Part shown: piece after piece, positions 1 to 40,420 of the stretch
Numbering within the stretch: position 1 is the first letter of the stretch
Layout: the number at the start of each line of letters is the position of its first letter
From: a virus
Direction: 5' to 3' (one strand)
DNA: 40,420 bases
Virus record (IMG/VR): IMGVR_UViG_2199352025_000007
Coordinates: 1-40,420 of that record
Program-made: the position numbers and the translations under genes
Notes under the pieces: generated by a model
The model's input: the letters and a program-made list of their open reading frames with translations, nothing else
Told to the model about the DNA's origin: nothing
Databases searched by the model: none

Positions 1-83
1 CTTCTCAAAGAGCAGACTGCGGATAAAAGGTCGGCCAGGGTTTTCTGTTTGGTCGATAACCCTAACCTGCGACCCGCAGCCAT
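1..83 (-). CDS. Partial ORF at left edge, possible N-terminus of the DUF3987-like gene
   Basis: An open frame runs from ATG at 83 to the window edge without a stop (27 codons). It starts MAAGRRLGLSTKQKTLADLL. An in-frame GTG at 119 could be an earlier start; neither has a convincing Shine-Dalgarno. Only two bases of a codon remain at position 1. If the contig is circular, they join base 40420 and continue exactly in the frame of the DUF3987-like gene at the right edge, giving one 1221-nt gene of about 406 residues. It lies 44 bases after the stop of the upstream leftward gene, so it would be next in that transcription unit. Alternatively it is the start of an unrelated gene or not coding; the frame match has a one in three chance of being accidental. 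Confidence 0.4.
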   Translation of the reverse strand, partial: MAAGRRLGLSTKQKTLADLLSAVCSLR

Positions 84-126
84 CTGGCTCTGAAACAGAC
101 CCCTCTCCTCCAGAGCCACCTTCGGT

Positions 127-588
127 TCAGCTGGGCTTGGCGAACGAATCGAGCGACAGCTCACCAGAAGTGATACGCTCGATCAGTGCAGCCATCGCAT
201 CTGCATCCACGCCCTTCTCGACTGCGGTCTTGATGGCACGCTGAGCACGAGAAGTCGGCGTAGCCGAACCCACCGCACGCTTGCCGGGGCGGAAGTTAAC
301 CTGCGCCTGCGCGATCTCGTCGTCCGTCTTTTTCGCAGCACGGTAGCGCCGAGCGATGTTCTGGAAACTCACGCGAAGCGAGGTACCATCTGCGATGGCC
401 AGAACTCCCTCGTCGGTGTAATACTCACGGAACTTCTCGACTTCGTCCCACTGAAGAAGGGGCACGAAACCGAGGCTGGCAGTCCCACCGCCAGTCTTGA
501 CTTCCTCCCAACCGAAGTGAGAACCTGCGGGAGCTTCAACGCTGAGCTGCCCGACTTCGGGGGTGGCTACTGCTGATGGTGCGGTCAT
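127..588 (-). CDS. Hypothetical phage protein, 153 aa
   Basis: I do not recognise the family. The protein has a disordered Ala/Pro-rich N-terminus, a central part rich in aromatic and charged residues (QWDEVEKFREYY, about 47-58), a basic stretch (RRYRAAKK, about 80-87) and a C-terminal helical region. The ATG at 588 is preceded by GGAG eight bases upstream. It is the first gene after the consensus promoter at 661-689, with an untranslated leader of roughly 65 bases, so it is probably strongly expressed. Its strong, dedicated promoter and position just upstream of the putative helicase (if the contig is circular) would fit an early replication or host-interaction protein; that is inference from context only. 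Confidence 0.8.
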   Translation of the reverse strand: MTAPSAVATPEVGQLSVEAPAGSHFGWEEVKTGGGTASLGFVPLLQWDEVEKFREYYTDEGVLAIADGTSLRVSFQNIARRYRAAKKTDDEIAQAQVNFRPGKRAVGSATPTSRAQRAIKTAVEKGVDADAMAALIERITSGELSLDSFAKPS

Positions 589-660
589 ACTTTAATCTCC
601 TAGAAGTGGCTTCGCCAAACGGTGGAGCCGGAAGAATGAAATGTGAAACAAGAGTCATGG

Positions 661-689
661 AATATAACCATAACATTCCAAGATGTCAA
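661..689 (-). promoter_or_regulatory. Sigma70-type promoter, leftward
   Basis: On the minus strand there is a perfect -35 TTGACA (684-689), a 17-base spacer and a -10 TATATT (661-666). The -35 overlaps the TGA stop of the HNH gene. The 13 bases CTTGACATCTTGG covering the -35 are identical in the promoters at 1294-1322 and 8398-8426. It drives the 127-588 gene. Confidence 0.85.
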
Positions 690-1081
690 GTGGAGTCCCG
701 TGCCTTTGACGGATCAAAACTTCTTAGTAGCCTCTCCACCAGGGGTAATCTCTTCTGTTTCTTCTTTCGTTTATACTGAGCGTCGTCTGCCCAGCCATAA
801 GCTCGTCTTACGTTGATCTTATGTGTGACTATCTCCAAATGATCTGGATTAACACAAGCCTTGTTACCACAGAGATGGTCTATCTCTAGACCGTCTGGGA
901 TCGGACCCTTATGCCTCTCGTAGATAATCCTATGAGCACCACACTGCTTACCCTTAATGTGTATCTGTCCGTAGCCATGCGTATCATGACTGCCAATCCA
1001 GAGCCAGCAGCCAGTCACTTCACAGTAGTCGATGTTCGCCTCTATTCTCGCCTCTATAGGTAGAATCTTCCTCTTAGGCAT
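686..1081 (-). CDS. HNH homing endonuclease (HNH_3 type)
   Basis: A 131-residue protein with the HNH_3 layout of phage free-standing homing endonucleases: a CEVTGCWLW start (C20, C25), a GYGQI beta element (37-40), the AHR stretch (A49, H50, R51), IDH (67-69), CGNKACVNPDHL (71-82) giving paired cysteines and the N78/H81 catalytic residues, and N90. The C-terminus is Lys/Arg-rich (KRKKKQKR). Such enzymes nick or cleave DNA to spread their own gene. Its ATG overlaps the TAA of the upstream zinc-finger gene (TAATG) and its stop overlaps the next promoter's -35, so it is wedged tightly into the leftward arm. The insertion between a gene and the following promoter is typical of a mobile HNH gene. 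No good ribosome binding site precedes it, so translation probably depends on coupling. Confidence 0.93.
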   Translation of the reverse strand: MPKRKILPIEARIEANIDYCEVTGCWLWIGSHDTHGYGQIHIKGKQCGAHRIIYERHKGPIPDGLEIDHLCGNKACVNPDHLEIVTHKINVRRAYGWADDAQYKRKKKQKRLPLVERLLRSFDPSKARDST

Positions 1082-1266
1082 TACAGTGCAAACCCAATCA
1101 ACCCTACCAACTGTTGCAGGTGATGCCTGCAGAGGATGATAGAATCCATCACTACTCCCTCTGGACCTCGCACCGACTCGATGATGTGAAGGTCACCTAC
1201 TGCATCACAGTCTACACAACTGTACTCAGTGTTCGGCCACTCAAATGACCTGACTTTCAGCGCCAT
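1081..1266 (-). CDS. Small zinc-binding protein, 61 aa
   Basis: The reading frame is open further upstream, but ATG at 1266 is chosen because AAAGG lies ten bases before it and the -10 of the promoter (1294-1299) would otherwise fall inside the gene. The product has C-x-x-C (YSCVDCDAV, C17/C20) and a second C-x-x-H cluster (LCRHHLQQL), an arrangement that would bind one zinc ion. Similar short C2-type proteins are common in early phage arms, where they bind nucleic acid or host proteins; no function can be assigned here. It has its own promoter with a palindromic operator-like site upstream. Its stop overlaps the start of the HNH gene. Confidence 0.72.
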   Translation of the reverse strand: MALKVRSFEWPNTEYSCVDCDAVGDLHIIESVRGPEGVVMDSIILCRHHLQQLVGLIGFAL

Positions 1267-1293
1267 ACTAACCGAGCCTTTCTGCGATATATA

Positions 1294-1322
1294 AATATAC
1301 CGCTTTTGCCCCAAGATGTCAA
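1294..1322 (-). promoter_or_regulatory. Sigma70-type promoter, leftward
   Basis: Minus strand: -35 TTGACA (1317-1322), 17-base spacer, -10 TATATT (1294-1299), followed by an AT-rich discriminator. The predicted start near 1287 leaves a leader of about 20 bases to the ATG at 1266. The -35 carries the shared 13-bp CTTGACATCTTGG. The centre of the palindrome at 1335-1358 lies about 58 bases upstream of the predicted start. Confidence 0.85.
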
Positions 1323-1334
1323 GTCGAGACCACA

Positions 1335-1358
1335 AGGTGTACAAATCCGTACAACTAC
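1335..1358 (+). promoter_or_regulatory. Dispersed palindromic operator-like site, copy 1
   Basis: Core TGTAC-N6-GTACA (1338-1353) with left flank AGG and right flank ACTAC. One of six copies in the window with the same 16-bp core geometry. It overlaps the stop codon of the 1355-1762 gene and lies just upstream of the promoter at 1294-1322. Confidence 0.75.
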
Positions 1359-1762
1359 TCAACTAGCTTAAGAATGGTAGCGAGCTCTAGCTTTGCCTGA
1401 ACCACGTGAGCCCTGGCCTGCTTCTGCATCTCCTCATCTACGAAATCAGTGTGGAAGATCGCCTGCTCCAGGTGAGATAGAATCCGGACTCGCTCCTCTG
1501 GCTCGAACTTGCTGAAGTTCACAGTGAGAGCCAACGAGAGCTTAAAGATCTCTTCGGAGACTCTGGTAGTTTCGAGAATGGATTCCCTAGCGAGACGATT
1601 CGCTTTGTACGACCCCCGCTGATCGTTAGCAGCCACGTTAAGCTCTGCCAAGGTGCCCGTCAGAGACGTTAGGTCGTCGGCCGTCTCAAGTTTATTCTTG
1701 ACCTGCCGAAACGCAGATAGAACATTGCGCTTCGATTGAGCAATACGACTAATGCCTGCCAT
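1355..1762 (-). CDS. Hypothetical helical protein, 135 aa
   Basis: An almost wholly alpha-helical product with no recognised domain; heptad-like patterns run through LLETADDLTSL-type segments, and Ala/Glu/Leu are abundant. ATG at 1762 is preferred over a TTG at 1780 because AAAGGA lies six bases before it. It starts 12 bases after the stop of the small membrane peptide 1774-1878, so the two are one transcription and translation unit. The end overlaps the palindrome at 1335-1358. Oligomerisation through coiled coil is plausible; function unknown. Confidence 0.75.
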   Translation of the reverse strand: MAGISRIAQSKRNVLSAFRQVKNKLETADDLTSLTGTLAELNVAANDQRGSYKANRLARESILETTRVSEEIFKLSLALTVNFSKFEPEERVRILSHLEQAIFHTDFVDEEMQKQARAHVVQAKLELATILKLVE

Positions 1763-1773
1763 CTTAAATCCTT

Positions 1774-1878
1774 TCACCAATACTTAATGACGAAGTGAGC
1801 GGCTACGTAGGTAATAGCGAGAAACACTATAGCTACGATGCCGAGCAGAACCAGGGCAAATGCATTCTCCGCTTTCAT
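1774..1878 (-). CDS. Single-pass membrane miniprotein, 34 aa
   Basis: A short ORF with a charged start (MKAEN) followed by one hydrophobic segment, FALVLLGIVAIVFLAITYV, and a short basic tail ending in KYW. GGGGAGGA lies three bases before the ATG. The ATG overlaps the TGA of the upstream gene (ATGA), which argues for real translation. One of four such membrane miniproteins in the leftward arm. Possible roles include membrane-active early proteins or superinfection exclusion; the sequence does not decide. Confidence 0.7.
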   Translation of the reverse strand: MKAENAFALVLLGIVAIVFLAITYVAAHFVIKYW

Positions 1879-2114
1879 CAGTCCTCCCCGTGGTCTGTGA
1901 TCTCATGCACTGCAAGCCACCTCCAGCGTTGAGTGCCTCTCAACTCATGAGGAGGCGTGACGCTACACACTGGGCAGCAGATGCTAAGCCCCCAGTAGCG
2001 ACCTGCGCGACGACTTGTGTAGTAGCTCTGCCACCCGTGAGGTAAGAGCGGCTGCAGATACGGAAACGCCGTTAGCGTAGACTTGTAGCCACGTTTCACA
2101 GTGGCTGAGCGCAT
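1878..2114 (-). CDS. Hypothetical protein with CPVC motif, 78 aa
   Basis: ATG at 2114 has AAAGGA nine bases upstream; the frame extends further but without a ribosome binding site. The product is rich in Tyr, Trp and Arg and carries a CCPVC cysteine cluster near residue 46, which may bind metal. Its stop overlaps the next start (ATGA), supporting it. It overlaps the 3' part of the 1984-2268 gene by 131 bases in another frame on the same strand, unusually long for this phage, so one of the two may be spurious. The coupling at the 3' end and the ribosome binding site favour this being real. Confidence 0.55.
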   Translation of the reverse strand: MRSATVKRGYKSTLTAFPYLQPLLPHGWQSYYTSRRAGRYWGLSICCPVCSVTPPHELRGTQRWRWLAVHEITDHGED

Positions 2115-2268
2115 AGACGACGATCCTTTCATCGACTTCTGGCGCTTCGTGGCGCGTGTATGGCCTTTTCCCGTTCTTTTTGGCAAGCGCTTTCCTCCCC
2201 TTTCGAGCAATGAGAGCCATCCGACGACGACCCTCTGGTGTCTGAGTCCAGTGGAGCTTCTTATCCAT
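1984..2268 (-). CDS. Small basic putative DNA-binding protein, 94 aa
   Basis: GGAGGA sits seven bases before the ATG, and the ATG overlaps the TAA of the upstream membrane peptide gene. The N-terminal half is strongly basic (RRRMALIARKGRKALAKKNG, about 14-33) after a WTQTPEGRRR motif. The C-terminal part (YANGVSVSAAALTSRVAELL) looks like a helix-turn-helix-type helical pair. TPEGR-type basic starts are common in small phage DNA-binding proteins. The family is not recognised. The 3' 131 bases are shared with the 1878-2114 frame. Confidence 0.65.
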   Translation of the reverse strand: MDKKLHWTQTPEGRRRMALIARKGRKALAKKNGKRPYTRHEAPEVDERIVVYALSHCETWLQVYANGVSVSAAALTSRVAELLHKSSRRSLLGA

Positions 2269-2360
2269 TAGCTCTTCCTCCAGTCATCAAAGAACTTCCA
2301 TACTCCGTAGATAAACAGAACCGTGCCTATGCCGAAGCAGATGCCCAGAAAAAGGGTCAT
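2268..2360 (-). CDS. Single-pass membrane miniprotein, 30 aa
   Basis: MTLFLGICFGIGTVLFIYGV forms one transmembrane helix, followed by a charged tail (KFFDDWRKS). GAGGGA lies six bases before the ATG. The stop overlaps the next ATG, so it is translationally coupled to the basic protein 1984-2268. Function unknown. Confidence 0.65.
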   Translation of the reverse strand: MTLFLGICFGIGTVLFIYGVWKFFDDWRKS

Positions 2361-2362
2361 GG

Positions 2363-2518
2363 CTAATCCCTCACTAGAAGGACGAGTGGACCACCAGTGT
2401 CGGAGTTCACGTAGTCAATGTCATACGTGTCTTCGTCCTTTGCGAAGGCGATGTTGTCATTGCCTCGCTTCCTGTCGATGAGGCGTGAAAGCTCGGTGTG
2501 AAGTTCGTTGACTGTCAT
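2363..2518 (-). CDS. Hypothetical protein, 51 aa
   Basis: GGAG nine bases before the ATG and an ATGA overlap with the upstream membrane miniprotein support this gene. The product is soluble and acidic, with a helical start (MTVNELHTELSRLIDRKRG) and a C-terminal beta-like segment (GGPLVLLVRD). No family is recognised. Confidence 0.62.
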   Translation of the reverse strand: MTVNELHTELSRLIDRKRGNDNIAFAKDEDTYDIDYVNSDTGGPLVLLVRD

Positions 2519-2598
2519 CTGATTAGGCTCCAGATTGTGATGACTACTGCGATGCCTGCGACGATGCGAGCGATCCTGCGCTTAAGTTCGTAGGTCAT
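2515..2598 (-). CDS. Single-pass membrane miniprotein, 27 aa
   Basis: A basic N-terminus (MTYELKRRIAR) precedes one hydrophobic helix (IVAGIAVVITIWSLI), which by the positive-inside rule puts the N-terminus in the cytoplasm. GGAG lies eight bases before the ATG, and the stop overlaps the next start (ATGA). It starts three bases after the stop of the 2602-3024 gene. Function unknown. Confidence 0.6.
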   Translation of the reverse strand: MTYELKRRIARIVAGIAVVITIWSLIR

Positions 2599-2601
2599 GG
2601 T

Positions 2602-3024
2602 TCACTCTCCGAAAGGAGGTTCTTCCTGGTCCGACCAGTAGCCATGAAGTAGGCCATCGTAGTATGGGGCCAGAAGGGTGATGAGATCTTCTTCCAGCTG
2701 CGTGCGCCAGGTCCGACCTCTCTCGTCGGCCGATTCCTTGTCGTCCAGATATTCCTTGATCCACGGAGAGAACGATACGATCACTTCGTCCTCCCAGATG
2801 CCTACTGAACGGTCGCCAGAGGTGACGATAGTGAGCACGATCTGCTGCTCCTCACCAGCCAGTGGCAAGATACGTTTCATGGCCTCCTTGAACTGCGGAA
2901 AGTCTTCACCGAGCAGTTCCATGGCTTGATGGAGCCTAGTGCCCTTGTCAAGCGCGAACTTGTCAGGCGGTTGAGGGCAGATTGAGCCCACGATGATCTT
3001 CTTGCTCGGGTCTTTAGTTGACAT
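2602..3024 (-). CDS. Hypothetical protein, 140 aa
   Basis: ATG at 3024 has GAGGAG ten bases upstream; an ATG 18 bases further up has none. The product is acidic, with a predicted alpha/beta core (EEQQIVLTIVTSGDRSVGIW and the following strand VIVSFSPW) and helical flanks. No domain is recognised. It overlaps the start of the upstream gene's 3' end by 11 bases, so it belongs to the unit driven by the 3365-3393 promoter. Confidence 0.75.
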   Translation of the reverse strand: MSTKDPSKKIIVGSICPQPPDKFALDKGTRLHQAMELLGEDFPQFKEAMKRILPLAGEEQQIVLTIVTSGDRSVGIWEDEVIVSFSPWIKEYLDDKESADERGRTWRTQLEEDLITLLAPYYDGLLHGYWSDQEEPPFGE

Positions 3025-3334
3025 GTTCGGGTGGCTCCTCATCGAAGGTGATTACCTCGAAACCCAGCTCTTCACAGATCTGGGCCAACTCGTTGAAGTC
3101 GACAGGCTTGTTCAAGCGATTCAGCTCTTCGTTGAGCTTGCGGTGTGCGTCCTGAATTGCCTCAGGTTTGGGATCAGTTCCACCAATAGTGATCCCTAGC
3201 AAGTGGCCAGTCAGGCCATCATGCTCTACGTTCACCTCAATGTCTACGAGGCAACAGTGCAGGTCGCTCCAAGTCTTTACTTCGGCGTCTTGTGGGACCC
3301 TTGACAGGATCTCCACGAGGTGAGAGACTCTCAT
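3014..3334 (-). CDS. Hypothetical protein, 106 aa
   Basis: The frame is open up to 3373 but that would include the promoter -10, so ATG at 3334 is chosen; GGAG lies nine bases before it. The N-terminus MRVSHLVEILSRVPQDAEV matches the start of small phage proteins that begin with a 'sel.. L...p.da.v' pattern followed by a beta-sheet (LVDIEVNVEHDG...ITIGG). The C-terminus is helical and acidic. Function unknown. It is the first gene after the promoter at 3365-3393. Confidence 0.75.
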   Translation of the reverse strand: MRVSHLVEILSRVPQDAEVKTWSDLHCCLVDIEVNVEHDGLTGHLLGITIGGTDPKPEAIQDAHRKLNEELNRLNKPVDFNELAQICEELGFEVITFDEEPPEHVN

Positions 3335-3364
3335 GACTCGCGGCTCCAAAAAATGGGATGTAAC

Positions 3365-3393
3365 AATATACAATGTGTGGGGCTACTCGTCAA
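3365..3393 (-). promoter_or_regulatory. Sigma70-type promoter, leftward
   Basis: Minus strand: -35 TTGACG (3388-3393), 17-base spacer, -10 TATATT (3365-3370). It lacks the TCTTGG extension of the strongest promoters. The -35 lies in the end of the 3383-3529 gene. It serves the 3014-3334 gene and those following. Confidence 0.75.
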
Positions 3394-3529
3394 TATGAGA
3401 ACATAGCCGCTCATACTCCTTTGTCTTATCTATAACGTAAGGATGATCTATTGGGAAGTTGACTATACACGCCATAAGTAGATCCTTGCAGAGACGATTC
3501 AGCTCTGCGATCTTCTCATTCGCAGTCAT
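3383..3529 (-). CDS. Hypothetical helical protein, 48 aa
   Basis: The ATG at 3529 overlaps the TGA of the HTH gene (ATGA) and is preceded by GGAGG. The product is a short helical protein (MTANEKIAELNRLCKDLLMA) with two further Cys/His residues near the C-terminus. No family recognised. Its 3' end carries the -35 of the next promoter. Confidence 0.62.
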   Translation of the reverse strand: MTANEKIAELNRLCKDLLMACIVNFPIDHPYVIDKTKEYERLCSHIDE

Positions 3530-4071
3530 ACATCCTCCTGAGCTTGAGTCGAGTTGGGCACTTCCCAGATGCTTGAGCCTTCGTCTGGCCAAATAGACTT
3601 CGCTAAGTCAAGAATAGAAATGCCCTCTGGAAGATCGTTCACGATGTTCTTAAACTTGTCGTGCATCTCTGAGACCTGCTCGAAGGCCACGTGGTTTCTA
3701 AGTCTTAAGGCTTGACGATTGTCAGGTGGAAGAATACGCTCTACTGAGCGCATAAGTGTTTGACGGCTGACGCCAAAAATGCTACCCAACTGCCCCCATG
3801 AGGCACCGTTGATCCATGCTGCTGCAAGGAAGATAGAGCGGCTCATGTTGGGTGGAATCTTGTTGGTCGTAGTCTTGACTAGAGAGAACACGCGACTCTT
3901 AATTGCATCTTCTACCAAGAGTAGAATATCCTCCTGGGCTTCACGATCGAGGTCTGGGCGGTTCTTCTGAATCAAGAGAAGAGCCGCAGGGAGACTAGGC
4001 ATCCTACGAAATGCTGTAACCTCCGTCATAGTCAGCACGGCTCTAGTTGACTCTTTGAGTACGTAGGTCAT
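3526..4071 (-). CDS. Putative HTH DNA-binding protein, 181 aa
   Basis: The middle of the protein reads WINGASWGQLGSIFGVSRQT and then LMRSVERIL (about 92-121), which fits a sigma-factor/resolvase-type helix-turn-helix: 'W..lg..fGvsrqtl.r.v..il'. The flanking parts are helical, with no catalytic motif. It could be a transcriptional regulator and is the best visible candidate in the leftward arm to bind the repeated palindromes or the promoter extensions, but nothing in the sequence proves this. ATG at 4071 overlaps the upstream TGA (ATGA) and is preferred over a GTG 15 bases further up without a ribosome binding site. The stop overlaps the following start. Confidence 0.7.
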   Translation of the reverse strand: MTYVLKESTRAVLTMTEVTAFRRMPSLPAALLLIQKNRPDLDREAQEDILLLVEDAIKSRVFSLVKTTTNKIPPNMSRSIFLAAAWINGASWGQLGSIFGVSRQTLMRSVERILPPDNRQALRLRNHVAFEQVSEMHDKFKNIVNDLPEGISILDLAKSIWPDEGSSIWEVPNSTQAQEDV

Positions 4072-4193
4072 TTGCGCTGTATCCACTTGAGAAGGGTGTA
4101 GGCTCCACCTACGATGTAGTGGATGGACCAGAAAAACATAATAGGAGTAAGAAACAACACTACCCCTAGACTAATGGCTTTGCAGGGAGTCAT
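4068..4193 (-). CDS. Membrane miniprotein, 41 aa
   Basis: Start MTPCKAISLGVVLFLTPIMF followed by FWSIHYIVGG and a basic end (KWIQRK): one long hydrophobic helix with the basic tail presumably cytoplasmic. Both ends overlap neighbours by ATGA, which is good support for translation; the ribosome binding site is weak (GAGAGG). Function unknown. Confidence 0.6.
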   Translation of the reverse strand: MTPCKAISLGVVLFLTPIMFFWSIHYIVGGAYTLLKWIQRK

Positions 4194-4393
4194 AGAAGTG
4201 GCCTCTCATTAGCAAGAGAGATCATCCTGTCTCCTGCTGCGATGTTCTTCTGACAGTCAGTCAGACACTCAGTGCACATCTCAACGTCATGATCTACCAC
4301 GGTGTCAGGACCATCTGGATGGAAGGTCCGATCTACTAACGTAGTTGCTGGGCGGAGAGTACACACCTCACACATTACTTCTCGTGAGGTCAT
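4190..4393 (-). CDS. Zinc-ribbon miniprotein, 67 aa
   Basis: Two cysteine knuckles, CEVC (C8/C11) and CTEC (C41/C44), flank a central DRTFHPDGPDTVVDHDVE segment, the spacing of a treble-clef or zinc-ribbon fold. GGAAGG lies upstream of the ATG; the start overlaps the upstream TGA. Such proteins commonly bind nucleic acid or host proteins; no closer family is recognised. Confidence 0.68.
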   Translation of the reverse strand: MTSREVMCEVCTLRPATTLVDRTFHPDGPDTVVDHDVEMCTECLTDCQKNIAAGDRMISLANERPLL

Positions 4394-4545
4394 GGCTCCA
4401 CCGACCTTCCGTTCTTCTCCTCATCGAGATAGCAGATGATGTAGTCGATGAGAAGGAGAAGCCTGCCTTTACTGAATTTCTTGTCAGGGTTCGCTTCGTC
4501 CTCGCGTGCCCAGAGGAGTTCCTGTTTGAGATCGTCGATAGTCAT
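4390..4545 (-). CDS. Hypothetical helical protein, 51 aa
   Basis: A helical protein with an acidic start (MTIDDLKQELLWAREDEANP), a basic turn (KKFSKGR), a hydrophobic helix (LLLLIDYIICYLDEE) and a polar tail. AAAGG stands before the ATG and both ends show ATGA overlaps with neighbours. No family recognised. Confidence 0.62.
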   Translation of the reverse strand: MTIDDLKQELLWAREDEANPDKKFSKGRLLLLIDYIICYLDEEKNGRSVEP

Positions 4546-4724
4546 GATGCCTGCCTTTGTGAGTAGCCACAGAACATGGTGAGAAAGATCTCGATTGCGT
4601 CGCTTCTACGTCCCTCAATGAAGAGCACATCCTCCATGATGTACTCATCTTCGTCTTGAAAAGGTGAATCCACTCGGCGCCAGTTAGGCCTGGCAAAGGT
4701 GTTGTACTTAAAATAGATAGGCAT
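4542..4724 (-). CDS. Hypothetical protein, 60 aa
   Basis: The ATG at 4724 follows the stop of the acidic protein gene by one base; the ribosome binding site is weak, so it is probably coupled. The stop overlaps the next start (ATGA). Residues such as MPIYFKYNTFARPNWRR at the start and a mixed alpha/beta remainder give no family hint. Confidence 0.6.
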   Translation of the reverse strand: MPIYFKYNTFARPNWRRVDSPFQDEDEYIMEDVLFIEGRRSDAIEIFLTMFCGYSQRQAS

Positions 4725-4725
4725 A

Positions 4726-4947
4726 CTAATAACCCATCCAGTCGTTGAATGAGTCGATCCCGTTCAGCATCCCCTCCTCGCGAGCGATCTCCTGACGCCA
4801 GTCTTCATCGGCTTCGAGATTGGGCTCATCCAACTGATCCCCGTCGTCTCGATCGTATTCCTCGTCGAGCTCCTCCTCAGTTGGATCCTTCTCCAACGGC
4901 TCCATGTCCTCCTCGAAGACACTAGGATCATCCTTGGGATCGAACAT
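4726..4947 (-). CDS. Very acidic protein, 73 aa
   Basis: Roughly 31 of 73 residues are Asp or Glu, with only about six basic residues, giving a strongly negative product. It is the first gene after the hairpin and palindrome region 4973-5047 and has the best ribosome binding site of the arm (AAGGAGGT, about six bases before the ATG). Small, abundant and very acidic early proteins in phages (for example Ocr of T7) mimic DNA to block restriction or other DNA-binding host systems. That role is only a possibility; the sequence shows charge and position, not homology. It could equally be a protein that binds basic partners. Confidence 0.78.
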   Translation of the reverse strand: MFDPKDDPSVFEEDMEPLEKDPTEEELDEEYDRDDGDQLDEPNLEADEDWRQEIAREEGMLNGIDSFNDWMGY

Positions 4948-4972
4948 ACTACCTCCTTGTGGTGAGGTGTAC

Positions 4973-4985
4973 GCCGCGAAGCGGC
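4973..4985 (-). repeat. GC-rich hairpin next to the palindrome
   Basis: GCCGC, a three-base loop and GCGGC form a five-pair GC stem directly abutting the palindrome at 4986-5009. The same composite (hairpin, then AGG and the palindrome) occurs at 8264-8301. In the leftward mRNA it falls in the leader of the acidic protein gene. Confidence 0.55.
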
Positions 4986-5009
4986 AGGTGTACAATTTCG
5001 TACAACTAC
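4986..5009 (+). promoter_or_regulatory. Dispersed palindromic operator-like site, copy 2
   Basis: Core TGTAC-N6-GTACA (4989-5004) with flanks AGG and ACTAC as in the other copies. It lies 42 bases upstream of the ATG of the acidic protein gene. A further half-site, GGTGTAC, lies at 4966-4972. Confidence 0.75.
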
Positions 5010-5047
5010 GGTGGAGGGCAAAACATAGTAGAGTTCTACCCTCCACC
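5010..5047 (-). repeat. Nine-bp inverted repeat, possible termination or attenuation structure
   Basis: GGTGGAGGG (5010-5018) and CCCTCCACC (5039-5047) form a perfect nine-pair stem with a 20-base loop containing a further short self-complementary stretch (TAGA/TCTA). It lies between the stop at 5054 and the next leftward gene. There is no U tract, so a simple intrinsic terminator is doubtful; it may be an attenuator or processing site. Confidence 0.45.
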
Positions 5048-5053
5048 TCCCGG

Positions 5054-5197
5054 TTAGATCTTGAGGAAGTCCATCTCCTCCTGAGCCCAACGCTTCAGGG
5101 TCTCACGATCAGCTTCGGGCACTCGGCCCCACTCAGCGACGAACGAAGGGTACACAGGCTTGAGCTGTTCCATGAGGTACGACAGTGGCGCCTTCAT
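5054..5197 (-). CDS. Hypothetical helical protein, 47 aa
   Basis: GGAGGA stands just before the ATG and the ATG overlaps the upstream TGA (ATGA). The product is helical and amphipathic (MKAPLSYLMEQLKPVYPSFV, then AEWGRVPEADRETLKRW). No family recognised. It is the last gene before the inverted repeat 5010-5047. Confidence 0.65.
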   Translation of the reverse strand: MKAPLSYLMEQLKPVYPSFVAEWGRVPEADRETLKRWAQEEMDFLKI

Positions 5198-5493
5198 ACG
5201 TCCTCCTTGGTGGGTTGAACTGCGGGTGGCCTAACGGCCATGCCCTTGGACCTGCGAACCACCGCCTCGCTGAGAGTCTCAGGTCGATCCTCACGAGGGT
5301 ACGTCACTTCGATGCTGACTGGACGTCTCGCCGTCAAGTTGTACTCCTCGAACCACTTAGCCACGTCTGAGTTGGCTACGTCGAAGGCTGCACCGAGTAT
5401 AGAGATATCACGACGGGTAACCTTCGCGTTCTCTGCGGCCACACGCTTCAATCCAGCACCCATGTTGTACTGCTTGCGAGTTTTAGGAGGCAT
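5194..5493 (-). CDS. Hypothetical protein, 99 aa
   Basis: ATG at 5493 is the first plausible start after the previous gene's stop, although no clear ribosome binding site is visible; the frame is open up to 5547. The N-terminus is basic (MPPKTRKQYNMGAGLKR). The middle (RRDISILGAAFDVANSDVAKWFEEY) looks like a helical DNA-binding region in which a helix-turn-helix is possible. The C-terminus carries the EVTYPREDRPETLSEAV segment. Function unknown; the stop overlaps the next start. Confidence 0.65.
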   Translation of the reverse strand: MPPKTRKQYNMGAGLKRVAAENAKVTRRDISILGAAFDVANSDVAKWFEEYNLTARRPVSIEVTYPREDRPETLSEAVVRRSKGMAVRPPAVQPTKEDV

Positions 5494-5507
5494 GAACAGG
5501 TGGCGTG

Positions 5508-5663
5508 CTATCGCACGTCCCTCCAGAAGCCAGCGTCTGCATCCCATTTGAGCTTACCCTGCTTGGCAAGCTCAATGATCTCGGAGCGTGTGAGGAACAG
5601 ATCTGTCTGCCTGTTGTCTGGATGCTTCACCACACGAATCAACAGGCGCGTCTTCTCAGGCAT
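5508..5663 (-). CDS. Hypothetical protein, 51 aa
   Basis: GGAG five bases before ATG 5663 fixes the start. The product has a basic beta-like start (EKTRLLIRVVKHPDNRQ), a helix typical of short phage 'sEI.eLakqGklk' proteins (RSEIIELAKQGKL), and WDADAGFWRDVR at the end. No family recognised. Confidence 0.65.
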   Translation of the reverse strand: MPEKTRLLIRVVKHPDNRQTDLFLTRSEIIELAKQGKLKWDADAGFWRDVR

Positions 5664-5664
5664 A

Positions 5665-5868
5665 CTAGCTCCTACGCCGTAGCGTGGTCTCCTGCGTTTT
5701 GAGTGGACTGAGGTCACCGAGTCTGAAGCGTCGAGCGATTGACTCACCATCAAGGAGAACAATCATCTCCATGCGGGTGTACTTCCCTTCCACTGTGCCA
5801 GGCACGATCTTGCCGAGGTGGTTGGCACCTACGCGATCTCCTGGTCTGAATACGAGTTGTCCGCTCAT
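5665..5868 (-). CDS. Hypothetical small beta-barrel-like protein, 67 aa
   Basis: The sequence FRPGDRVGANHLGKIVPGTV followed by a strand rich in Val/Ile and RRFRLGDLSPL resembles an SH3- or KOW-like small barrel ('pGdrV... G.V.g'). Many phage proteins of this shape bind nucleic acid or act as adaptors; no specific role is assigned. The ATG overlaps the upstream TGA and is preceded by GGTGGG. Confidence 0.65.
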   Translation of the reverse strand: MSGQLVFRPGDRVGANHLGKIVPGTVEGKYTRMEMIVLLDGESIARRFRLGDLSPLKTQETTLRRRS

Positions 5869-6143
5869 CACCCACCTACTTTCTGGTCGAGGACTTGCTT
5901 CAGACTATGTGCTGACCAGCGACTGCGCCTCTCTGCTTCAACCTTCTTGGAAGGATTGAAGTACACACGAAAGCCAGTAGAGAACTCCTTCAGGGTGTTG
6001 TAGCGACGACCATGCCTGGGACCTCTGTGTCTCACGACGACCTGCCAAGCCTCACGATTGAGCCAACGCTTGATGAGGCGGAGCTTAAACCTGCCCCACA
6101 AGGTGTTGGAGAAGAAGAAATAATACTGCGGAGTTGTTTTCAT
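5868..6143 (-). CDS. Hypothetical basic protein, 91 aa
   Basis: GGAGAG stands four bases before the ATG. The product is very basic (WGRFKLRLIKRWLNREAW, RHRGPRHGRRY) with many aromatic residues, suggesting nucleic acid contact. No family recognised. It is the first gene downstream of the non-coding gap 6144-6277, where no convincing promoter was found; transcription may come from the promoter at 6778-6806 through the 6278-6724 gene. Confidence 0.7.
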   Translation of the reverse strand: MKTTPQYYFFFSNTLWGRFKLRLIKRWLNREAWQVVVRHRGPRHGRRYNTLKEFSTGFRVYFNPSKKVEAERRSRWSAHSLKQVLDQKVGG

Positions 6144-6277
6144 AGCACTCTCCTTGATTGTGGTCAAACAGGTGCCACGCTGACGCGTGTTCCTACAAAG
6201 TCTGTAGAGCGATGAAGTTGTTAGCCTTGACTAACTTAGGTTAATTCCTCCTCGCAGGCTTCACCGCCCTACATTTC

Positions 6278-6724
6278 CTATTCAAACGGGTAGTTCTTGC
6301 GCTTCGTAGGATCCATCACACCCTCGGGGATGTTGTTGCTTCGGTGCTGACCATTGAGGGTTTCGCTTTTGGTCTTCCCGGTTTTTAGGATCCGTTCTGG
6401 TGCGATTGTCTTCGGTACGATTGGAGTACTGATGGACTTGATTAACTTCGCTCTGCCACCCAACCTAAATCCACACTCGGCGCATAGGACTACGATGCGC
6501 TCAATTGTGTATTGGTGTAGGGGCAAATTAGTACGGTCTGCGTAGTAACTGCCGTCCGATGCCCGTCTCACGCGGGACTTCCCGACCTTCACCCACATGG
6601 ATTTCTCATCAACTACGGTGTCTCCGGGTAGCGGATCGGTTGTGGTCTTAAATGTCCACAGCCAGGCACCGTGAGCACGATTGGTACAATTCTTCCCGTC
6701 ACATCGTAGGACCTTCGTAGGCAT
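6278..6724 (-). CDS. Zinc-binding hypothetical protein, 148 aa
   Basis: ATG at 6724 is chosen because GGGAGG lies seven bases before it and the promoter -10 is at 6778-6783. The protein has a cysteine pair in LRCDGKNCTN near residues 8-13 and a second one in LCAECGF near 80-83. This is a two-knuckle zinc-ribbon with an inserted beta-rich region (DTVVDEKSMWVKVG). The C-terminus is Lys/Arg-rich and probably disordered. It could bind DNA or RNA; no family recognised. First gene after the promoter at 6778-6806. Confidence 0.75.
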   Translation of the reverse strand: MPTKVLRCDGKNCTNRAHGAWLWTFKTTTDPLPGDTVVDEKSMWVKVGKSRVRRASDGSYYADRTNLPLHQYTIERIVVLCAECGFRLGGRAKLIKSISTPIVPKTIAPERILKTGKTKSETLNGQHRSNNIPEGVMDPTKRKNYPFE

Positions 6725-6777
6725 TGTGGTGCCTCCCATCGTTGTGTGGTTTAGCGACCGAATCCCAGCATATAACA

Positions 6778-6806
6778 AATATAACACTTTTGTTCCAACT
6801 TGTCAA
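6778..6806 (-). promoter_or_regulatory. Sigma70-type promoter, leftward
   Basis: Minus strand: -35 TTGACA (6801-6806), 17-base spacer, -10 TATATT (6778-6783). The predicted start near 6771 leaves a leader of about 47 bases. The bases after the -35 (AGTTGG) partly match the TCTTGG extension of the other promoters. Confidence 0.85.
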
Positions 6807-7086
6807 TGGGCATGGTATGCTACCTGCCTGCTATCCGATGTTTGTGATGTAATTGCCTAGTGACTTCAATTGTTAGTACGTAGTTAATAGATTTTGTATA
6901 TACTAATTATTTTTTTTTTATTAACTAACAACTTTTTAAAGGAACACCTTTGAAAACGAACTATATCTCCTGCTTATGAACATCGGGTGGTAAGCAGGTA
7001 GCATACCATTCCTGCTGGAGGCTGAAGGTGTACTTATTTGTACACCTTAAGACCTATGAAGACTTTAGACACCGTAGGTTGTAGAT
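6807..7086. other. AT-rich non-coding region bounded by a 16-bp inverted repeat; origin or control candidate
   Basis: No gene is visible in this stretch. ATGGTATGCTACCTGC at 6812-6827 is repeated, inverted and perfect, at 6994-7009, 166 bases apart. Between them lie an AT-rich block with a run of nine T (about 6911-6919), a hairpin AAAGG/CCTTT (6938-6951) and an eight-pair stem CCTGCTTA/TAAGCAGG (6969-6998) that shares bases with the right arm. The palindrome copy at 7025-7048 follows. The structure would suit a replication origin or a regulatory switch; neither is proved. Confidence 0.6.
7025..7048. promoter_or_regulatory. Dispersed palindromic operator-like site, copy 3 (fully symmetric)
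   Basis: Nine-bp perfect arms AAGGTGTAC and GTACACCTT around TTATTT. This copy has the symmetric flank on both sides, unlike the other five, which end in ACT. Confidence 0.75.
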
Positions 7087-7119
7087 AAAAAAAGGTGTGC
7101 CTGTACTAGCGCACACCTT
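7087..7119 (-). terminator. Intrinsic terminator for the leftward 7124-7917 unit
   Basis: AAGGTGTGC (7092-7100) and GCACACCTT (7111-7119) make a nine-pair stem with a ten-base loop. Read leftward it is followed by an uninterrupted run of T (complement of A7087-7093). It begins five bases after the stop of the 7124-7339 gene. Confidence 0.88.
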
Positions 7120-7123
7120 GGTT

Positions 7124-7339
7124 CTACTCGCAGTCGTGTTTGTAGACTCTAGCAGAGCCACACTCACAGCCCTGGCCACTACCAGCAACTGCGAAGATGT
7201 TCCTCGCCCCTATGGGGCTGATGTTCTTCGTAGTGTAGGCTGCAGCCTCAGGATGCTTCTCACAACGGATCACTATGTGCTCACCATACTCATGAGCAAC
7301 ACAGATCTTCCACAGGTCTAGATCCTTGTCAGTAGCCAT
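7124..7339 (-). CDS. Hypothetical Cys-rich protein, 71 aa
   Basis: Two starts are possible: ATG 7387 without a good ribosome binding site, or ATG 7339 with GGAG eleven bases upstream; the latter is preferred. The protein has a Cys in IRCEKHPEAA and a CEC near the C-terminus plus a final HDC, so it may bind zinc. It ends directly before the intrinsic terminator and is the last gene of the short unit that starts with 7423-7917. Function unknown. Confidence 0.68.
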   Translation of the reverse strand: MATDKDLDLWKICVAHEYGEHIVIRCEKHPEAAAYTTKNISPIGARNIFAVAGSGQGCECGSARVYKHDCE

Positions 7340-7422
7340 AAAGATCAGAGCTCCAAAGCGAAGATGAGGAAGGATCGGAAGCAACATACCTGCCCGTAGG
7401 GCATTGTGTGGGGTGTGACTAA

Positions 7423-7917
7423 TTAGCTGCGATCGCGCTCATCCTGCTCCCGCTGCTCGTCCTGCTCTTCGGATCCTGCGATCCTCAAATCGGCCTCGTA
7501 CGCCTGCATATCTTCCTTGCTGCTGAACTCGGTGTCGTCGCTGGCGATGTAAATACGCTTCTCGACGATGCGCTCCACCACCTTGCGCCCACCCTTCTGT
7601 CCGAATGCTCCTCGGATGACCATGCGCTGCAACTCTCGCGTGTCCTTGCGGATCGTGTAATCATCTGCACACGCATCACGAACTACGCGCTGGTCTCTCA
7701 CACGCGGCGACGTGGTGTCTGCCGAATCCAGGAAATACCTTGGACCGAACGTCTTGTGGATCAAATCTACGTTCTCGTGCTTCATGAACGGCGCCTTGGC
7801 ACAAACCACCGTGCCCTTGTCGCCCTGCCCACCCTTCGACACCGATCCGAACACCCAACTAAATCCGTACTTCTCGGGGTGGTCGATCATGTCTTCAATG
7901 TCTATCGTCGGCAACAT
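7423..7917 (-). CDS. Hypothetical protein, 164 aa
   Basis: First gene of the leftward arm, facing the late arm across the 551-bp control region. AAAGGGG stands six bases before the ATG. The product has a compact N-terminal half (GFSWVFGSVSKGGQGDKGTV, H/F-rich) and a central charged helix. A C-terminal segment, RKVVERIVEKRIYIASDDTE, is followed by a Glu/Gln/Arg-rich helical tail. No family is recognised. Being the promoter-proximal gene of the divergent switch makes a regulatory role plausible, but no helix-turn-helix is obvious. Confidence 0.75.
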   Translation of the reverse strand: MLPTIDIEDMIDHPEKYGFSWVFGSVSKGGQGDKGTVVCAKAPFMKHENVDLIHKTFGPRYFLDSADTTSPRVRDQRVVRDACADDYTIRKDTRELQRMVIRGAFGQKGGRKVVERIVEKRIYIASDDTEFSSKEDMQAYEADLRIAGSEEQDEQREQDERDRS

Positions 7918-8137
7918 ATGTGGCCCCTTTGGGTTATCTTCGTGGGGTCACATCCCACACAATTGCCCCATCCGGGCGTCTTCACCGATGCGTGGCTCCA
8001 CCGCAACACGTTGGGTATCTGACGTTACCGCGCCGTTACCACGTGTCCACGATACCATCATCGTATGTCAATCGTTCATAATCATCAATCACCACACATC
8101 AATATATGTAAAATGTCCAATTACACAATGGCGGTAG

Positions 8138-8177
8138 ATCGAGCATGCTCGATAATCGGTCAATCTTGCTCGATAAT
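8138..8177. repeat. 16-bp palindrome with 21-bp-spaced direct repeat
   Basis: ATCGAGCATGCTCGAT (8138-8153) is a perfect palindrome. TGCTCGATAAT starts in its right half (8146-8156) and recurs at 8167-8177, exactly 21 bp, two helical turns, later. This is the pattern of a protein binding array. Confidence 0.7.
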
Positions 8178-8263
8178 GAAGCACCGGGGGGTACCCCGAA
8201 AGTTGTGGCACGAAAAATGCTGTTTACCTCTCAACAAATCGCGCAGCCGATAATCTTGTCAGG

Positions 8264-8301
8264 GCCGCTAACGCGGCAGGTGTACAAAATTGTACAACTA
8301 T
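8264..8301 (+). promoter_or_regulatory. GC hairpin plus dispersed palindrome, copy 4
   Basis: GCCGC (8264-8268), loop TAAC, GCGGC (8273-8277), followed immediately by AGG and the core TGTAC-N6-GTACA (8281-8296) and ACTA. The same composite order is found at 4973-5009. It lies about 97 bases upstream of the -35 of the late promoter. Confidence 0.75.
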
Positions 8302-8397
8302 GGCTATTCTTCCTATTCACAGACAGCGATACATATTGTAGGAACTATCTGCGCCACACATGTAATCAAGATCAGCCTGCCGAAGTCAACGCTCCTC

Positions 8398-8426
8398 TTG
8401 ACATCTTGGCCAACATGTTGTATCAT
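8398..8426 (+). promoter_or_regulatory. Sigma70-type promoter for the rightward late arm
   Basis: -35 TTGACA (8398-8403), 17-base spacer, -10 TATCAT (8421-8426). The 13 bases CTTGACATCTTGG are identical to those of two leftward promoters. The predicted start near 8433 leaves about 36 bases to the terminase small subunit gene. Confidence 0.85.
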
Positions 8427-8468
8427 ACATAAGCTCCGAGAAATATATAAACCGTCTCAAAGCATGTA

Positions 8469-9026
8469 ATGGCTAATCCTCTTGCGAACGTCAAACCTAG
8501 CCCTCGTGTACGTATGGCTGCCCGCCTATACGCCACAGGTGCGTGCAAAACCAAGAAGGAAGCCTCTGCCCTGGCAGGGCTCCATCCAAACTACTTGACT
8601 ATGCTAACCGGCCAGGCCATCGGCAGTGAACCTGTCAAGCGCCTGGTAAACGACCTCACGGAGATGCTCGACGATGAGACGGTCGCAACGTCAGTCATCA
8701 TCCACAAGCTCGGCCGCCAAGCGATCAAGCGTATATCCCAACTCATGTATTCCGATTCTGAACACATCAGCCTCAAGGCAGCCCAAGATCTCGCTGACCG
8801 TGCTCCTGACACCTCCAAGACACAGAAGGTCTCCATCGACTCGTTCACCCTCTCGGGTCAGGATGCTAAAGAGTTGGCTGCAGCGCTGGTGGAATCGGCT
8901 ACACGCAGTGCTCAGTTCGATCAGATCACTACCGAGGGTCTCATCGAGGTGAAGGACATTGAGAACCTCCTCGCTGAGACAATCGAGGCCTCGCCAGCGT
9001 CCGATGAGCGACCTGTCGAGGGTTGA
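8469..9026 (+). CDS. terS: Terminase small subunit
   Basis: A 185-residue protein directly before the large terminase gene, with the expected size. The N-terminal part (RLYATGACKTKKEASALAGL, then HPNYLTMLTG) fits the helix-turn-helix DNA-recognition domain of small terminases. The middle (ISQLMYSDSEHISLKAAQDL) is the helical oligomerisation region, and the acidic C-terminus (VKDIENLLAETIEA) would contact the large subunit. It recognises the phage DNA and delivers it to the large subunit for packaging. The start is the ATG at 8469; the ribosome binding site is weak. First gene of the late transcript from the promoter 8398-8426. The call rests on position, size and fold pattern. Confidence 0.85.
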   Translation: MANPLANVKPSPRVRMAARLYATGACKTKKEASALAGLHPNYLTMLTGQAIGSEPVKRLVNDLTEMLDDETVATSVIIHKLGRQAIKRISQLMYSDSEHISLKAAQDLADRAPDTSKTQKVSIDSFTLSGQDAKELAAALVESATRSAQFDQITTEGLIEVKDIENLLAETIEASPASDERPVEG

Positions 9027-9177
9027 TGAGAGCCCAGCTCTAAGGTTCCCTCCTTTCGTGTCGATGGAGCTGACGCAATTGGAGGCTCAGGAGATTGCAG
9101 ACGCCATGTTCGCAGCATACGATGCTAAACTAGCAGAGATCCGGCAGCGTGACCGACCAGGACATACCCTTCATTGA
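9004..9177 (+). CDS. Small helical protein between the terminase subunits, 57 aa
   Basis: An open frame overlapping the end of terS by 23 bases and the start of terL by 29 bases. The C-terminal half (MELTQLEAQEIADAMFAAYD) has the look of a real helical phage miniprotein. An internal ATG at 9064 would start just there. No good ribosome binding site is seen at either start, so it may rely on coupling; it could also only serve to couple terL translation. Function unknown. Confidence 0.45.
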   Translation: MSDLSRVDESPALRFPPFVSMELTQLEAQEIADAMFAAYDAKLAEIRQRDRPGHTLH

Positions 9178-10789
9178 CGCCGATATCTCGCAGATGCCGC
9201 GAGACATTCGTGCTGACCTTGCAGAACGGGGTCGGCGCAGTCTTTATTTCTTTGCGAAGGGTGTGCTCCAATACCGCGACATGACTGACCGCTGCCACAA
9301 GCCGCTCTGCGAGTTCTTCGACTACAACCCCTCGCTCTTCAAACTCACTCTCATGCCTCGTGGACACTACAAGTCCACAATCGCCACTATCAGTCGCTCG
9401 CTGCAGGAAGTCTGCCGAGATCCCAATGAGCGGATCCTCATAGCAAATGAAACCAGCACCAACGCGCAGCGATTCCTATCTGCGATCCGCCAGCATGTTG
9501 AAACCAACCAGGTATTCCGAGCCTTATACTCAGAAATTATACCTAAAGATTATCGTAAGGTACCGTCATGGTCTAACGAGTCACTCACTTTCGTTCGAGA
9601 GTGGCGAGGAGGAGAGCCAACCCTAGATACGATGGGCATGACAGGCTCCATGACCTCACGGCACTACACCCGCATCAAGGTCGACGACCCAATCTCCGAA
9701 GAAGCAGCGAAGTCCCCGACGGTCATGCAAGACGTAATCACTCGCATAGACAAGTTGTTCTCACTGATGGTAAAACCAAAGGAAGACAGCTTTGAACTAA
9801 CTGGTACGAGATGGGCCCTGCACGATGTGTACTCCTATTTCCTCAAAAAGCTAGGCCACCGTTTCGCCATCTTCGCTCGTGGCGTAGTGGATCCTGAAGG
9901 CGAGCTGCTGTTTCCAGAGCTCATCGACGAAGCGATCCTCGCTGACATACGCAACACTATCGGCGAGTACATGTTCAGCTGCTTGTACATGAACTCGCCA
10001 CGTGACGTAGCCAACCAGGACTTCAACGTCGAGGACCTGAAGTACTGGCGCTGGTCGACTGACGAAGAGTCGGTCCTGCTCTATGCACGCGACGGGACGA
10101 TCGAAGAAGAGTGGCCTATCGAACGTCTCGACATAACCGTCAGCGTCGATCTCGCCGTGAGCGAAGCAATCACGAGCGATCGCAACGCTATCATAACGGT
10201 AGGCTGCACCCCCACCGGCAAGGCAGTTGTACTCCATACCTTCGTAAAACGCTGTACTCCACTAGACGTAATTGAACACCTATTTTGGCTTAAGAACCGA
10301 TTCGCTGTACGCGCTTTCGGCATTGAAGATGTGGCCTACCAGAAGGCTTTCAAATACTTCTTGCGAGCTGAGTTTGAGCGCCGCAACCAGTATATGAATA
10401 TAGTTCCATTGAAGGCGGTTCCCTCCAAGCGGGCGACTGGCAACAACTCGAAGCATACCCGTATTAGGGGCTTGCAGCCTGTAGCAGCTACCGGCCGGCT
10501 CTACATCCTGCCAACACAACATGAGCTTCGGAACGAGTTAGCCGATTTCCCGCTCGGAGAGCACGACGACAGCATAGACGCTCTGGCACATCAACTCGTT
10601 ATGTGGAGAGGGTTGCTATCGCAAGCTCGTATGTCCAAGTACAAAGCCTCAGAGGAAAAACTCTTCCGCTCCATTCGCGCTGGCTTCGGAGGTGTACTTA
10701 TACCAGGCCAGGAAGGGTTCGACGATCCCGAAGACTTCGGCGACCTCGTGCCTCGCTTCAGCCAGGAGTCTGGTATCATATTACAGTGA
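9149..10789 (+). CDS. terL: Terminase large subunit (ATPase-nuclease)
   Basis: 546 residues, the normal length. The ATPase half has an adenine-binding region, a Walker A variant PRGHYKST (70-77) and a Walker B with acidic pair in RIKVDDP (D179, D180). The RNase H-like nuclease half has D334 (VSVDLAV), a second acidic position near D344 and the C-terminal HDDSIDA (D473, D474, D477), the metal ligands for cutting concatemeric DNA. The PRGH[x]KS type is frequent in podoviral terminases. It pumps DNA into the prohead through the portal. The GTG at 9149 overlaps the small gene before it; ATG at 9194 is an alternative. Confidence 0.96.
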   Translation: MTDQDIPFIDADISQMPRDIRADLAERGRRSLYFFAKGVLQYRDMTDRCHKPLCEFFDYNPSLFKLTLMPRGHYKSTIATISRSLQEVCRDPNERILIANETSTNAQRFLSAIRQHVETNQVFRALYSEIIPKDYRKVPSWSNESLTFVREWRGGEPTLDTMGMTGSMTSRHYTRIKVDDPISEEAAKSPTVMQDVITRIDKLFSLMVKPKEDSFELTGTRWALHDVYSYFLKKLGHRFAIFARGVVDPEGELLFPELIDEAILADIRNTIGEYMFSCLYMNSPRDVANQDFNVEDLKYWRWSTDEESVLLYARDGTIEEEWPIERLDITVSVDLAVSEAITSDRNAIITVGCTPTGKAVVLHTFVKRCTPLDVIEHLFWLKNRFAVRAFGIEDVAYQKAFKYFLRAEFERRNQYMNIVPLKAVPSKRATGNNSKHTRIRGLQPVAATGRLYILPTQHELRNELADFPLGEHDDSIDALAHQLVMWRGLLSQARMSKYKASEEKLFRSIRAGFGGVLIPGQEGFDDPEDFGDLVPRFSQESGIILQ

Positions 10790-10796
10790 GGTGGGT

Positions 10797-10928
10797 ATGC
10801 CCTTGAAATCTGGTAGCTCGAAGAAGACGGTCTCAGCGAACATCAAGACAGAGATTGCTCACGGGAAGCCACAAAAGCAAGCAGTGGCCATTGCCCTGCA
10901 TAAGGCAGGGAAGTCCAGAAAGAAGTAG
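10797..10928 (+). CDS. Small conserved basic phage protein, 43 aa
   Basis: Starts MPLKSGSSKKTVSANIKTEI and ends in a Lys-rich stretch; 'KQAVAIALHKAGKS' is the hallmark of a tiny protein often found beside terminase or portal genes in podoviruses. AGGTGG precedes the ATG. Its charge suggests nucleic acid contact during packaging, but no role is established. The stop codon lies within palindrome copy 5. Confidence 0.85.
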   Translation: MPLKSGSSKKTVSANIKTEIAHGKPQKQAVAIALHKAGKSRKK

Positions 10929-10948
10929 TTGTACAGATTTGTACATCT
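10925..10948 (-). promoter_or_regulatory. Dispersed palindromic operator-like site, copy 5
   Basis: Core TGTAC-N6-GTACA (10930-10945). Read on the minus strand its flanks match the other copies (AGA before, ACTAC after). It sits exactly in the 33-base gap between two late genes. Confidence 0.72.
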
Positions 10949-10961
10949 GACCGGGGGTCAT

Positions 10962-11144
10962 ATGGAAGAACTCCTGATAAGTCTTCTGATTGTAGTCATC
11001 ATTCTGGCTGCTCTATGGTACATTGCTAAGTTGTTGCCGGACCCAGCACAGAGAATAGCTAGGGTAGTTATCATGGTAGGTGCGGTGTTATGGCTTATAC
11101 TTCACGTAAGGCAGATAGTAACTGCGATCGCACATTGTTGCTAG
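10962..11144 (+). CDS. Small two-helix membrane protein, holin candidate
   Basis: 60 residues with two hydrophobic helices: LLISLLIVVIILAALWYIA (about 4-22) and ARVVIMVGAVLWLILHV (about 33-49), joined by a short turn with KLLPDPAQR. The shape is that of small phage membrane proteins such as holins or the Thivi_2564 type. GGGGG stands shortly before the ATG. It lies in the late arm next to the terminase but no endolysin was recognised beside it, so the lysis role remains a suggestion. Confidence 0.72.
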   Translation: MEELLISLLIVVIILAALWYIAKLLPDPAQRIARVVIMVGAVLWLILHVRQIVTAIAHCC

Positions 11145-11171
11145 TTCAACCAAGTAGGAAGGAGCTGACGA

Positions 11172-11513
11172 GTGTCTAAACCTAGCCATCCCGACGCTGA
11201 GCCTGGACCAGGACAGCCTCCATTCATGGTAGTGTACCCGAGCGAGCCTTCGGATATTGTGGAGTTCGAGGACGCACCTCCCGAAGCTGCACAGCTCCCC
11301 GCAGGGGGCCAGCGCAGGTTTGAGGTGAAGTGGTCGCATAAGTACGGGTGGGTGCTTGTGCCTAGCAAGGATCAGCCACCGCCTGAAGCCAGCACCAAGC
11401 CGCCAGCGACAGGCCCAGCTCGGCCAGACGCGGGACTGCCCGAAGGGCCTCCAGACAAGCCAGATGCGGGTCTGCCTGAGACTCCGGCACCGAAGCGTGG
11501 ACCTGGGCGCTAG
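11172..11513 (+). CDS. Proline-rich hypothetical protein, 113 aa
   Basis: GTG start with GGAAGGAG upstream. The N-terminal half carries a short ordered part (GQRRFEVKWSHKYGWVLV, about 46-63). The rest is Pro/Ala-rich and probably disordered, with a tandem PDAGLPE repeat (about 88-94 and 100-106). No family recognised. It lies between the membrane protein and the HNH gene and could be a minor virion component. Confidence 0.72.
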   Translation: MSKPSHPDAEPGPGQPPFMVVYPSEPSDIVEFEDAPPEAAQLPAGGQRRFEVKWSHKYGWVLVPSKDQPPPEASTKPPATGPARPDAGLPEGPPDKPDAGLPETPAPKRGPGR

Positions 11514-11516
11514 TCC

Positions 11517-11972
11517 ATGCTGATCCAGCCTGACTTGAGCGCAGTCCGTAAGGACAGAACCATCGACTTGGTTGTCCGTGCTATGATTGCGCTCAAGCAG
11601 AGCAGATATAAGAAGAAGATCACGAGGAAACAGTTCCTGGACAGGTGGAGGGGGCTGAGGACTGTGATGGGCTGGACACCTGAATATCAGCTCATGAGGC
11701 GGATTGTATTTAAGAGGGACAAGCGCTGTACTAAGTGCCAAGGGCCAGCGGAGCATCCTCACCACAAGATTAGAGTGGTAGACAATCCCCGCAGGGCTTG
11801 TGATCCCTCGAACGTGATAGCGCTCTGCGAAGCCTGCCATCGCCGCACGCACCTTCCGAGCCGCACCACGCCTCCCGTTCACCAGCGGAATGCCCCTCCT
11901 CCCCTGTCGAGATTTGTCCACACGCACTCCCCTCTCCTCGTGCGAGCGCAAGCGAGCACGCATCAAGGGTGA
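11517..11972 (+). CDS. HNH endonuclease of the packaging cassette
   Basis: 151 residues with a classic HNH/zinc-finger core: C71-x-x-C74, HH (82-83), N99, then CEACHRRTH (C104, C107, H108, H112). The upstream part is basic and helical; the C-terminus is Pro/His-rich and looks low-complexity. In many tailed phages an HNH protein encoded beside the terminase works with the large subunit in cutting DNA for packaging, and its location between terminase and portal fits that role. A homing endonuclease is the alternative. It begins four bases after the previous stop. Confidence 0.9.
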   Translation: MLIQPDLSAVRKDRTIDLVVRAMIALKQSRYKKKITRKQFLDRWRGLRTVMGWTPEYQLMRRIVFKRDKRCTKCQGPAEHPHHKIRVVDNPRRACDPSNVIALCEACHRRTHLPSRTTPPVHQRNAPPPLSRFVHTHSPLLVRAQASTHQG

Positions 11973-11975
11973 TAG

Positions 11976-14015
11976 ATGACTTCTGCAATGTACTTTGAGG
12001 ATAACTCAGGAAAGCCCTACACGGGTGATCCAGCTTTAGAGGATTCTGAAGAGCCTGAGAAGGATAAGTATCCTCCTCCGATTCTTAAGGATGTTTCTGA
12101 GGAAAAGCAGAACGAGTTCCTCAACTGGCTTGACGAGTATCTAGAGGCCATGATCTCTGACCAGCTCACCAAGCAGAAGCAGTGGGCTGAGGAGGAAGAA
12201 GCCTATCGGGCTAAATCTGGTCCGAAGGTAGACAAGCCCTTCATTGGCTGCTCTAACGTCACAGTTCCTGCAGTAGCAATGGCGGTGGATCCTATTCATG
12301 CTCGTCTGGATACAGGTATCTTCAAGCAGGACCCTGTGTTCAAGCTCAAGATGCTCAAGAAGTCGTTTATCAAGTACGGAGATGCACTGAACCAGTGGGT
12401 TGACTTCTACCAGAAGAACAGACTTAAACTGCGGCGTGTAGCTTCTCCCAGAATGCTCGAAGCTACGAAGCTCGGCACCTGTGCGTTCAAGACAGTGTAC
12501 GATCGTCAGGCTGCACAGATATGCACTTACGACGAAAACTGGAATGTAGTGAAGAAAACCGAAGTCAGATTCTCTGGACCTAGGGTATTCGGAGTTGGGA
12601 TTGGCAACTTGCTGTTCCCACCTCTCTACCAAGACCTTCAGGACTGTCCGATCGTAGCTGAGCGTATTCCTACTACGTTCTGGAAGTTGAAGGTCGCTGA
12701 GGCCAGTGGTAAGCTGACTAACGTAGACAAGGTCAAGAACCAAGAAACTGTCATTCGCACCCAGCTTGAACAAGCTAGGGCTGACGCTACTCAACACGAC
12801 ACAGTGCGTAGGTATATAGATGAGATAGAAATCTTTGAAGTGTGGTGCGACTATGACATTAACGGCGACGACCTTCCAGAGCATCTGGTCGCTACATATC
12901 ATAAAGATACTCGGACACTCCTACAACTCCGCTATAATTGGTACTTTCACCAGCGGAAGCCCTACACCGTTATACCTTACTCTCTCACCAACGATTCGCT
13001 ATATGGGTTCGGTCTCTGTGAGATGATTCGGCCTCTCCAGGATATGCTTACGTCCTGGGAGCGGATGGCCTCTGATAATGCCTACTTGGCGAATATTAGA
13101 ATGTTCATCGTCAAGAAGGACTCTGGCATAGAGGAGATTCCGCGTCTTTATGCTGGTCGTTGCTTCTTTGTAGACGATCCTCAGAAGGACTTCATTCCGT
13201 TCGCTGCAAATGACATCTATCCTTCGACTCTAACTGAGCGACAGAACATCTTTGGTCTCATCGAGAAGCGGACGGGTGTTTCTGACTACTTGACTGGTCG
13301 TGAGAGCCCTATTATAGGTTCACGCGCGACGGCTACTTCAACTCTTGCCCTAATTCAAGAAGGAACCAAGCGTGTTGAGCAAGTTTTGGAGAATTTTAGG
13401 CATGGATTCGCAGAGATCATCGAGAACTGTATGTACATCTGGATTCAGTATGGTCTTGATGGCCTTGATGACCTCGTATTTGGAGACGATGAGATCGGTT
13501 CGCTGGTTGCGGAGTTCTTTGCTACCGTAAGTGCTGAGAATGTCAATGGGGCGATTGCTATTGACTTGTCTGCGACTGATGCTGCTGGTAATCGTCAGGC
13601 AATGCAGACTATGCAGCTCCAGATCATTCAGATCATGATGCAGTATCTGGAGAAGGTGTTGGAGGCAGGTGCTGGTGCTATGCAGGCTATGCAGACTCAG
13701 CCCGAACTAGCACTCATGATTAACGACGTGATGAAAGCTGCTAGGAAGATGTTCAAGGACCTGTTGACTAAGTACGACGTTCGTGACCCTGATTCTTACC
13801 TACCCGACTTGGAGAAGTATCTGAATGTCGGACAACCTGGGGGAAATGGAGCTGGAAACGCTCCAGGTGCTCAAGGAGGAGTTCCTGGAAATGGAGGCCA
13901 GCCGGCCTTTTCGCCTATACCTTCAACGTTTAGAGGTCCTCCGTCGCCAAGCCCAGCGGTCCCTGGAGCAGGAGGTTCAGCCGCACCTGCTTTTCCGGTC
14001 CCAGGGCTCGGCTGA
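11976..14015 (+). CDS. Portal protein
   Basis: 679 residues, in the size range of podoviral portals. It lies after the terminase and before the scaffold and capsid genes. The N-terminus is acidic and helical; the core (YDINGDDLPEHLVATYH, then ITLIPYSLTN-like NDSLYGFGLCEMI and TSWERMASDNAYLANIR) is the typical portal stem and wing pattern. Helical C-terminal parts are rich in Met/Gln (QAMQTMQLQIIQIMM). It forms the dodecameric ring through which DNA enters and leaves. The last 64 residues are Gly/Pro/Ala-rich without visible structure and coincide exactly with the overlapping gene 13825-14091, so this tail may exist only because of that overprinting. Confidence 0.93.
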   Translation: MTSAMYFEDNSGKPYTGDPALEDSEEPEKDKYPPPILKDVSEEKQNEFLNWLDEYLEAMISDQLTKQKQWAEEEEAYRAKSGPKVDKPFIGCSNVTVPAVAMAVDPIHARLDTGIFKQDPVFKLKMLKKSFIKYGDALNQWVDFYQKNRLKLRRVASPRMLEATKLGTCAFKTVYDRQAAQICTYDENWNVVKKTEVRFSGPRVFGVGIGNLLFPPLYQDLQDCPIVAERIPTTFWKLKVAEASGKLTNVDKVKNQETVIRTQLEQARADATQHDTVRRYIDEIEIFEVWCDYDINGDDLPEHLVATYHKDTRTLLQLRYNWYFHQRKPYTVIPYSLTNDSLYGFGLCEMIRPLQDMLTSWERMASDNAYLANIRMFIVKKDSGIEEIPRLYAGRCFFVDDPQKDFIPFAANDIYPSTLTERQNIFGLIEKRTGVSDYLTGRESPIIGSRATATSTLALIQEGTKRVEQVLENFRHGFAEIIENCMYIWIQYGLDGLDDLVFGDDEIGSLVAEFFATVSAENVNGAIAIDLSATDAAGNRQAMQTMQLQIIQIMMQYLEKVLEAGAGAMQAMQTQPELALMINDVMKAARKMFKDLLTKYDVRDPDSYLPDLEKYLNVGQPGGNGAGNAPGAQGGVPGNGGQPAFSPIPSTFRGPPSPSPAVPGAGGSAAPAFPVPGLG

Positions 14016-14091
14016 TATGCTAAAGAAAGTCCTTAATGTGCTCCCTGAGCTGTTCAAGGAGCTAGAACGTACCATCAAAGTGGAGAAGTGA
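13825..14091 (+). CDS. Coiled-coil protein overprinting the portal C-terminus, 88 aa
   Basis: A +1-frame gene overlapping the portal by 191 bases. GGAG stands ten bases before its ATG. The product is a regular amphipathic helix (LETLQVLKEEFLEM, LYLQRLEVLRRQAQRS), then LNVLPELFKELERTIKVEK. The portal frame over the same bases encodes only a Gly/Pro-rich tail. Codon quality and structure thus favour this gene as the selected frame. A short coiled-coil protein is found after the portal in related podoviruses; it may assist head assembly. Function not established. Confidence 0.78.
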   Translation: MSDNLGEMELETLQVLKEEFLEMEASRPFRLYLQRLEVLRRQAQRSLEQEVQPHLLFRSQGSADMLKKVLNVLPELFKELERTIKVEK

Positions 14092-14096
14092 AAACC

Positions 14097-14903
14097 ATGT
14101 CCTCACCCACTGGACCAGAGAGTGTAACCCTGGACGAGATGGAGCAAGGGTCTAGAGTTGCTCCTAAGATGGATGATATTAAGCTCGATGGCGAGGGGAT
14201 TCCTGAGCATCTGAAGGGCAAGTCAGCAGCTGATCTTGTCAAAATGCTCGAAGGAACGCAGGAAGCCGTCCGGATTAGTGAACGTGCTCGTGAGCAAGCC
14301 GAGCTAACGGCTAGAGCACTGGCCAAGCAGGAGGCTCCACCGCCTCCTCCTATGCCAGAGCCTGAGCCCGAACTGTCTGAGGAGCAGGTAGCAGAGCTCT
14401 ATCAGAACGATCCGGTCAAGGCTATTAAGGTTTTGAGTGAGCAGGCCGTGAAGCGGGCAGAGAAGAATCTTGAAAATCGTCTCGGTCCGATGATGAGAGG
14501 TAGTGCTAGCGCTGTAGAATCAGCGGCCAGAACCAAATACGCAGAAGAATTTGAGCTCTTTGGGGAGGAAATCACTCGTCTAGCGGGCTCTGTGCCCAAC
14601 AAAGAGGCGATTTTGAGTAATCCTGCGGCCTGGGACGACATGATCTCGCTTATTAGGGGTCGTCCTGGTAACTTTGAGAAGTTGATCGAGCGCAAGAGTG
14701 CAGGAAAGGTGGCTGCAACTAGGACCGCTGCTCAGGCAGAACAGGCTGACACGATCGGTTTTACTGACTCTGGGGCTGGAAGGGGTCGAAAAACGCTAAC
14801 TCAGGACAATCTAGACTCGACCCAGAAGGAAATAGCAGATAAGATGGGCTTGACTCCTAAGGAATACGCTTATTGGGCTAACGTCGGAACGAGGCTTGAC
14901 TAA
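14097..14903 (+). CDS. Scaffolding protein
   Basis: 268 residues, located between portal and capsid genes. It has an acidic, Pro-rich N-terminal half (PPPPPMPEPEPELSEEQ around residues 80-96), a central helical part (LYQNDPVKAIKVLSEQAVKR) and a basic helical C-terminus ending in EIADKMGLTPKEYAYWANV. This is the composition expected of a scaffold that forms the prohead interior and leaves during packaging. ATG at 14097 is preferred to a GTG at 14088 because GGAG is then at a normal distance. Confidence 0.82.
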   Translation: MSSPTGPESVTLDEMEQGSRVAPKMDDIKLDGEGIPEHLKGKSAADLVKMLEGTQEAVRISERAREQAELTARALAKQEAPPPPPMPEPEPELSEEQVAELYQNDPVKAIKVLSEQAVKRAEKNLENRLGPMMRGSASAVESAARTKYAEEFELFGEEITRLAGSVPNKEAILSNPAAWDDMISLIRGRPGNFEKLIERKSAGKVAATRTAAQAEQADTIGFTDSGAGRGRKTLTQDNLDSTQKEIADKMGLTPKEYAYWANVGTRLD

Positions 14904-14904
14904 A

Positions 14905-15372
14905 ATGGCTGAAAAAGACGAAAAGGACCTAGTAAAGCCTTCTCCTGCGGAGGCTAAAGCAGCAATTGAGGGGATGCAAGAGAAGTTAAACCAGGTGGAG
15001 CGTACCACCGGCCGAAGTGGGGCGATTCCTCGCACGCCGAAGCAGAAGTTGCTTGATGCGAGTGATGTGCAAGCTGCCAGACCCAACAAGCGGGTACGTT
15101 GGGTAAACTTGAAGAACGCAGAGAAGCGTACTGGGGATGGCTATGAGCGCATTCCAGTGGCTGATGGTGGTCGTCAGGCAGGCGATCTCGCGCTTTTCGA
15201 GCTCGATAGGCCAGAGTATGACCGTCGAGTGGCAGAACAGAAGGCTCGCAACAAGGAACTGCTCCGATCTCATGAAACTGAGGTCGAGCGAATGGCTGAC
15301 GAGGTGGCAAAGGTCATGAGAGACCGCCACGGGCTCAGCATCAACGCGGAAGACATTATCGTGAGAGGATAA
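14905..15372 (+). CDS. Hypothetical head-region protein, 155 aa
   Basis: ATG at 14905 with GAGG ten bases upstream is preferred to TTG 14896. The N-terminal third is charged and helical (AEAKAAIEGMQEKLNQVERT). The middle has short beta-like parts (NKRVRWVNLKNAEKRTGDGYE, a typical capsid-cassette small-protein feature). The C-terminal helix is highly charged (KELLRSHETEVERMADEV). It lies between scaffold and decoration genes and is probably an assembly or minor head protein. Confidence 0.75.
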   Translation: MAEKDEKDLVKPSPAEAKAAIEGMQEKLNQVERTTGRSGAIPRTPKQKLLDASDVQAARPNKRVRWVNLKNAEKRTGDGYERIPVADGGRQAGDLALFELDRPEYDRRVAEQKARNKELLRSHETEVERMADEVAKVMRDRHGLSINAEDIIVRG

Positions 15373-15375
15373 CCT

Positions 15376-15852
15376 GTGGCATCAGACTTTCCAGCACACG
15401 TCTGTGCGGAGTACGAGCACGGAACTGAGGTGCAAGAGTATGTTCCCTCGCAGACTGCAGGTGAAACTGCAGCGAAGCCTGGGGAGCTGATGTACTACGA
15501 TACTGCCGACCAGAAGATCAAGCGGTGTGGGGCTGATCCAGCTCTCATTGCAGGCATCTCTGAGGTAGCATCGGAGGCAGCGAGGGTTCTTACGCCTAAC
15601 GGCAAGATCCCTCTGAGGCTTTTGAAGACCAACGCACTTGTCAGAATGTGCTCAGCTACCACACCAGCGGAAACGCATGTGGCAGTCGCAACTGGGTACG
15701 GACTAGTGCGTTTGTCGAGCGGCAACTGGGCGGTTGATACTACGGACGTGGCTAACCCGCGTGTCTTTGTGAAGCGTGTAGACATTACCAACGGTATCTT
15801 CTTCGTCACGTTTATTGCCGCTAACCTGCAGTTCGATGCCATCGCGAGCTAA
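15376..15852 (+). CDS. Putative head decoration protein
   Basis: 158 residues, beta-rich, starting at GTG with AGAGGAT before it. The pattern (AGETAAKPGELMYYDTADQK, LIAGISEVASEAARVL, then IPLRLL) is that of small beta-barrel decoration or capsid-stabilising proteins that precede the major capsid gene (DUF2190-like layout: 'pGd.v... GiA..aa'). It would bind the outer capsid surface. The call rests on size, beta pattern and position. Confidence 0.75.
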   Translation: MASDFPAHVCAEYEHGTEVQEYVPSQTAGETAAKPGELMYYDTADQKIKRCGADPALIAGISEVASEAARVLTPNGKIPLRLLKTNALVRMCSATTPAETHVAVATGYGLVRLSSGNWAVDTTDVANPRVFVKRVDITNGIFFVTFIAANLQFDAIAS

Positions 15853-15865
15853 GGACTCGTAAACA

Positions 15866-16765
15866 ATGACTCATGTTCGCGGTGGATTCAGCAACCTCGT
15901 AGTGCCGGGGTTCAGAAAGATCGTCTTCGAGACTTACAAGCAGCGTCCCGTTGAGGGAACCGAGCTTGTGAATATGAACAGCTCGAAGCGAGCATATGAA
16001 GAGGACTTCCCGATCGCAGGCTTTGGGACCCTCATCAGCAAGCCTGAAGGCGCTTCGGTGACCTATCAGGATGCAATTCAGGGCACTGCCAAGCGGTACA
16101 CCTGGACGACTTACGCTCTGGGCTTCCGCATTACGCAGGAAATGATGGAAGATGATCTCTATGGTATCATGGGAGGCCGGATGAGCAAGGCGCTTGGACG
16201 GTCTGCTAGGAACAACATGGAGATTGTGATGCACGCGCCTTACAACAGTGGTTTCGATACCGCAGTCAATGGCTTTGTGAGTGGTGAGTCGTTGTTTAGC
16301 ACTGCTCACACCACGCTGAGAGGTGGTACGCTGTCCAACCGCCATGCGACTGATGCGGACTTTGACCTGCTGGCGCTGCAAGCAGCGTTGGAATCATTCC
16401 ACTCTCTCACCGACGAGTCTGGGATTCCTGCTGTATTCATTCCCAAGATCGTCCTGCACAGCATTAATGACTACTGGCTCGTTAACCAGACGCTGAAGAC
16501 GCAAAACCTGCCTGGCTCGAACCAGAACGACATTAACCAAGTGGCTCGTGAGGGCTTGCGTAGCCATCTGTCTCACTATCTGACAGATCCTGATATGTGG
16601 GCTGTGCTGTGTGATGAGCATGACGTGAATTACTTTGATCGTCGTGCTGCGACGTTCACCAACAGCGACGATTTCCACACCGGAGACGCGCTGTTCAAGC
16701 TGACTCGCCGAAATGGCTCAGGTTTCGGTGGGTGGAGAGGCGTCTGGGGGAGTCAGGGTACCTAA
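15866..16765 (+). CDS. Major capsid protein (HK97 fold)
   Basis: 299 residues. The motif YALGFRITQEMMEDDLYG (about 89-106) and the following 'g..ksa..t.e..m...yn.gF' pattern (ARNNMEIVMHAPYNSGF) are typical of the capsid proteins related to Mu gpT. The extended N-arm (1-30), the E-loop region (FPIAGFGTLISKPEGASV) and the P and A domains with FIPKIVLHSIND follow. It forms the icosahedral shell. It directly follows the decoration gene and is the most likely major virion protein. Confidence 0.95.
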   Translation: MTHVRGGFSNLVVPGFRKIVFETYKQRPVEGTELVNMNSSKRAYEEDFPIAGFGTLISKPEGASVTYQDAIQGTAKRYTWTTYALGFRITQEMMEDDLYGIMGGRMSKALGRSARNNMEIVMHAPYNSGFDTAVNGFVSGESLFSTAHTTLRGGTLSNRHATDADFDLLALQAALESFHSLTDESGIPAVFIPKIVLHSINDYWLVNQTLKTQNLPGSNQNDINQVAREGLRSHLSHYLTDPDMWAVLCDEHDVNYFDRRAATFTNSDDFHTGDALFKLTRRNGSGFGGWRGVWGSQGT

Positions 16766-17422
16766 ATGCCACTTGCAACAGGGTATCAGTCGAATAGAGC
16801 GCTGCGGTCGAGGTCTGGCTATCGCATTAATCCTAGTGCGATCGTTCATGACTCTTTTGTCAATCCGGCAGCGGCGGTAACCAACGGAATCAGTGTGTCT
16901 CACGTAGGTCAGGTGGTAGTAGGCACTGTCAACATGACTCTAGGTGGGTCGCTGACCTCTGGTGGTGTAGCAAAGCTTGATTTTGCTCGCAACGTGGTGA
17001 TTACTGTCACTCACGGCAGTGCAGTGATAGCGTTGAGTGGCGTGATCACTGGAACTGACATTGCTGGCGATCCGCTCACAGAGGCATGGTCTGTTACAGC
17101 TGGTACAACGTCCAAGACCTTCACTGGTCTGAAGGCGTTCAAGAGCGTGACCTCTATTACCGAGGTTAATGCTGCTGACGCTAGCGGTGATACCATCATT
17201 GCTGGTACCGGCACGAAACTCGGACTCAGTGCACAGAACTCAGTGATCTCCGCTGTTAAGGAGTACGCTGATGGTGCTATCGTCACTACGGGCACGCTGG
17301 TTGCTGGTTCAACGGCAACTACTACTACGGACCCACGAGGGACCTACGCCCCGGCGACTGCGCCTGATGGTGTCCATGACTATGACGTCTGGTACATCAG
17401 CGATAATCCTGAAGCTGCGTGA
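16766..17422 (+). CDS. Beta-rich structural protein, 218 aa
   Basis: Begins immediately after the capsid stop. After a basic start (RALRSRSGYRI) the sequence is almost all beta-like, with Thr/Val/Gly repeats (SVSHVGQVVVGTVNMTLGG, VVITVTHGSAVIALSGVITG). This is the pattern of Ig-like or jelly-roll decoration domains. It may be a head-surface fibre or a second decoration protein. The gene ends in GTGA shared with the next start. No closer family is recognised. Confidence 0.8.
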   Translation: MPLATGYQSNRALRSRSGYRINPSAIVHDSFVNPAAAVTNGISVSHVGQVVVGTVNMTLGGSLTSGGVAKLDFARNVVITVTHGSAVIALSGVITGTDIAGDPLTEAWSVTAGTTSKTFTGLKAFKSVTSITEVNAADASGDTIIAGTGTKLGLSAQNSVISAVKEYADGAIVTTGTLVAGSTATTTTDPRGTYAPATAPDGVHDYDVWYISDNPEAA

Positions 17423-17778
17423 GATGCACAGAAAAGTACACCTTTATGAAATGCCGAGTGGCTTTGGCAGCCTGCGCAGTCTCGACTGAGGGGTCGTGGT
17501 CCCTCTCTAAGGGGAATGAAACTGGTCTACGGATCAGTAACTTGGGTAAAGGGGAACAGGTCAGGGTAGATATTGAGGTGGGCGATCTCAAAGATCACAT
17601 CACATTCGATGCTTCCGGCCTGTTCACCCTCCCTTGGAAGCGGATTGAGCGGTATCGTGTCAGCAAGATTGCTAACGGCGCGTCTCCGCACGCGACTACA
17701 GTCGAGGTAGTGCTAAATGGGAGTTCAAAGAGTATTCCTCGGAACGGCGACGATAGCAAACGGTCAGACGACCTCTAA
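17419..17778 (+). CDS. Hypothetical protein, 119 aa
   Basis: The GTG at 17419 overlaps the preceding stop; an ATG at 17446 is possible but has no ribosome binding site. The central part (SNLGKGEQVRVDIEVGDLKD, then HITFDASGLFTLPWKRIERY) is a compact beta-sheet like that of small phage head-completion or joining proteins. It overlaps the following gene by 62 bases. No family recognised. Confidence 0.68.
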   Translation: MRCTEKYTFMKCRVALAACAVSTEGSWSLSKGNETGLRISNLGKGEQVRVDIEVGDLKDHITFDASGLFTLPWKRIERYRVSKIANGASPHATTVEVVLNGSSKSIPRNGDDSKRSDDL

Positions 17779-18067
17779 CGTCTTGCAGGCACGCGAACTG
17801 GCGATGGCTCAAGGCCTCCAGTTCGACAATGCTGCAGCATACACCGCTGCTGTCACCGTTCAAGTAGCCCCCCACGACGATTCAGCTGCTGGCGCATTTA
17901 AGGCGCTCTCTGTTGGCGGTGCCGATGTAGCACTCATCGCTGCCAAGTCACAGAGCATCTCTACGCCTGGTGGCTTTGGCGAAGCGATTCGCCTCGTTTC
18001 TGCTGGCGCCGAAGGCGCGCAGCGAGACGTTGGAGTGTATGCGCTGCTTAACCTCTCTGATGGTTAA
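17717..18067 (+). CDS. Small structural protein, 116 aa
   Basis: GAGG lies about nine bases before the ATG. A beta-sandwich-like sequence: MGVQRVFLGTATIANGQTTS, then AYTAAVTVQVAPHDDSAAGA and GVYALLNLSDG. It resembles small beta-sandwich virion proteins (Gly/Ala-rich, no charged core). It overlaps the 17419-17778 gene in another frame and sits directly before the long Ig-like fibre, with which it may assemble. Confidence 0.75.
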   Translation: MGVQRVFLGTATIANGQTTSNVLQARELAMAQGLQFDNAAAYTAAVTVQVAPHDDSAAGAFKALSVGGADVALIAAKSQSISTPGGFGEAIRLVSAGAEGAQRDVGVYALLNLSDG

Positions 18068-18076
18068 GGAGGGCTT

Positions 18077-20662
18077 GTGTCCAATGACATCTGGCCCCCA
18101 GAAGATCAACTTGAGCTATGGCAAGCTGTCTCAAAGGTTCAGGAGGGTGTAGATATGCTGATCGCTTTTGGACGGCACCATGCTTTTAGTGTGATTGGAG
18201 TTAGTGCCATATCTGGTGATGGCCAGACTGGAATCGTTGGAGCTGCATTATCTACGCCAATCAGAGTAAGAGTAACACTGCCCAACGGAACAACTCCTGT
18301 TCCCAATGAAGATATTTCGTTTACATCTAGTGGTGATGGTGGTTTCAGTAGCCCAATTGTTCAGACTGATGTTAATGGGTATGCTCAATCGACGTGGATC
18401 CTTCCAACGACTCCAGTCGGGAGCCATACTGCCACAGTTGTTATCGTAAGGAATGGTAGATCAGCGACTTTTGGGGCTACTGCTAACCACGACGTTCCCG
18501 CTGCACTGGTCGCGACTAGTGCTGATGACCAGTCTGGGATTGCTGGTAACAACGTTACTTCTGCTCCAGCCGCTATATTGGTGGACCAGTTTGGTAATGT
18601 CATCTCTGGGTCAACTGTCACTACAGCGATCACGGCAGGTGGTGGGACTAGGAGCCCGACTGGGTCCCTGACTACTGATGCTGGTGGTGCTGTTGCCCTG
18701 GCTAGCTGGACCTTGGGAAGTATCGGTGTTAACAGCTTGACATTCTCCTCTGCAGGAGTCCCGAACCTAGTATTCACTGCCAACGCATCTCCATCAGCTG
18801 TTGCAACGTTCATAGACATTGTGTCTGGTGGTACTCAGTCTGGCATCGCAGCAGGAGCGTTGTACACGTCTGATATTACGTTGAAAGTTACTGGCCCAGA
18901 TCACACCACTGGAGTCTTTGGCACTAGTGTTACTGACTCTGTGATAGCTGGTGGAGGTACTCCAGACGTAGAGAAGCAGACTAATGCGTCTGGTCTCGTT
19001 ACAATGAAGCCGAGAGCAGGCACAGTTGTTGGAACTAACACGAACAGATTCTCGTTTGCTGATGTTAACGGCGATGCTGTGAGTGTTGATGATTCGATCT
19101 CAACAGTAGCTGGTCCAGTTGCTGGGCTTCGCTTTGTTCAGCAGCCACCCTCCAATATGAACAGTGGACAGGTGATGGCGCCTCAGCCTTCTGTCGAGTT
19201 GATAGACACTAACGGCAACCGGAAGTTGTCAGGTGTTGGGTCTGGCGTAAGTGTAGCGCTTTCTATCGCTCCAGGTAGTGATGCCTCGCTTACTGGGACT
19301 ACGTCTGGTAGTGCTACGGCAGGTTTGAGAACTTTTTCTGGCGTCGGTCTAGTCGATGCGACTGGTGGCGCCTCGAATATTCGTGCTACAGCGACTGTGT
19401 CGAGCGTCGTGTACACGGTAGACTCTAATCCAGTATCTGCGTCCCCACCAATACCTCACCACTCGGTGATTGTCACTGGGCCGCCTGTCACCATTCCGCT
19501 TGGCAACAGCTTCCCACTCGTAGTGGATGTAGTAGATATAGACAATCTACGAATTCTTGGAGATGCTTCGCTTTACAGAGTGACACTAACTAATAACACT
19601 GAGGGAGCGACTCTACTCAACAACGGCACTGCAACTCTAACGGCTACCTGTGTGGACGGTAGAGCTACATTCGCCTTAAGTGTGACTGGCTTCACGCCTC
19701 CTGGCGACTTCACGATCCTTATCGAGCGTGGAACTGACAACGCCTTCGACATTACATCGAGCAGTTTCGCTGTCACGGCTGCTAGCACCTGGCCGAATGA
19801 TCCAGGCTGGACGCCGATGGCTGAAAATGCCTGCAACGCGGAGCCCTTTGCTAACAGTACGGCTACACCAGGCACTGCGACTGGTATTTTGGGGAAGTGG
19901 GGACAAAGTACTGCCTATCCAGTAGATACAGTCCAGGTCGTTACTGCTAGCTCTATCGGTGTTGTGGCTCCAATGTCACCGAACAATCTCTGGCAATGTC
20001 GCTATCCATCTGGCACTAGGGGTGGTGTGGGAAAGTGGATGATTAAGGCGTGGGACAGCACTGGAACTGATGGTGCTAGTGCTTACATGTCCAAGTTCTA
20101 CATTGCCTTCTGGATCAACCTGTACGGCAACGGCACCAACTTTGAGATAACGCCTAACGGCGCCAACATATTCAAGCCATTCGGCTACATTGGTTATGGG
20201 ATGCCACTAGCGGGCATAGGCGGTACGTCCAACTCTCGCAATCAAGGTTACTGGGGAGCCTCGGTACCAAGTCCCGGCTTCGTCACTCAGGTGAACCTTG
20301 GGTTTTATCAGCAGAACAACGTGAGCCGGCACTGTCCAAACTCGACTATCATGAAGGTCAATACGTGGTATCTGATGGAGAACCTTTTTGAGGTCAACGA
20401 TTTGGGGCTAGCTAATGGAATCTGGAAGGCGTGGAAAACAGAGCTAGCCGGGCCGACTGTTAACTGGGCGAATCGTACTGATATGGTTTACAGAACTAAT
20501 AACGAGGTGCCACCGCTTCCCAACGCTAGTGCGAACGACGCTGGGTACATTAATGGATTTAGCCTCTGGCTGTTCAATGCGATCTATGTTAGTGGCGCAG
20601 ACAACAAGACTCGTGCTGATGATATTCTTATAGATCACGTCTACATGTCAGGATTGCCGTGA
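18077..20662 (+). CDS. Multi-domain Ig-like fibre with C-terminal lectin-like domain, 861 aa
   Basis: GTG start with AAGGAGGG three bases before it. After a helical anchor (about 1-35) come about five Big_1/Ig-like domains (about 36-140, 141-240, 241-345, 346-455, 456-570). Each has the 'g.s.....D..G....G.a...a.' pattern, for example DGQTGIVGAAL and DDQSGIAGNNV and GTQSGIAAGAL. From about 575 the protein changes to a Trp/Asn/Gly-rich jelly-roll (FYIAFWINLYGNGTNFE) resembling concanavalin-A-like carbohydrate-binding domains. It should bind a cell-surface polysaccharide, as a head or tail fibre. Its place behind the capsid genes favours a capsid-attached fibre; this is inference. Confidence 0.85.
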   Translation: MSNDIWPPEDQLELWQAVSKVQEGVDMLIAFGRHHAFSVIGVSAISGDGQTGIVGAALSTPIRVRVTLPNGTTPVPNEDISFTSSGDGGFSSPIVQTDVNGYAQSTWILPTTPVGSHTATVVIVRNGRSATFGATANHDVPAALVATSADDQSGIAGNNVTSAPAAILVDQFGNVISGSTVTTAITAGGGTRSPTGSLTTDAGGAVALASWTLGSIGVNSLTFSSAGVPNLVFTANASPSAVATFIDIVSGGTQSGIAAGALYTSDITLKVTGPDHTTGVFGTSVTDSVIAGGGTPDVEKQTNASGLVTMKPRAGTVVGTNTNRFSFADVNGDAVSVDDSISTVAGPVAGLRFVQQPPSNMNSGQVMAPQPSVELIDTNGNRKLSGVGSGVSVALSIAPGSDASLTGTTSGSATAGLRTFSGVGLVDATGGASNIRATATVSSVVYTVDSNPVSASPPIPHHSVIVTGPPVTIPLGNSFPLVVDVVDIDNLRILGDASLYRVTLTNNTEGATLLNNGTATLTATCVDGRATFALSVTGFTPPGDFTILIERGTDNAFDITSSSFAVTAASTWPNDPGWTPMAENACNAEPFANSTATPGTATGILGKWGQSTAYPVDTVQVVTASSIGVVAPMSPNNLWQCRYPSGTRGGVGKWMIKAWDSTGTDGASAYMSKFYIAFWINLYGNGTNFEITPNGANIFKPFGYIGYGMPLAGIGGTSNSRNQGYWGASVPSPGFVTQVNLGFYQQNNVSRHCPNSTIMKVNTWYLMENLFEVNDLGLANGIWKAWKTELAGPTVNWANRTDMVYRTNNEVPPLPNASANDAGYINGFSLWLFNAIYVSGADNKTRADDILIDHVYMSGLP

Positions 20663-21381
20663 CCATTACTGGAACTAATGGCGGACAGAGCTCTGATACG
20701 TCTAACGTGGCGTCCTATGGGCCAGTAGGGAGTTCTGCGGTTCAAGCGGGCGATCTAGTTACTGTTGCTCTGCTCTCGACTAAGGGCTCCTCACCCGATC
20801 TGGCGACACCTTCGTGCTCAAGTGCTGGATCGCCAGTCTTTAGCCTGCGAGGAGATCTCCTATTTGGTTCGATTGCTAGCCCAATCAAGCGGCTTTCGCT
20901 CTGGACGATGGTGCCAACTCTTAGTGAGACTATTACTTTCTCATTTGACTTTGGTGGAAACGTACAGACTGGCATCATGTGGGCTATGCGCCGCTATCGT
21001 GGAGGTGTGGGAAGCACGATCTCTGTGCGTGGTGCCGCGGCAACCAATAGAGCTGATAGTGGCACTAGCATCACAGCTACGCTTGGAGCGCTAGCAGACG
21101 CTAATAGTGTAGCTTATGGAGTTCTCGGTGGTGCGCTAGCTTCTGGGACGATCTTCACGCCGGGGTCTGGCTTTACGAAACAGCAAGATCCTGGTGGTAT
21201 GTCTACGCCTTCAGCTAGAATTGCAACAGAGGATCAGACTGGCACCGACAACACAGTGGATATGTCGCATGACGCTGCTGGCAATGCTTTAGCAATAATC
21301 GCACTGGAGCTGATCGAGACGGCTGGTGGAATTGTGCTTCCACCGATTCTTCATACATACTACGAACGCATGAGGACCTGA
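20659..21381 (+). CDS. Hypothetical virion protein, 240 aa
   Basis: GTG overlaps the stop of the Ig-like fibre gene. Ser/Thr/Gly-rich, beta-type sequence with a central YRGGVGSTISVRGAAATNRA segment. The pattern 'sa.aGDl.vval.sk', seen here as SAVQAGDLVTVALLST, is found in many phage and bacterial Ig/jelly-roll surface proteins. It probably accompanies the fibre; no specific activity is visible. Confidence 0.78.
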   Translation: MTITGTNGGQSSDTSNVASYGPVGSSAVQAGDLVTVALLSTKGSSPDLATPSCSSAGSPVFSLRGDLLFGSIASPIKRLSLWTMVPTLSETITFSFDFGGNVQTGIMWAMRRYRGGVGSTISVRGAAATNRADSGTSITATLGALADANSVAYGVLGGALASGTIFTPGSGFTKQQDPGGMSTPSARIATEDQTGTDNTVDMSHDAAGNALAIIALELIETAGGIVLPPILHTYYERMRT

Positions 21382-21385
21382 CCAC

Positions 21386-22729
21386 ATGGCTAACTTTCTG
21401 AAGCAGAATACATCGAAGGTTATATCCTTCGGGCCATTCGTCAGCCCTAGTGATGGAGTTACGCTGGTAATCACATTGGTCTCGGCAATAGATCACGCCT
21501 CGACAGGTATCATGTTGTCGAAGAGTGGTGGTGCGAAGGCTGTACGTCATGCGACGGTGACGGCATCGACCTACGATGCCTACGGTGATTATCTAGTCAC
21601 ACTCGACACGACTGACACCAACACCCTTGGAAGTCTTAGGGTCTCTTTCGCAGCTGCAGCGTCTTGCTGTCCAGTCTGGCGTGACTTCATGGTCGTTCCA
21701 GCTAACGTCTACGATGCACTAGTTGGTGGTACTGATCTTCTCGATACACAGACTGCTGGTATGGACGCTAGTGTCATTACTGCGGCGGCCATTGCAACAG
21801 ACGCAATAGATGCTGATGCTATGGCAGCCAACGCTATTGATGCTGCAGTCCTCGCGACTGGTGCCATCACAGCAGCCAAGTTCGCTGCTGGTGCAATAGA
21901 CGCTGCTGCAATTGCTGACAATGCTATAGATGCTGGTGCGCTTGCTGCTGGTGCAATTACTTCTGCTAAGTTCGCAGCTGGAGCGATCAATGCTGCAGCG
22001 ATTGCGACGGATGCCGTTGATGCTGATGCCTTGTCAGCAGATGCTATAGCAGAGATTATAGCTGCCATGCTCGCTGATACCAGTTTGAGAACGAGAATGG
22101 GTGTTCTTGGAGCCGGAACTTTGGTCTCTGGCACCCTGACTGAGGTTCAACTACAGGTTGGTCAGCGAGATGGTGCACCTGGACAGATCGTTGTCTATAT
22201 TGCGTCTGGAGTGGCTAAGGGTGAGTGCAAGGTCTTGGCAACTTACGATTCTACGACTGGAATCGGAGCCCCTGCTAGCAGTGATCCCTTCACCAACGTG
22301 CCAGGAGCAGCTGGTTACGTTACCTTTATCTGCCCGACGAGTGTCGCTCTTGTGGATACCGACTTTGCTCAGAGCTACTACGACAATCTACACCAATCAT
22401 ATCCAGCTCTACAGAACAACCCCTTGCAGGCCGCGATTGCTGCAGGTGGAATCACTGGAGCTACGTTTGACGCAAGTGCTCTGGCTGCTATAAACGACCA
22501 GGTGTTGGATGTGATGAGTGTGGATCAGTTCGCAGAACTTGCGGTACTGCCTCCTGCAACTAACGTCAGTATGCTCCAAATGCTGCAACTTGTGTATCAG
22601 CTTGGACGCAACAAGTCTGATACTAGCCCAACTCAGCGCAAGCTGTACAAGAGCAACGACGTGAGTGTGCTGGGCATCGTGAACTTTAGCGACAACGGGA
22701 CTACTTTGAGTAGAGGCAAGTTCGTATAA
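21386..22729 (+). CDS. Repeat-containing fibre protein, 447 aa
   Basis: The N-terminal domain (about 1-120; TSKVISFGPFVSPSDGVTL) is the beta-domain that begins many phage fibre proteins of podoviruses. A run of about ten-residue Ala-rich repeats follows (about 125-225), with units such as AITAAKFAAGAI, AIDAAAIADNAI and AIDAGALAAGAI, probably a beta-helix or trimeric coil. The C-terminal part (AGQRDGAPGQIVVYIA region and beyond) is another beta-domain. It ends TAATG-style with the next start overlapping. Likely a side fibre. Confidence 0.85.
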   Translation: MANFLKQNTSKVISFGPFVSPSDGVTLVITLVSAIDHASTGIMLSKSGGAKAVRHATVTASTYDAYGDYLVTLDTTDTNTLGSLRVSFAAAASCCPVWRDFMVVPANVYDALVGGTDLLDTQTAGMDASVITAAAIATDAIDADAMAANAIDAAVLATGAITAAKFAAGAIDAAAIADNAIDAGALAAGAITSAKFAAGAINAAAIATDAVDADALSADAIAEIIAAMLADTSLRTRMGVLGAGTLVSGTLTEVQLQVGQRDGAPGQIVVYIASGVAKGECKVLATYDSTTGIGAPASSDPFTNVPGAAGYVTFICPTSVALVDTDFAQSYYDNLHQSYPALQNNPLQAAIAAGGITGATFDASALAAINDQVLDVMSVDQFAELAVLPPATNVSMLQMLQLVYQLGRNKSDTSPTQRKLYKSNDVSVLGIVNFSDNGTTLSRGKFV

Positions 22730-23052
22730 TGTCAGCAGATACTGCGGTTAGACGATTTGCAGTTTTGGGAGACGATGGCTTGGGGCTTGAGCATCCTCTG
22801 CCAGATGGCACCATTGCGACTATTGATAGATTCACTATCACTGGTGAGTGGACCGAAGCGGTGGGAGGAGCTGGTCCAGGGCCTATCGTGCCGGAAGGGT
22901 GTCCAGGGCTGTCAACTCCCTTCTACACTCAGTTTGTTCCACAGTTTGGAATCTCTATACCTACTAGCTGCCGACACACTGGAACGATCATGCTACTCAA
23001 CGGGACTTGGCTCGTGAATGGCCAGTACTTGATAGGAGATAATGATGCCTAA
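22729..23052 (+). CDS. Small structural protein before tailspike, 107 aa
   Basis: The ATG overlaps the preceding stop (TAATG). An N-terminal segment RRFAVLGDDGLGLEHPLPDG is followed by beta strands and a C-terminal TGTIMLLNGTWLVNGQYLI hairpin. It may be a fibre tip or adaptor for the tailspike, whose gene follows directly. No family recognised. Confidence 0.72.
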   Translation: MSADTAVRRFAVLGDDGLGLEHPLPDGTIATIDRFTITGEWTEAVGGAGPGPIVPEGCPGLSTPFYTQFVPQFGISIPTSCRHTGTIMLLNGTWLVNGQYLIGDNDA

Positions 23053-24865
23053 TCTTATTGAGTGGTGTCTGGAAAGTGAGCTGGCGGTTGGTCAGGGCCA
23101 TCCTACTGAGCCGGACGTAATCAATAGACCGCTACGTCAGTTCATGGAGTTTAGCGGCTTTGATCCCGACTCTAGTTTTGGTGGGTTCTACGGGCCAGTC
23201 TACAACCTCTTGTCGTTCAGAACTAACACAGGAGTAGATATTGGAGATGGAATCAACGATGCTACACAAACCTTTCAGGATGCTTTCGATGGCACTCCTG
23301 ATGGCTCAGCACTGTTTATTCCATATCCTTCCAACTTCTATAAGCTAACGAATAAGCCGATTCTCGCCAAAAACATGTATCTCGTTGGTCAGCGCTCCAA
23401 GATCAAGCAGACTGTGGCTGGTCTTGGTGGTATTAGCATCATTGGTAGTGGGGCGCATCTGTATGGCCTCGATTTGGAGGGTGTACAGTTCGCTAGCTCG
23501 ATTGCTGGTGAGAACGCCATCGAGATTATTGGTGCCTCTGCTGCATCTCCATGTAGGGATATTCGCATCGAGTTCTGCAAAACTCATGGCTGGGGCAACG
23601 CAGGAATCTGGCTGGAGCACGTCGAAGATTTTGAGGTCTTTCGCTGTCGGATGCAGGACATCTACAAGTATGGTGTGATAGGGTTGTCAGCTATTGATGG
23701 CGACGTAGGCAACAATCGCGTGACTAACATCGTTGGCACGCCGCTTGGCTACGGGATGACCTTCACGCGTAATGAGGTAGATAGTCTCGTCACTAGGCCC
23801 CGCTCACGTGACGTGCTAGTACATCACAACAGGATCAGTAATGTGCTCTTCTGGGAGGGACTCGACACTCATGGCGGGCAGCGTATTCACTTCCTGCACA
23901 ATTCAGTGCTTGGGTGTTATGTAGGTATCGCGGTTCCGCGAGCAGATGGGTCTGGATCAGTGCCAATGTATGCACCTCTAGACTGCACTGTTCATAAGAA
24001 CTACATCAATAGCCTTGCTACAGACGGCTCTAAGGGCTATGGCATCGTCATGGCTGGTGTAGTGGCCGGAGAGCTTGCTACTGGCGACATTACCGAGAAT
24101 ATCGTTGTAGGACATGGTGACGAAGATGTTCCCACTTCTGGTGGAATCGTCGTCTTTGATAGTCTTGGAATGCGACTTGCAAGCAATATCGTCCGCGAGT
24201 GCAGCCCTCATGGCATCACAATGTATGCGAGGAACACTGGTCTCTCGATAGACGATAACACTATCATTGATCCGTGGAGCGCTACCATCGCTGAGTCGGC
24301 TGCTATTGCAGTGAAGAACAATGACAACGACGGTGCAATCACTAACAACCGCTTGGTAGACGGTACCAAGTCTGCAACCTTCGTGAATCAGCGCGGCTTG
24401 TCAGTGGATTTTAGCACCAACGTCTCTCTACTGGAACATAGCAACGAGTTCTCCTCGGCGGTAACTAGCATTGTTGGCATGAATCTTGGTACTAGGAAGA
24501 AGCACAATCTAGGGCGCTACACTGGTGGTGGTTCGTCTCATGTGGCTGGAGACTACGTCCTGTCAGCAGGTTGGGGCGATACAGCAATTGTGGCCTCAGT
24601 CACTGCCCATGATACTGGTGGTCGAGTCAACATTCTATGCCAGGGAGCTGGTATCGGAGCTAATCCTACTATCGTCCTGACCTTTAAGGATGGAGCTTGG
24701 TCGCCTAACCCGATTCAGGCTTGTAGTCGAGGAGATGTTGTTGCTCCATCTACTGGATACTGGGTGCGTACAGGTGCCTCGACGACCACCTTCACTTGGG
24801 TCTTCGTGGGAACTCCGATCAGCGGGAACCAGTACTCACTTGATTTCATCGTCACAGGGCGGTGA
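23045..24865 (+). CDS. Tailspike-like right-handed beta-helix protein, 606 aa
   Basis: ATG at 23045 is six bases behind GGAG; an ATG at 23042 is too close. After an N-terminal adaptor (about 1-90), a long parallel beta-helix (about 100-470) is evident from repeated coil patterns such as DIRIEFCKTHGWGNAGIWLE, DITENIVVGHGDEDVPTSGGI and SIDDNTIIDPWSATIAESAA. The C-terminus is a beta-domain (about 480-606). Such proteins are phage depolymerases or lyases that cut capsule or O-antigen. Possible catalytic Asp/Glu are visible in the helix but the enzyme class cannot be told. Confidence 0.9.
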   Translation: MPNLIEWCLESELAVGQGHPTEPDVINRPLRQFMEFSGFDPDSSFGGFYGPVYNLLSFRTNTGVDIGDGINDATQTFQDAFDGTPDGSALFIPYPSNFYKLTNKPILAKNMYLVGQRSKIKQTVAGLGGISIIGSGAHLYGLDLEGVQFASSIAGENAIEIIGASAASPCRDIRIEFCKTHGWGNAGIWLEHVEDFEVFRCRMQDIYKYGVIGLSAIDGDVGNNRVTNIVGTPLGYGMTFTRNEVDSLVTRPRSRDVLVHHNRISNVLFWEGLDTHGGQRIHFLHNSVLGCYVGIAVPRADGSGSVPMYAPLDCTVHKNYINSLATDGSKGYGIVMAGVVAGELATGDITENIVVGHGDEDVPTSGGIVVFDSLGMRLASNIVRECSPHGITMYARNTGLSIDDNTIIDPWSATIAESAAIAVKNNDNDGAITNNRLVDGTKSATFVNQRGLSVDFSTNVSLLEHSNEFSSAVTSIVGMNLGTRKKHNLGRYTGGGSSHVAGDYVLSAGWGDTAIVASVTAHDTGGRVNILCQGAGIGANPTIVLTFKDGAWSPNPIQACSRGDVVAPSTGYWVRTGASTTTFTWVFVGTPISGNQYSLDFIVTGR

Positions 24866-24869
24866 TGGC

Positions 24870-25529
24870 ATGAACCTCGGGGAAATGCAGACTAAGCTCC
24901 GTCGGCAGATTGGCCAGCCGTCGCTCAACGCGGTGCCAGACCTGGAGCTGACTGAGCACCTCAACGGTGCTTATAGGGACATATCTAATAAGTATCGGTT
25001 TCATCAGGTGCGTCGAGTAGTGACTTTCAACACCATCGCCCTAAACGACAGGTACAACCTGCCGTCGGACTGCGCCTCGATTATGCGCCTCAGGGACGCG
25101 ACCAACGAGGTGAAGCTGGAGAAGTGGGACGACCGCAGGTTCTCTGGACGCAAGTCAGCTGCCATACCTGGGAAGCCTCAGTTCTATCTGCGGAACGAGA
25201 ACTACGTCCAGCTAGTTCCTACTCCAGATGCTGTGCTGGTGATGGAGCTGAAATACAAGGCAGTGATCGCAGGGCTAGTGAGCGTGATAGACGTTCCTAC
25301 GCTTCCGCTAACGTGGCACGAGGGCATAGTTAGGCTAGCGAGGTTCAAGTACTTCGAGGATGCGACTGACCTGCCGAAGGCGAAAGCGGCTTGGGATTTG
25401 TGGCAGGCATGGCTAGCCGATCAGCCTATTGAGGTTGATGAGGAGAAGACCGACTTCGACAGTGGTGTATCTGTTCCAACGCTTGAGGGTGGCTTGTCCC
25501 CTCGACTAGACTTCAACCACGAGGACTGA
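24870..25529 (+). CDS. Head-to-tail adaptor protein (SU10/gp11-like)
   Basis: 219 residues. The start MNLGEMQTKLRRQIGQPSLN and following 'l...lN.ay..is.k..w/f' pattern, the VTFNTIALNDRYNLPSDCASI segment, and 'v.yk' strands are characteristic of podoviral adaptors that dock below the portal. It is close in size to adaptor proteins (about 200 residues) and is followed by the nozzle gene as usual. ATG at 24870 replaces earlier in-frame starts that fall inside the tailspike gene. Confidence 0.86.
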   Translation: MNLGEMQTKLRRQIGQPSLNAVPDLELTEHLNGAYRDISNKYRFHQVRRVVTFNTIALNDRYNLPSDCASIMRLRDATNEVKLEKWDDRRFSGRKSAAIPGKPQFYLRNENYVQLVPTPDAVLVMELKYKAVIAGLVSVIDVPTLPLTWHEGIVRLARFKYFEDATDLPKAKAAWDLWQAWLADQPIEVDEEKTDFDSGVSVPTLEGGLSPRLDFNHED

Positions 25530-25532
25530 GCC

Positions 25533-25622
25533 ATGTTCCCACGCGGAAGTGTCGCCAGAGCAATGCTACTGATCGGTGTGCTCTACGTTATCAGCTTTCG
25601 TGGGCCTCTGTGTGAGGTATAA
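25533..25622 (+). CDS. Membrane miniprotein in the tail cassette, 29 aa
   Basis: GAGGA seven bases before the ATG; the ORF fills the gap between adaptor and the next gene exactly. It reads MFPRGSVARAMLLIGVLYVI then SFRGPLCEV: a basic start, one hydrophobic stretch and a short tail. It may be a real small membrane protein; it was too short for automated calling. Function unknown. Confidence 0.5.
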   Translation: MFPRGSVARAMLLIGVLYVISFRGPLCEV

Positions 25623-25627
25623 CTAAC

Positions 25628-26164
25628 ATGGCCTACTCTAATCCGTGGAACGAGACAGCGCCCTTAGGTTCGGCTGCTAGGAACACGGTAGACGATATAA
25701 TTCGGCAGCTAAAGGTCGATCTGCGGGAGCGGTTCGAGGCTACGCTGTTCGTAGATTTCAGCGCTGACCCTCTGGTGTTTAAGGCGACTAAGCACCTGAC
25801 TATTGATGGATGTGCTGGCTTCGCTGGAACGAACGCCGGATATGGTCCGCTTGGCATAACTAACTCTGTTGACAATGACGTTTACGCGAGCCTCCCGCTT
25901 CCTGTAGGAGCAATCATTAAGAGAATAGCAGTGACGGCTCTTAGGAATGGCGTTGGAGGTGCCATCACAATTGCTTTGGAGGAGAGAGACGCTACTGGGG
26001 CAGCGACAACGTTGACCTCTGTTGCGTTTAGCGCCTCTCCTGGGGTGCAAGAGGTGATTAGCGTAGATATCTCGGCACCAGTGGTGGATAAGTTTTCCTA
26101 CAGGTTGAAGTCGTTCTTGCCGGTTCCTGCTGTCATTTATTTTGCTAGAGTGGAGTATGAGTGA
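25628..26164 (+). CDS. Beta-rich virion protein, 178 aa
   Basis: N-terminal helix (TVDDIIRQLKVDLRERFE) followed by a beta-sandwich (IKRIAVTALRNGVGGAITI, then VQEVISVDISAPVVD). The layout 'MAysnpWn..APl.s...n.iDd.irqLk.dlrERf' is common in short structural proteins of podovirus tail cassettes. It lies between the adaptor and the nozzle-like gene and overlaps the latter by one base (TGATG). Probably a tail knob or fibre-base protein. Confidence 0.78.
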   Translation: MAYSNPWNETAPLGSAARNTVDDIIRQLKVDLRERFEATLFVDFSADPLVFKATKHLTIDGCAGFAGTNAGYGPLGITNSVDNDVYASLPLPVGAIIKRIAVTALRNGVGGAITIALEERDATGAATTLTSVAFSASPGVQEVISVDISAPVVDKFSYRLKSFLPVPAVIYFARVEYE

Positions 26165-27783
26165 TGGCTAAGCCTATCACTCTTCGGTCTGCGATAGGTC
26201 TCCCTCTCAGTAGCTCAACAGCTCCTGGAGTTGATCCTGTCCCGACGCCGTTCTGGGCGCCGCCGAAGGGGATGGACACCACATCTCGCTTGAGTCAGGT
26301 AGCCAACGATCATGGAGCCTTGATTAAGAATGTGAGACTACGGGACTCGACTATGTTGTCGAGGCCTGGAACAGTTCCTGTAGGCGGTGTCGCGACTTCA
26401 GGCATAGTGTCAGCAATCACGTTCATCACTTCAGACGAGACGGCCTATGTCATAAGGTTTTGTACGAATAAGGTAGAGCTTTGGAATACTACTGATTGGC
26501 AGGATTTGCCAGTTCCAGGAGGCTTGCATGGCTCAGGCACTGACCAGTTTGCTTATACAGCCTTCAACGACAATTTGATCTTCTCAAATGGCGTAGATGG
26601 TATGTATGAGTACAATCCTAAGACGGGAGCCATTGCTAAGATTGCAGGGGCTCCACCTGCAAAGCACTTGACGACATTCACTGGTCGTGTGATAGCGAGT
26701 GGAGTTACCGACGGCATTACGTTCAGGGGGAACCGCATACAGTGGTCGGTGAAGAACAACTCAAACGACTGGGCTGGGTTTGGTAGTGGATTTGAGGACT
26801 TGCTGTCCACGCCGGGAGGACACGTTGATCTAGCGAGAGGAGTCCACCCTGCTAGTGACTACGCTGCCATCGTGTTGCGAGACAATTCTGTGTGGCAGAT
26901 GAGCGAGACTGGTGATCCTGAAGCACCGTTCAGGTTCAGCAGAATCCATCCGAACCTTGGGACGCACTCGTACCACGCTGCAGCAGATGTGCCTGGTGGA
27001 GTGATCGCCTTCATGAACGACGATGTGTACCTCATCAGTGAGCAGAGTGCTCAGGCTATTGGGACCAAGATTAGGCGGTCCCTGCTAGCTGAGCCCAATC
27101 CTGAACTGTCGGTAGGTGCTTATGACCATGCAGAGAGGGAGTATGCCCTACTTACTGGGAACAGGGTCTGGCGCTACAACATGCGAGGTGATGGAGGATG
27201 GACTCAAGACGAGTACCCGATTCAGCTTGGATGGATATCTTATACCGCTAGAGGAAGAGAAGTCCTCACTATTGACTCTTCACCTGGAACTATTGATGCT
27301 GCTGGCAGCCAGTCGATCGACTCCGAGCTAGGAGACTTTAAAGCAGGTGGAATGCTCCTATCAAGCGTAGATAGGGTCTACGAAGAGGACGAAGATGCGG
27401 TTGACGATAACGGTGTTAACTCCACCCTAGATCTTCAGACTGGCCTGATCTTGTCTGCGAGCCCTCTTGAAGAGACCACGGTCCCTGAGATCCAGATTGA
27501 GTATGAGTCTGACCTCGATCAGATCCTAACGTTCCAGTATCGCAACATAGAGTTGGACCGCAATCGAGTTCTGGTCCCTGCGAGTCTCAACTGGCTGACG
27601 TATGAATCAGGTGTACAAATTAGTACAACTGGCGGATCGCCACAGACGCTTAGCGTGAACAAGACTGTGGTGGGTAAGAACCTCCAGTTCAAAGTGTTCT
27701 CAAGTACGCTAGGTAAGTTCAGGCTGCTCGCGATGATTCCAATGCTCATCGTGTCTCAGAATGCAGCTAGGGCTAGAGGATGA
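26164..27783 (+). CDS. Tail nozzle / DNA-stabilisation-like protein, 539 aa
   Basis: The start GVDPVPTPFWAPPKGMDTTS followed by 'L....A.ilkNv..rd..l..RpG...' is the hallmark of podoviral tail hub proteins (nozzle, P22 gp10/T7 gp12-like). Beta-propeller-like blades follow (AYTAFNDNLIFSNGVDGMYE, VWQMSETGDPEAPFRFS, VIAFMNDDVYLISEQSAQAI). It closes the tail and stabilises packaged DNA. Palindrome copy 6 lies inside its coding sequence. ATG at 26164 is preferred with GGAG upstream. Confidence 0.87.
   Translation: MAKPITLRSAIGLPLSSSTAPGVDPVPTPFWAPPKGMDTTSRLSQVANDHGALIKNVRLRDSTMLSRPGTVPVGGVATSGIVSAITFITSDETAYVIRFCTNKVELWNTTDWQDLPVPGGLHGSGTDQFAYTAFNDNLIFSNGVDGMYEYNPKTGAIAKIAGAPPAKHLTTFTGRVIASGVTDGITFRGNRIQWSVKNNSNDWAGFGSGFEDLLSTPGGHVDLARGVHPASDYAAIVLRDNSVWQMSETGDPEAPFRFSRIHPNLGTHSYHAAADVPGGVIAFMNDDVYLISEQSAQAIGTKIRRSLLAEPNPELSVGAYDHAEREYALLTGNRVWRYNMRGDGGWTQDEYPIQLGWISYTARGREVLTIDSSPGTIDAAGSQSIDSELGDFKAGGMLLSSVDRVYEEDEDAVDDNGVNSTLDLQTGLILSASPLEETTVPEIQIEYESDLDQILTFQYRNIELDRNRVLVPASLNWLTYESGVQISTTGGSPQTLSVNKTVVGKNLQFKVFSSTLGKFRLLAMIPMLIVSQNAARARG
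27609..27632 (+). promoter_or_regulatory. Dispersed palindromic operator-like site, copy 6 (intragenic)
   Basis: Core TGTAC-N6-GTACA (27612-27627) with AGG before and ACT after, in the coding sequence of the nozzle-like gene about 150 bases before its stop. Conservation within a gene, at the same 16-bp geometry, argues that the DNA or RNA element itself matters. Confidence 0.65.
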
Positions 27784-28496
27784 AAGTAGATAGTATTGTC
27801 AGGGAAGCCATAACGTCTGTAAAGCAACTAGTTAAGGCTCTACAGAATAACCTGACTGCTCGTGATAACTTTGCACCTGAGGGCGAGGCTGGACAAGTCC
27901 TCACAAGCCACGGTCCCGACAAGGTACCCAGCTACGAGGATGCAACTGGTGGTACTGGAGATGGGAGTGGAGGTGGTGGAGAGCCAGGACCTGAAGGCCC
28001 GCAGGGGCCAGTAGGTCCAATCGGTCCAGTAGGGCCAGCAGGGACTGGGAGTCAAGGACCAATTGGTCCGCCAGGACTATGGGCTGCAGAGGACGGGACG
28101 GATGGCGAGCGTGGACCTCCAGGTAGAACCAAGGACCGCAGGGCGTCACTGGAGCTCAAGGACCACAGGGACCACCAGGAGGACCTGGCGAAGATGGTGC
28201 GGATGGAGACCCTGGACCTCCCGGTAATCAAGGACCAACTGGTGCAACTGGTACGGCAGGGACTGCTGGTCAGCAAGGACCACCGGGACAGCAAGGAGAG
28301 GGCGGAGATGATAGTTGGATTCCAGGTCCTCCTGGCCCAGCAGGAGCATCAGGCGCTGCTGGAACGGCTGGCAGCCAAGGACCTACAGGATCGCAGGGCC
28401 CACCCGGATTGGAAGGTGAGGCTGGCGATGAAGGCCCTCCTGGTGTACCAGGGACTGCTGGAGCAGCGGGAACTGCGGGAGCTCAAGGTGCCTTAG
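27780..28496 (+). CDS. Collagen-like fibre, 5' part with frame break
   Basis: Starts at ATG 27781-type overlap with the nozzle gene (ATGA) and reads an N-terminal helix ([19 protein letters not shown]), then Gly-X-Y repeats ([19 protein letters not shown] and on) up to GERGPPGR at residue 116. At 28125-28132 the collagen register stops abruptly and the frame continues as Lys/Leu/Glu-rich sequence to the stop at 28496. The missing collagen resumes in the -1 frame from 28130. The full product was probably a single fibre from 27780 to 29548. The break is either a real mutation, a programmed frameshift or a sequencing/assembly error. Confidence 0.8.
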
Positions 28497-29548
28497 GTCC
28501 ACCTGGATCGGAGGGTGAATCTGGCGAAGAGGGGCCTATTGGACCTCCAGGACCCCAAGGATTGACGGGATCAGCAGGAACAACTGGGGCACAGGGGCCA
28601 ATAGGTCCTGCTGTCTTTCTGGAAGCGGAGCCTGGTGAGGAAGGACAGCCTGGTACTCCCGGCGTGATAGGGCAGGCTGGCCCCGCTGGAGCTCAAGGTC
28701 AGGTTGGCCCTGCTGTCTATCTACAAGCTGATCCTGGTGAGGATGGCGATAGAGGGCCGCCAGGAGCTCAGGGACTAACTGGTCTGACTGGCGCGCAAGG
28801 TCCGCTTGGTCCTGCGGTGTTCCTCGAAGCAGACCCAGGCGATGAGGGACCATCTGGACCTCCGGGACCAACTGGCGCGCAGGGTCCGATCGGCGTGACT
28901 GGTGCTCAAGGACCGCTAGGCCCTGCAGTCTTTATGGAGGCTGATCCTGGTGAAGATGGCTGGATGGGGCCTCCTGGACCTACGGGAGCTACAGGAGCTA
29001 CTGGCCCGCAAGGACCAGCTGGAGGTGGAGGGAGTGGGAGTTCACAGGTAATCTTTCTCACAGCAGATGATCCTGCTGATGGAGAGCAAGGTCCGCCAGG
29101 GATAAGCCCAACGTCGCTTGTTTCTGTGCGGGTCACTACAGCAGACCAACTTACGATCGGTACGTCATTCGCTGATGTGACTGGCTTAGGGTTTCCAATT
29201 GCGGCAGGTGCGTCATATGCTTTTGAGTTTGCGGTGGTGGCAGATGCAGACGCTACAACAACTGGCATTGACGTTTCTGTGAATGGACCTAGCGCCCCGG
29301 CTGCTGTATACTACCAAGGAACGTACTTTATTACAGCAGCAAGTGTAGCTGAGTATGGTGCAGCAAGCTACGACTCAGCGGGAGCATCGACAGCCAGTGG
29401 TGGAACTGCTAAGCGAATCTATCGAGTCCGTGGCGTCGTGCTGAATGGAGCTAATGCAGGCACACTGATTGCGCGAGTCAAGCGTGAGGCTGTTGGGTCA
29501 GCGAATGTTCGTACAGGTAGTTATGGGATTCTCACTCAGCTCTCTTAG
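28130..29548 (+). CDS. Collagen-like fibre, continuation in the -1 frame
   Basis: From 28130 this frame carries an uninterrupted collagen-like run ([20 protein letters not shown] and so on), preceded by a TAG at 28124-28126. The first possible own start is a TTG at 28409, with no ribosome binding site, so it almost certainly depended on the upstream frame. The Gly-X-Y tract is divided by recurrent acidic modules such as [36 protein letters not shown] and [12 protein letters not shown]. The last about 165 residues form a beta-rich head ([18 protein letters not shown]) typical of C-terminal receptor or trimerisation domains. A phage fibre or virion surface spike. Confidence 0.85.
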
Positions 29549-29557
29549 GGGAACAAC

Positions 29558-29932
29558 ATGGCACAGAACAAGCTGGAAATCTTTGGCCCAGTAGCATTGA
29601 GCGCTACGCTCACTACTAACATCATCGCTCCGGCGGCTGCTGGTGCCAGTGCTGTAGGCTACACGGCCACAGCGACGTACATCATCCTGCGGCACATTCG
29701 CATAGTCAACAAGACCGCGGGTGCTGTAACGTTCTCTCTGTACAAGGGTGCTACTGGTGCAAATTCCGCCGGCACCGAAGTCGTGGGTACTGCGCTGTCA
29801 GTCCCTGCAAACAGCGCCTACGACTGGTACGGTGCCATGAGGCTTGAGGGTACGAACGGCTTCCTCGTAGGTGGAGCTAGCGCCGGCACCTCACTGACCT
29901 TCCAGGCCGAGGGAGAGGTTGGTCTTGTGTGA
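29558..29932 (+). CDS. Small beta-structured virion protein, 124 aa
   Basis: AGGGG stands six bases before the ATG. A compact beta-sandwich-type sequence (ATATYIILRHIRIVNKTAGA, VTFSLYKGATGANSAGTE) with a C-terminal LTFQAEGEVGLV strand. This pattern of a small 'irivN.tg..vt.sly.g' protein is frequent beside collagen-like fibres in phage genomes, probably as fibre tip or decoration. Ends in GTGA shared with the next start. Confidence 0.8.
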   Translation: MAQNKLEIFGPVALSATLTTNIIAPAAAGASAVGYTATATYIILRHIRIVNKTAGAVTFSLYKGATGANSAGTEVVGTALSVPANSAYDWYGAMRLEGTNGFLVGGASAGTSLTFQAEGEVGLV

Positions 29933-30447
29933 TAATTGAAGAAGCTGTAGTATCCGTTGACAAGTGGCAGATTCGTGAGATGTCCCTCACGATGCCGAAG
30001 CTACACGCCCTGTGGCGGATGCTACAGCGACATGGGACCCTATTCAGTGACCTGACTAAGAATGATCCTGAGAACTTCACTCGCACGATCCTTGAGCCCA
30101 ACGCCATGTGGTTCGAGATCGTCGAGTACGATACTATTGTGGGGATCATCTGGTTTGGGGAGATGTGGAAGGTTACCGACTGTATGGCGCATATGGCTTT
30201 CTTCGATAGAGCCCCTGCCGAGAAGCTAGAAGTCTGTCGAGAAATTGTTCGCTGGATGTTTCGATCCTTTCCGCTTCAGCGCATGACTGTCCAGATTCCT
30301 GAGATCTATTTCGGTACAGTCCGACTGATGAAGCGTCTGGGCTTTACTCGCGAAGGCGAAATGCGTGAGGCTGTCTTGTTGGGTGGCAGATGGAAGTCCA
30401 TCGTCATCTTTGGAATCACTAGATCAGAAGTGGAGTCGATGCCATGA
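29929..30447 (+). CDS. GNAT-like acetyltransferase-fold protein, 172 aa
   Basis: GTG overlaps the preceding stop. The fold pattern (FEIVEYDTIVGIIWFGEMWK, AHMAFFDRA, then a helix) ends in the RimJ/RimL-type motif FGTVRLMKRLGFTREGEMRE, and 'g..k..vifGi' follows. The acetyl-CoA pyrophosphate loop (Q/R-x-x-G-x-G/A) is not clearly present after the FFDRAPAEK strand. It may therefore be an active enzyme with an unusual loop or a non-catalytic virion protein. In related podoviruses a GNAT-like gene lies at this position among virion genes. Substrate unknown. Confidence 0.75.
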   Translation: MIIEEAVVSVDKWQIREMSLTMPKLHALWRMLQRHGTLFSDLTKNDPENFTRTILEPNAMWFEIVEYDTIVGIIWFGEMWKVTDCMAHMAFFDRAPAEKLEVCREIVRWMFRSFPLQRMTVQIPEIYFGTVRLMKRLGFTREGEMREAVLLGGRWKSIVIFGITRSEVESMP

Positions 30448-31019
30448 GCTTCCTCGTCGGCAAGACACGCCAAGACCCGAACGTCACTGGAGATACTCGG
30501 CAGGCCCACGCCAAGCTTCTACAATTTCTACTAGGCCAGGGCGGCGAAGGCTTGAATCGACTGTTTCCAGGATCAGAGGTCGATCCCAAAGCCCTTCAGC
30601 CGTATCTGGACCTGTTCACACAGCAGAACACGAAGACTTTTGGTCAGGCCAAAGAATCCGCTGGCAACCTGACTGGCAGTGGTTTTGGGAATATACTCGG
30701 TAATAAGGCTGCTGAGGCCTCAACCATGCAGGGAGGGTTTCTGGCAGACCTGTTCGAGCGCCGTAGGGCTCAGGACCAGTCGATCTTCGCCAACACGCTG
30801 ATTCAGGGCCTCGGCTCTCCTGCAGGTGGTGTGACGAATAGCTACCAGCCGGGATTCCTTGACTATGCTACGCAGGCCGCTTCTTCGATTGCACCTGCCT
30901 TTGGGGCTGGAGGCTTTACGTTTGGTAGCCTTGGGCTCGGAGGTGGGGGTGGAGGTCGTCAGGGCTATCAGGTTAGGAATCAGCCGCGTGGTAACAGAAC
31001 GCAGAGCGGGGGCTACTAA
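30444..31019 (+). CDS. Putative internal virion protein, 191 aa
   Basis: ATGA overlap with the previous gene. The N-terminus is helical and polar (HAKLLQFLLGQGGEGLNRLF), a middle LADLFERRRAQDQSIFANTL helix follows, and the C-terminus is Gly-rich (FGAGGFTFGSLGLGGGGGGR). First of three consecutive genes in the position of T7-type ejection proteins, so it is likely a DNA-ejection or internal core component. No specific family recognised. Confidence 0.75.
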   Translation: MSFLVGKTRQDPNVTGDTRQAHAKLLQFLLGQGGEGLNRLFPGSEVDPKALQPYLDLFTQQNTKTFGQAKESAGNLTGSGFGNILGNKAAEASTMQGGFLADLFERRRAQDQSIFANTLIQGLGSPAGGVTNSYQPGFLDYATQAASSIAPAFGAGGFTFGSLGLGGGGGGRQGYQVRNQPRGNRTQSGGY

Positions 31020-32203
31020 TGACTGTCCCTATCACACCAGGGCCCTTCAGTTTTCTGGGCACAGCTGGTCAGGCCGTCGGAGGCTACCTCAGTGGGCGAG
31101 AGGACTTCCGTCAACGCCGGCGGGCTGAAGCGCTGCAGGGCGTCACGATGCTCCTCGACATGCGAGAGAAGGGCCTTCTTCCTCCTGAGCAGTTTGGGCA
31201 TCCTGAGGTACTGTCGCTATTTCAGGATGCAGGAATCAGCCCTCCCAGCGCTCAGGCTACACCAGATGAGCAACTGCGGGCCATGAAGGGACAGTATCTA
31301 GAGAGCCTCAACCAACCAGCTCAGCCGATCAACTTCCCCCTAGAATCGCTAGGTGGGGTGCCAGCAGCTCAGCCAGTGATGCTTAAGCCCTCTGATAGGT
31401 TCACCACCGAACAGAGAGCTCTTATTGGCGCACCGACTCAGGGAGCCCTCGCTAAAGAGCGACTCGATCTGGCCACCACAAGTGCTCAGATTCCTGAGGC
31501 TGCACCTACTGCTGTCGCTGCTCAACAGACTGACCAGGACAAGACCTTCAACGAGATTGCAGACCGTGTGGTCGAGGACCTGTACACTCGCAACGGCGGC
31601 AAGAAGCTACCCACCGTTGAGGAGGCTCTGGCTGTTGGCTTGCGCCATCCTCGCTCTAAAGTGTTCGGGGGTAGGATTGACGAGACGTACTACGGCCAGG
31701 CCATTGAACGCCTGCGAGCCAAGCTCAGCGGGGAAGACATTTCACGCTTGTCGGCAAGCCAGCGTTATAGCTACGGACTTGGTGGTCAGCCAATCGACTA
31801 TAAGCTCGTGAACTCCATGAACGACATGGTGAAGATAGCTGACGCGAAGCTCAAGACCTTCACCGAAGGCTCGACTGGTAGCGTGTTCTCGATGATTAAG
31901 CTCAACAATCCAAAGTATGCCAACGACCCACAGGTGGCGCAGTACAGGCGCATCCAAGAATACAGCGGAAGGTTGACTGAAGCTAGAGACAAGTACATTG
32001 CTGGCGTGCTGTCTCCGCAGGAGATTCAAGGACTCATGCGAGAGGCTTCCACGATAGGATTGGGTGCTGCTAGTGGTGGAGCTGTGCCAGGAGCTAAGAC
32101 TGCAGAGGACGCCAAGGCTCGTATGCTAGAGCTTAGGAAGGCTGGCAAGACTCAGGATGAGATTAGGAAGACCATGACTGAGGAAGGGTACAAGTTCCAA
32201 TGA
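31019..32203 (+). CDS. Putative internal virion protein, 394 aa
   Basis: Starts with one-base overlap after the 191-residue gene. It is helical, with a Gly-rich N-terminus (PGPFSFLGTAGQAVGGYLSG), a basic helix (REDFRQRRRAEALQGVTMLL) and several coiled-coil-like stretches. A region resembling 'Y.qaIerLrakl.GedIsrlsasqrysyg.ggqp' lies around 220-260. The C-terminus (EDAKARMLELRKAGKTQDEI) is like those of T7 gp15-type proteins. It overlaps the giant gene by four bases (ATGA). Probably forms, with the giant protein, the ejected complex that guides DNA through the envelope. Confidence 0.75.
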   Translation: MTVPITPGPFSFLGTAGQAVGGYLSGREDFRQRRRAEALQGVTMLLDMREKGLLPPEQFGHPEVLSLFQDAGISPPSAQATPDEQLRAMKGQYLESLNQPAQPINFPLESLGGVPAAQPVMLKPSDRFTTEQRALIGAPTQGALAKERLDLATTSAQIPEAAPTAVAAQQTDQDKTFNEIADRVVEDLYTRNGGKKLPTVEEALAVGLRHPRSKVFGGRIDETYYGQAIERLRAKLSGEDISRLSASQRYSYGLGGQPIDYKLVNSMNDMVKIADAKLKTFTEGSTGSVFSMIKLNNPKYANDPQVAQYRRIQEYSGRLTEARDKYIAGVLSPQEIQGLMREASTIGLGAASGGAVPGAKTAEDAKARMLELRKAGKTQDEIRKTMTEEGYKFQ

Positions 32204-35200
32204 CCGGCCTCAAGTTCGACGAACTCTGGAAGCAGACTGATCCTAACGCGGTTCAGCCGCCTACGGCCCAGCCAGCTGACGCCACTGACACTGTCCCTAG
32301 CTTCGACCAACTGTGGGCTGACACTGAGCCCTCGCAGGTCAGCGAGGACTTCGCTGCTGTGAAGCGTGGCGTAGTTGGTGGAGTTAAAGAGTTTCTCCCC
32401 AACATCGGTAGGACAGTCAAGGAAGCTGCTCATGGTGTAGCAGAGCTCGCACGCGGCACTGTCCCAACTCCTGGCAGTCCAGAGCAGGCTCAGCACTTAA
32501 AGGAAGCCGCTAGAATCGGTATCAACTTCGCTAAGTGGCCGCTCGACGTGCTAGAGGATGTGGTCAGGACGGTCGCTGGTATCCCTGAGGGGGCTAGCCT
32601 CTACTCCGCGGGTACAGTGACTGACGAGCAACGCAGGGCTCAGCTAGAGAACCTTGGCGGGGATCTAGTGGGCCTAGTGGGATTCAAGGGCATCGAAGCA
32701 GGACTGGGTGGCATTAAGGCTGCACGCGTGAGGAAGTTGGCTCAAGAAGAGTACTACCGTTCAAGAGGCACACAGTATGCAGAGCCTATCAAACGGGAGC
32801 CTATCCCTCCAGAGCGTCGCCTAGGTCCTGGTCCCGCACCTGCTCCAGAAATCAAGGGTGGAGAGCCTGAGCCTCTTCCTCCAGAGGAGATTGTGGGTGG
32901 GGAGCCTGAACCCATCCCTACGCTCGCACAGCTGGCCAAGCGCACGATCGACGAGATGACTGCGGCTGAGGGCACGAAAGGCAAGGCCGCTGTCAAGACC
33001 TCCTATCATAGGTGGCAGGGTGCATCGCCTCAGATGCGCACTATGATGTTCCCTCAGCTCGCTCAAGCTGCCAATAAGCCATGGAAGGACCTGACTCAGG
33101 CCCAGAAGAAGATCGTACGCGCAACAGTCGAGGCTGAAGAAGCTACGGCTGTCCCAACCGTCTCGCCAGTCGAGGCCGGCAAGGGTGTGCCACTGCAGGG
33201 AGTCGTTCCTGCTAAGGCTCCGCCTCCTACGGCTGCCGCTAAGGCTGCTGCTAGGCCGCCTATCCCTTCCCTCACTCCTGAGCAGATTGCTAAGTTCGGG
33301 CAGGAAGCTCCAACTACTCCTGGGGTTCCCAGACCCTCTGAGCTTGAGAGACAGCTCCCACCAGAGCATCAGACAGGCCGGGGACTGATTGGCTACGAGG
33401 GTCCGCCTCGTGGCCCACCTCCCCCTTCGGGGATCAAGCCTACGGGTGTAGAGGAGATCGGGCGTGGCAAGCTCACGCAGGCCGAGTTCGAAGCTGCAAA
33501 CGAGGCTCAGCGTCAGAAGATGATGGCTCGGCCGGCCGTTACTCATGGAACTAGTGTAGGGTCCGCTGTCAGCATCCTTAAAGAAGGCCTTCGTAAGGGA
33601 TCCTCTATTGACGTGGGTAGTGGGTTGTCAGAGGGTGAGCCTGTCATCTTTGAAATGGAGTCAAAGGGAACTAAGCCATACTTTCGTATGTCTGGTGAGG
33701 ATCCTGGCTCGCACACGACTACCAGGAAGGCCGTCGTCAAGCGAGTGTTCTTTGACGCTGATGCGTACGACGATCCAGCTGACGCTAGGTCCGATCTCGT
33801 TAAGCTTCGCAAGGGGCTCGATGAGTCTGGGCACACGACTATGAAGATTGAGCGTGTCAAGTACAACGACGCCACTGACACGTACGAGTACGGTGGAGAG
33901 GTAGAGATATCCAAAGCAGAGCGCAACCTTACCAGGATGCCACAGAAGATTCTGGAGCAAGAGTTCGAGCGTGCTATGGATAATCTGGACGCCAGTCCTA
34001 CTGAGGAGAACCGAGCTAAGCTGGACGCCATAGAAGCCGAACTCACACGACGGACTCCAGCGGAGCCACCTGATGTGGTTCCTGAACAGCGGATGATTGA
34101 CCTTAGAGACGCTAAGGCAGGGGAAGAACTAGGTATTTCTCTTGCCGAATACGCTAATGCCTCTCCAGCGGAGCGGAATAGGCTCAAGCTCAAAGAAGAG
34201 AACTCTATAGTTCTTTATGAACGTACAGCCAAATGGCTGGCTAGAGATGTGGGTCAGCCGAGGTTGAGGGGAGAGCTCATAGGGAAGACCATCACTGAGG
34301 CTAGGGCTTGGCTAAAGACCAAGCTTACTCCTGAGCAATACCGAGCTGGAGTGGACGAGAATCCTAATAGCTCGATTGGCCCTGATCCCCTCGTAGTCAG
34401 CCCAGGAGTCGAAGCAATAGACCGTCCCAGTCTCGTCGACGAAGTTGCTCTATCAGAGCAGCGACTTGACGCGTTCGCTCAGAAGATGGCTGGTAAGTAC
34501 GGAGACGAATACTACGACTTGGTTCTGGATAACGAGGTACCTACAGACGCCAAGCTGAATAGGCGAGAGCGTTCTAGGCTAGAACTACTTCACAACGATG
34601 TAGAGTCTAAGACTAGGACAGCTGAGGGCGCTGGAGAGACTGACGTTCGTGGCTCAGGCCTAATGAGAAGCATGCCTGAGGAGTACACCAGCCCTCCAGC
34701 GCAGCCGCCTAAGCTCCCAGGCTCTGAGATGGCTCGTAGGAAGACTGAAGCGGAGAAGACTAGTGACAAGATCAAAACGTACAGAAAGGTTCTTGCTGAT
34801 ATAGAAAGACAGCAAGTCCAGGAGGCAGTTGATTTGGTAGTAGGAGCTCCACCAATAACTAACACTCTGCTCAACGTACGAGTCTACGACACTCAGGGCG
34901 GCTACGAGGACCTCGCTAAGGAGGCTGCAGAAAGCTCTCACGCTGGTCCGCTAGTTGAGCATTTCGCTGATGTGCTTTCTCAAGTTGCTGATCTCATACA
35001 GGAGTCAGCCGCTCAGATCGCTACTAATATTGGAGTGGAGTACAATAGATTCAAGTTCGGTGGTCTTTCTGTCAGTCCAAACTATTTGGGTATTAACCTC
35101 AGCGTTAATGACCTCATCACGAGAGCTGCAAAAAACAGGGTTAAACTTAAGATAGCACCAAATAATATCATAGCAGTTAACCCTTATACGATATTCGACG

Positions 35201-38200
35201 AGATAAGGAAAGCTTCTCGCTACGATACGAGTAACGCTCCCTTAGAGATTAGGCTATCTCAGCACACGATGGGAACTCTGATTCATGAAGTGATCCACGA
35301 ATCTATTGAGGCTCACGATACGGATTTCTCTGGTGAGATAACTAGAGCTTTGGGCGTAGTGCATTTTCCTTCTGGAAAAATACTTCTTCCACAAGAAGTT
35401 CTTGGACTCTACGAGACCTTGGTGAAGGGCTGGAGCGTTGCTCTAGACAAGGACTTCATTGAATTCTACGAAAAACTCAAAGGTACTTGGGATTATGCAA
35501 AGGATATCTTCGGATCAGCTGCAAGGACTGAGCCAATCAGATTCTTCACAAATGATATTGGGTACTTTGGTGGGCCTGGTAAGTTCGGGCCTCTTGGTAG
35601 GCCAGAGTCACCACTCGGTTCTCAACTTGCTACGCACGGTGGAGGGCCTGAAGGCGGACCCCCAAGACGTCTACGAGAAGGCGAGACTTCTAGCGAGCGA
35701 CCGAGTGAAGGCACCGCCCTACGAGGACCTCCAGAAGCCGGGAGTCCTGCAGCCGCCAGAGCAGCAGAGCTCCAGCAGCAACTCGAATCAACCACAGACG
35801 TAGTAGAGAAAATCCAAATCCTCAACGAGCTGAGGAACATCTCGGAGGGCATATTTGTACCTCCCAAGGTCCCAGAGCCAGGATTTGAGCCTGCGCCTTC
35901 GGCTATGCGAGAGCGCTTGGGGAAGGGTATACCTACTCCTTCTCCGACGGCAGCTCCTACTCCTGCTCCAGTTGAGGCTCCTGAGCCTACGCCTCCTCGC
36001 GCTCCTGAGAGCCAACTAGCTCTAGTGGATAGTAGAGGACCTCTACACGTCAAAACCTTGGCAGAGTTGGATGCTATAATCGATCAGCTAGATAACCTCC
36101 GTAACCCTGACCAGAGAGCTCTAGGCGACGACTACCTCCGAGTCTCCGCTGCGAAGCGGATCGCTCGGGCTCGTGAGATGACAGGGGTGGTTCCTCCGAC
36201 TCCTCAGTCCCCCGTCTATCCAGAGCTTGACGTACCAGAGCAACTGCTACGTCAGGAGCAAGAGTTTGCTAAGACCATCGCTGGAACTGAAGGCCCCATG
36301 ATTAGGGGCAAGATCAACCGAGCTCTACGGTTCCAGAAGCCCCTCCATCTCTTCGACAACGACAAGCTAGGCTATCACCTGAACGAGCTGAAGGGGATGC
36401 TTGAGTACGCTGCTCGTCAGGAGAAGCCTAAGATCGTTGACAGGATCAACGCTGTCATAAAGGAGCAGGCTGCTAGGGCTAAGGGTGACGTGACTAACGT
36501 TCCTATAGCCAACGTGCAGCGCTTCGGCAACCAGTCAGGCTTCATCAAGGTCGCACCTGATCCCCTCGAAGAGACTCGTATTCCAGGCCAGCTGAGTCCT
36601 GCTGAGGAGCGCATCTTAGACACAATCGAGGTCAACGACCCAGCGACCGACTTGCCCTCTATGAAGCAGATGTGGAACAGAGCTAGGTTCCATACTGAGC
36701 GATTCATCCTACCGGTTGAGCTAGCTGAGCAACGTCTCCTTCAGGGCAAGACCATTCCTAAGTTCCACATGCCTGGGCCTTGGATGGAGATGTACTCTGG
36801 TTGGTCGGTCAGAGCTGAGCAGATGCTGATTGACACGCCTATGAGATGGGGACCTGACGGGAACCTAGTCTTCAATCCAGAGGTGAGAGGCTATGCTCGT
36901 ATCCTGCATGATGTGAGGGGCAGGCTTAACCTCCTTCGTGCTTACGAGGTGGCTATCAGGACTCTAGAGAAGGCTAAGGTTGGTCTAGCCAGCGGAGCCG
37001 ACGTAGCTGACGCGACTAAAGTCATTGAGAACGGTGCTCCTGACATTGTCAGAGCTGCACACGAGTCAGTGATGTTCAGGCATGCAGTGCTACAGTATGG
37101 CATCGACGCTGGAGGGATTTCGCCTAAGGCACTCCAGCTAGCCATAGACCTCAACCAGAGTATGATACCTCTCTACCACATTCTAGAGGGTAAGCCTGTC
37201 AGTGACAAGGTCCTAAAGGCTCGTGATCCTATCAAGGTCACCGTAGACTTTGTGCGCAGGACTGTGAGGATGGCTGATAGGAACATGATCTTCCGTAGGT
37301 TGATCGAGCTTGCAGAGTCTAACCCTGATATGGCTCAGGGCATGATCGAGAAAGTAGAGACTCCTAAGGGTGCTGTGACTGAGCCCAAGAAAGCTAAGAT
37401 CATCGAGGAACTGAAGAAGGCTGCTAAGAAGGAAGGGATTACCTACACTGACGATGCTATCAAGGAGCTGGTAGATAATCTCACCGCTCCAGGACTCAGC
37501 AGACACAACAACAAGATCACCTTCTACCGCAATGGAGTGAAAGAATCGTGGCGAGTAGATGAGGATATTGCTGCGTCCCTAGAAGCTCTTACTCCTGTAC
37601 AGATCCATTGGCTAGCTCAGCTAGTGGCTGTTCCTGCACGGACAGCTAGAGCTGGTATTGTCTACAGCCCTCTGTTTCCACCCTTGGCGGCCATCAAGGA
37701 TGCGCTGGACAGCCGTATGCGGTCGGAGTATGGCTTCACTCCCTGGGACAGCGTGCTAGGCTTTGGTCACGCCTTGACTGGGACTGGAGTGGCTAGGATT
37801 CTAGGTGTGACTCCTAGTGAGTACCACCGGCTCTTCAAGGCCACTGGTGGAGCCTTTGCAGGCTTGGCTGCAGCGAGGGTTCAGACTCAGCAGGGAGCCT
37901 ACAGGGCTGTCTCTCCACGAGCTCTGGGAGGGATCGGAACGATCTTCCATCCTATCGAGCTGGTCAAGGGTTGGGCTGCACCCTTTGATGAAGCTGCGCG
38001 AGTGGGTGAGCTACGTAAAGCCAAGCTGCAGGGCGCTTCGGACTTCGACGCAGGACTAGCTGGTAAGCGGGTAGGTGTTGACTTTAATATGCACGGTGCG
38101 ACTACACAGCATTTCAGTGCCATGACTGCATTCTTTAACCCGTTCGTGCAGTCGGTCAGCGCTGATATGCGTGCGGCGAGGAATCATCCTAGGAAGGTCT

Positions 38201-39225
38201 TCTGGTATGGGATGGCCCTAGCGGGAGCTACAGCTGCTATCTGGGCCCTGAATAAGGACGACGAGGAGATTCAGCAACAGCGTAAAACTCCCTACGGAGC
38301 ACTGTGGCTATGGTTTAGGGATCCTATCACTCACAAGGTACGTAAGGTACCCAAGCCATACTTCTGGGGCCAGGTCTTCATGACTGGTATGGAAGCTGCA
38401 CTCGACCGCCTGGAACAGGACGATCCACAGGCAATAGCCGACTGGGTAGCTGCTGTACGGCAGCAGGCCGAGTTCAGCTTGATCCCAAGCTTTGGTAACT
38501 ATATGAGAGGAGTCTGGCAAAATCAGGATCCTCTAACGAAGTCAGTCATTGTTCCTGAAGAGATGAAGGGCATATTGCCTCAATGGCAGGTCAAGCCCAC
38601 AACCTCGTTGGCTGCCAAAAAGGCTGGTGAGTGGTTCCACATTAGTCCGCTACAGGTGGACTACTTCATCCGTACCAACTTGGGAACTATGGGCAAGGAT
38701 GTAAACCAGGCGTTCACTATCGCACTCGACACCAAGAACATGGCTCCTGAGCCTGTCGCGAGTGAGCTGCCTTTTGTGGGGAGAATCTTTACTCACTATC
38801 CCTCCGAGAACACTATGTCCATCCAACGCTTCTACGAGGCTGCAAAGGTCTATGAGACCGTGAACAACACAGCGCTATTCCTGGCTAAGAACGAGCCTGA
38901 GCAGTTTGAAGGTTTCGTCAACGACCACATGCTAGACATAGCCCTAGCTCAGATGTACGCTGGTGGGAGACAAGTCATGAGTGATCTTAGAGCTGCTATG
39001 GCCTCCACCATGAGTCTCCCACCTGAGATGCTTTCGCCTCACGAGAAGCGTATTGAGAAGGACAACTACACTCAGAGCATGATTGATCTTGCTAAGATGA
39101 TTAACGAGGAGACAGCTAACCTCCTACAGAACAAAGAGCCGCTTAGTACCTTCCAGAACGTCTCCCCATTGGAGCAGGGCGAGGGCGTTCCACTAACCGG
39201 CGTAGCGCCTGGGCAACCACAGTGA
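32200..39225 (+). CDS. Giant polyvalent-type virion protein with ADP-ribosyltransferase-like and metallopeptidase-like segments, 2341 aa
   Basis: The gene takes 17% of the window. Visible parts in order: two copies of FD(E/Q)LW-xx-T-x-P (6-15, 35-44); a Pro-rich linker; an ADP-ribosyltransferase-like segment (about 445-575) starting THGTSVGSAVSILKEGLRKG (H449-G450-T451) and ending in GGEVEI (565-570); coiled coil; a zinc peptidase motif HEVIHESIEAH (1029-1039) preceded by INLSVNDLI and NPYTIFDEI; a second Pro-rich linker (about 1150-1290); helical parts; and an LPD38-like region with FDEAARVGELRKAK (1929-1942), GVDFNMHG and FFNPFVQS (1978-1985), then a hydrophobic helix near 2001-2020. A V-S-P-x-E-x-G-x-G-V-P-L-x-G-V-x-P element occurs at 321-337 and again at the very C-terminus. 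Phage polyvalent proteins with ART, MPTase and LPD domains enter the host with the DNA and are thought to disarm host systems. Its place as last of the internal-virion genes supports ejection. No muramidase domain was seen. Confidence 0.88.
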   Translation: MTGLKFDELWKQTDPNAVQPPTAQPADATDTVPSFDQLWADTEPSQVSEDFAAVKRGVVGGVKEFLPNIGRTVKEAAHGVAELARGTVPTPGSPEQAQHLKEAARIGINFAKWPLDVLEDVVRTVAGIPEGASLYSAGTVTDEQRRAQLENLGGDLVGLVGFKGIEAGLGGIKAARVRKLAQEEYYRSRGTQYAEPIKREPIPPERRLGPGPAPAPEIKGGEPEPLPPEEIVGGEPEPIPTLAQLAKRTIDEMTAAEGTKGKAAVKTSYHRWQGASPQMRTMMFPQLAQAANKPWKDLTQAQKKIVRATVEAEEATAVPTVSPVEAGKGVPLQGVVPAKAPPPTAAAKAAARPPIPSLTPEQIAKFGQEAPTTPGVPRPSELERQLPPEHQTGRGLIGYEGPPRGPPPPSGIKPTGVEEIGRGKLTQAEFEAANEAQRQKMMARPAVTHGTSVGSAVSILKEGLRKGSSIDVGSGLSEGEPVIFEMESKGTKPYFRMSGEDPGSHTTTRKAVVKRVFFDADAYDDPADARSDLVKLRKGLDESGHTTMKIERVKYNDATDTYEYGGEVEISKAERNLTRMPQKILEQEFERAMDNLDASPTEENRAKLDAIEAELTRRTPAEPPDVVPEQRMIDLRDAKAGEELGISLAEYANASPAERNRLKLKEENSIVLYERTAKWLARDVGQPRLRGELIGKTITEARAWLKTKLTPEQYRAGVDENPNSSIGPDPLVVSPGVEAIDRPSLVDEVALSEQRLDAFAQKMAGKYGDEYYDLVLDNEVPTDAKLNRRERSRLELLHNDVESKTRTAEGAGETDVRGSGLMRSMPEEYTSPPAQPPKLPGSEMARRKTEAEKTSDKIKTYRKVLADIERQQVQEAVDLVVGAPPITNTLLNVRVYDTQGGYEDLAKEAAESSHAGPLVEHFADVLSQVADLIQESAAQIATNIGVEYNRFKFGGLSVSPNYLGINLSVNDLITRAAKNRVKLKIAPNNIIAVNPYTIFDEIRKASRYDTSNAPLEIRLSQHTMGTLIHEVIHESIEAHDTDFSGEITRALGVVHFPSGKILLPQEVLGLYETLVKGWSVALDKDFIEFYEKLKGTWDYAKDIFGSAARTEPIRFFTNDIGYFGGPGKFGPLGRPESPLGSQLATHGGGPEGGPPRRLREGETSSERPSEGTALRGPPEAGSPAAARAAELQQQLESTTDVVEKIQILNELRNISEGIFVPPKVPEPGFEPAPSAMRERLGKGIPTPSPTAAPTPAPVEAPEPTPPRAPESQLALVDSRGPLHVKTLAELDAIIDQLDNLRNPDQRALGDDYLRVSAAKRIARAREMTGVVPPTPQSPVYPELDVPEQLLRQEQEFAKTIAGTEGPMIRGKINRALRFQKPLHLFDNDKLGYHLNELKGMLEYAARQEKPKIVDRINAVIKEQAARAKGDVTNVPIANVQRFGNQSGFIKVAPDPLEETRIPGQLSPAEERILDTIEVNDPATDLPSMKQMWNRARFHTERFILPVELAEQRLLQGKTIPKFHMPGPWMEMYSGWSVRAEQMLIDTPMRWGPDGNLVFNPEVRGYARILHDVRGRLNLLRAYEVAIRTLEKAKVGLASGADVADATKVIENGAPDIVRAAHESVMFRHAVLQYGIDAGGISPKALQLAIDLNQSMIPLYHILEGKPVSDKVLKARDPIKVTVDFVRRTVRMADRNMIFRRLIELAESNPDMAQGMIEKVETPKGAVTEPKKAKIIEELKKAAKKEGITYTDDAIKELVDNLTAPGLSRHNNKITFYRNGVKESWRVDEDIAASLEALTPVQIHWLAQLVAVPARTARAGIVYSPLFPPLAAIKDALDSRMRSEYGFTPWDSVLGFGHALTGTGVARILGVTPSEYHRLFKATGGAFAGLAAARVQTQQGAYRAVSPRALGGIGTIFHPIELVKGWAAPFDEAARVGELRKAKLQGASDFDAGLAGKRVGVDFNMHGATTQHFSAMTAFFNPFVQSVSADMRAARNHPRKVFWYGMALAGATAAIWALNKDDEEIQQQRKTPYGALWLWFRDPITHKVRKVPKPYFWGQVFMTGMEAALDRLEQDDPQAIADWVAAVRQQAEFSLIPSFGNYMRGVWQNQDPLTKSVIVPEEMKGILPQWQVKPTTSLAAKKAGEWFHISPLQVDYFIRTNLGTMGKDVNQAFTIALDTKNMAPEPVASELPFVGRIFTHYPSENTMSIQRFYEAAKVYETVNNTALFLAKNEPEQFEGFVNDHMLDIALAQMYAGGRQVMSDLRAAMASTMSLPPEMLSPHEKRIEKDNYTQSMIDLAKMINEETANLLQNKEPLSTFQNVSPLEQGEGVPLTGVAPGQPQ

Positions 39226-39286
39226 CTACTTGAATAGCGAATGAGATCGTCACCCAGATCAGCAGGGCTAGCCATAGGTATCTCAT
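39143..39286 (-). CDS. Small membrane protein antisense to the giant gene's 3' end, 47 aa
   Basis: ATG at 39286 overlaps the TGA of the helicase-like gene (ATGA). The product has one N-terminal transmembrane helix (MRYLWLALLIWVTISFAIQV) and a basic, Pro/Arg-rich tail (RRLVERPRPAPMGRRSGRY). Its last 83 bases lie antisense to the end of the giant gene, so the two arms converge and overlap here. No separate ribosome binding site is clear; it is probably coupled. It could be a lysis or envelope protein by shape, but there is no homology evidence. Confidence 0.55.
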   Translation of the reverse strand: MRYLWLALLIWVTISFAIQVVTVVAQALRRLVERPRPAPMGRRSGRY

Positions 39287-40420
39287 GTTGTTCCATTTCC
39301 TCTTGATATTGTGTAGATGTTTCCCTTTTGCGGCACTATTCTGTTCATAGCCACTAGGGTCTCCAACACCTCTGCCAGCTCGTCCTTCCTAACAGAGTGC
39401 TTGAACACCTGCATCAACTGACCAAACGCCAAGCCGTTGGGTGCTATAGCAATCGCAGCTGCGACTTCGTCGTAGTCCACGGTTAGGGGATTCTTCCCTA
39501 CGTTAGCGAAGACGCGAGGCATCATCTCCTCTATGTCGTCGAAGAGCGTGAACGTCATCTTCAGATCGCCTTCAGTAATCAAGGTCTCATTCCTAAACGA
39601 TGCAGCGACTATCATGGCTAGCTTGAGGATGTGCATAGGCTTACGCTCGTAGTAGCCATTCAACCTCGGGTCACCAGAGGTGTTCGGCTTCTGTATCCTA
39701 GCTTGGTACCAGTCCTCGTAGAGCTTCTTAGCCTCCGGTGTCAGCTTATACTGTCCTGCGATCTGCGAGATCACCACCAGGTCCGAGAGCAACAGCTCTC
39801 TCAACAGCACCTGTCCAGGACTTAGCTCTGGAAATGCAGGCTTAATCCTTGGTGTGTCTTGATACACAAAGATAATCCTACTCGTCAGGCCAATCCCCAC
39901 AGTGTCCAGTGGCATAGCCTTGGCTATCCAGTCAGGCGTCGTTGCACCTACGAGGTTTAGATATGGAGTCTTGATAGTGTTGGTTCCTCCGCTCTTAGTC
40001 TTGTGGGTCCAAGACTCGGGGGAATCATAGATGTCTGTCAAGAATACTACCATATCCATCCCAGAGCTGGTCAACAACGAAGCGAACTCACTGGAGTAGG
40101 CCGTCATGGAGCTATGCCCATCCTTAAAGGCTTGAGATAGGTCGAGGATCAGCCGCTCACGCGTAGTCGAATCTACCGTGAAGTTAATGTCAGGTATTCC
40201 TGCTAGGAACGACCTGCCAATCCTCATAGCCGTGGACTTCTTACACCGCCCTGCTGGAGCCACCAGCACATTGTACATATTAGGATAGAGCAAGAAGTAC
40301 TGCATGTCAAAGAACGCCTTACGTCTCACTGCTCCTGCTATGGCTGAGATAGCCATCCATTTGTGGAACTCCTCAGGCGACTCCTGTTCCGCTGTGTATG
40401 CGAGGTACGCCTGTATCCAG
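39283..40420 (-). CDS. DUF3987-like helicase/ATPase, partial at right edge
   Basis: The frame is open to the edge, so the N-terminus is outside or, if the contig is circular, at position 83 or 119. The readable part begins WIQAYLAYTAEQESPEEFHK followed by WMAISAIAGAVRRKAF, the classic start of the DUF3987/YfjI-type phage ATPases. The Walker A-like LVAPAGRCKKSTA, a Walker B-like VVFLTDIYDSPESW and the sensor-type VGATTPDWIAKAM follow. The C-terminus is a winged-helix-like region (NGLAFGQLMQVFKHSVRKDE). Members act as replicative helicase or helicase-primase partners. It is the only recognised replication gene in the window. It shares four bases with the small membrane protein gene downstream. 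Confidence 0.9.
   Translation of the reverse strand, partial: WIQAYLAYTAEQESPEEFHKWMAISAIAGAVRRKAFFDMQYFLLYPNMYNVLVAPAGRCKKSTAMRIGRSFLAGIPDINFTVDSTTRERLILDLSQAFKDGHSSMTAYSSEFASLLTSSGMDMVVFLTDIYDSPESWTHKTKSGGTNTIKTPYLNLVGATTPDWIAKAMPLDTVGIGLTSRIIFVYQDTPRIKPAFPELSPGQVLLRELLLSDLVVISQIAGQYKLTPEAKKLYEDWYQARIQKPNTSGDPRLNGYYERKPMHILKLAMIVAASFRNETLITEGDLKMTFTLFDDIEEMMPRVFANVGKNPLTVDYDEVAAAIAIAPNGLAFGQLMQVFKHSVRKDELAEVLETLVAMNRIVPQKGNIYTISRGNGTT

Follow-up and report, generated by a model that had tools for sequence, protein, structure and literature searches.

An environmental phage contig of 40,420 nucleotides (IMG/VR record IMGVR_UViG_2199352025_000007; the whole stretch that was analysed, hereafter the window) carries a short palindrome at several widely separated places, which raises the question of what such a dispersed set is for and which protein reads it. 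The initial annotation listed six copies of TGTAC-N6-GTACA and regarded them as possible sites of a phage regulator. All six were found, as exact matches to TGTACNNNNNNGTACA at positions 1338, 4989, 7029, 8281, 10930 and 27612, and addition of the flanks reproduces the coordinates first reported. The shuffled-genome comparison that the annotation had proposed indicates that six copies are not expected by chance, as the same pattern gave no match in 58 of 60 dinucleotide-preserving shuffles and one match in each of the other two. When any 5-N(0-16)-5 dyad was allowed, the biggest family in 40 shuffles had three members, and a reversed-pattern control produced no match in a scan of the window. 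Four of the exact sites are flanked by AGG...ACT, the site at 7029 has the fully symmetric flanks AGG...CCT, and the site at 10930, read on the minus strand, has AGA...ACT. A position weight matrix scan added one degenerate site at 17425-17440, AGATGCACAGAAAAGTACACCT. The consensus of the sites is a perfect 22-bp dyad composed of AGGTGTACAAA followed by TTTGTACACCT, indicating that the conserved unit exceeds the 16-bp core.

Gene borders hold five of the six exact sites. The first parS-like dyad (AGGTGTACAAATCCGTACAACT, 1335-1356) is located immediately past the stop of the minus-strand ORF 1355-1780 and about 15 bp upstream of a minus-strand sigma-70-like promoter (1322-1294). The second (AGGTGTACAATTTCGTACAACT, 4986-5007) separates two genes of the minus strand, with a start near 4946 about 40 bp downstream, and the copy with symmetric flanks (AGGTGTACTTATTTGTACACCT, 7026-7047) is intergenic and adjoins an AT-rich stretch bordered by an inverted repeat. 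The dyad AGGTGTACAAAATTGTACAACT (8278-8299) precedes the gene for the terminase small subunit (TerS), and a site is found at this place in all 10 phages tested. TerS itself, a conceivable binder, is present in the relatives. The dyad AGTTGTACAGATTTGTACATCT (10927-10948) sits past the terminase large subunit gene and ahead of portal, a place occupied in 6 of 11 phages. The degenerate seventh site (17422-17443 as a 22-bp dyad) is at the 3' end of gene 16766-17422, and the homologous place is occupied in 8 of 10 phages. Finally, AGGTGTACAAATTAGTACAACT (27609-27630) lies within the virion gene 26161-27783, with the exact match about 150 bp ahead of its stop, and 4 of 10 phages have a site in the same place.

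Each of approximately 20 related phages has a 22-bp dyad of its own with the same 16/22-bp geometry, amounting to 144 sites in 22 contigs (22/22). The letters vary among relatives (GTAC, GTCC, ATTC, ATCA, TTCC, TTGA, TTGC and TTAC), and the change is genome-wide, every site of one genome switching sequence together. Positions are retained, with 185 shared landmark pairs compared to a mean of 10.8 and a maximum of 32 under rotation. Conservation in relatives, on which the initial annotation had staked its proposal, holds for where the sites are; their letters vary among the phages. A site is also located upstream of the gene for a ParB-methyltransferase fusion protein (ParB-MTase) in 9 of 10 phages (rotation mean about 1, maximum 6). 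Distances between sites are even, at about 5 kb (coefficient of variation 0.48 versus 0.83 for random placement, p<=0.0005), a regularity that suits coverage of the genome better than regulation of a small number of promoters. Each motif class has consensus T3, as do parS TGTTTCAC and the Noc-binding site NBS TATTTCCC. Scanning viral contigs for AGGTGTACN6GTACAACT returned 19 loci with one match apiece; nearly all of their spacers differ from those of the window and were taken as chance, the sole informative locus (L022) belonging to the relative G011. Among more distant phages that encode a ParB-MTase, dispersed dyads were seen in LS06 (6 sites), ABTNL-3 (4) and ctMlz233 (3), and no clear dyad family was seen in Javan122, Mel-JY34 or G064.

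The protein that covaries with the sites is the ParB-MTase, whose gene belongs to a block that is absent from the window. Motif distance between phages tracks the distance between ParB recognition helices (r=0.71, p=0.0002), and a partial correlation of 0.63 persists for the recognition helix after the MTase-domain distance is removed; the ParB_N domain shows no partial correlation with the motif (r=0.04). According to the published ParB/Noc code, R173 reads G2 and Q173 reads A2 (PMC7383237). Residue 173 obeys this code in 13 of 13 phages (arginine with G2 in seven, glutamine with A2 in four, and proline or lysine with T2 in two), the check being confined to these members of the clade, as the HTH alignment is poor for distant homologues. 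For G022, a motif of the GT-C class was predicted from the helix GMERSRV and then found as two TTGTCC dyads, one of them just upstream of the ParB-MTase gene. Joint changes of residue 173 and operator amount to one independent pair on starred branches and three to four on the best tree, and an independent-contrast test of the code did not reach significance, with too few well-supported branches.

The architecture of the protein agrees with this role. Aligned with Bacillus subtilis Spo0J (E=3.9e-14), the N-terminal part of the G033 protein shows the Box II/III-like motifs GFRR and EENLQR, and the helices pair as gmeRshV and gksRphI. Pfam ParB_N is above cut-off for the G011 protein and below it for the G010 protein. 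The fused domain has a DPPF catalytic motif followed by an AdoMet-binding motif, has the PF01555 fold (Pfam E=1e-19), and matches CcrM, M.BceJIV, RsrI and MboIIA in Foldseek with probability 1.00; it is a beta-class N6/N4 DNA methyltransferase.

The ParB-MTase gene and the sites occur in one genome in the 13 relatives examined, whereas the window is without the gene-bearing block. In relatives, the DUF3987/primase gene is followed by PolA and then by ParB-MTase. The window ends in a DUF3987/primase gene (39283-40420, minus strand) truncated by the contig end, and a conserved early gene (127-588, minus strand) marks the far side of the gap. Gene order in relatives thus indicates that a block of about 7 kb, containing polymerase and the presumed binder gene, is missing between the two ends of the window. 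We infer that the window's own ParB-MTase gene lies in this block, and predict an arginine at position 173 of its product. A host search of genome contigs gave a single weak capsid match (34%) to a Pseudomonadota MAG.

Computation supports the view that the sites form one co-evolving set per phage, held at conserved positions and apparently read by the ParB HTH. Judged from sequence, the palindromes are probably dispersed candidate binding sites, similar to parS and KorB operators, of a phage-encoded ParB-HTH-methyltransferase fusion. What stands of the original regulator proposal is that these are likely sites of a phage-encoded DNA-binding protein, given that positions are conserved and letters switch together; the binders it named and its parallel with stoperators do not. 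The proposed binder would consist of an N-terminal ParB domain of CTPase fold, a ParB-type HTH and the C-terminal beta-class N6/N4 methyltransferase. By analogy with the ParB/Noc/KorB family, a dimer would nucleate at the dyad, shut as an NTP-gated clamp and slide over adjacent DNA, and at a site interval of about 5 kb clamps could cover the entire phage genome. Against this, 17 of 28 ParB-fold proteins were without NTP binding in survey assays (PMC12704722). With less certainty, the tethered methyltransferase might then modify phage DNA in cis, perhaps as protection from host restriction, and the protein might regulate itself through the site upstream of its own gene. A tentative proposal, which may well prove wrong, is that the sites together act as a loading grid, spanning the genome, for a methyltransferase carried by an NTP-gated sliding clamp, and that methylation in cis then marks the phage genome as self.

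The same protein and sites could instead serve chiefly to silence or time phage genes, with operators both proximal and distal, the ParB-MTase gene included among the targets, and methylation secondary. KorB of plasmid RK2, a CTPase clamp of the ParB family, binds dispersed operators of 16 bp, OB, that lie 4-10 bp or 45 to more than 1000 bp upstream of promoters, and the window's clade resembles it in having a ParB-type protein and 16-bp sites along the replicon at varied distances from promoters (PMC11790492). The sites upstream of TerS and of the ParB-MTase gene are in agreement with such control. Promoter-like sequences lie within 300 bp downstream of 17 sites compared to 4.5 expected, and therefore a transcriptional role is also possible. 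However, the majority of sites have no downstream promoter-like sequence, many lie at the 3' ends of genes or where two genes converge, and the regular spacing is unexpected for operators of particular promoters. The phage clade further differs from KorB-OB in its C-terminal DNA methyltransferase and in that no integrase or ParA was found. Global transcription control as the main function is, on balance, somewhat unlikely.

A role in partitioning or compacting the phage chromosome, with the dyads acting as parS in the ParABS sense, is highly unlikely. The ParB protein and the 16-bp dyads would suit it, and ParB-parS and Noc-NBS share with the phages 16-bp palindromes, T3, the R173-G2 and Q173-A2 code, and a ParB fold with HTH (PMC7383237). 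Against it, no ParA (PF13614) was detected in 11 contigs, the positive control being detected in 14 genomes, and the sites are spread genome-wide rather than clustered near an origin or a parAB operon. Also unlike these systems, the phage protein carries a methyltransferase where their C-terminal domain would usually be, and a single phage clade shows many more operator specificities.

More doubtful still is an immunity system in which a temperate phage scatters repressor sites that an HTH repressor, for instance the minus-strand 3526-4086 product, reads. Dispersed dyads do occur in this setting: the phiC31 repressor sites are conserved inverted repeats, like the sites here, and are read by a lysogeny repressor, unlike the proposed ParB-methyltransferase. 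The sites in the window are likewise dispersed and mainly intergenic, and stoperators of Cluster A mycobacteriophages are also dispersed, with a motif that varies among phages along with the reading protein (PMC6550527). Stoperators, however, are asymmetric, oriented 13-bp sites, up to about 30 per genome, that serve a lysogeny repressor (PMC6550527), whereas the sites here are symmetric 22-bp dyads, and no integrase or resolvase (PF00589, PF00239) was found in 11 contigs. The 3526-4086 protein, offered at the outset as a binder, has a recognition helix, RQTLM, common to the window and G011, which share the motif, but its family does not vary in step with the motif (Mantel r=0.09, p=0.26, 13 phages). 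No homologue of it was detected in G010 despite the 11 sites of that phage, and a viral contig search with this protein alone gave no matches. For the other suggested binder, the 7423-7917 product, G010 was the sole relative in the comparison with a recognisable homologue.

An even slimmer probability attaches to hairpins, attenuators, terminators or packaging signals in place of DNA-protein sites. Hairpin formation is conceivable for perfect dyads, several of which are at gene ends, but an Rfam search gave no match, a terminator scan of 1-12000 gave none at any site, one sequence is shared per genome and switched jointly between phages, and the letters follow the DNA-reading residue. Chance or a compositional artefact, contradicted by the shuffles, the zero-match control and the cross-phage conservation, has negligible probability.

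The letters of the sites changed in step with the ParB-MTase among related phages, which suggests that they are the target of a widespread and unexplained kind of phage protein. A survey describes ParB-N6_N4 methyltransferase fusions, which have a ParB-CTPase fold and match the proposed binder in domain architecture, as frequent in phages, perhaps with a role in anti-defence (PMC12704722). A function or DNA target for them was not found described in that survey (PMC12704722), and our results supply the fusions with candidate cognate sites, together with a recognition code and the positions, spacing and genome layout of those sites. The clade also displays eight or more operator specificities, a natural series for the study of how ParB/Noc specificity evolves, and orthogonal ParB-site pairs for DNA labelling are a possible by-product. 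We found no earlier description of self-marking by clamp-delivered methylation in the literature searched; if sliding does deliver the methyltransferase, viruses would have a novel means of labelling their genomes.

The six exact TGTAC-N6-GTACA dyads listed in the initial annotation (with flanks, window 1335-1358, 4986-5009, 7025-7048, 8278-8301, 10925-10948 on the minus strand and 27609-27632) were all recovered, and 60 dinucleotide-preserving shuffles gave none (58 shuffles) or one (two shuffles). Allowing any spacing, the largest dyad family in 40 shuffles had at most three copies. Including its flanks, the full unit is a 22-bp dyad, AGGTGTACAAA|TTTGTACACCT, and a PWM scan detected a degenerate seventh copy at 17422-17443. 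Small GC hairpins (GCCGC-GCGGC) adjoin the dyads at 4989 and 8281, and the former also adjoins a long stem-loop (GGTGGAGGG...CCCTCCACC, 5000-5050). The dyad at 7029 adjoins a possible replication origin, an AT-rich stretch that contains a run of T and is flanked by the arms (6812-6840 and 6981-7009; ATGGTATGCTACCTGC... / ...GCAGGTAGCATACCAT) of an imperfect, roughly 29-bp inverted repeat. Strong sigma-70-like promoters occur at 689-661(-), 1322-1294(-), 3393-3365(-), 6806-6778(-) and 8398-8426(+); most start TTGACA[T/A][C/G]TTGG, and a dyad lies 15-225 bp upstream of three of the five.

We assembled a clade of related phages by searches with terminase, ParB-MTase (a ParB-HTH-methyltransferase fusion) and capsid queries, and counted dyads de novo in each genome without presupposing the window motif. 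In most genomes a single dyad family dominates, and the geometry of the dyad centre is common to these dominant families. PWM scans gave 144 sites in 22 contigs (about 20 phages), with half-site classes GTAC (window and relatives G011/G008, G026/G044 and G027), GTCC (G029, G030, G032, G033, G034, G036, G042), ATTC (G010, G028, G040, G041), ATCA (G023), TTCC (G024), TTGA (G009), TTAC (G003) and TTGC (G043). By terminase, G010 (64%) is the closest near-complete relative of the window, yet it has none of the window's dyad letters and 11 dyads of its own, whereas G011 (46%) has the window's letters; therefore, the site set changes as one whole. Among GenBank phages with distant ParB-MTases, dispersed dyads of their own occur in LS06 (Desulfofustis; six), VS-ABTNL-3 (Vibrio; four) and ctMlz233 (three); other phages with distant ParB-MTases show no clear dyad family. 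The Alcaligenes phage vB_Af_QDWS535, with a distantly related capsid, carries 11 copies of CCTAA-NN-TTAGG (ten being TCCTAA-NN-TTAGGA), a different dispersed dyad that lies mainly at 42000-48100, with most copies clustered in the early region. G058 encodes a ParB-HTH protein apparently lacking the methyltransferase, and its four TGCTAAG-N3-CTTAGCA dyads (21257-21600) are not dispersed but clustered within 350 bp like a plasmid centromere.

Placement was analyzed for 94 sites in 11 contigs longer than 40 kb. Only 33 sites fall inside predicted genes, versus 84 expected. The gaps average about 5 kb with a CV of 0.48; sites placed uniformly gave 0.83 and sites placed at random in intergenic space gave 1.07 (p<=0.0005 in each case, values that are optimistic because related phages are treated as independent). 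Sites lie upstream of the terminase small subunit gene in 10/10 phages and of the ParB-MTase gene in 9/10, and 3' of the gene that follows capsid (8/10), DUF669 (8/10, partly the same sites, because the DUF669 end adjoins the ParB-MTase start), the terminase large subunit gene (6/11) and the giant tail gene (5/9). Conservation in relatives, on which the initial annotation staked the set, holds for position, with 185 landmark pairs shared at homologous borders, whereas rotating the sites gave 10.8 on average and 32 at most; the letters switch between phages, as in G010.

Two conserved DNA-binding families were compared as readers of the sites. The HTH family of window 3526-4086, the binder initially proposed, shows no covariation with the motif (r=0.09, p=0.26, 13 phages). 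The recognition helix of the ParB-MTase covaries with it (r=0.71, p=0.0002), and the correlation is 0.63 with methyltransferase-domain distance removed; for the ParB_N domain the partial r is 0.04. Earlier work on ParB and Noc linked residue 173 to the second base of the 16-bp site, ParB having R (G in parS) and Noc having Q (A in NBS; PMC7383237). Placing this residue by counting back three from conserved V/I176, confirmed for G033 by Spo0J alignment (gmeRshV / gksRphI), we found 13/13 phages consistent: R173 with G2 (G011, G022, G027, G029, G033, G042, G044), Q173 with A2 (G010, G023, G040, G041), and P or K with T2 (G024 and G043). Like parS and NBS, all class consensuses carry a T at base 3. 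For G022, the helix GMERSRV led us to predict a GT-C class dyad beforehand; two TTGTCC dyads were then seen, one directly upstream of its ParB-MTase gene. The code agrees strongly with earlier biochemistry; as an independent-contrast statistic it is weak, because few residue-173/operator changes fall on supported tree branches.

The ParB-MTase comprises ParB_N and PF01555 domains. An AlphaFold2 model of the G010 protein (mean pLDDT 82.7) places the HTH helices at residues 119-146, and the C-terminal domain has Foldseek matches to CcrM, M.BceJIV, RsrI and MboIIA. Because several beta-class methyltransferases are dimers, this domain may stand in for the usual ParB C-terminal dimerization domain. 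ParB-N6/N4 methyltransferase fusions in phages were surveyed in 2025 (PMC12704722); we found neither DNA targets of these proteins in the survey nor any report of cognate sites in the open-licence literature. A Bacillus cereus ParB-methylase is reported, in work cited in PMC5512222, to nick DNA non-specifically.

The window, a tailed phage recorded as linear in IMG/VR, has no megablast match among GenBank phages, and its capsid is at most 35.5% identical to theirs. It breaks off within a DUF3987 primase gene on the right, and on the left it ends in the gene family of 127-588. In G023, genes of these two families bracket a 7.3-kb block encoding PolA-UDG, ParB-MTase, DUF669, an AAA ATPase and a PD-(D/E)XK nuclease; a block of this type is not present in the window. 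G023 is probably complete because 99 identical bases are common to both contig ends, and with G027 (123 repeated bases) and G029 (127) it probably represents a complete circular assembly of 44-50 kb. The PolA-UDG, at G010 35675-38158 and in homologues, is a DNA polymerase A fused to an N-terminal uracil-DNA-glycosylase superfamily domain. Two HNH endonuclease genes are located in the window, one at 686-1081 and one at 11517-11972, the latter separating the large terminase gene from the portal gene.

The sites may have a KorB-like transcriptional role, given that KorB's 16-bp operators can be more than 1 kb from promoters and that promoter-like sequence lies within 300 bp downstream of 17 sites versus 4.5 expected. 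Searches of 11 contigs found neither ParA nor an integrase or resolvase, which argues against partition and lysogeny immunity. Each phage has one co-evolving set of sites, in conserved places and evenly spaced, that fits the ParB code. By analogy with the ParB family, the ParB-MTase would load at these sites, gated by NTP, and then slide; one step further, its methyltransferase may then methylate the phage genome in cis.
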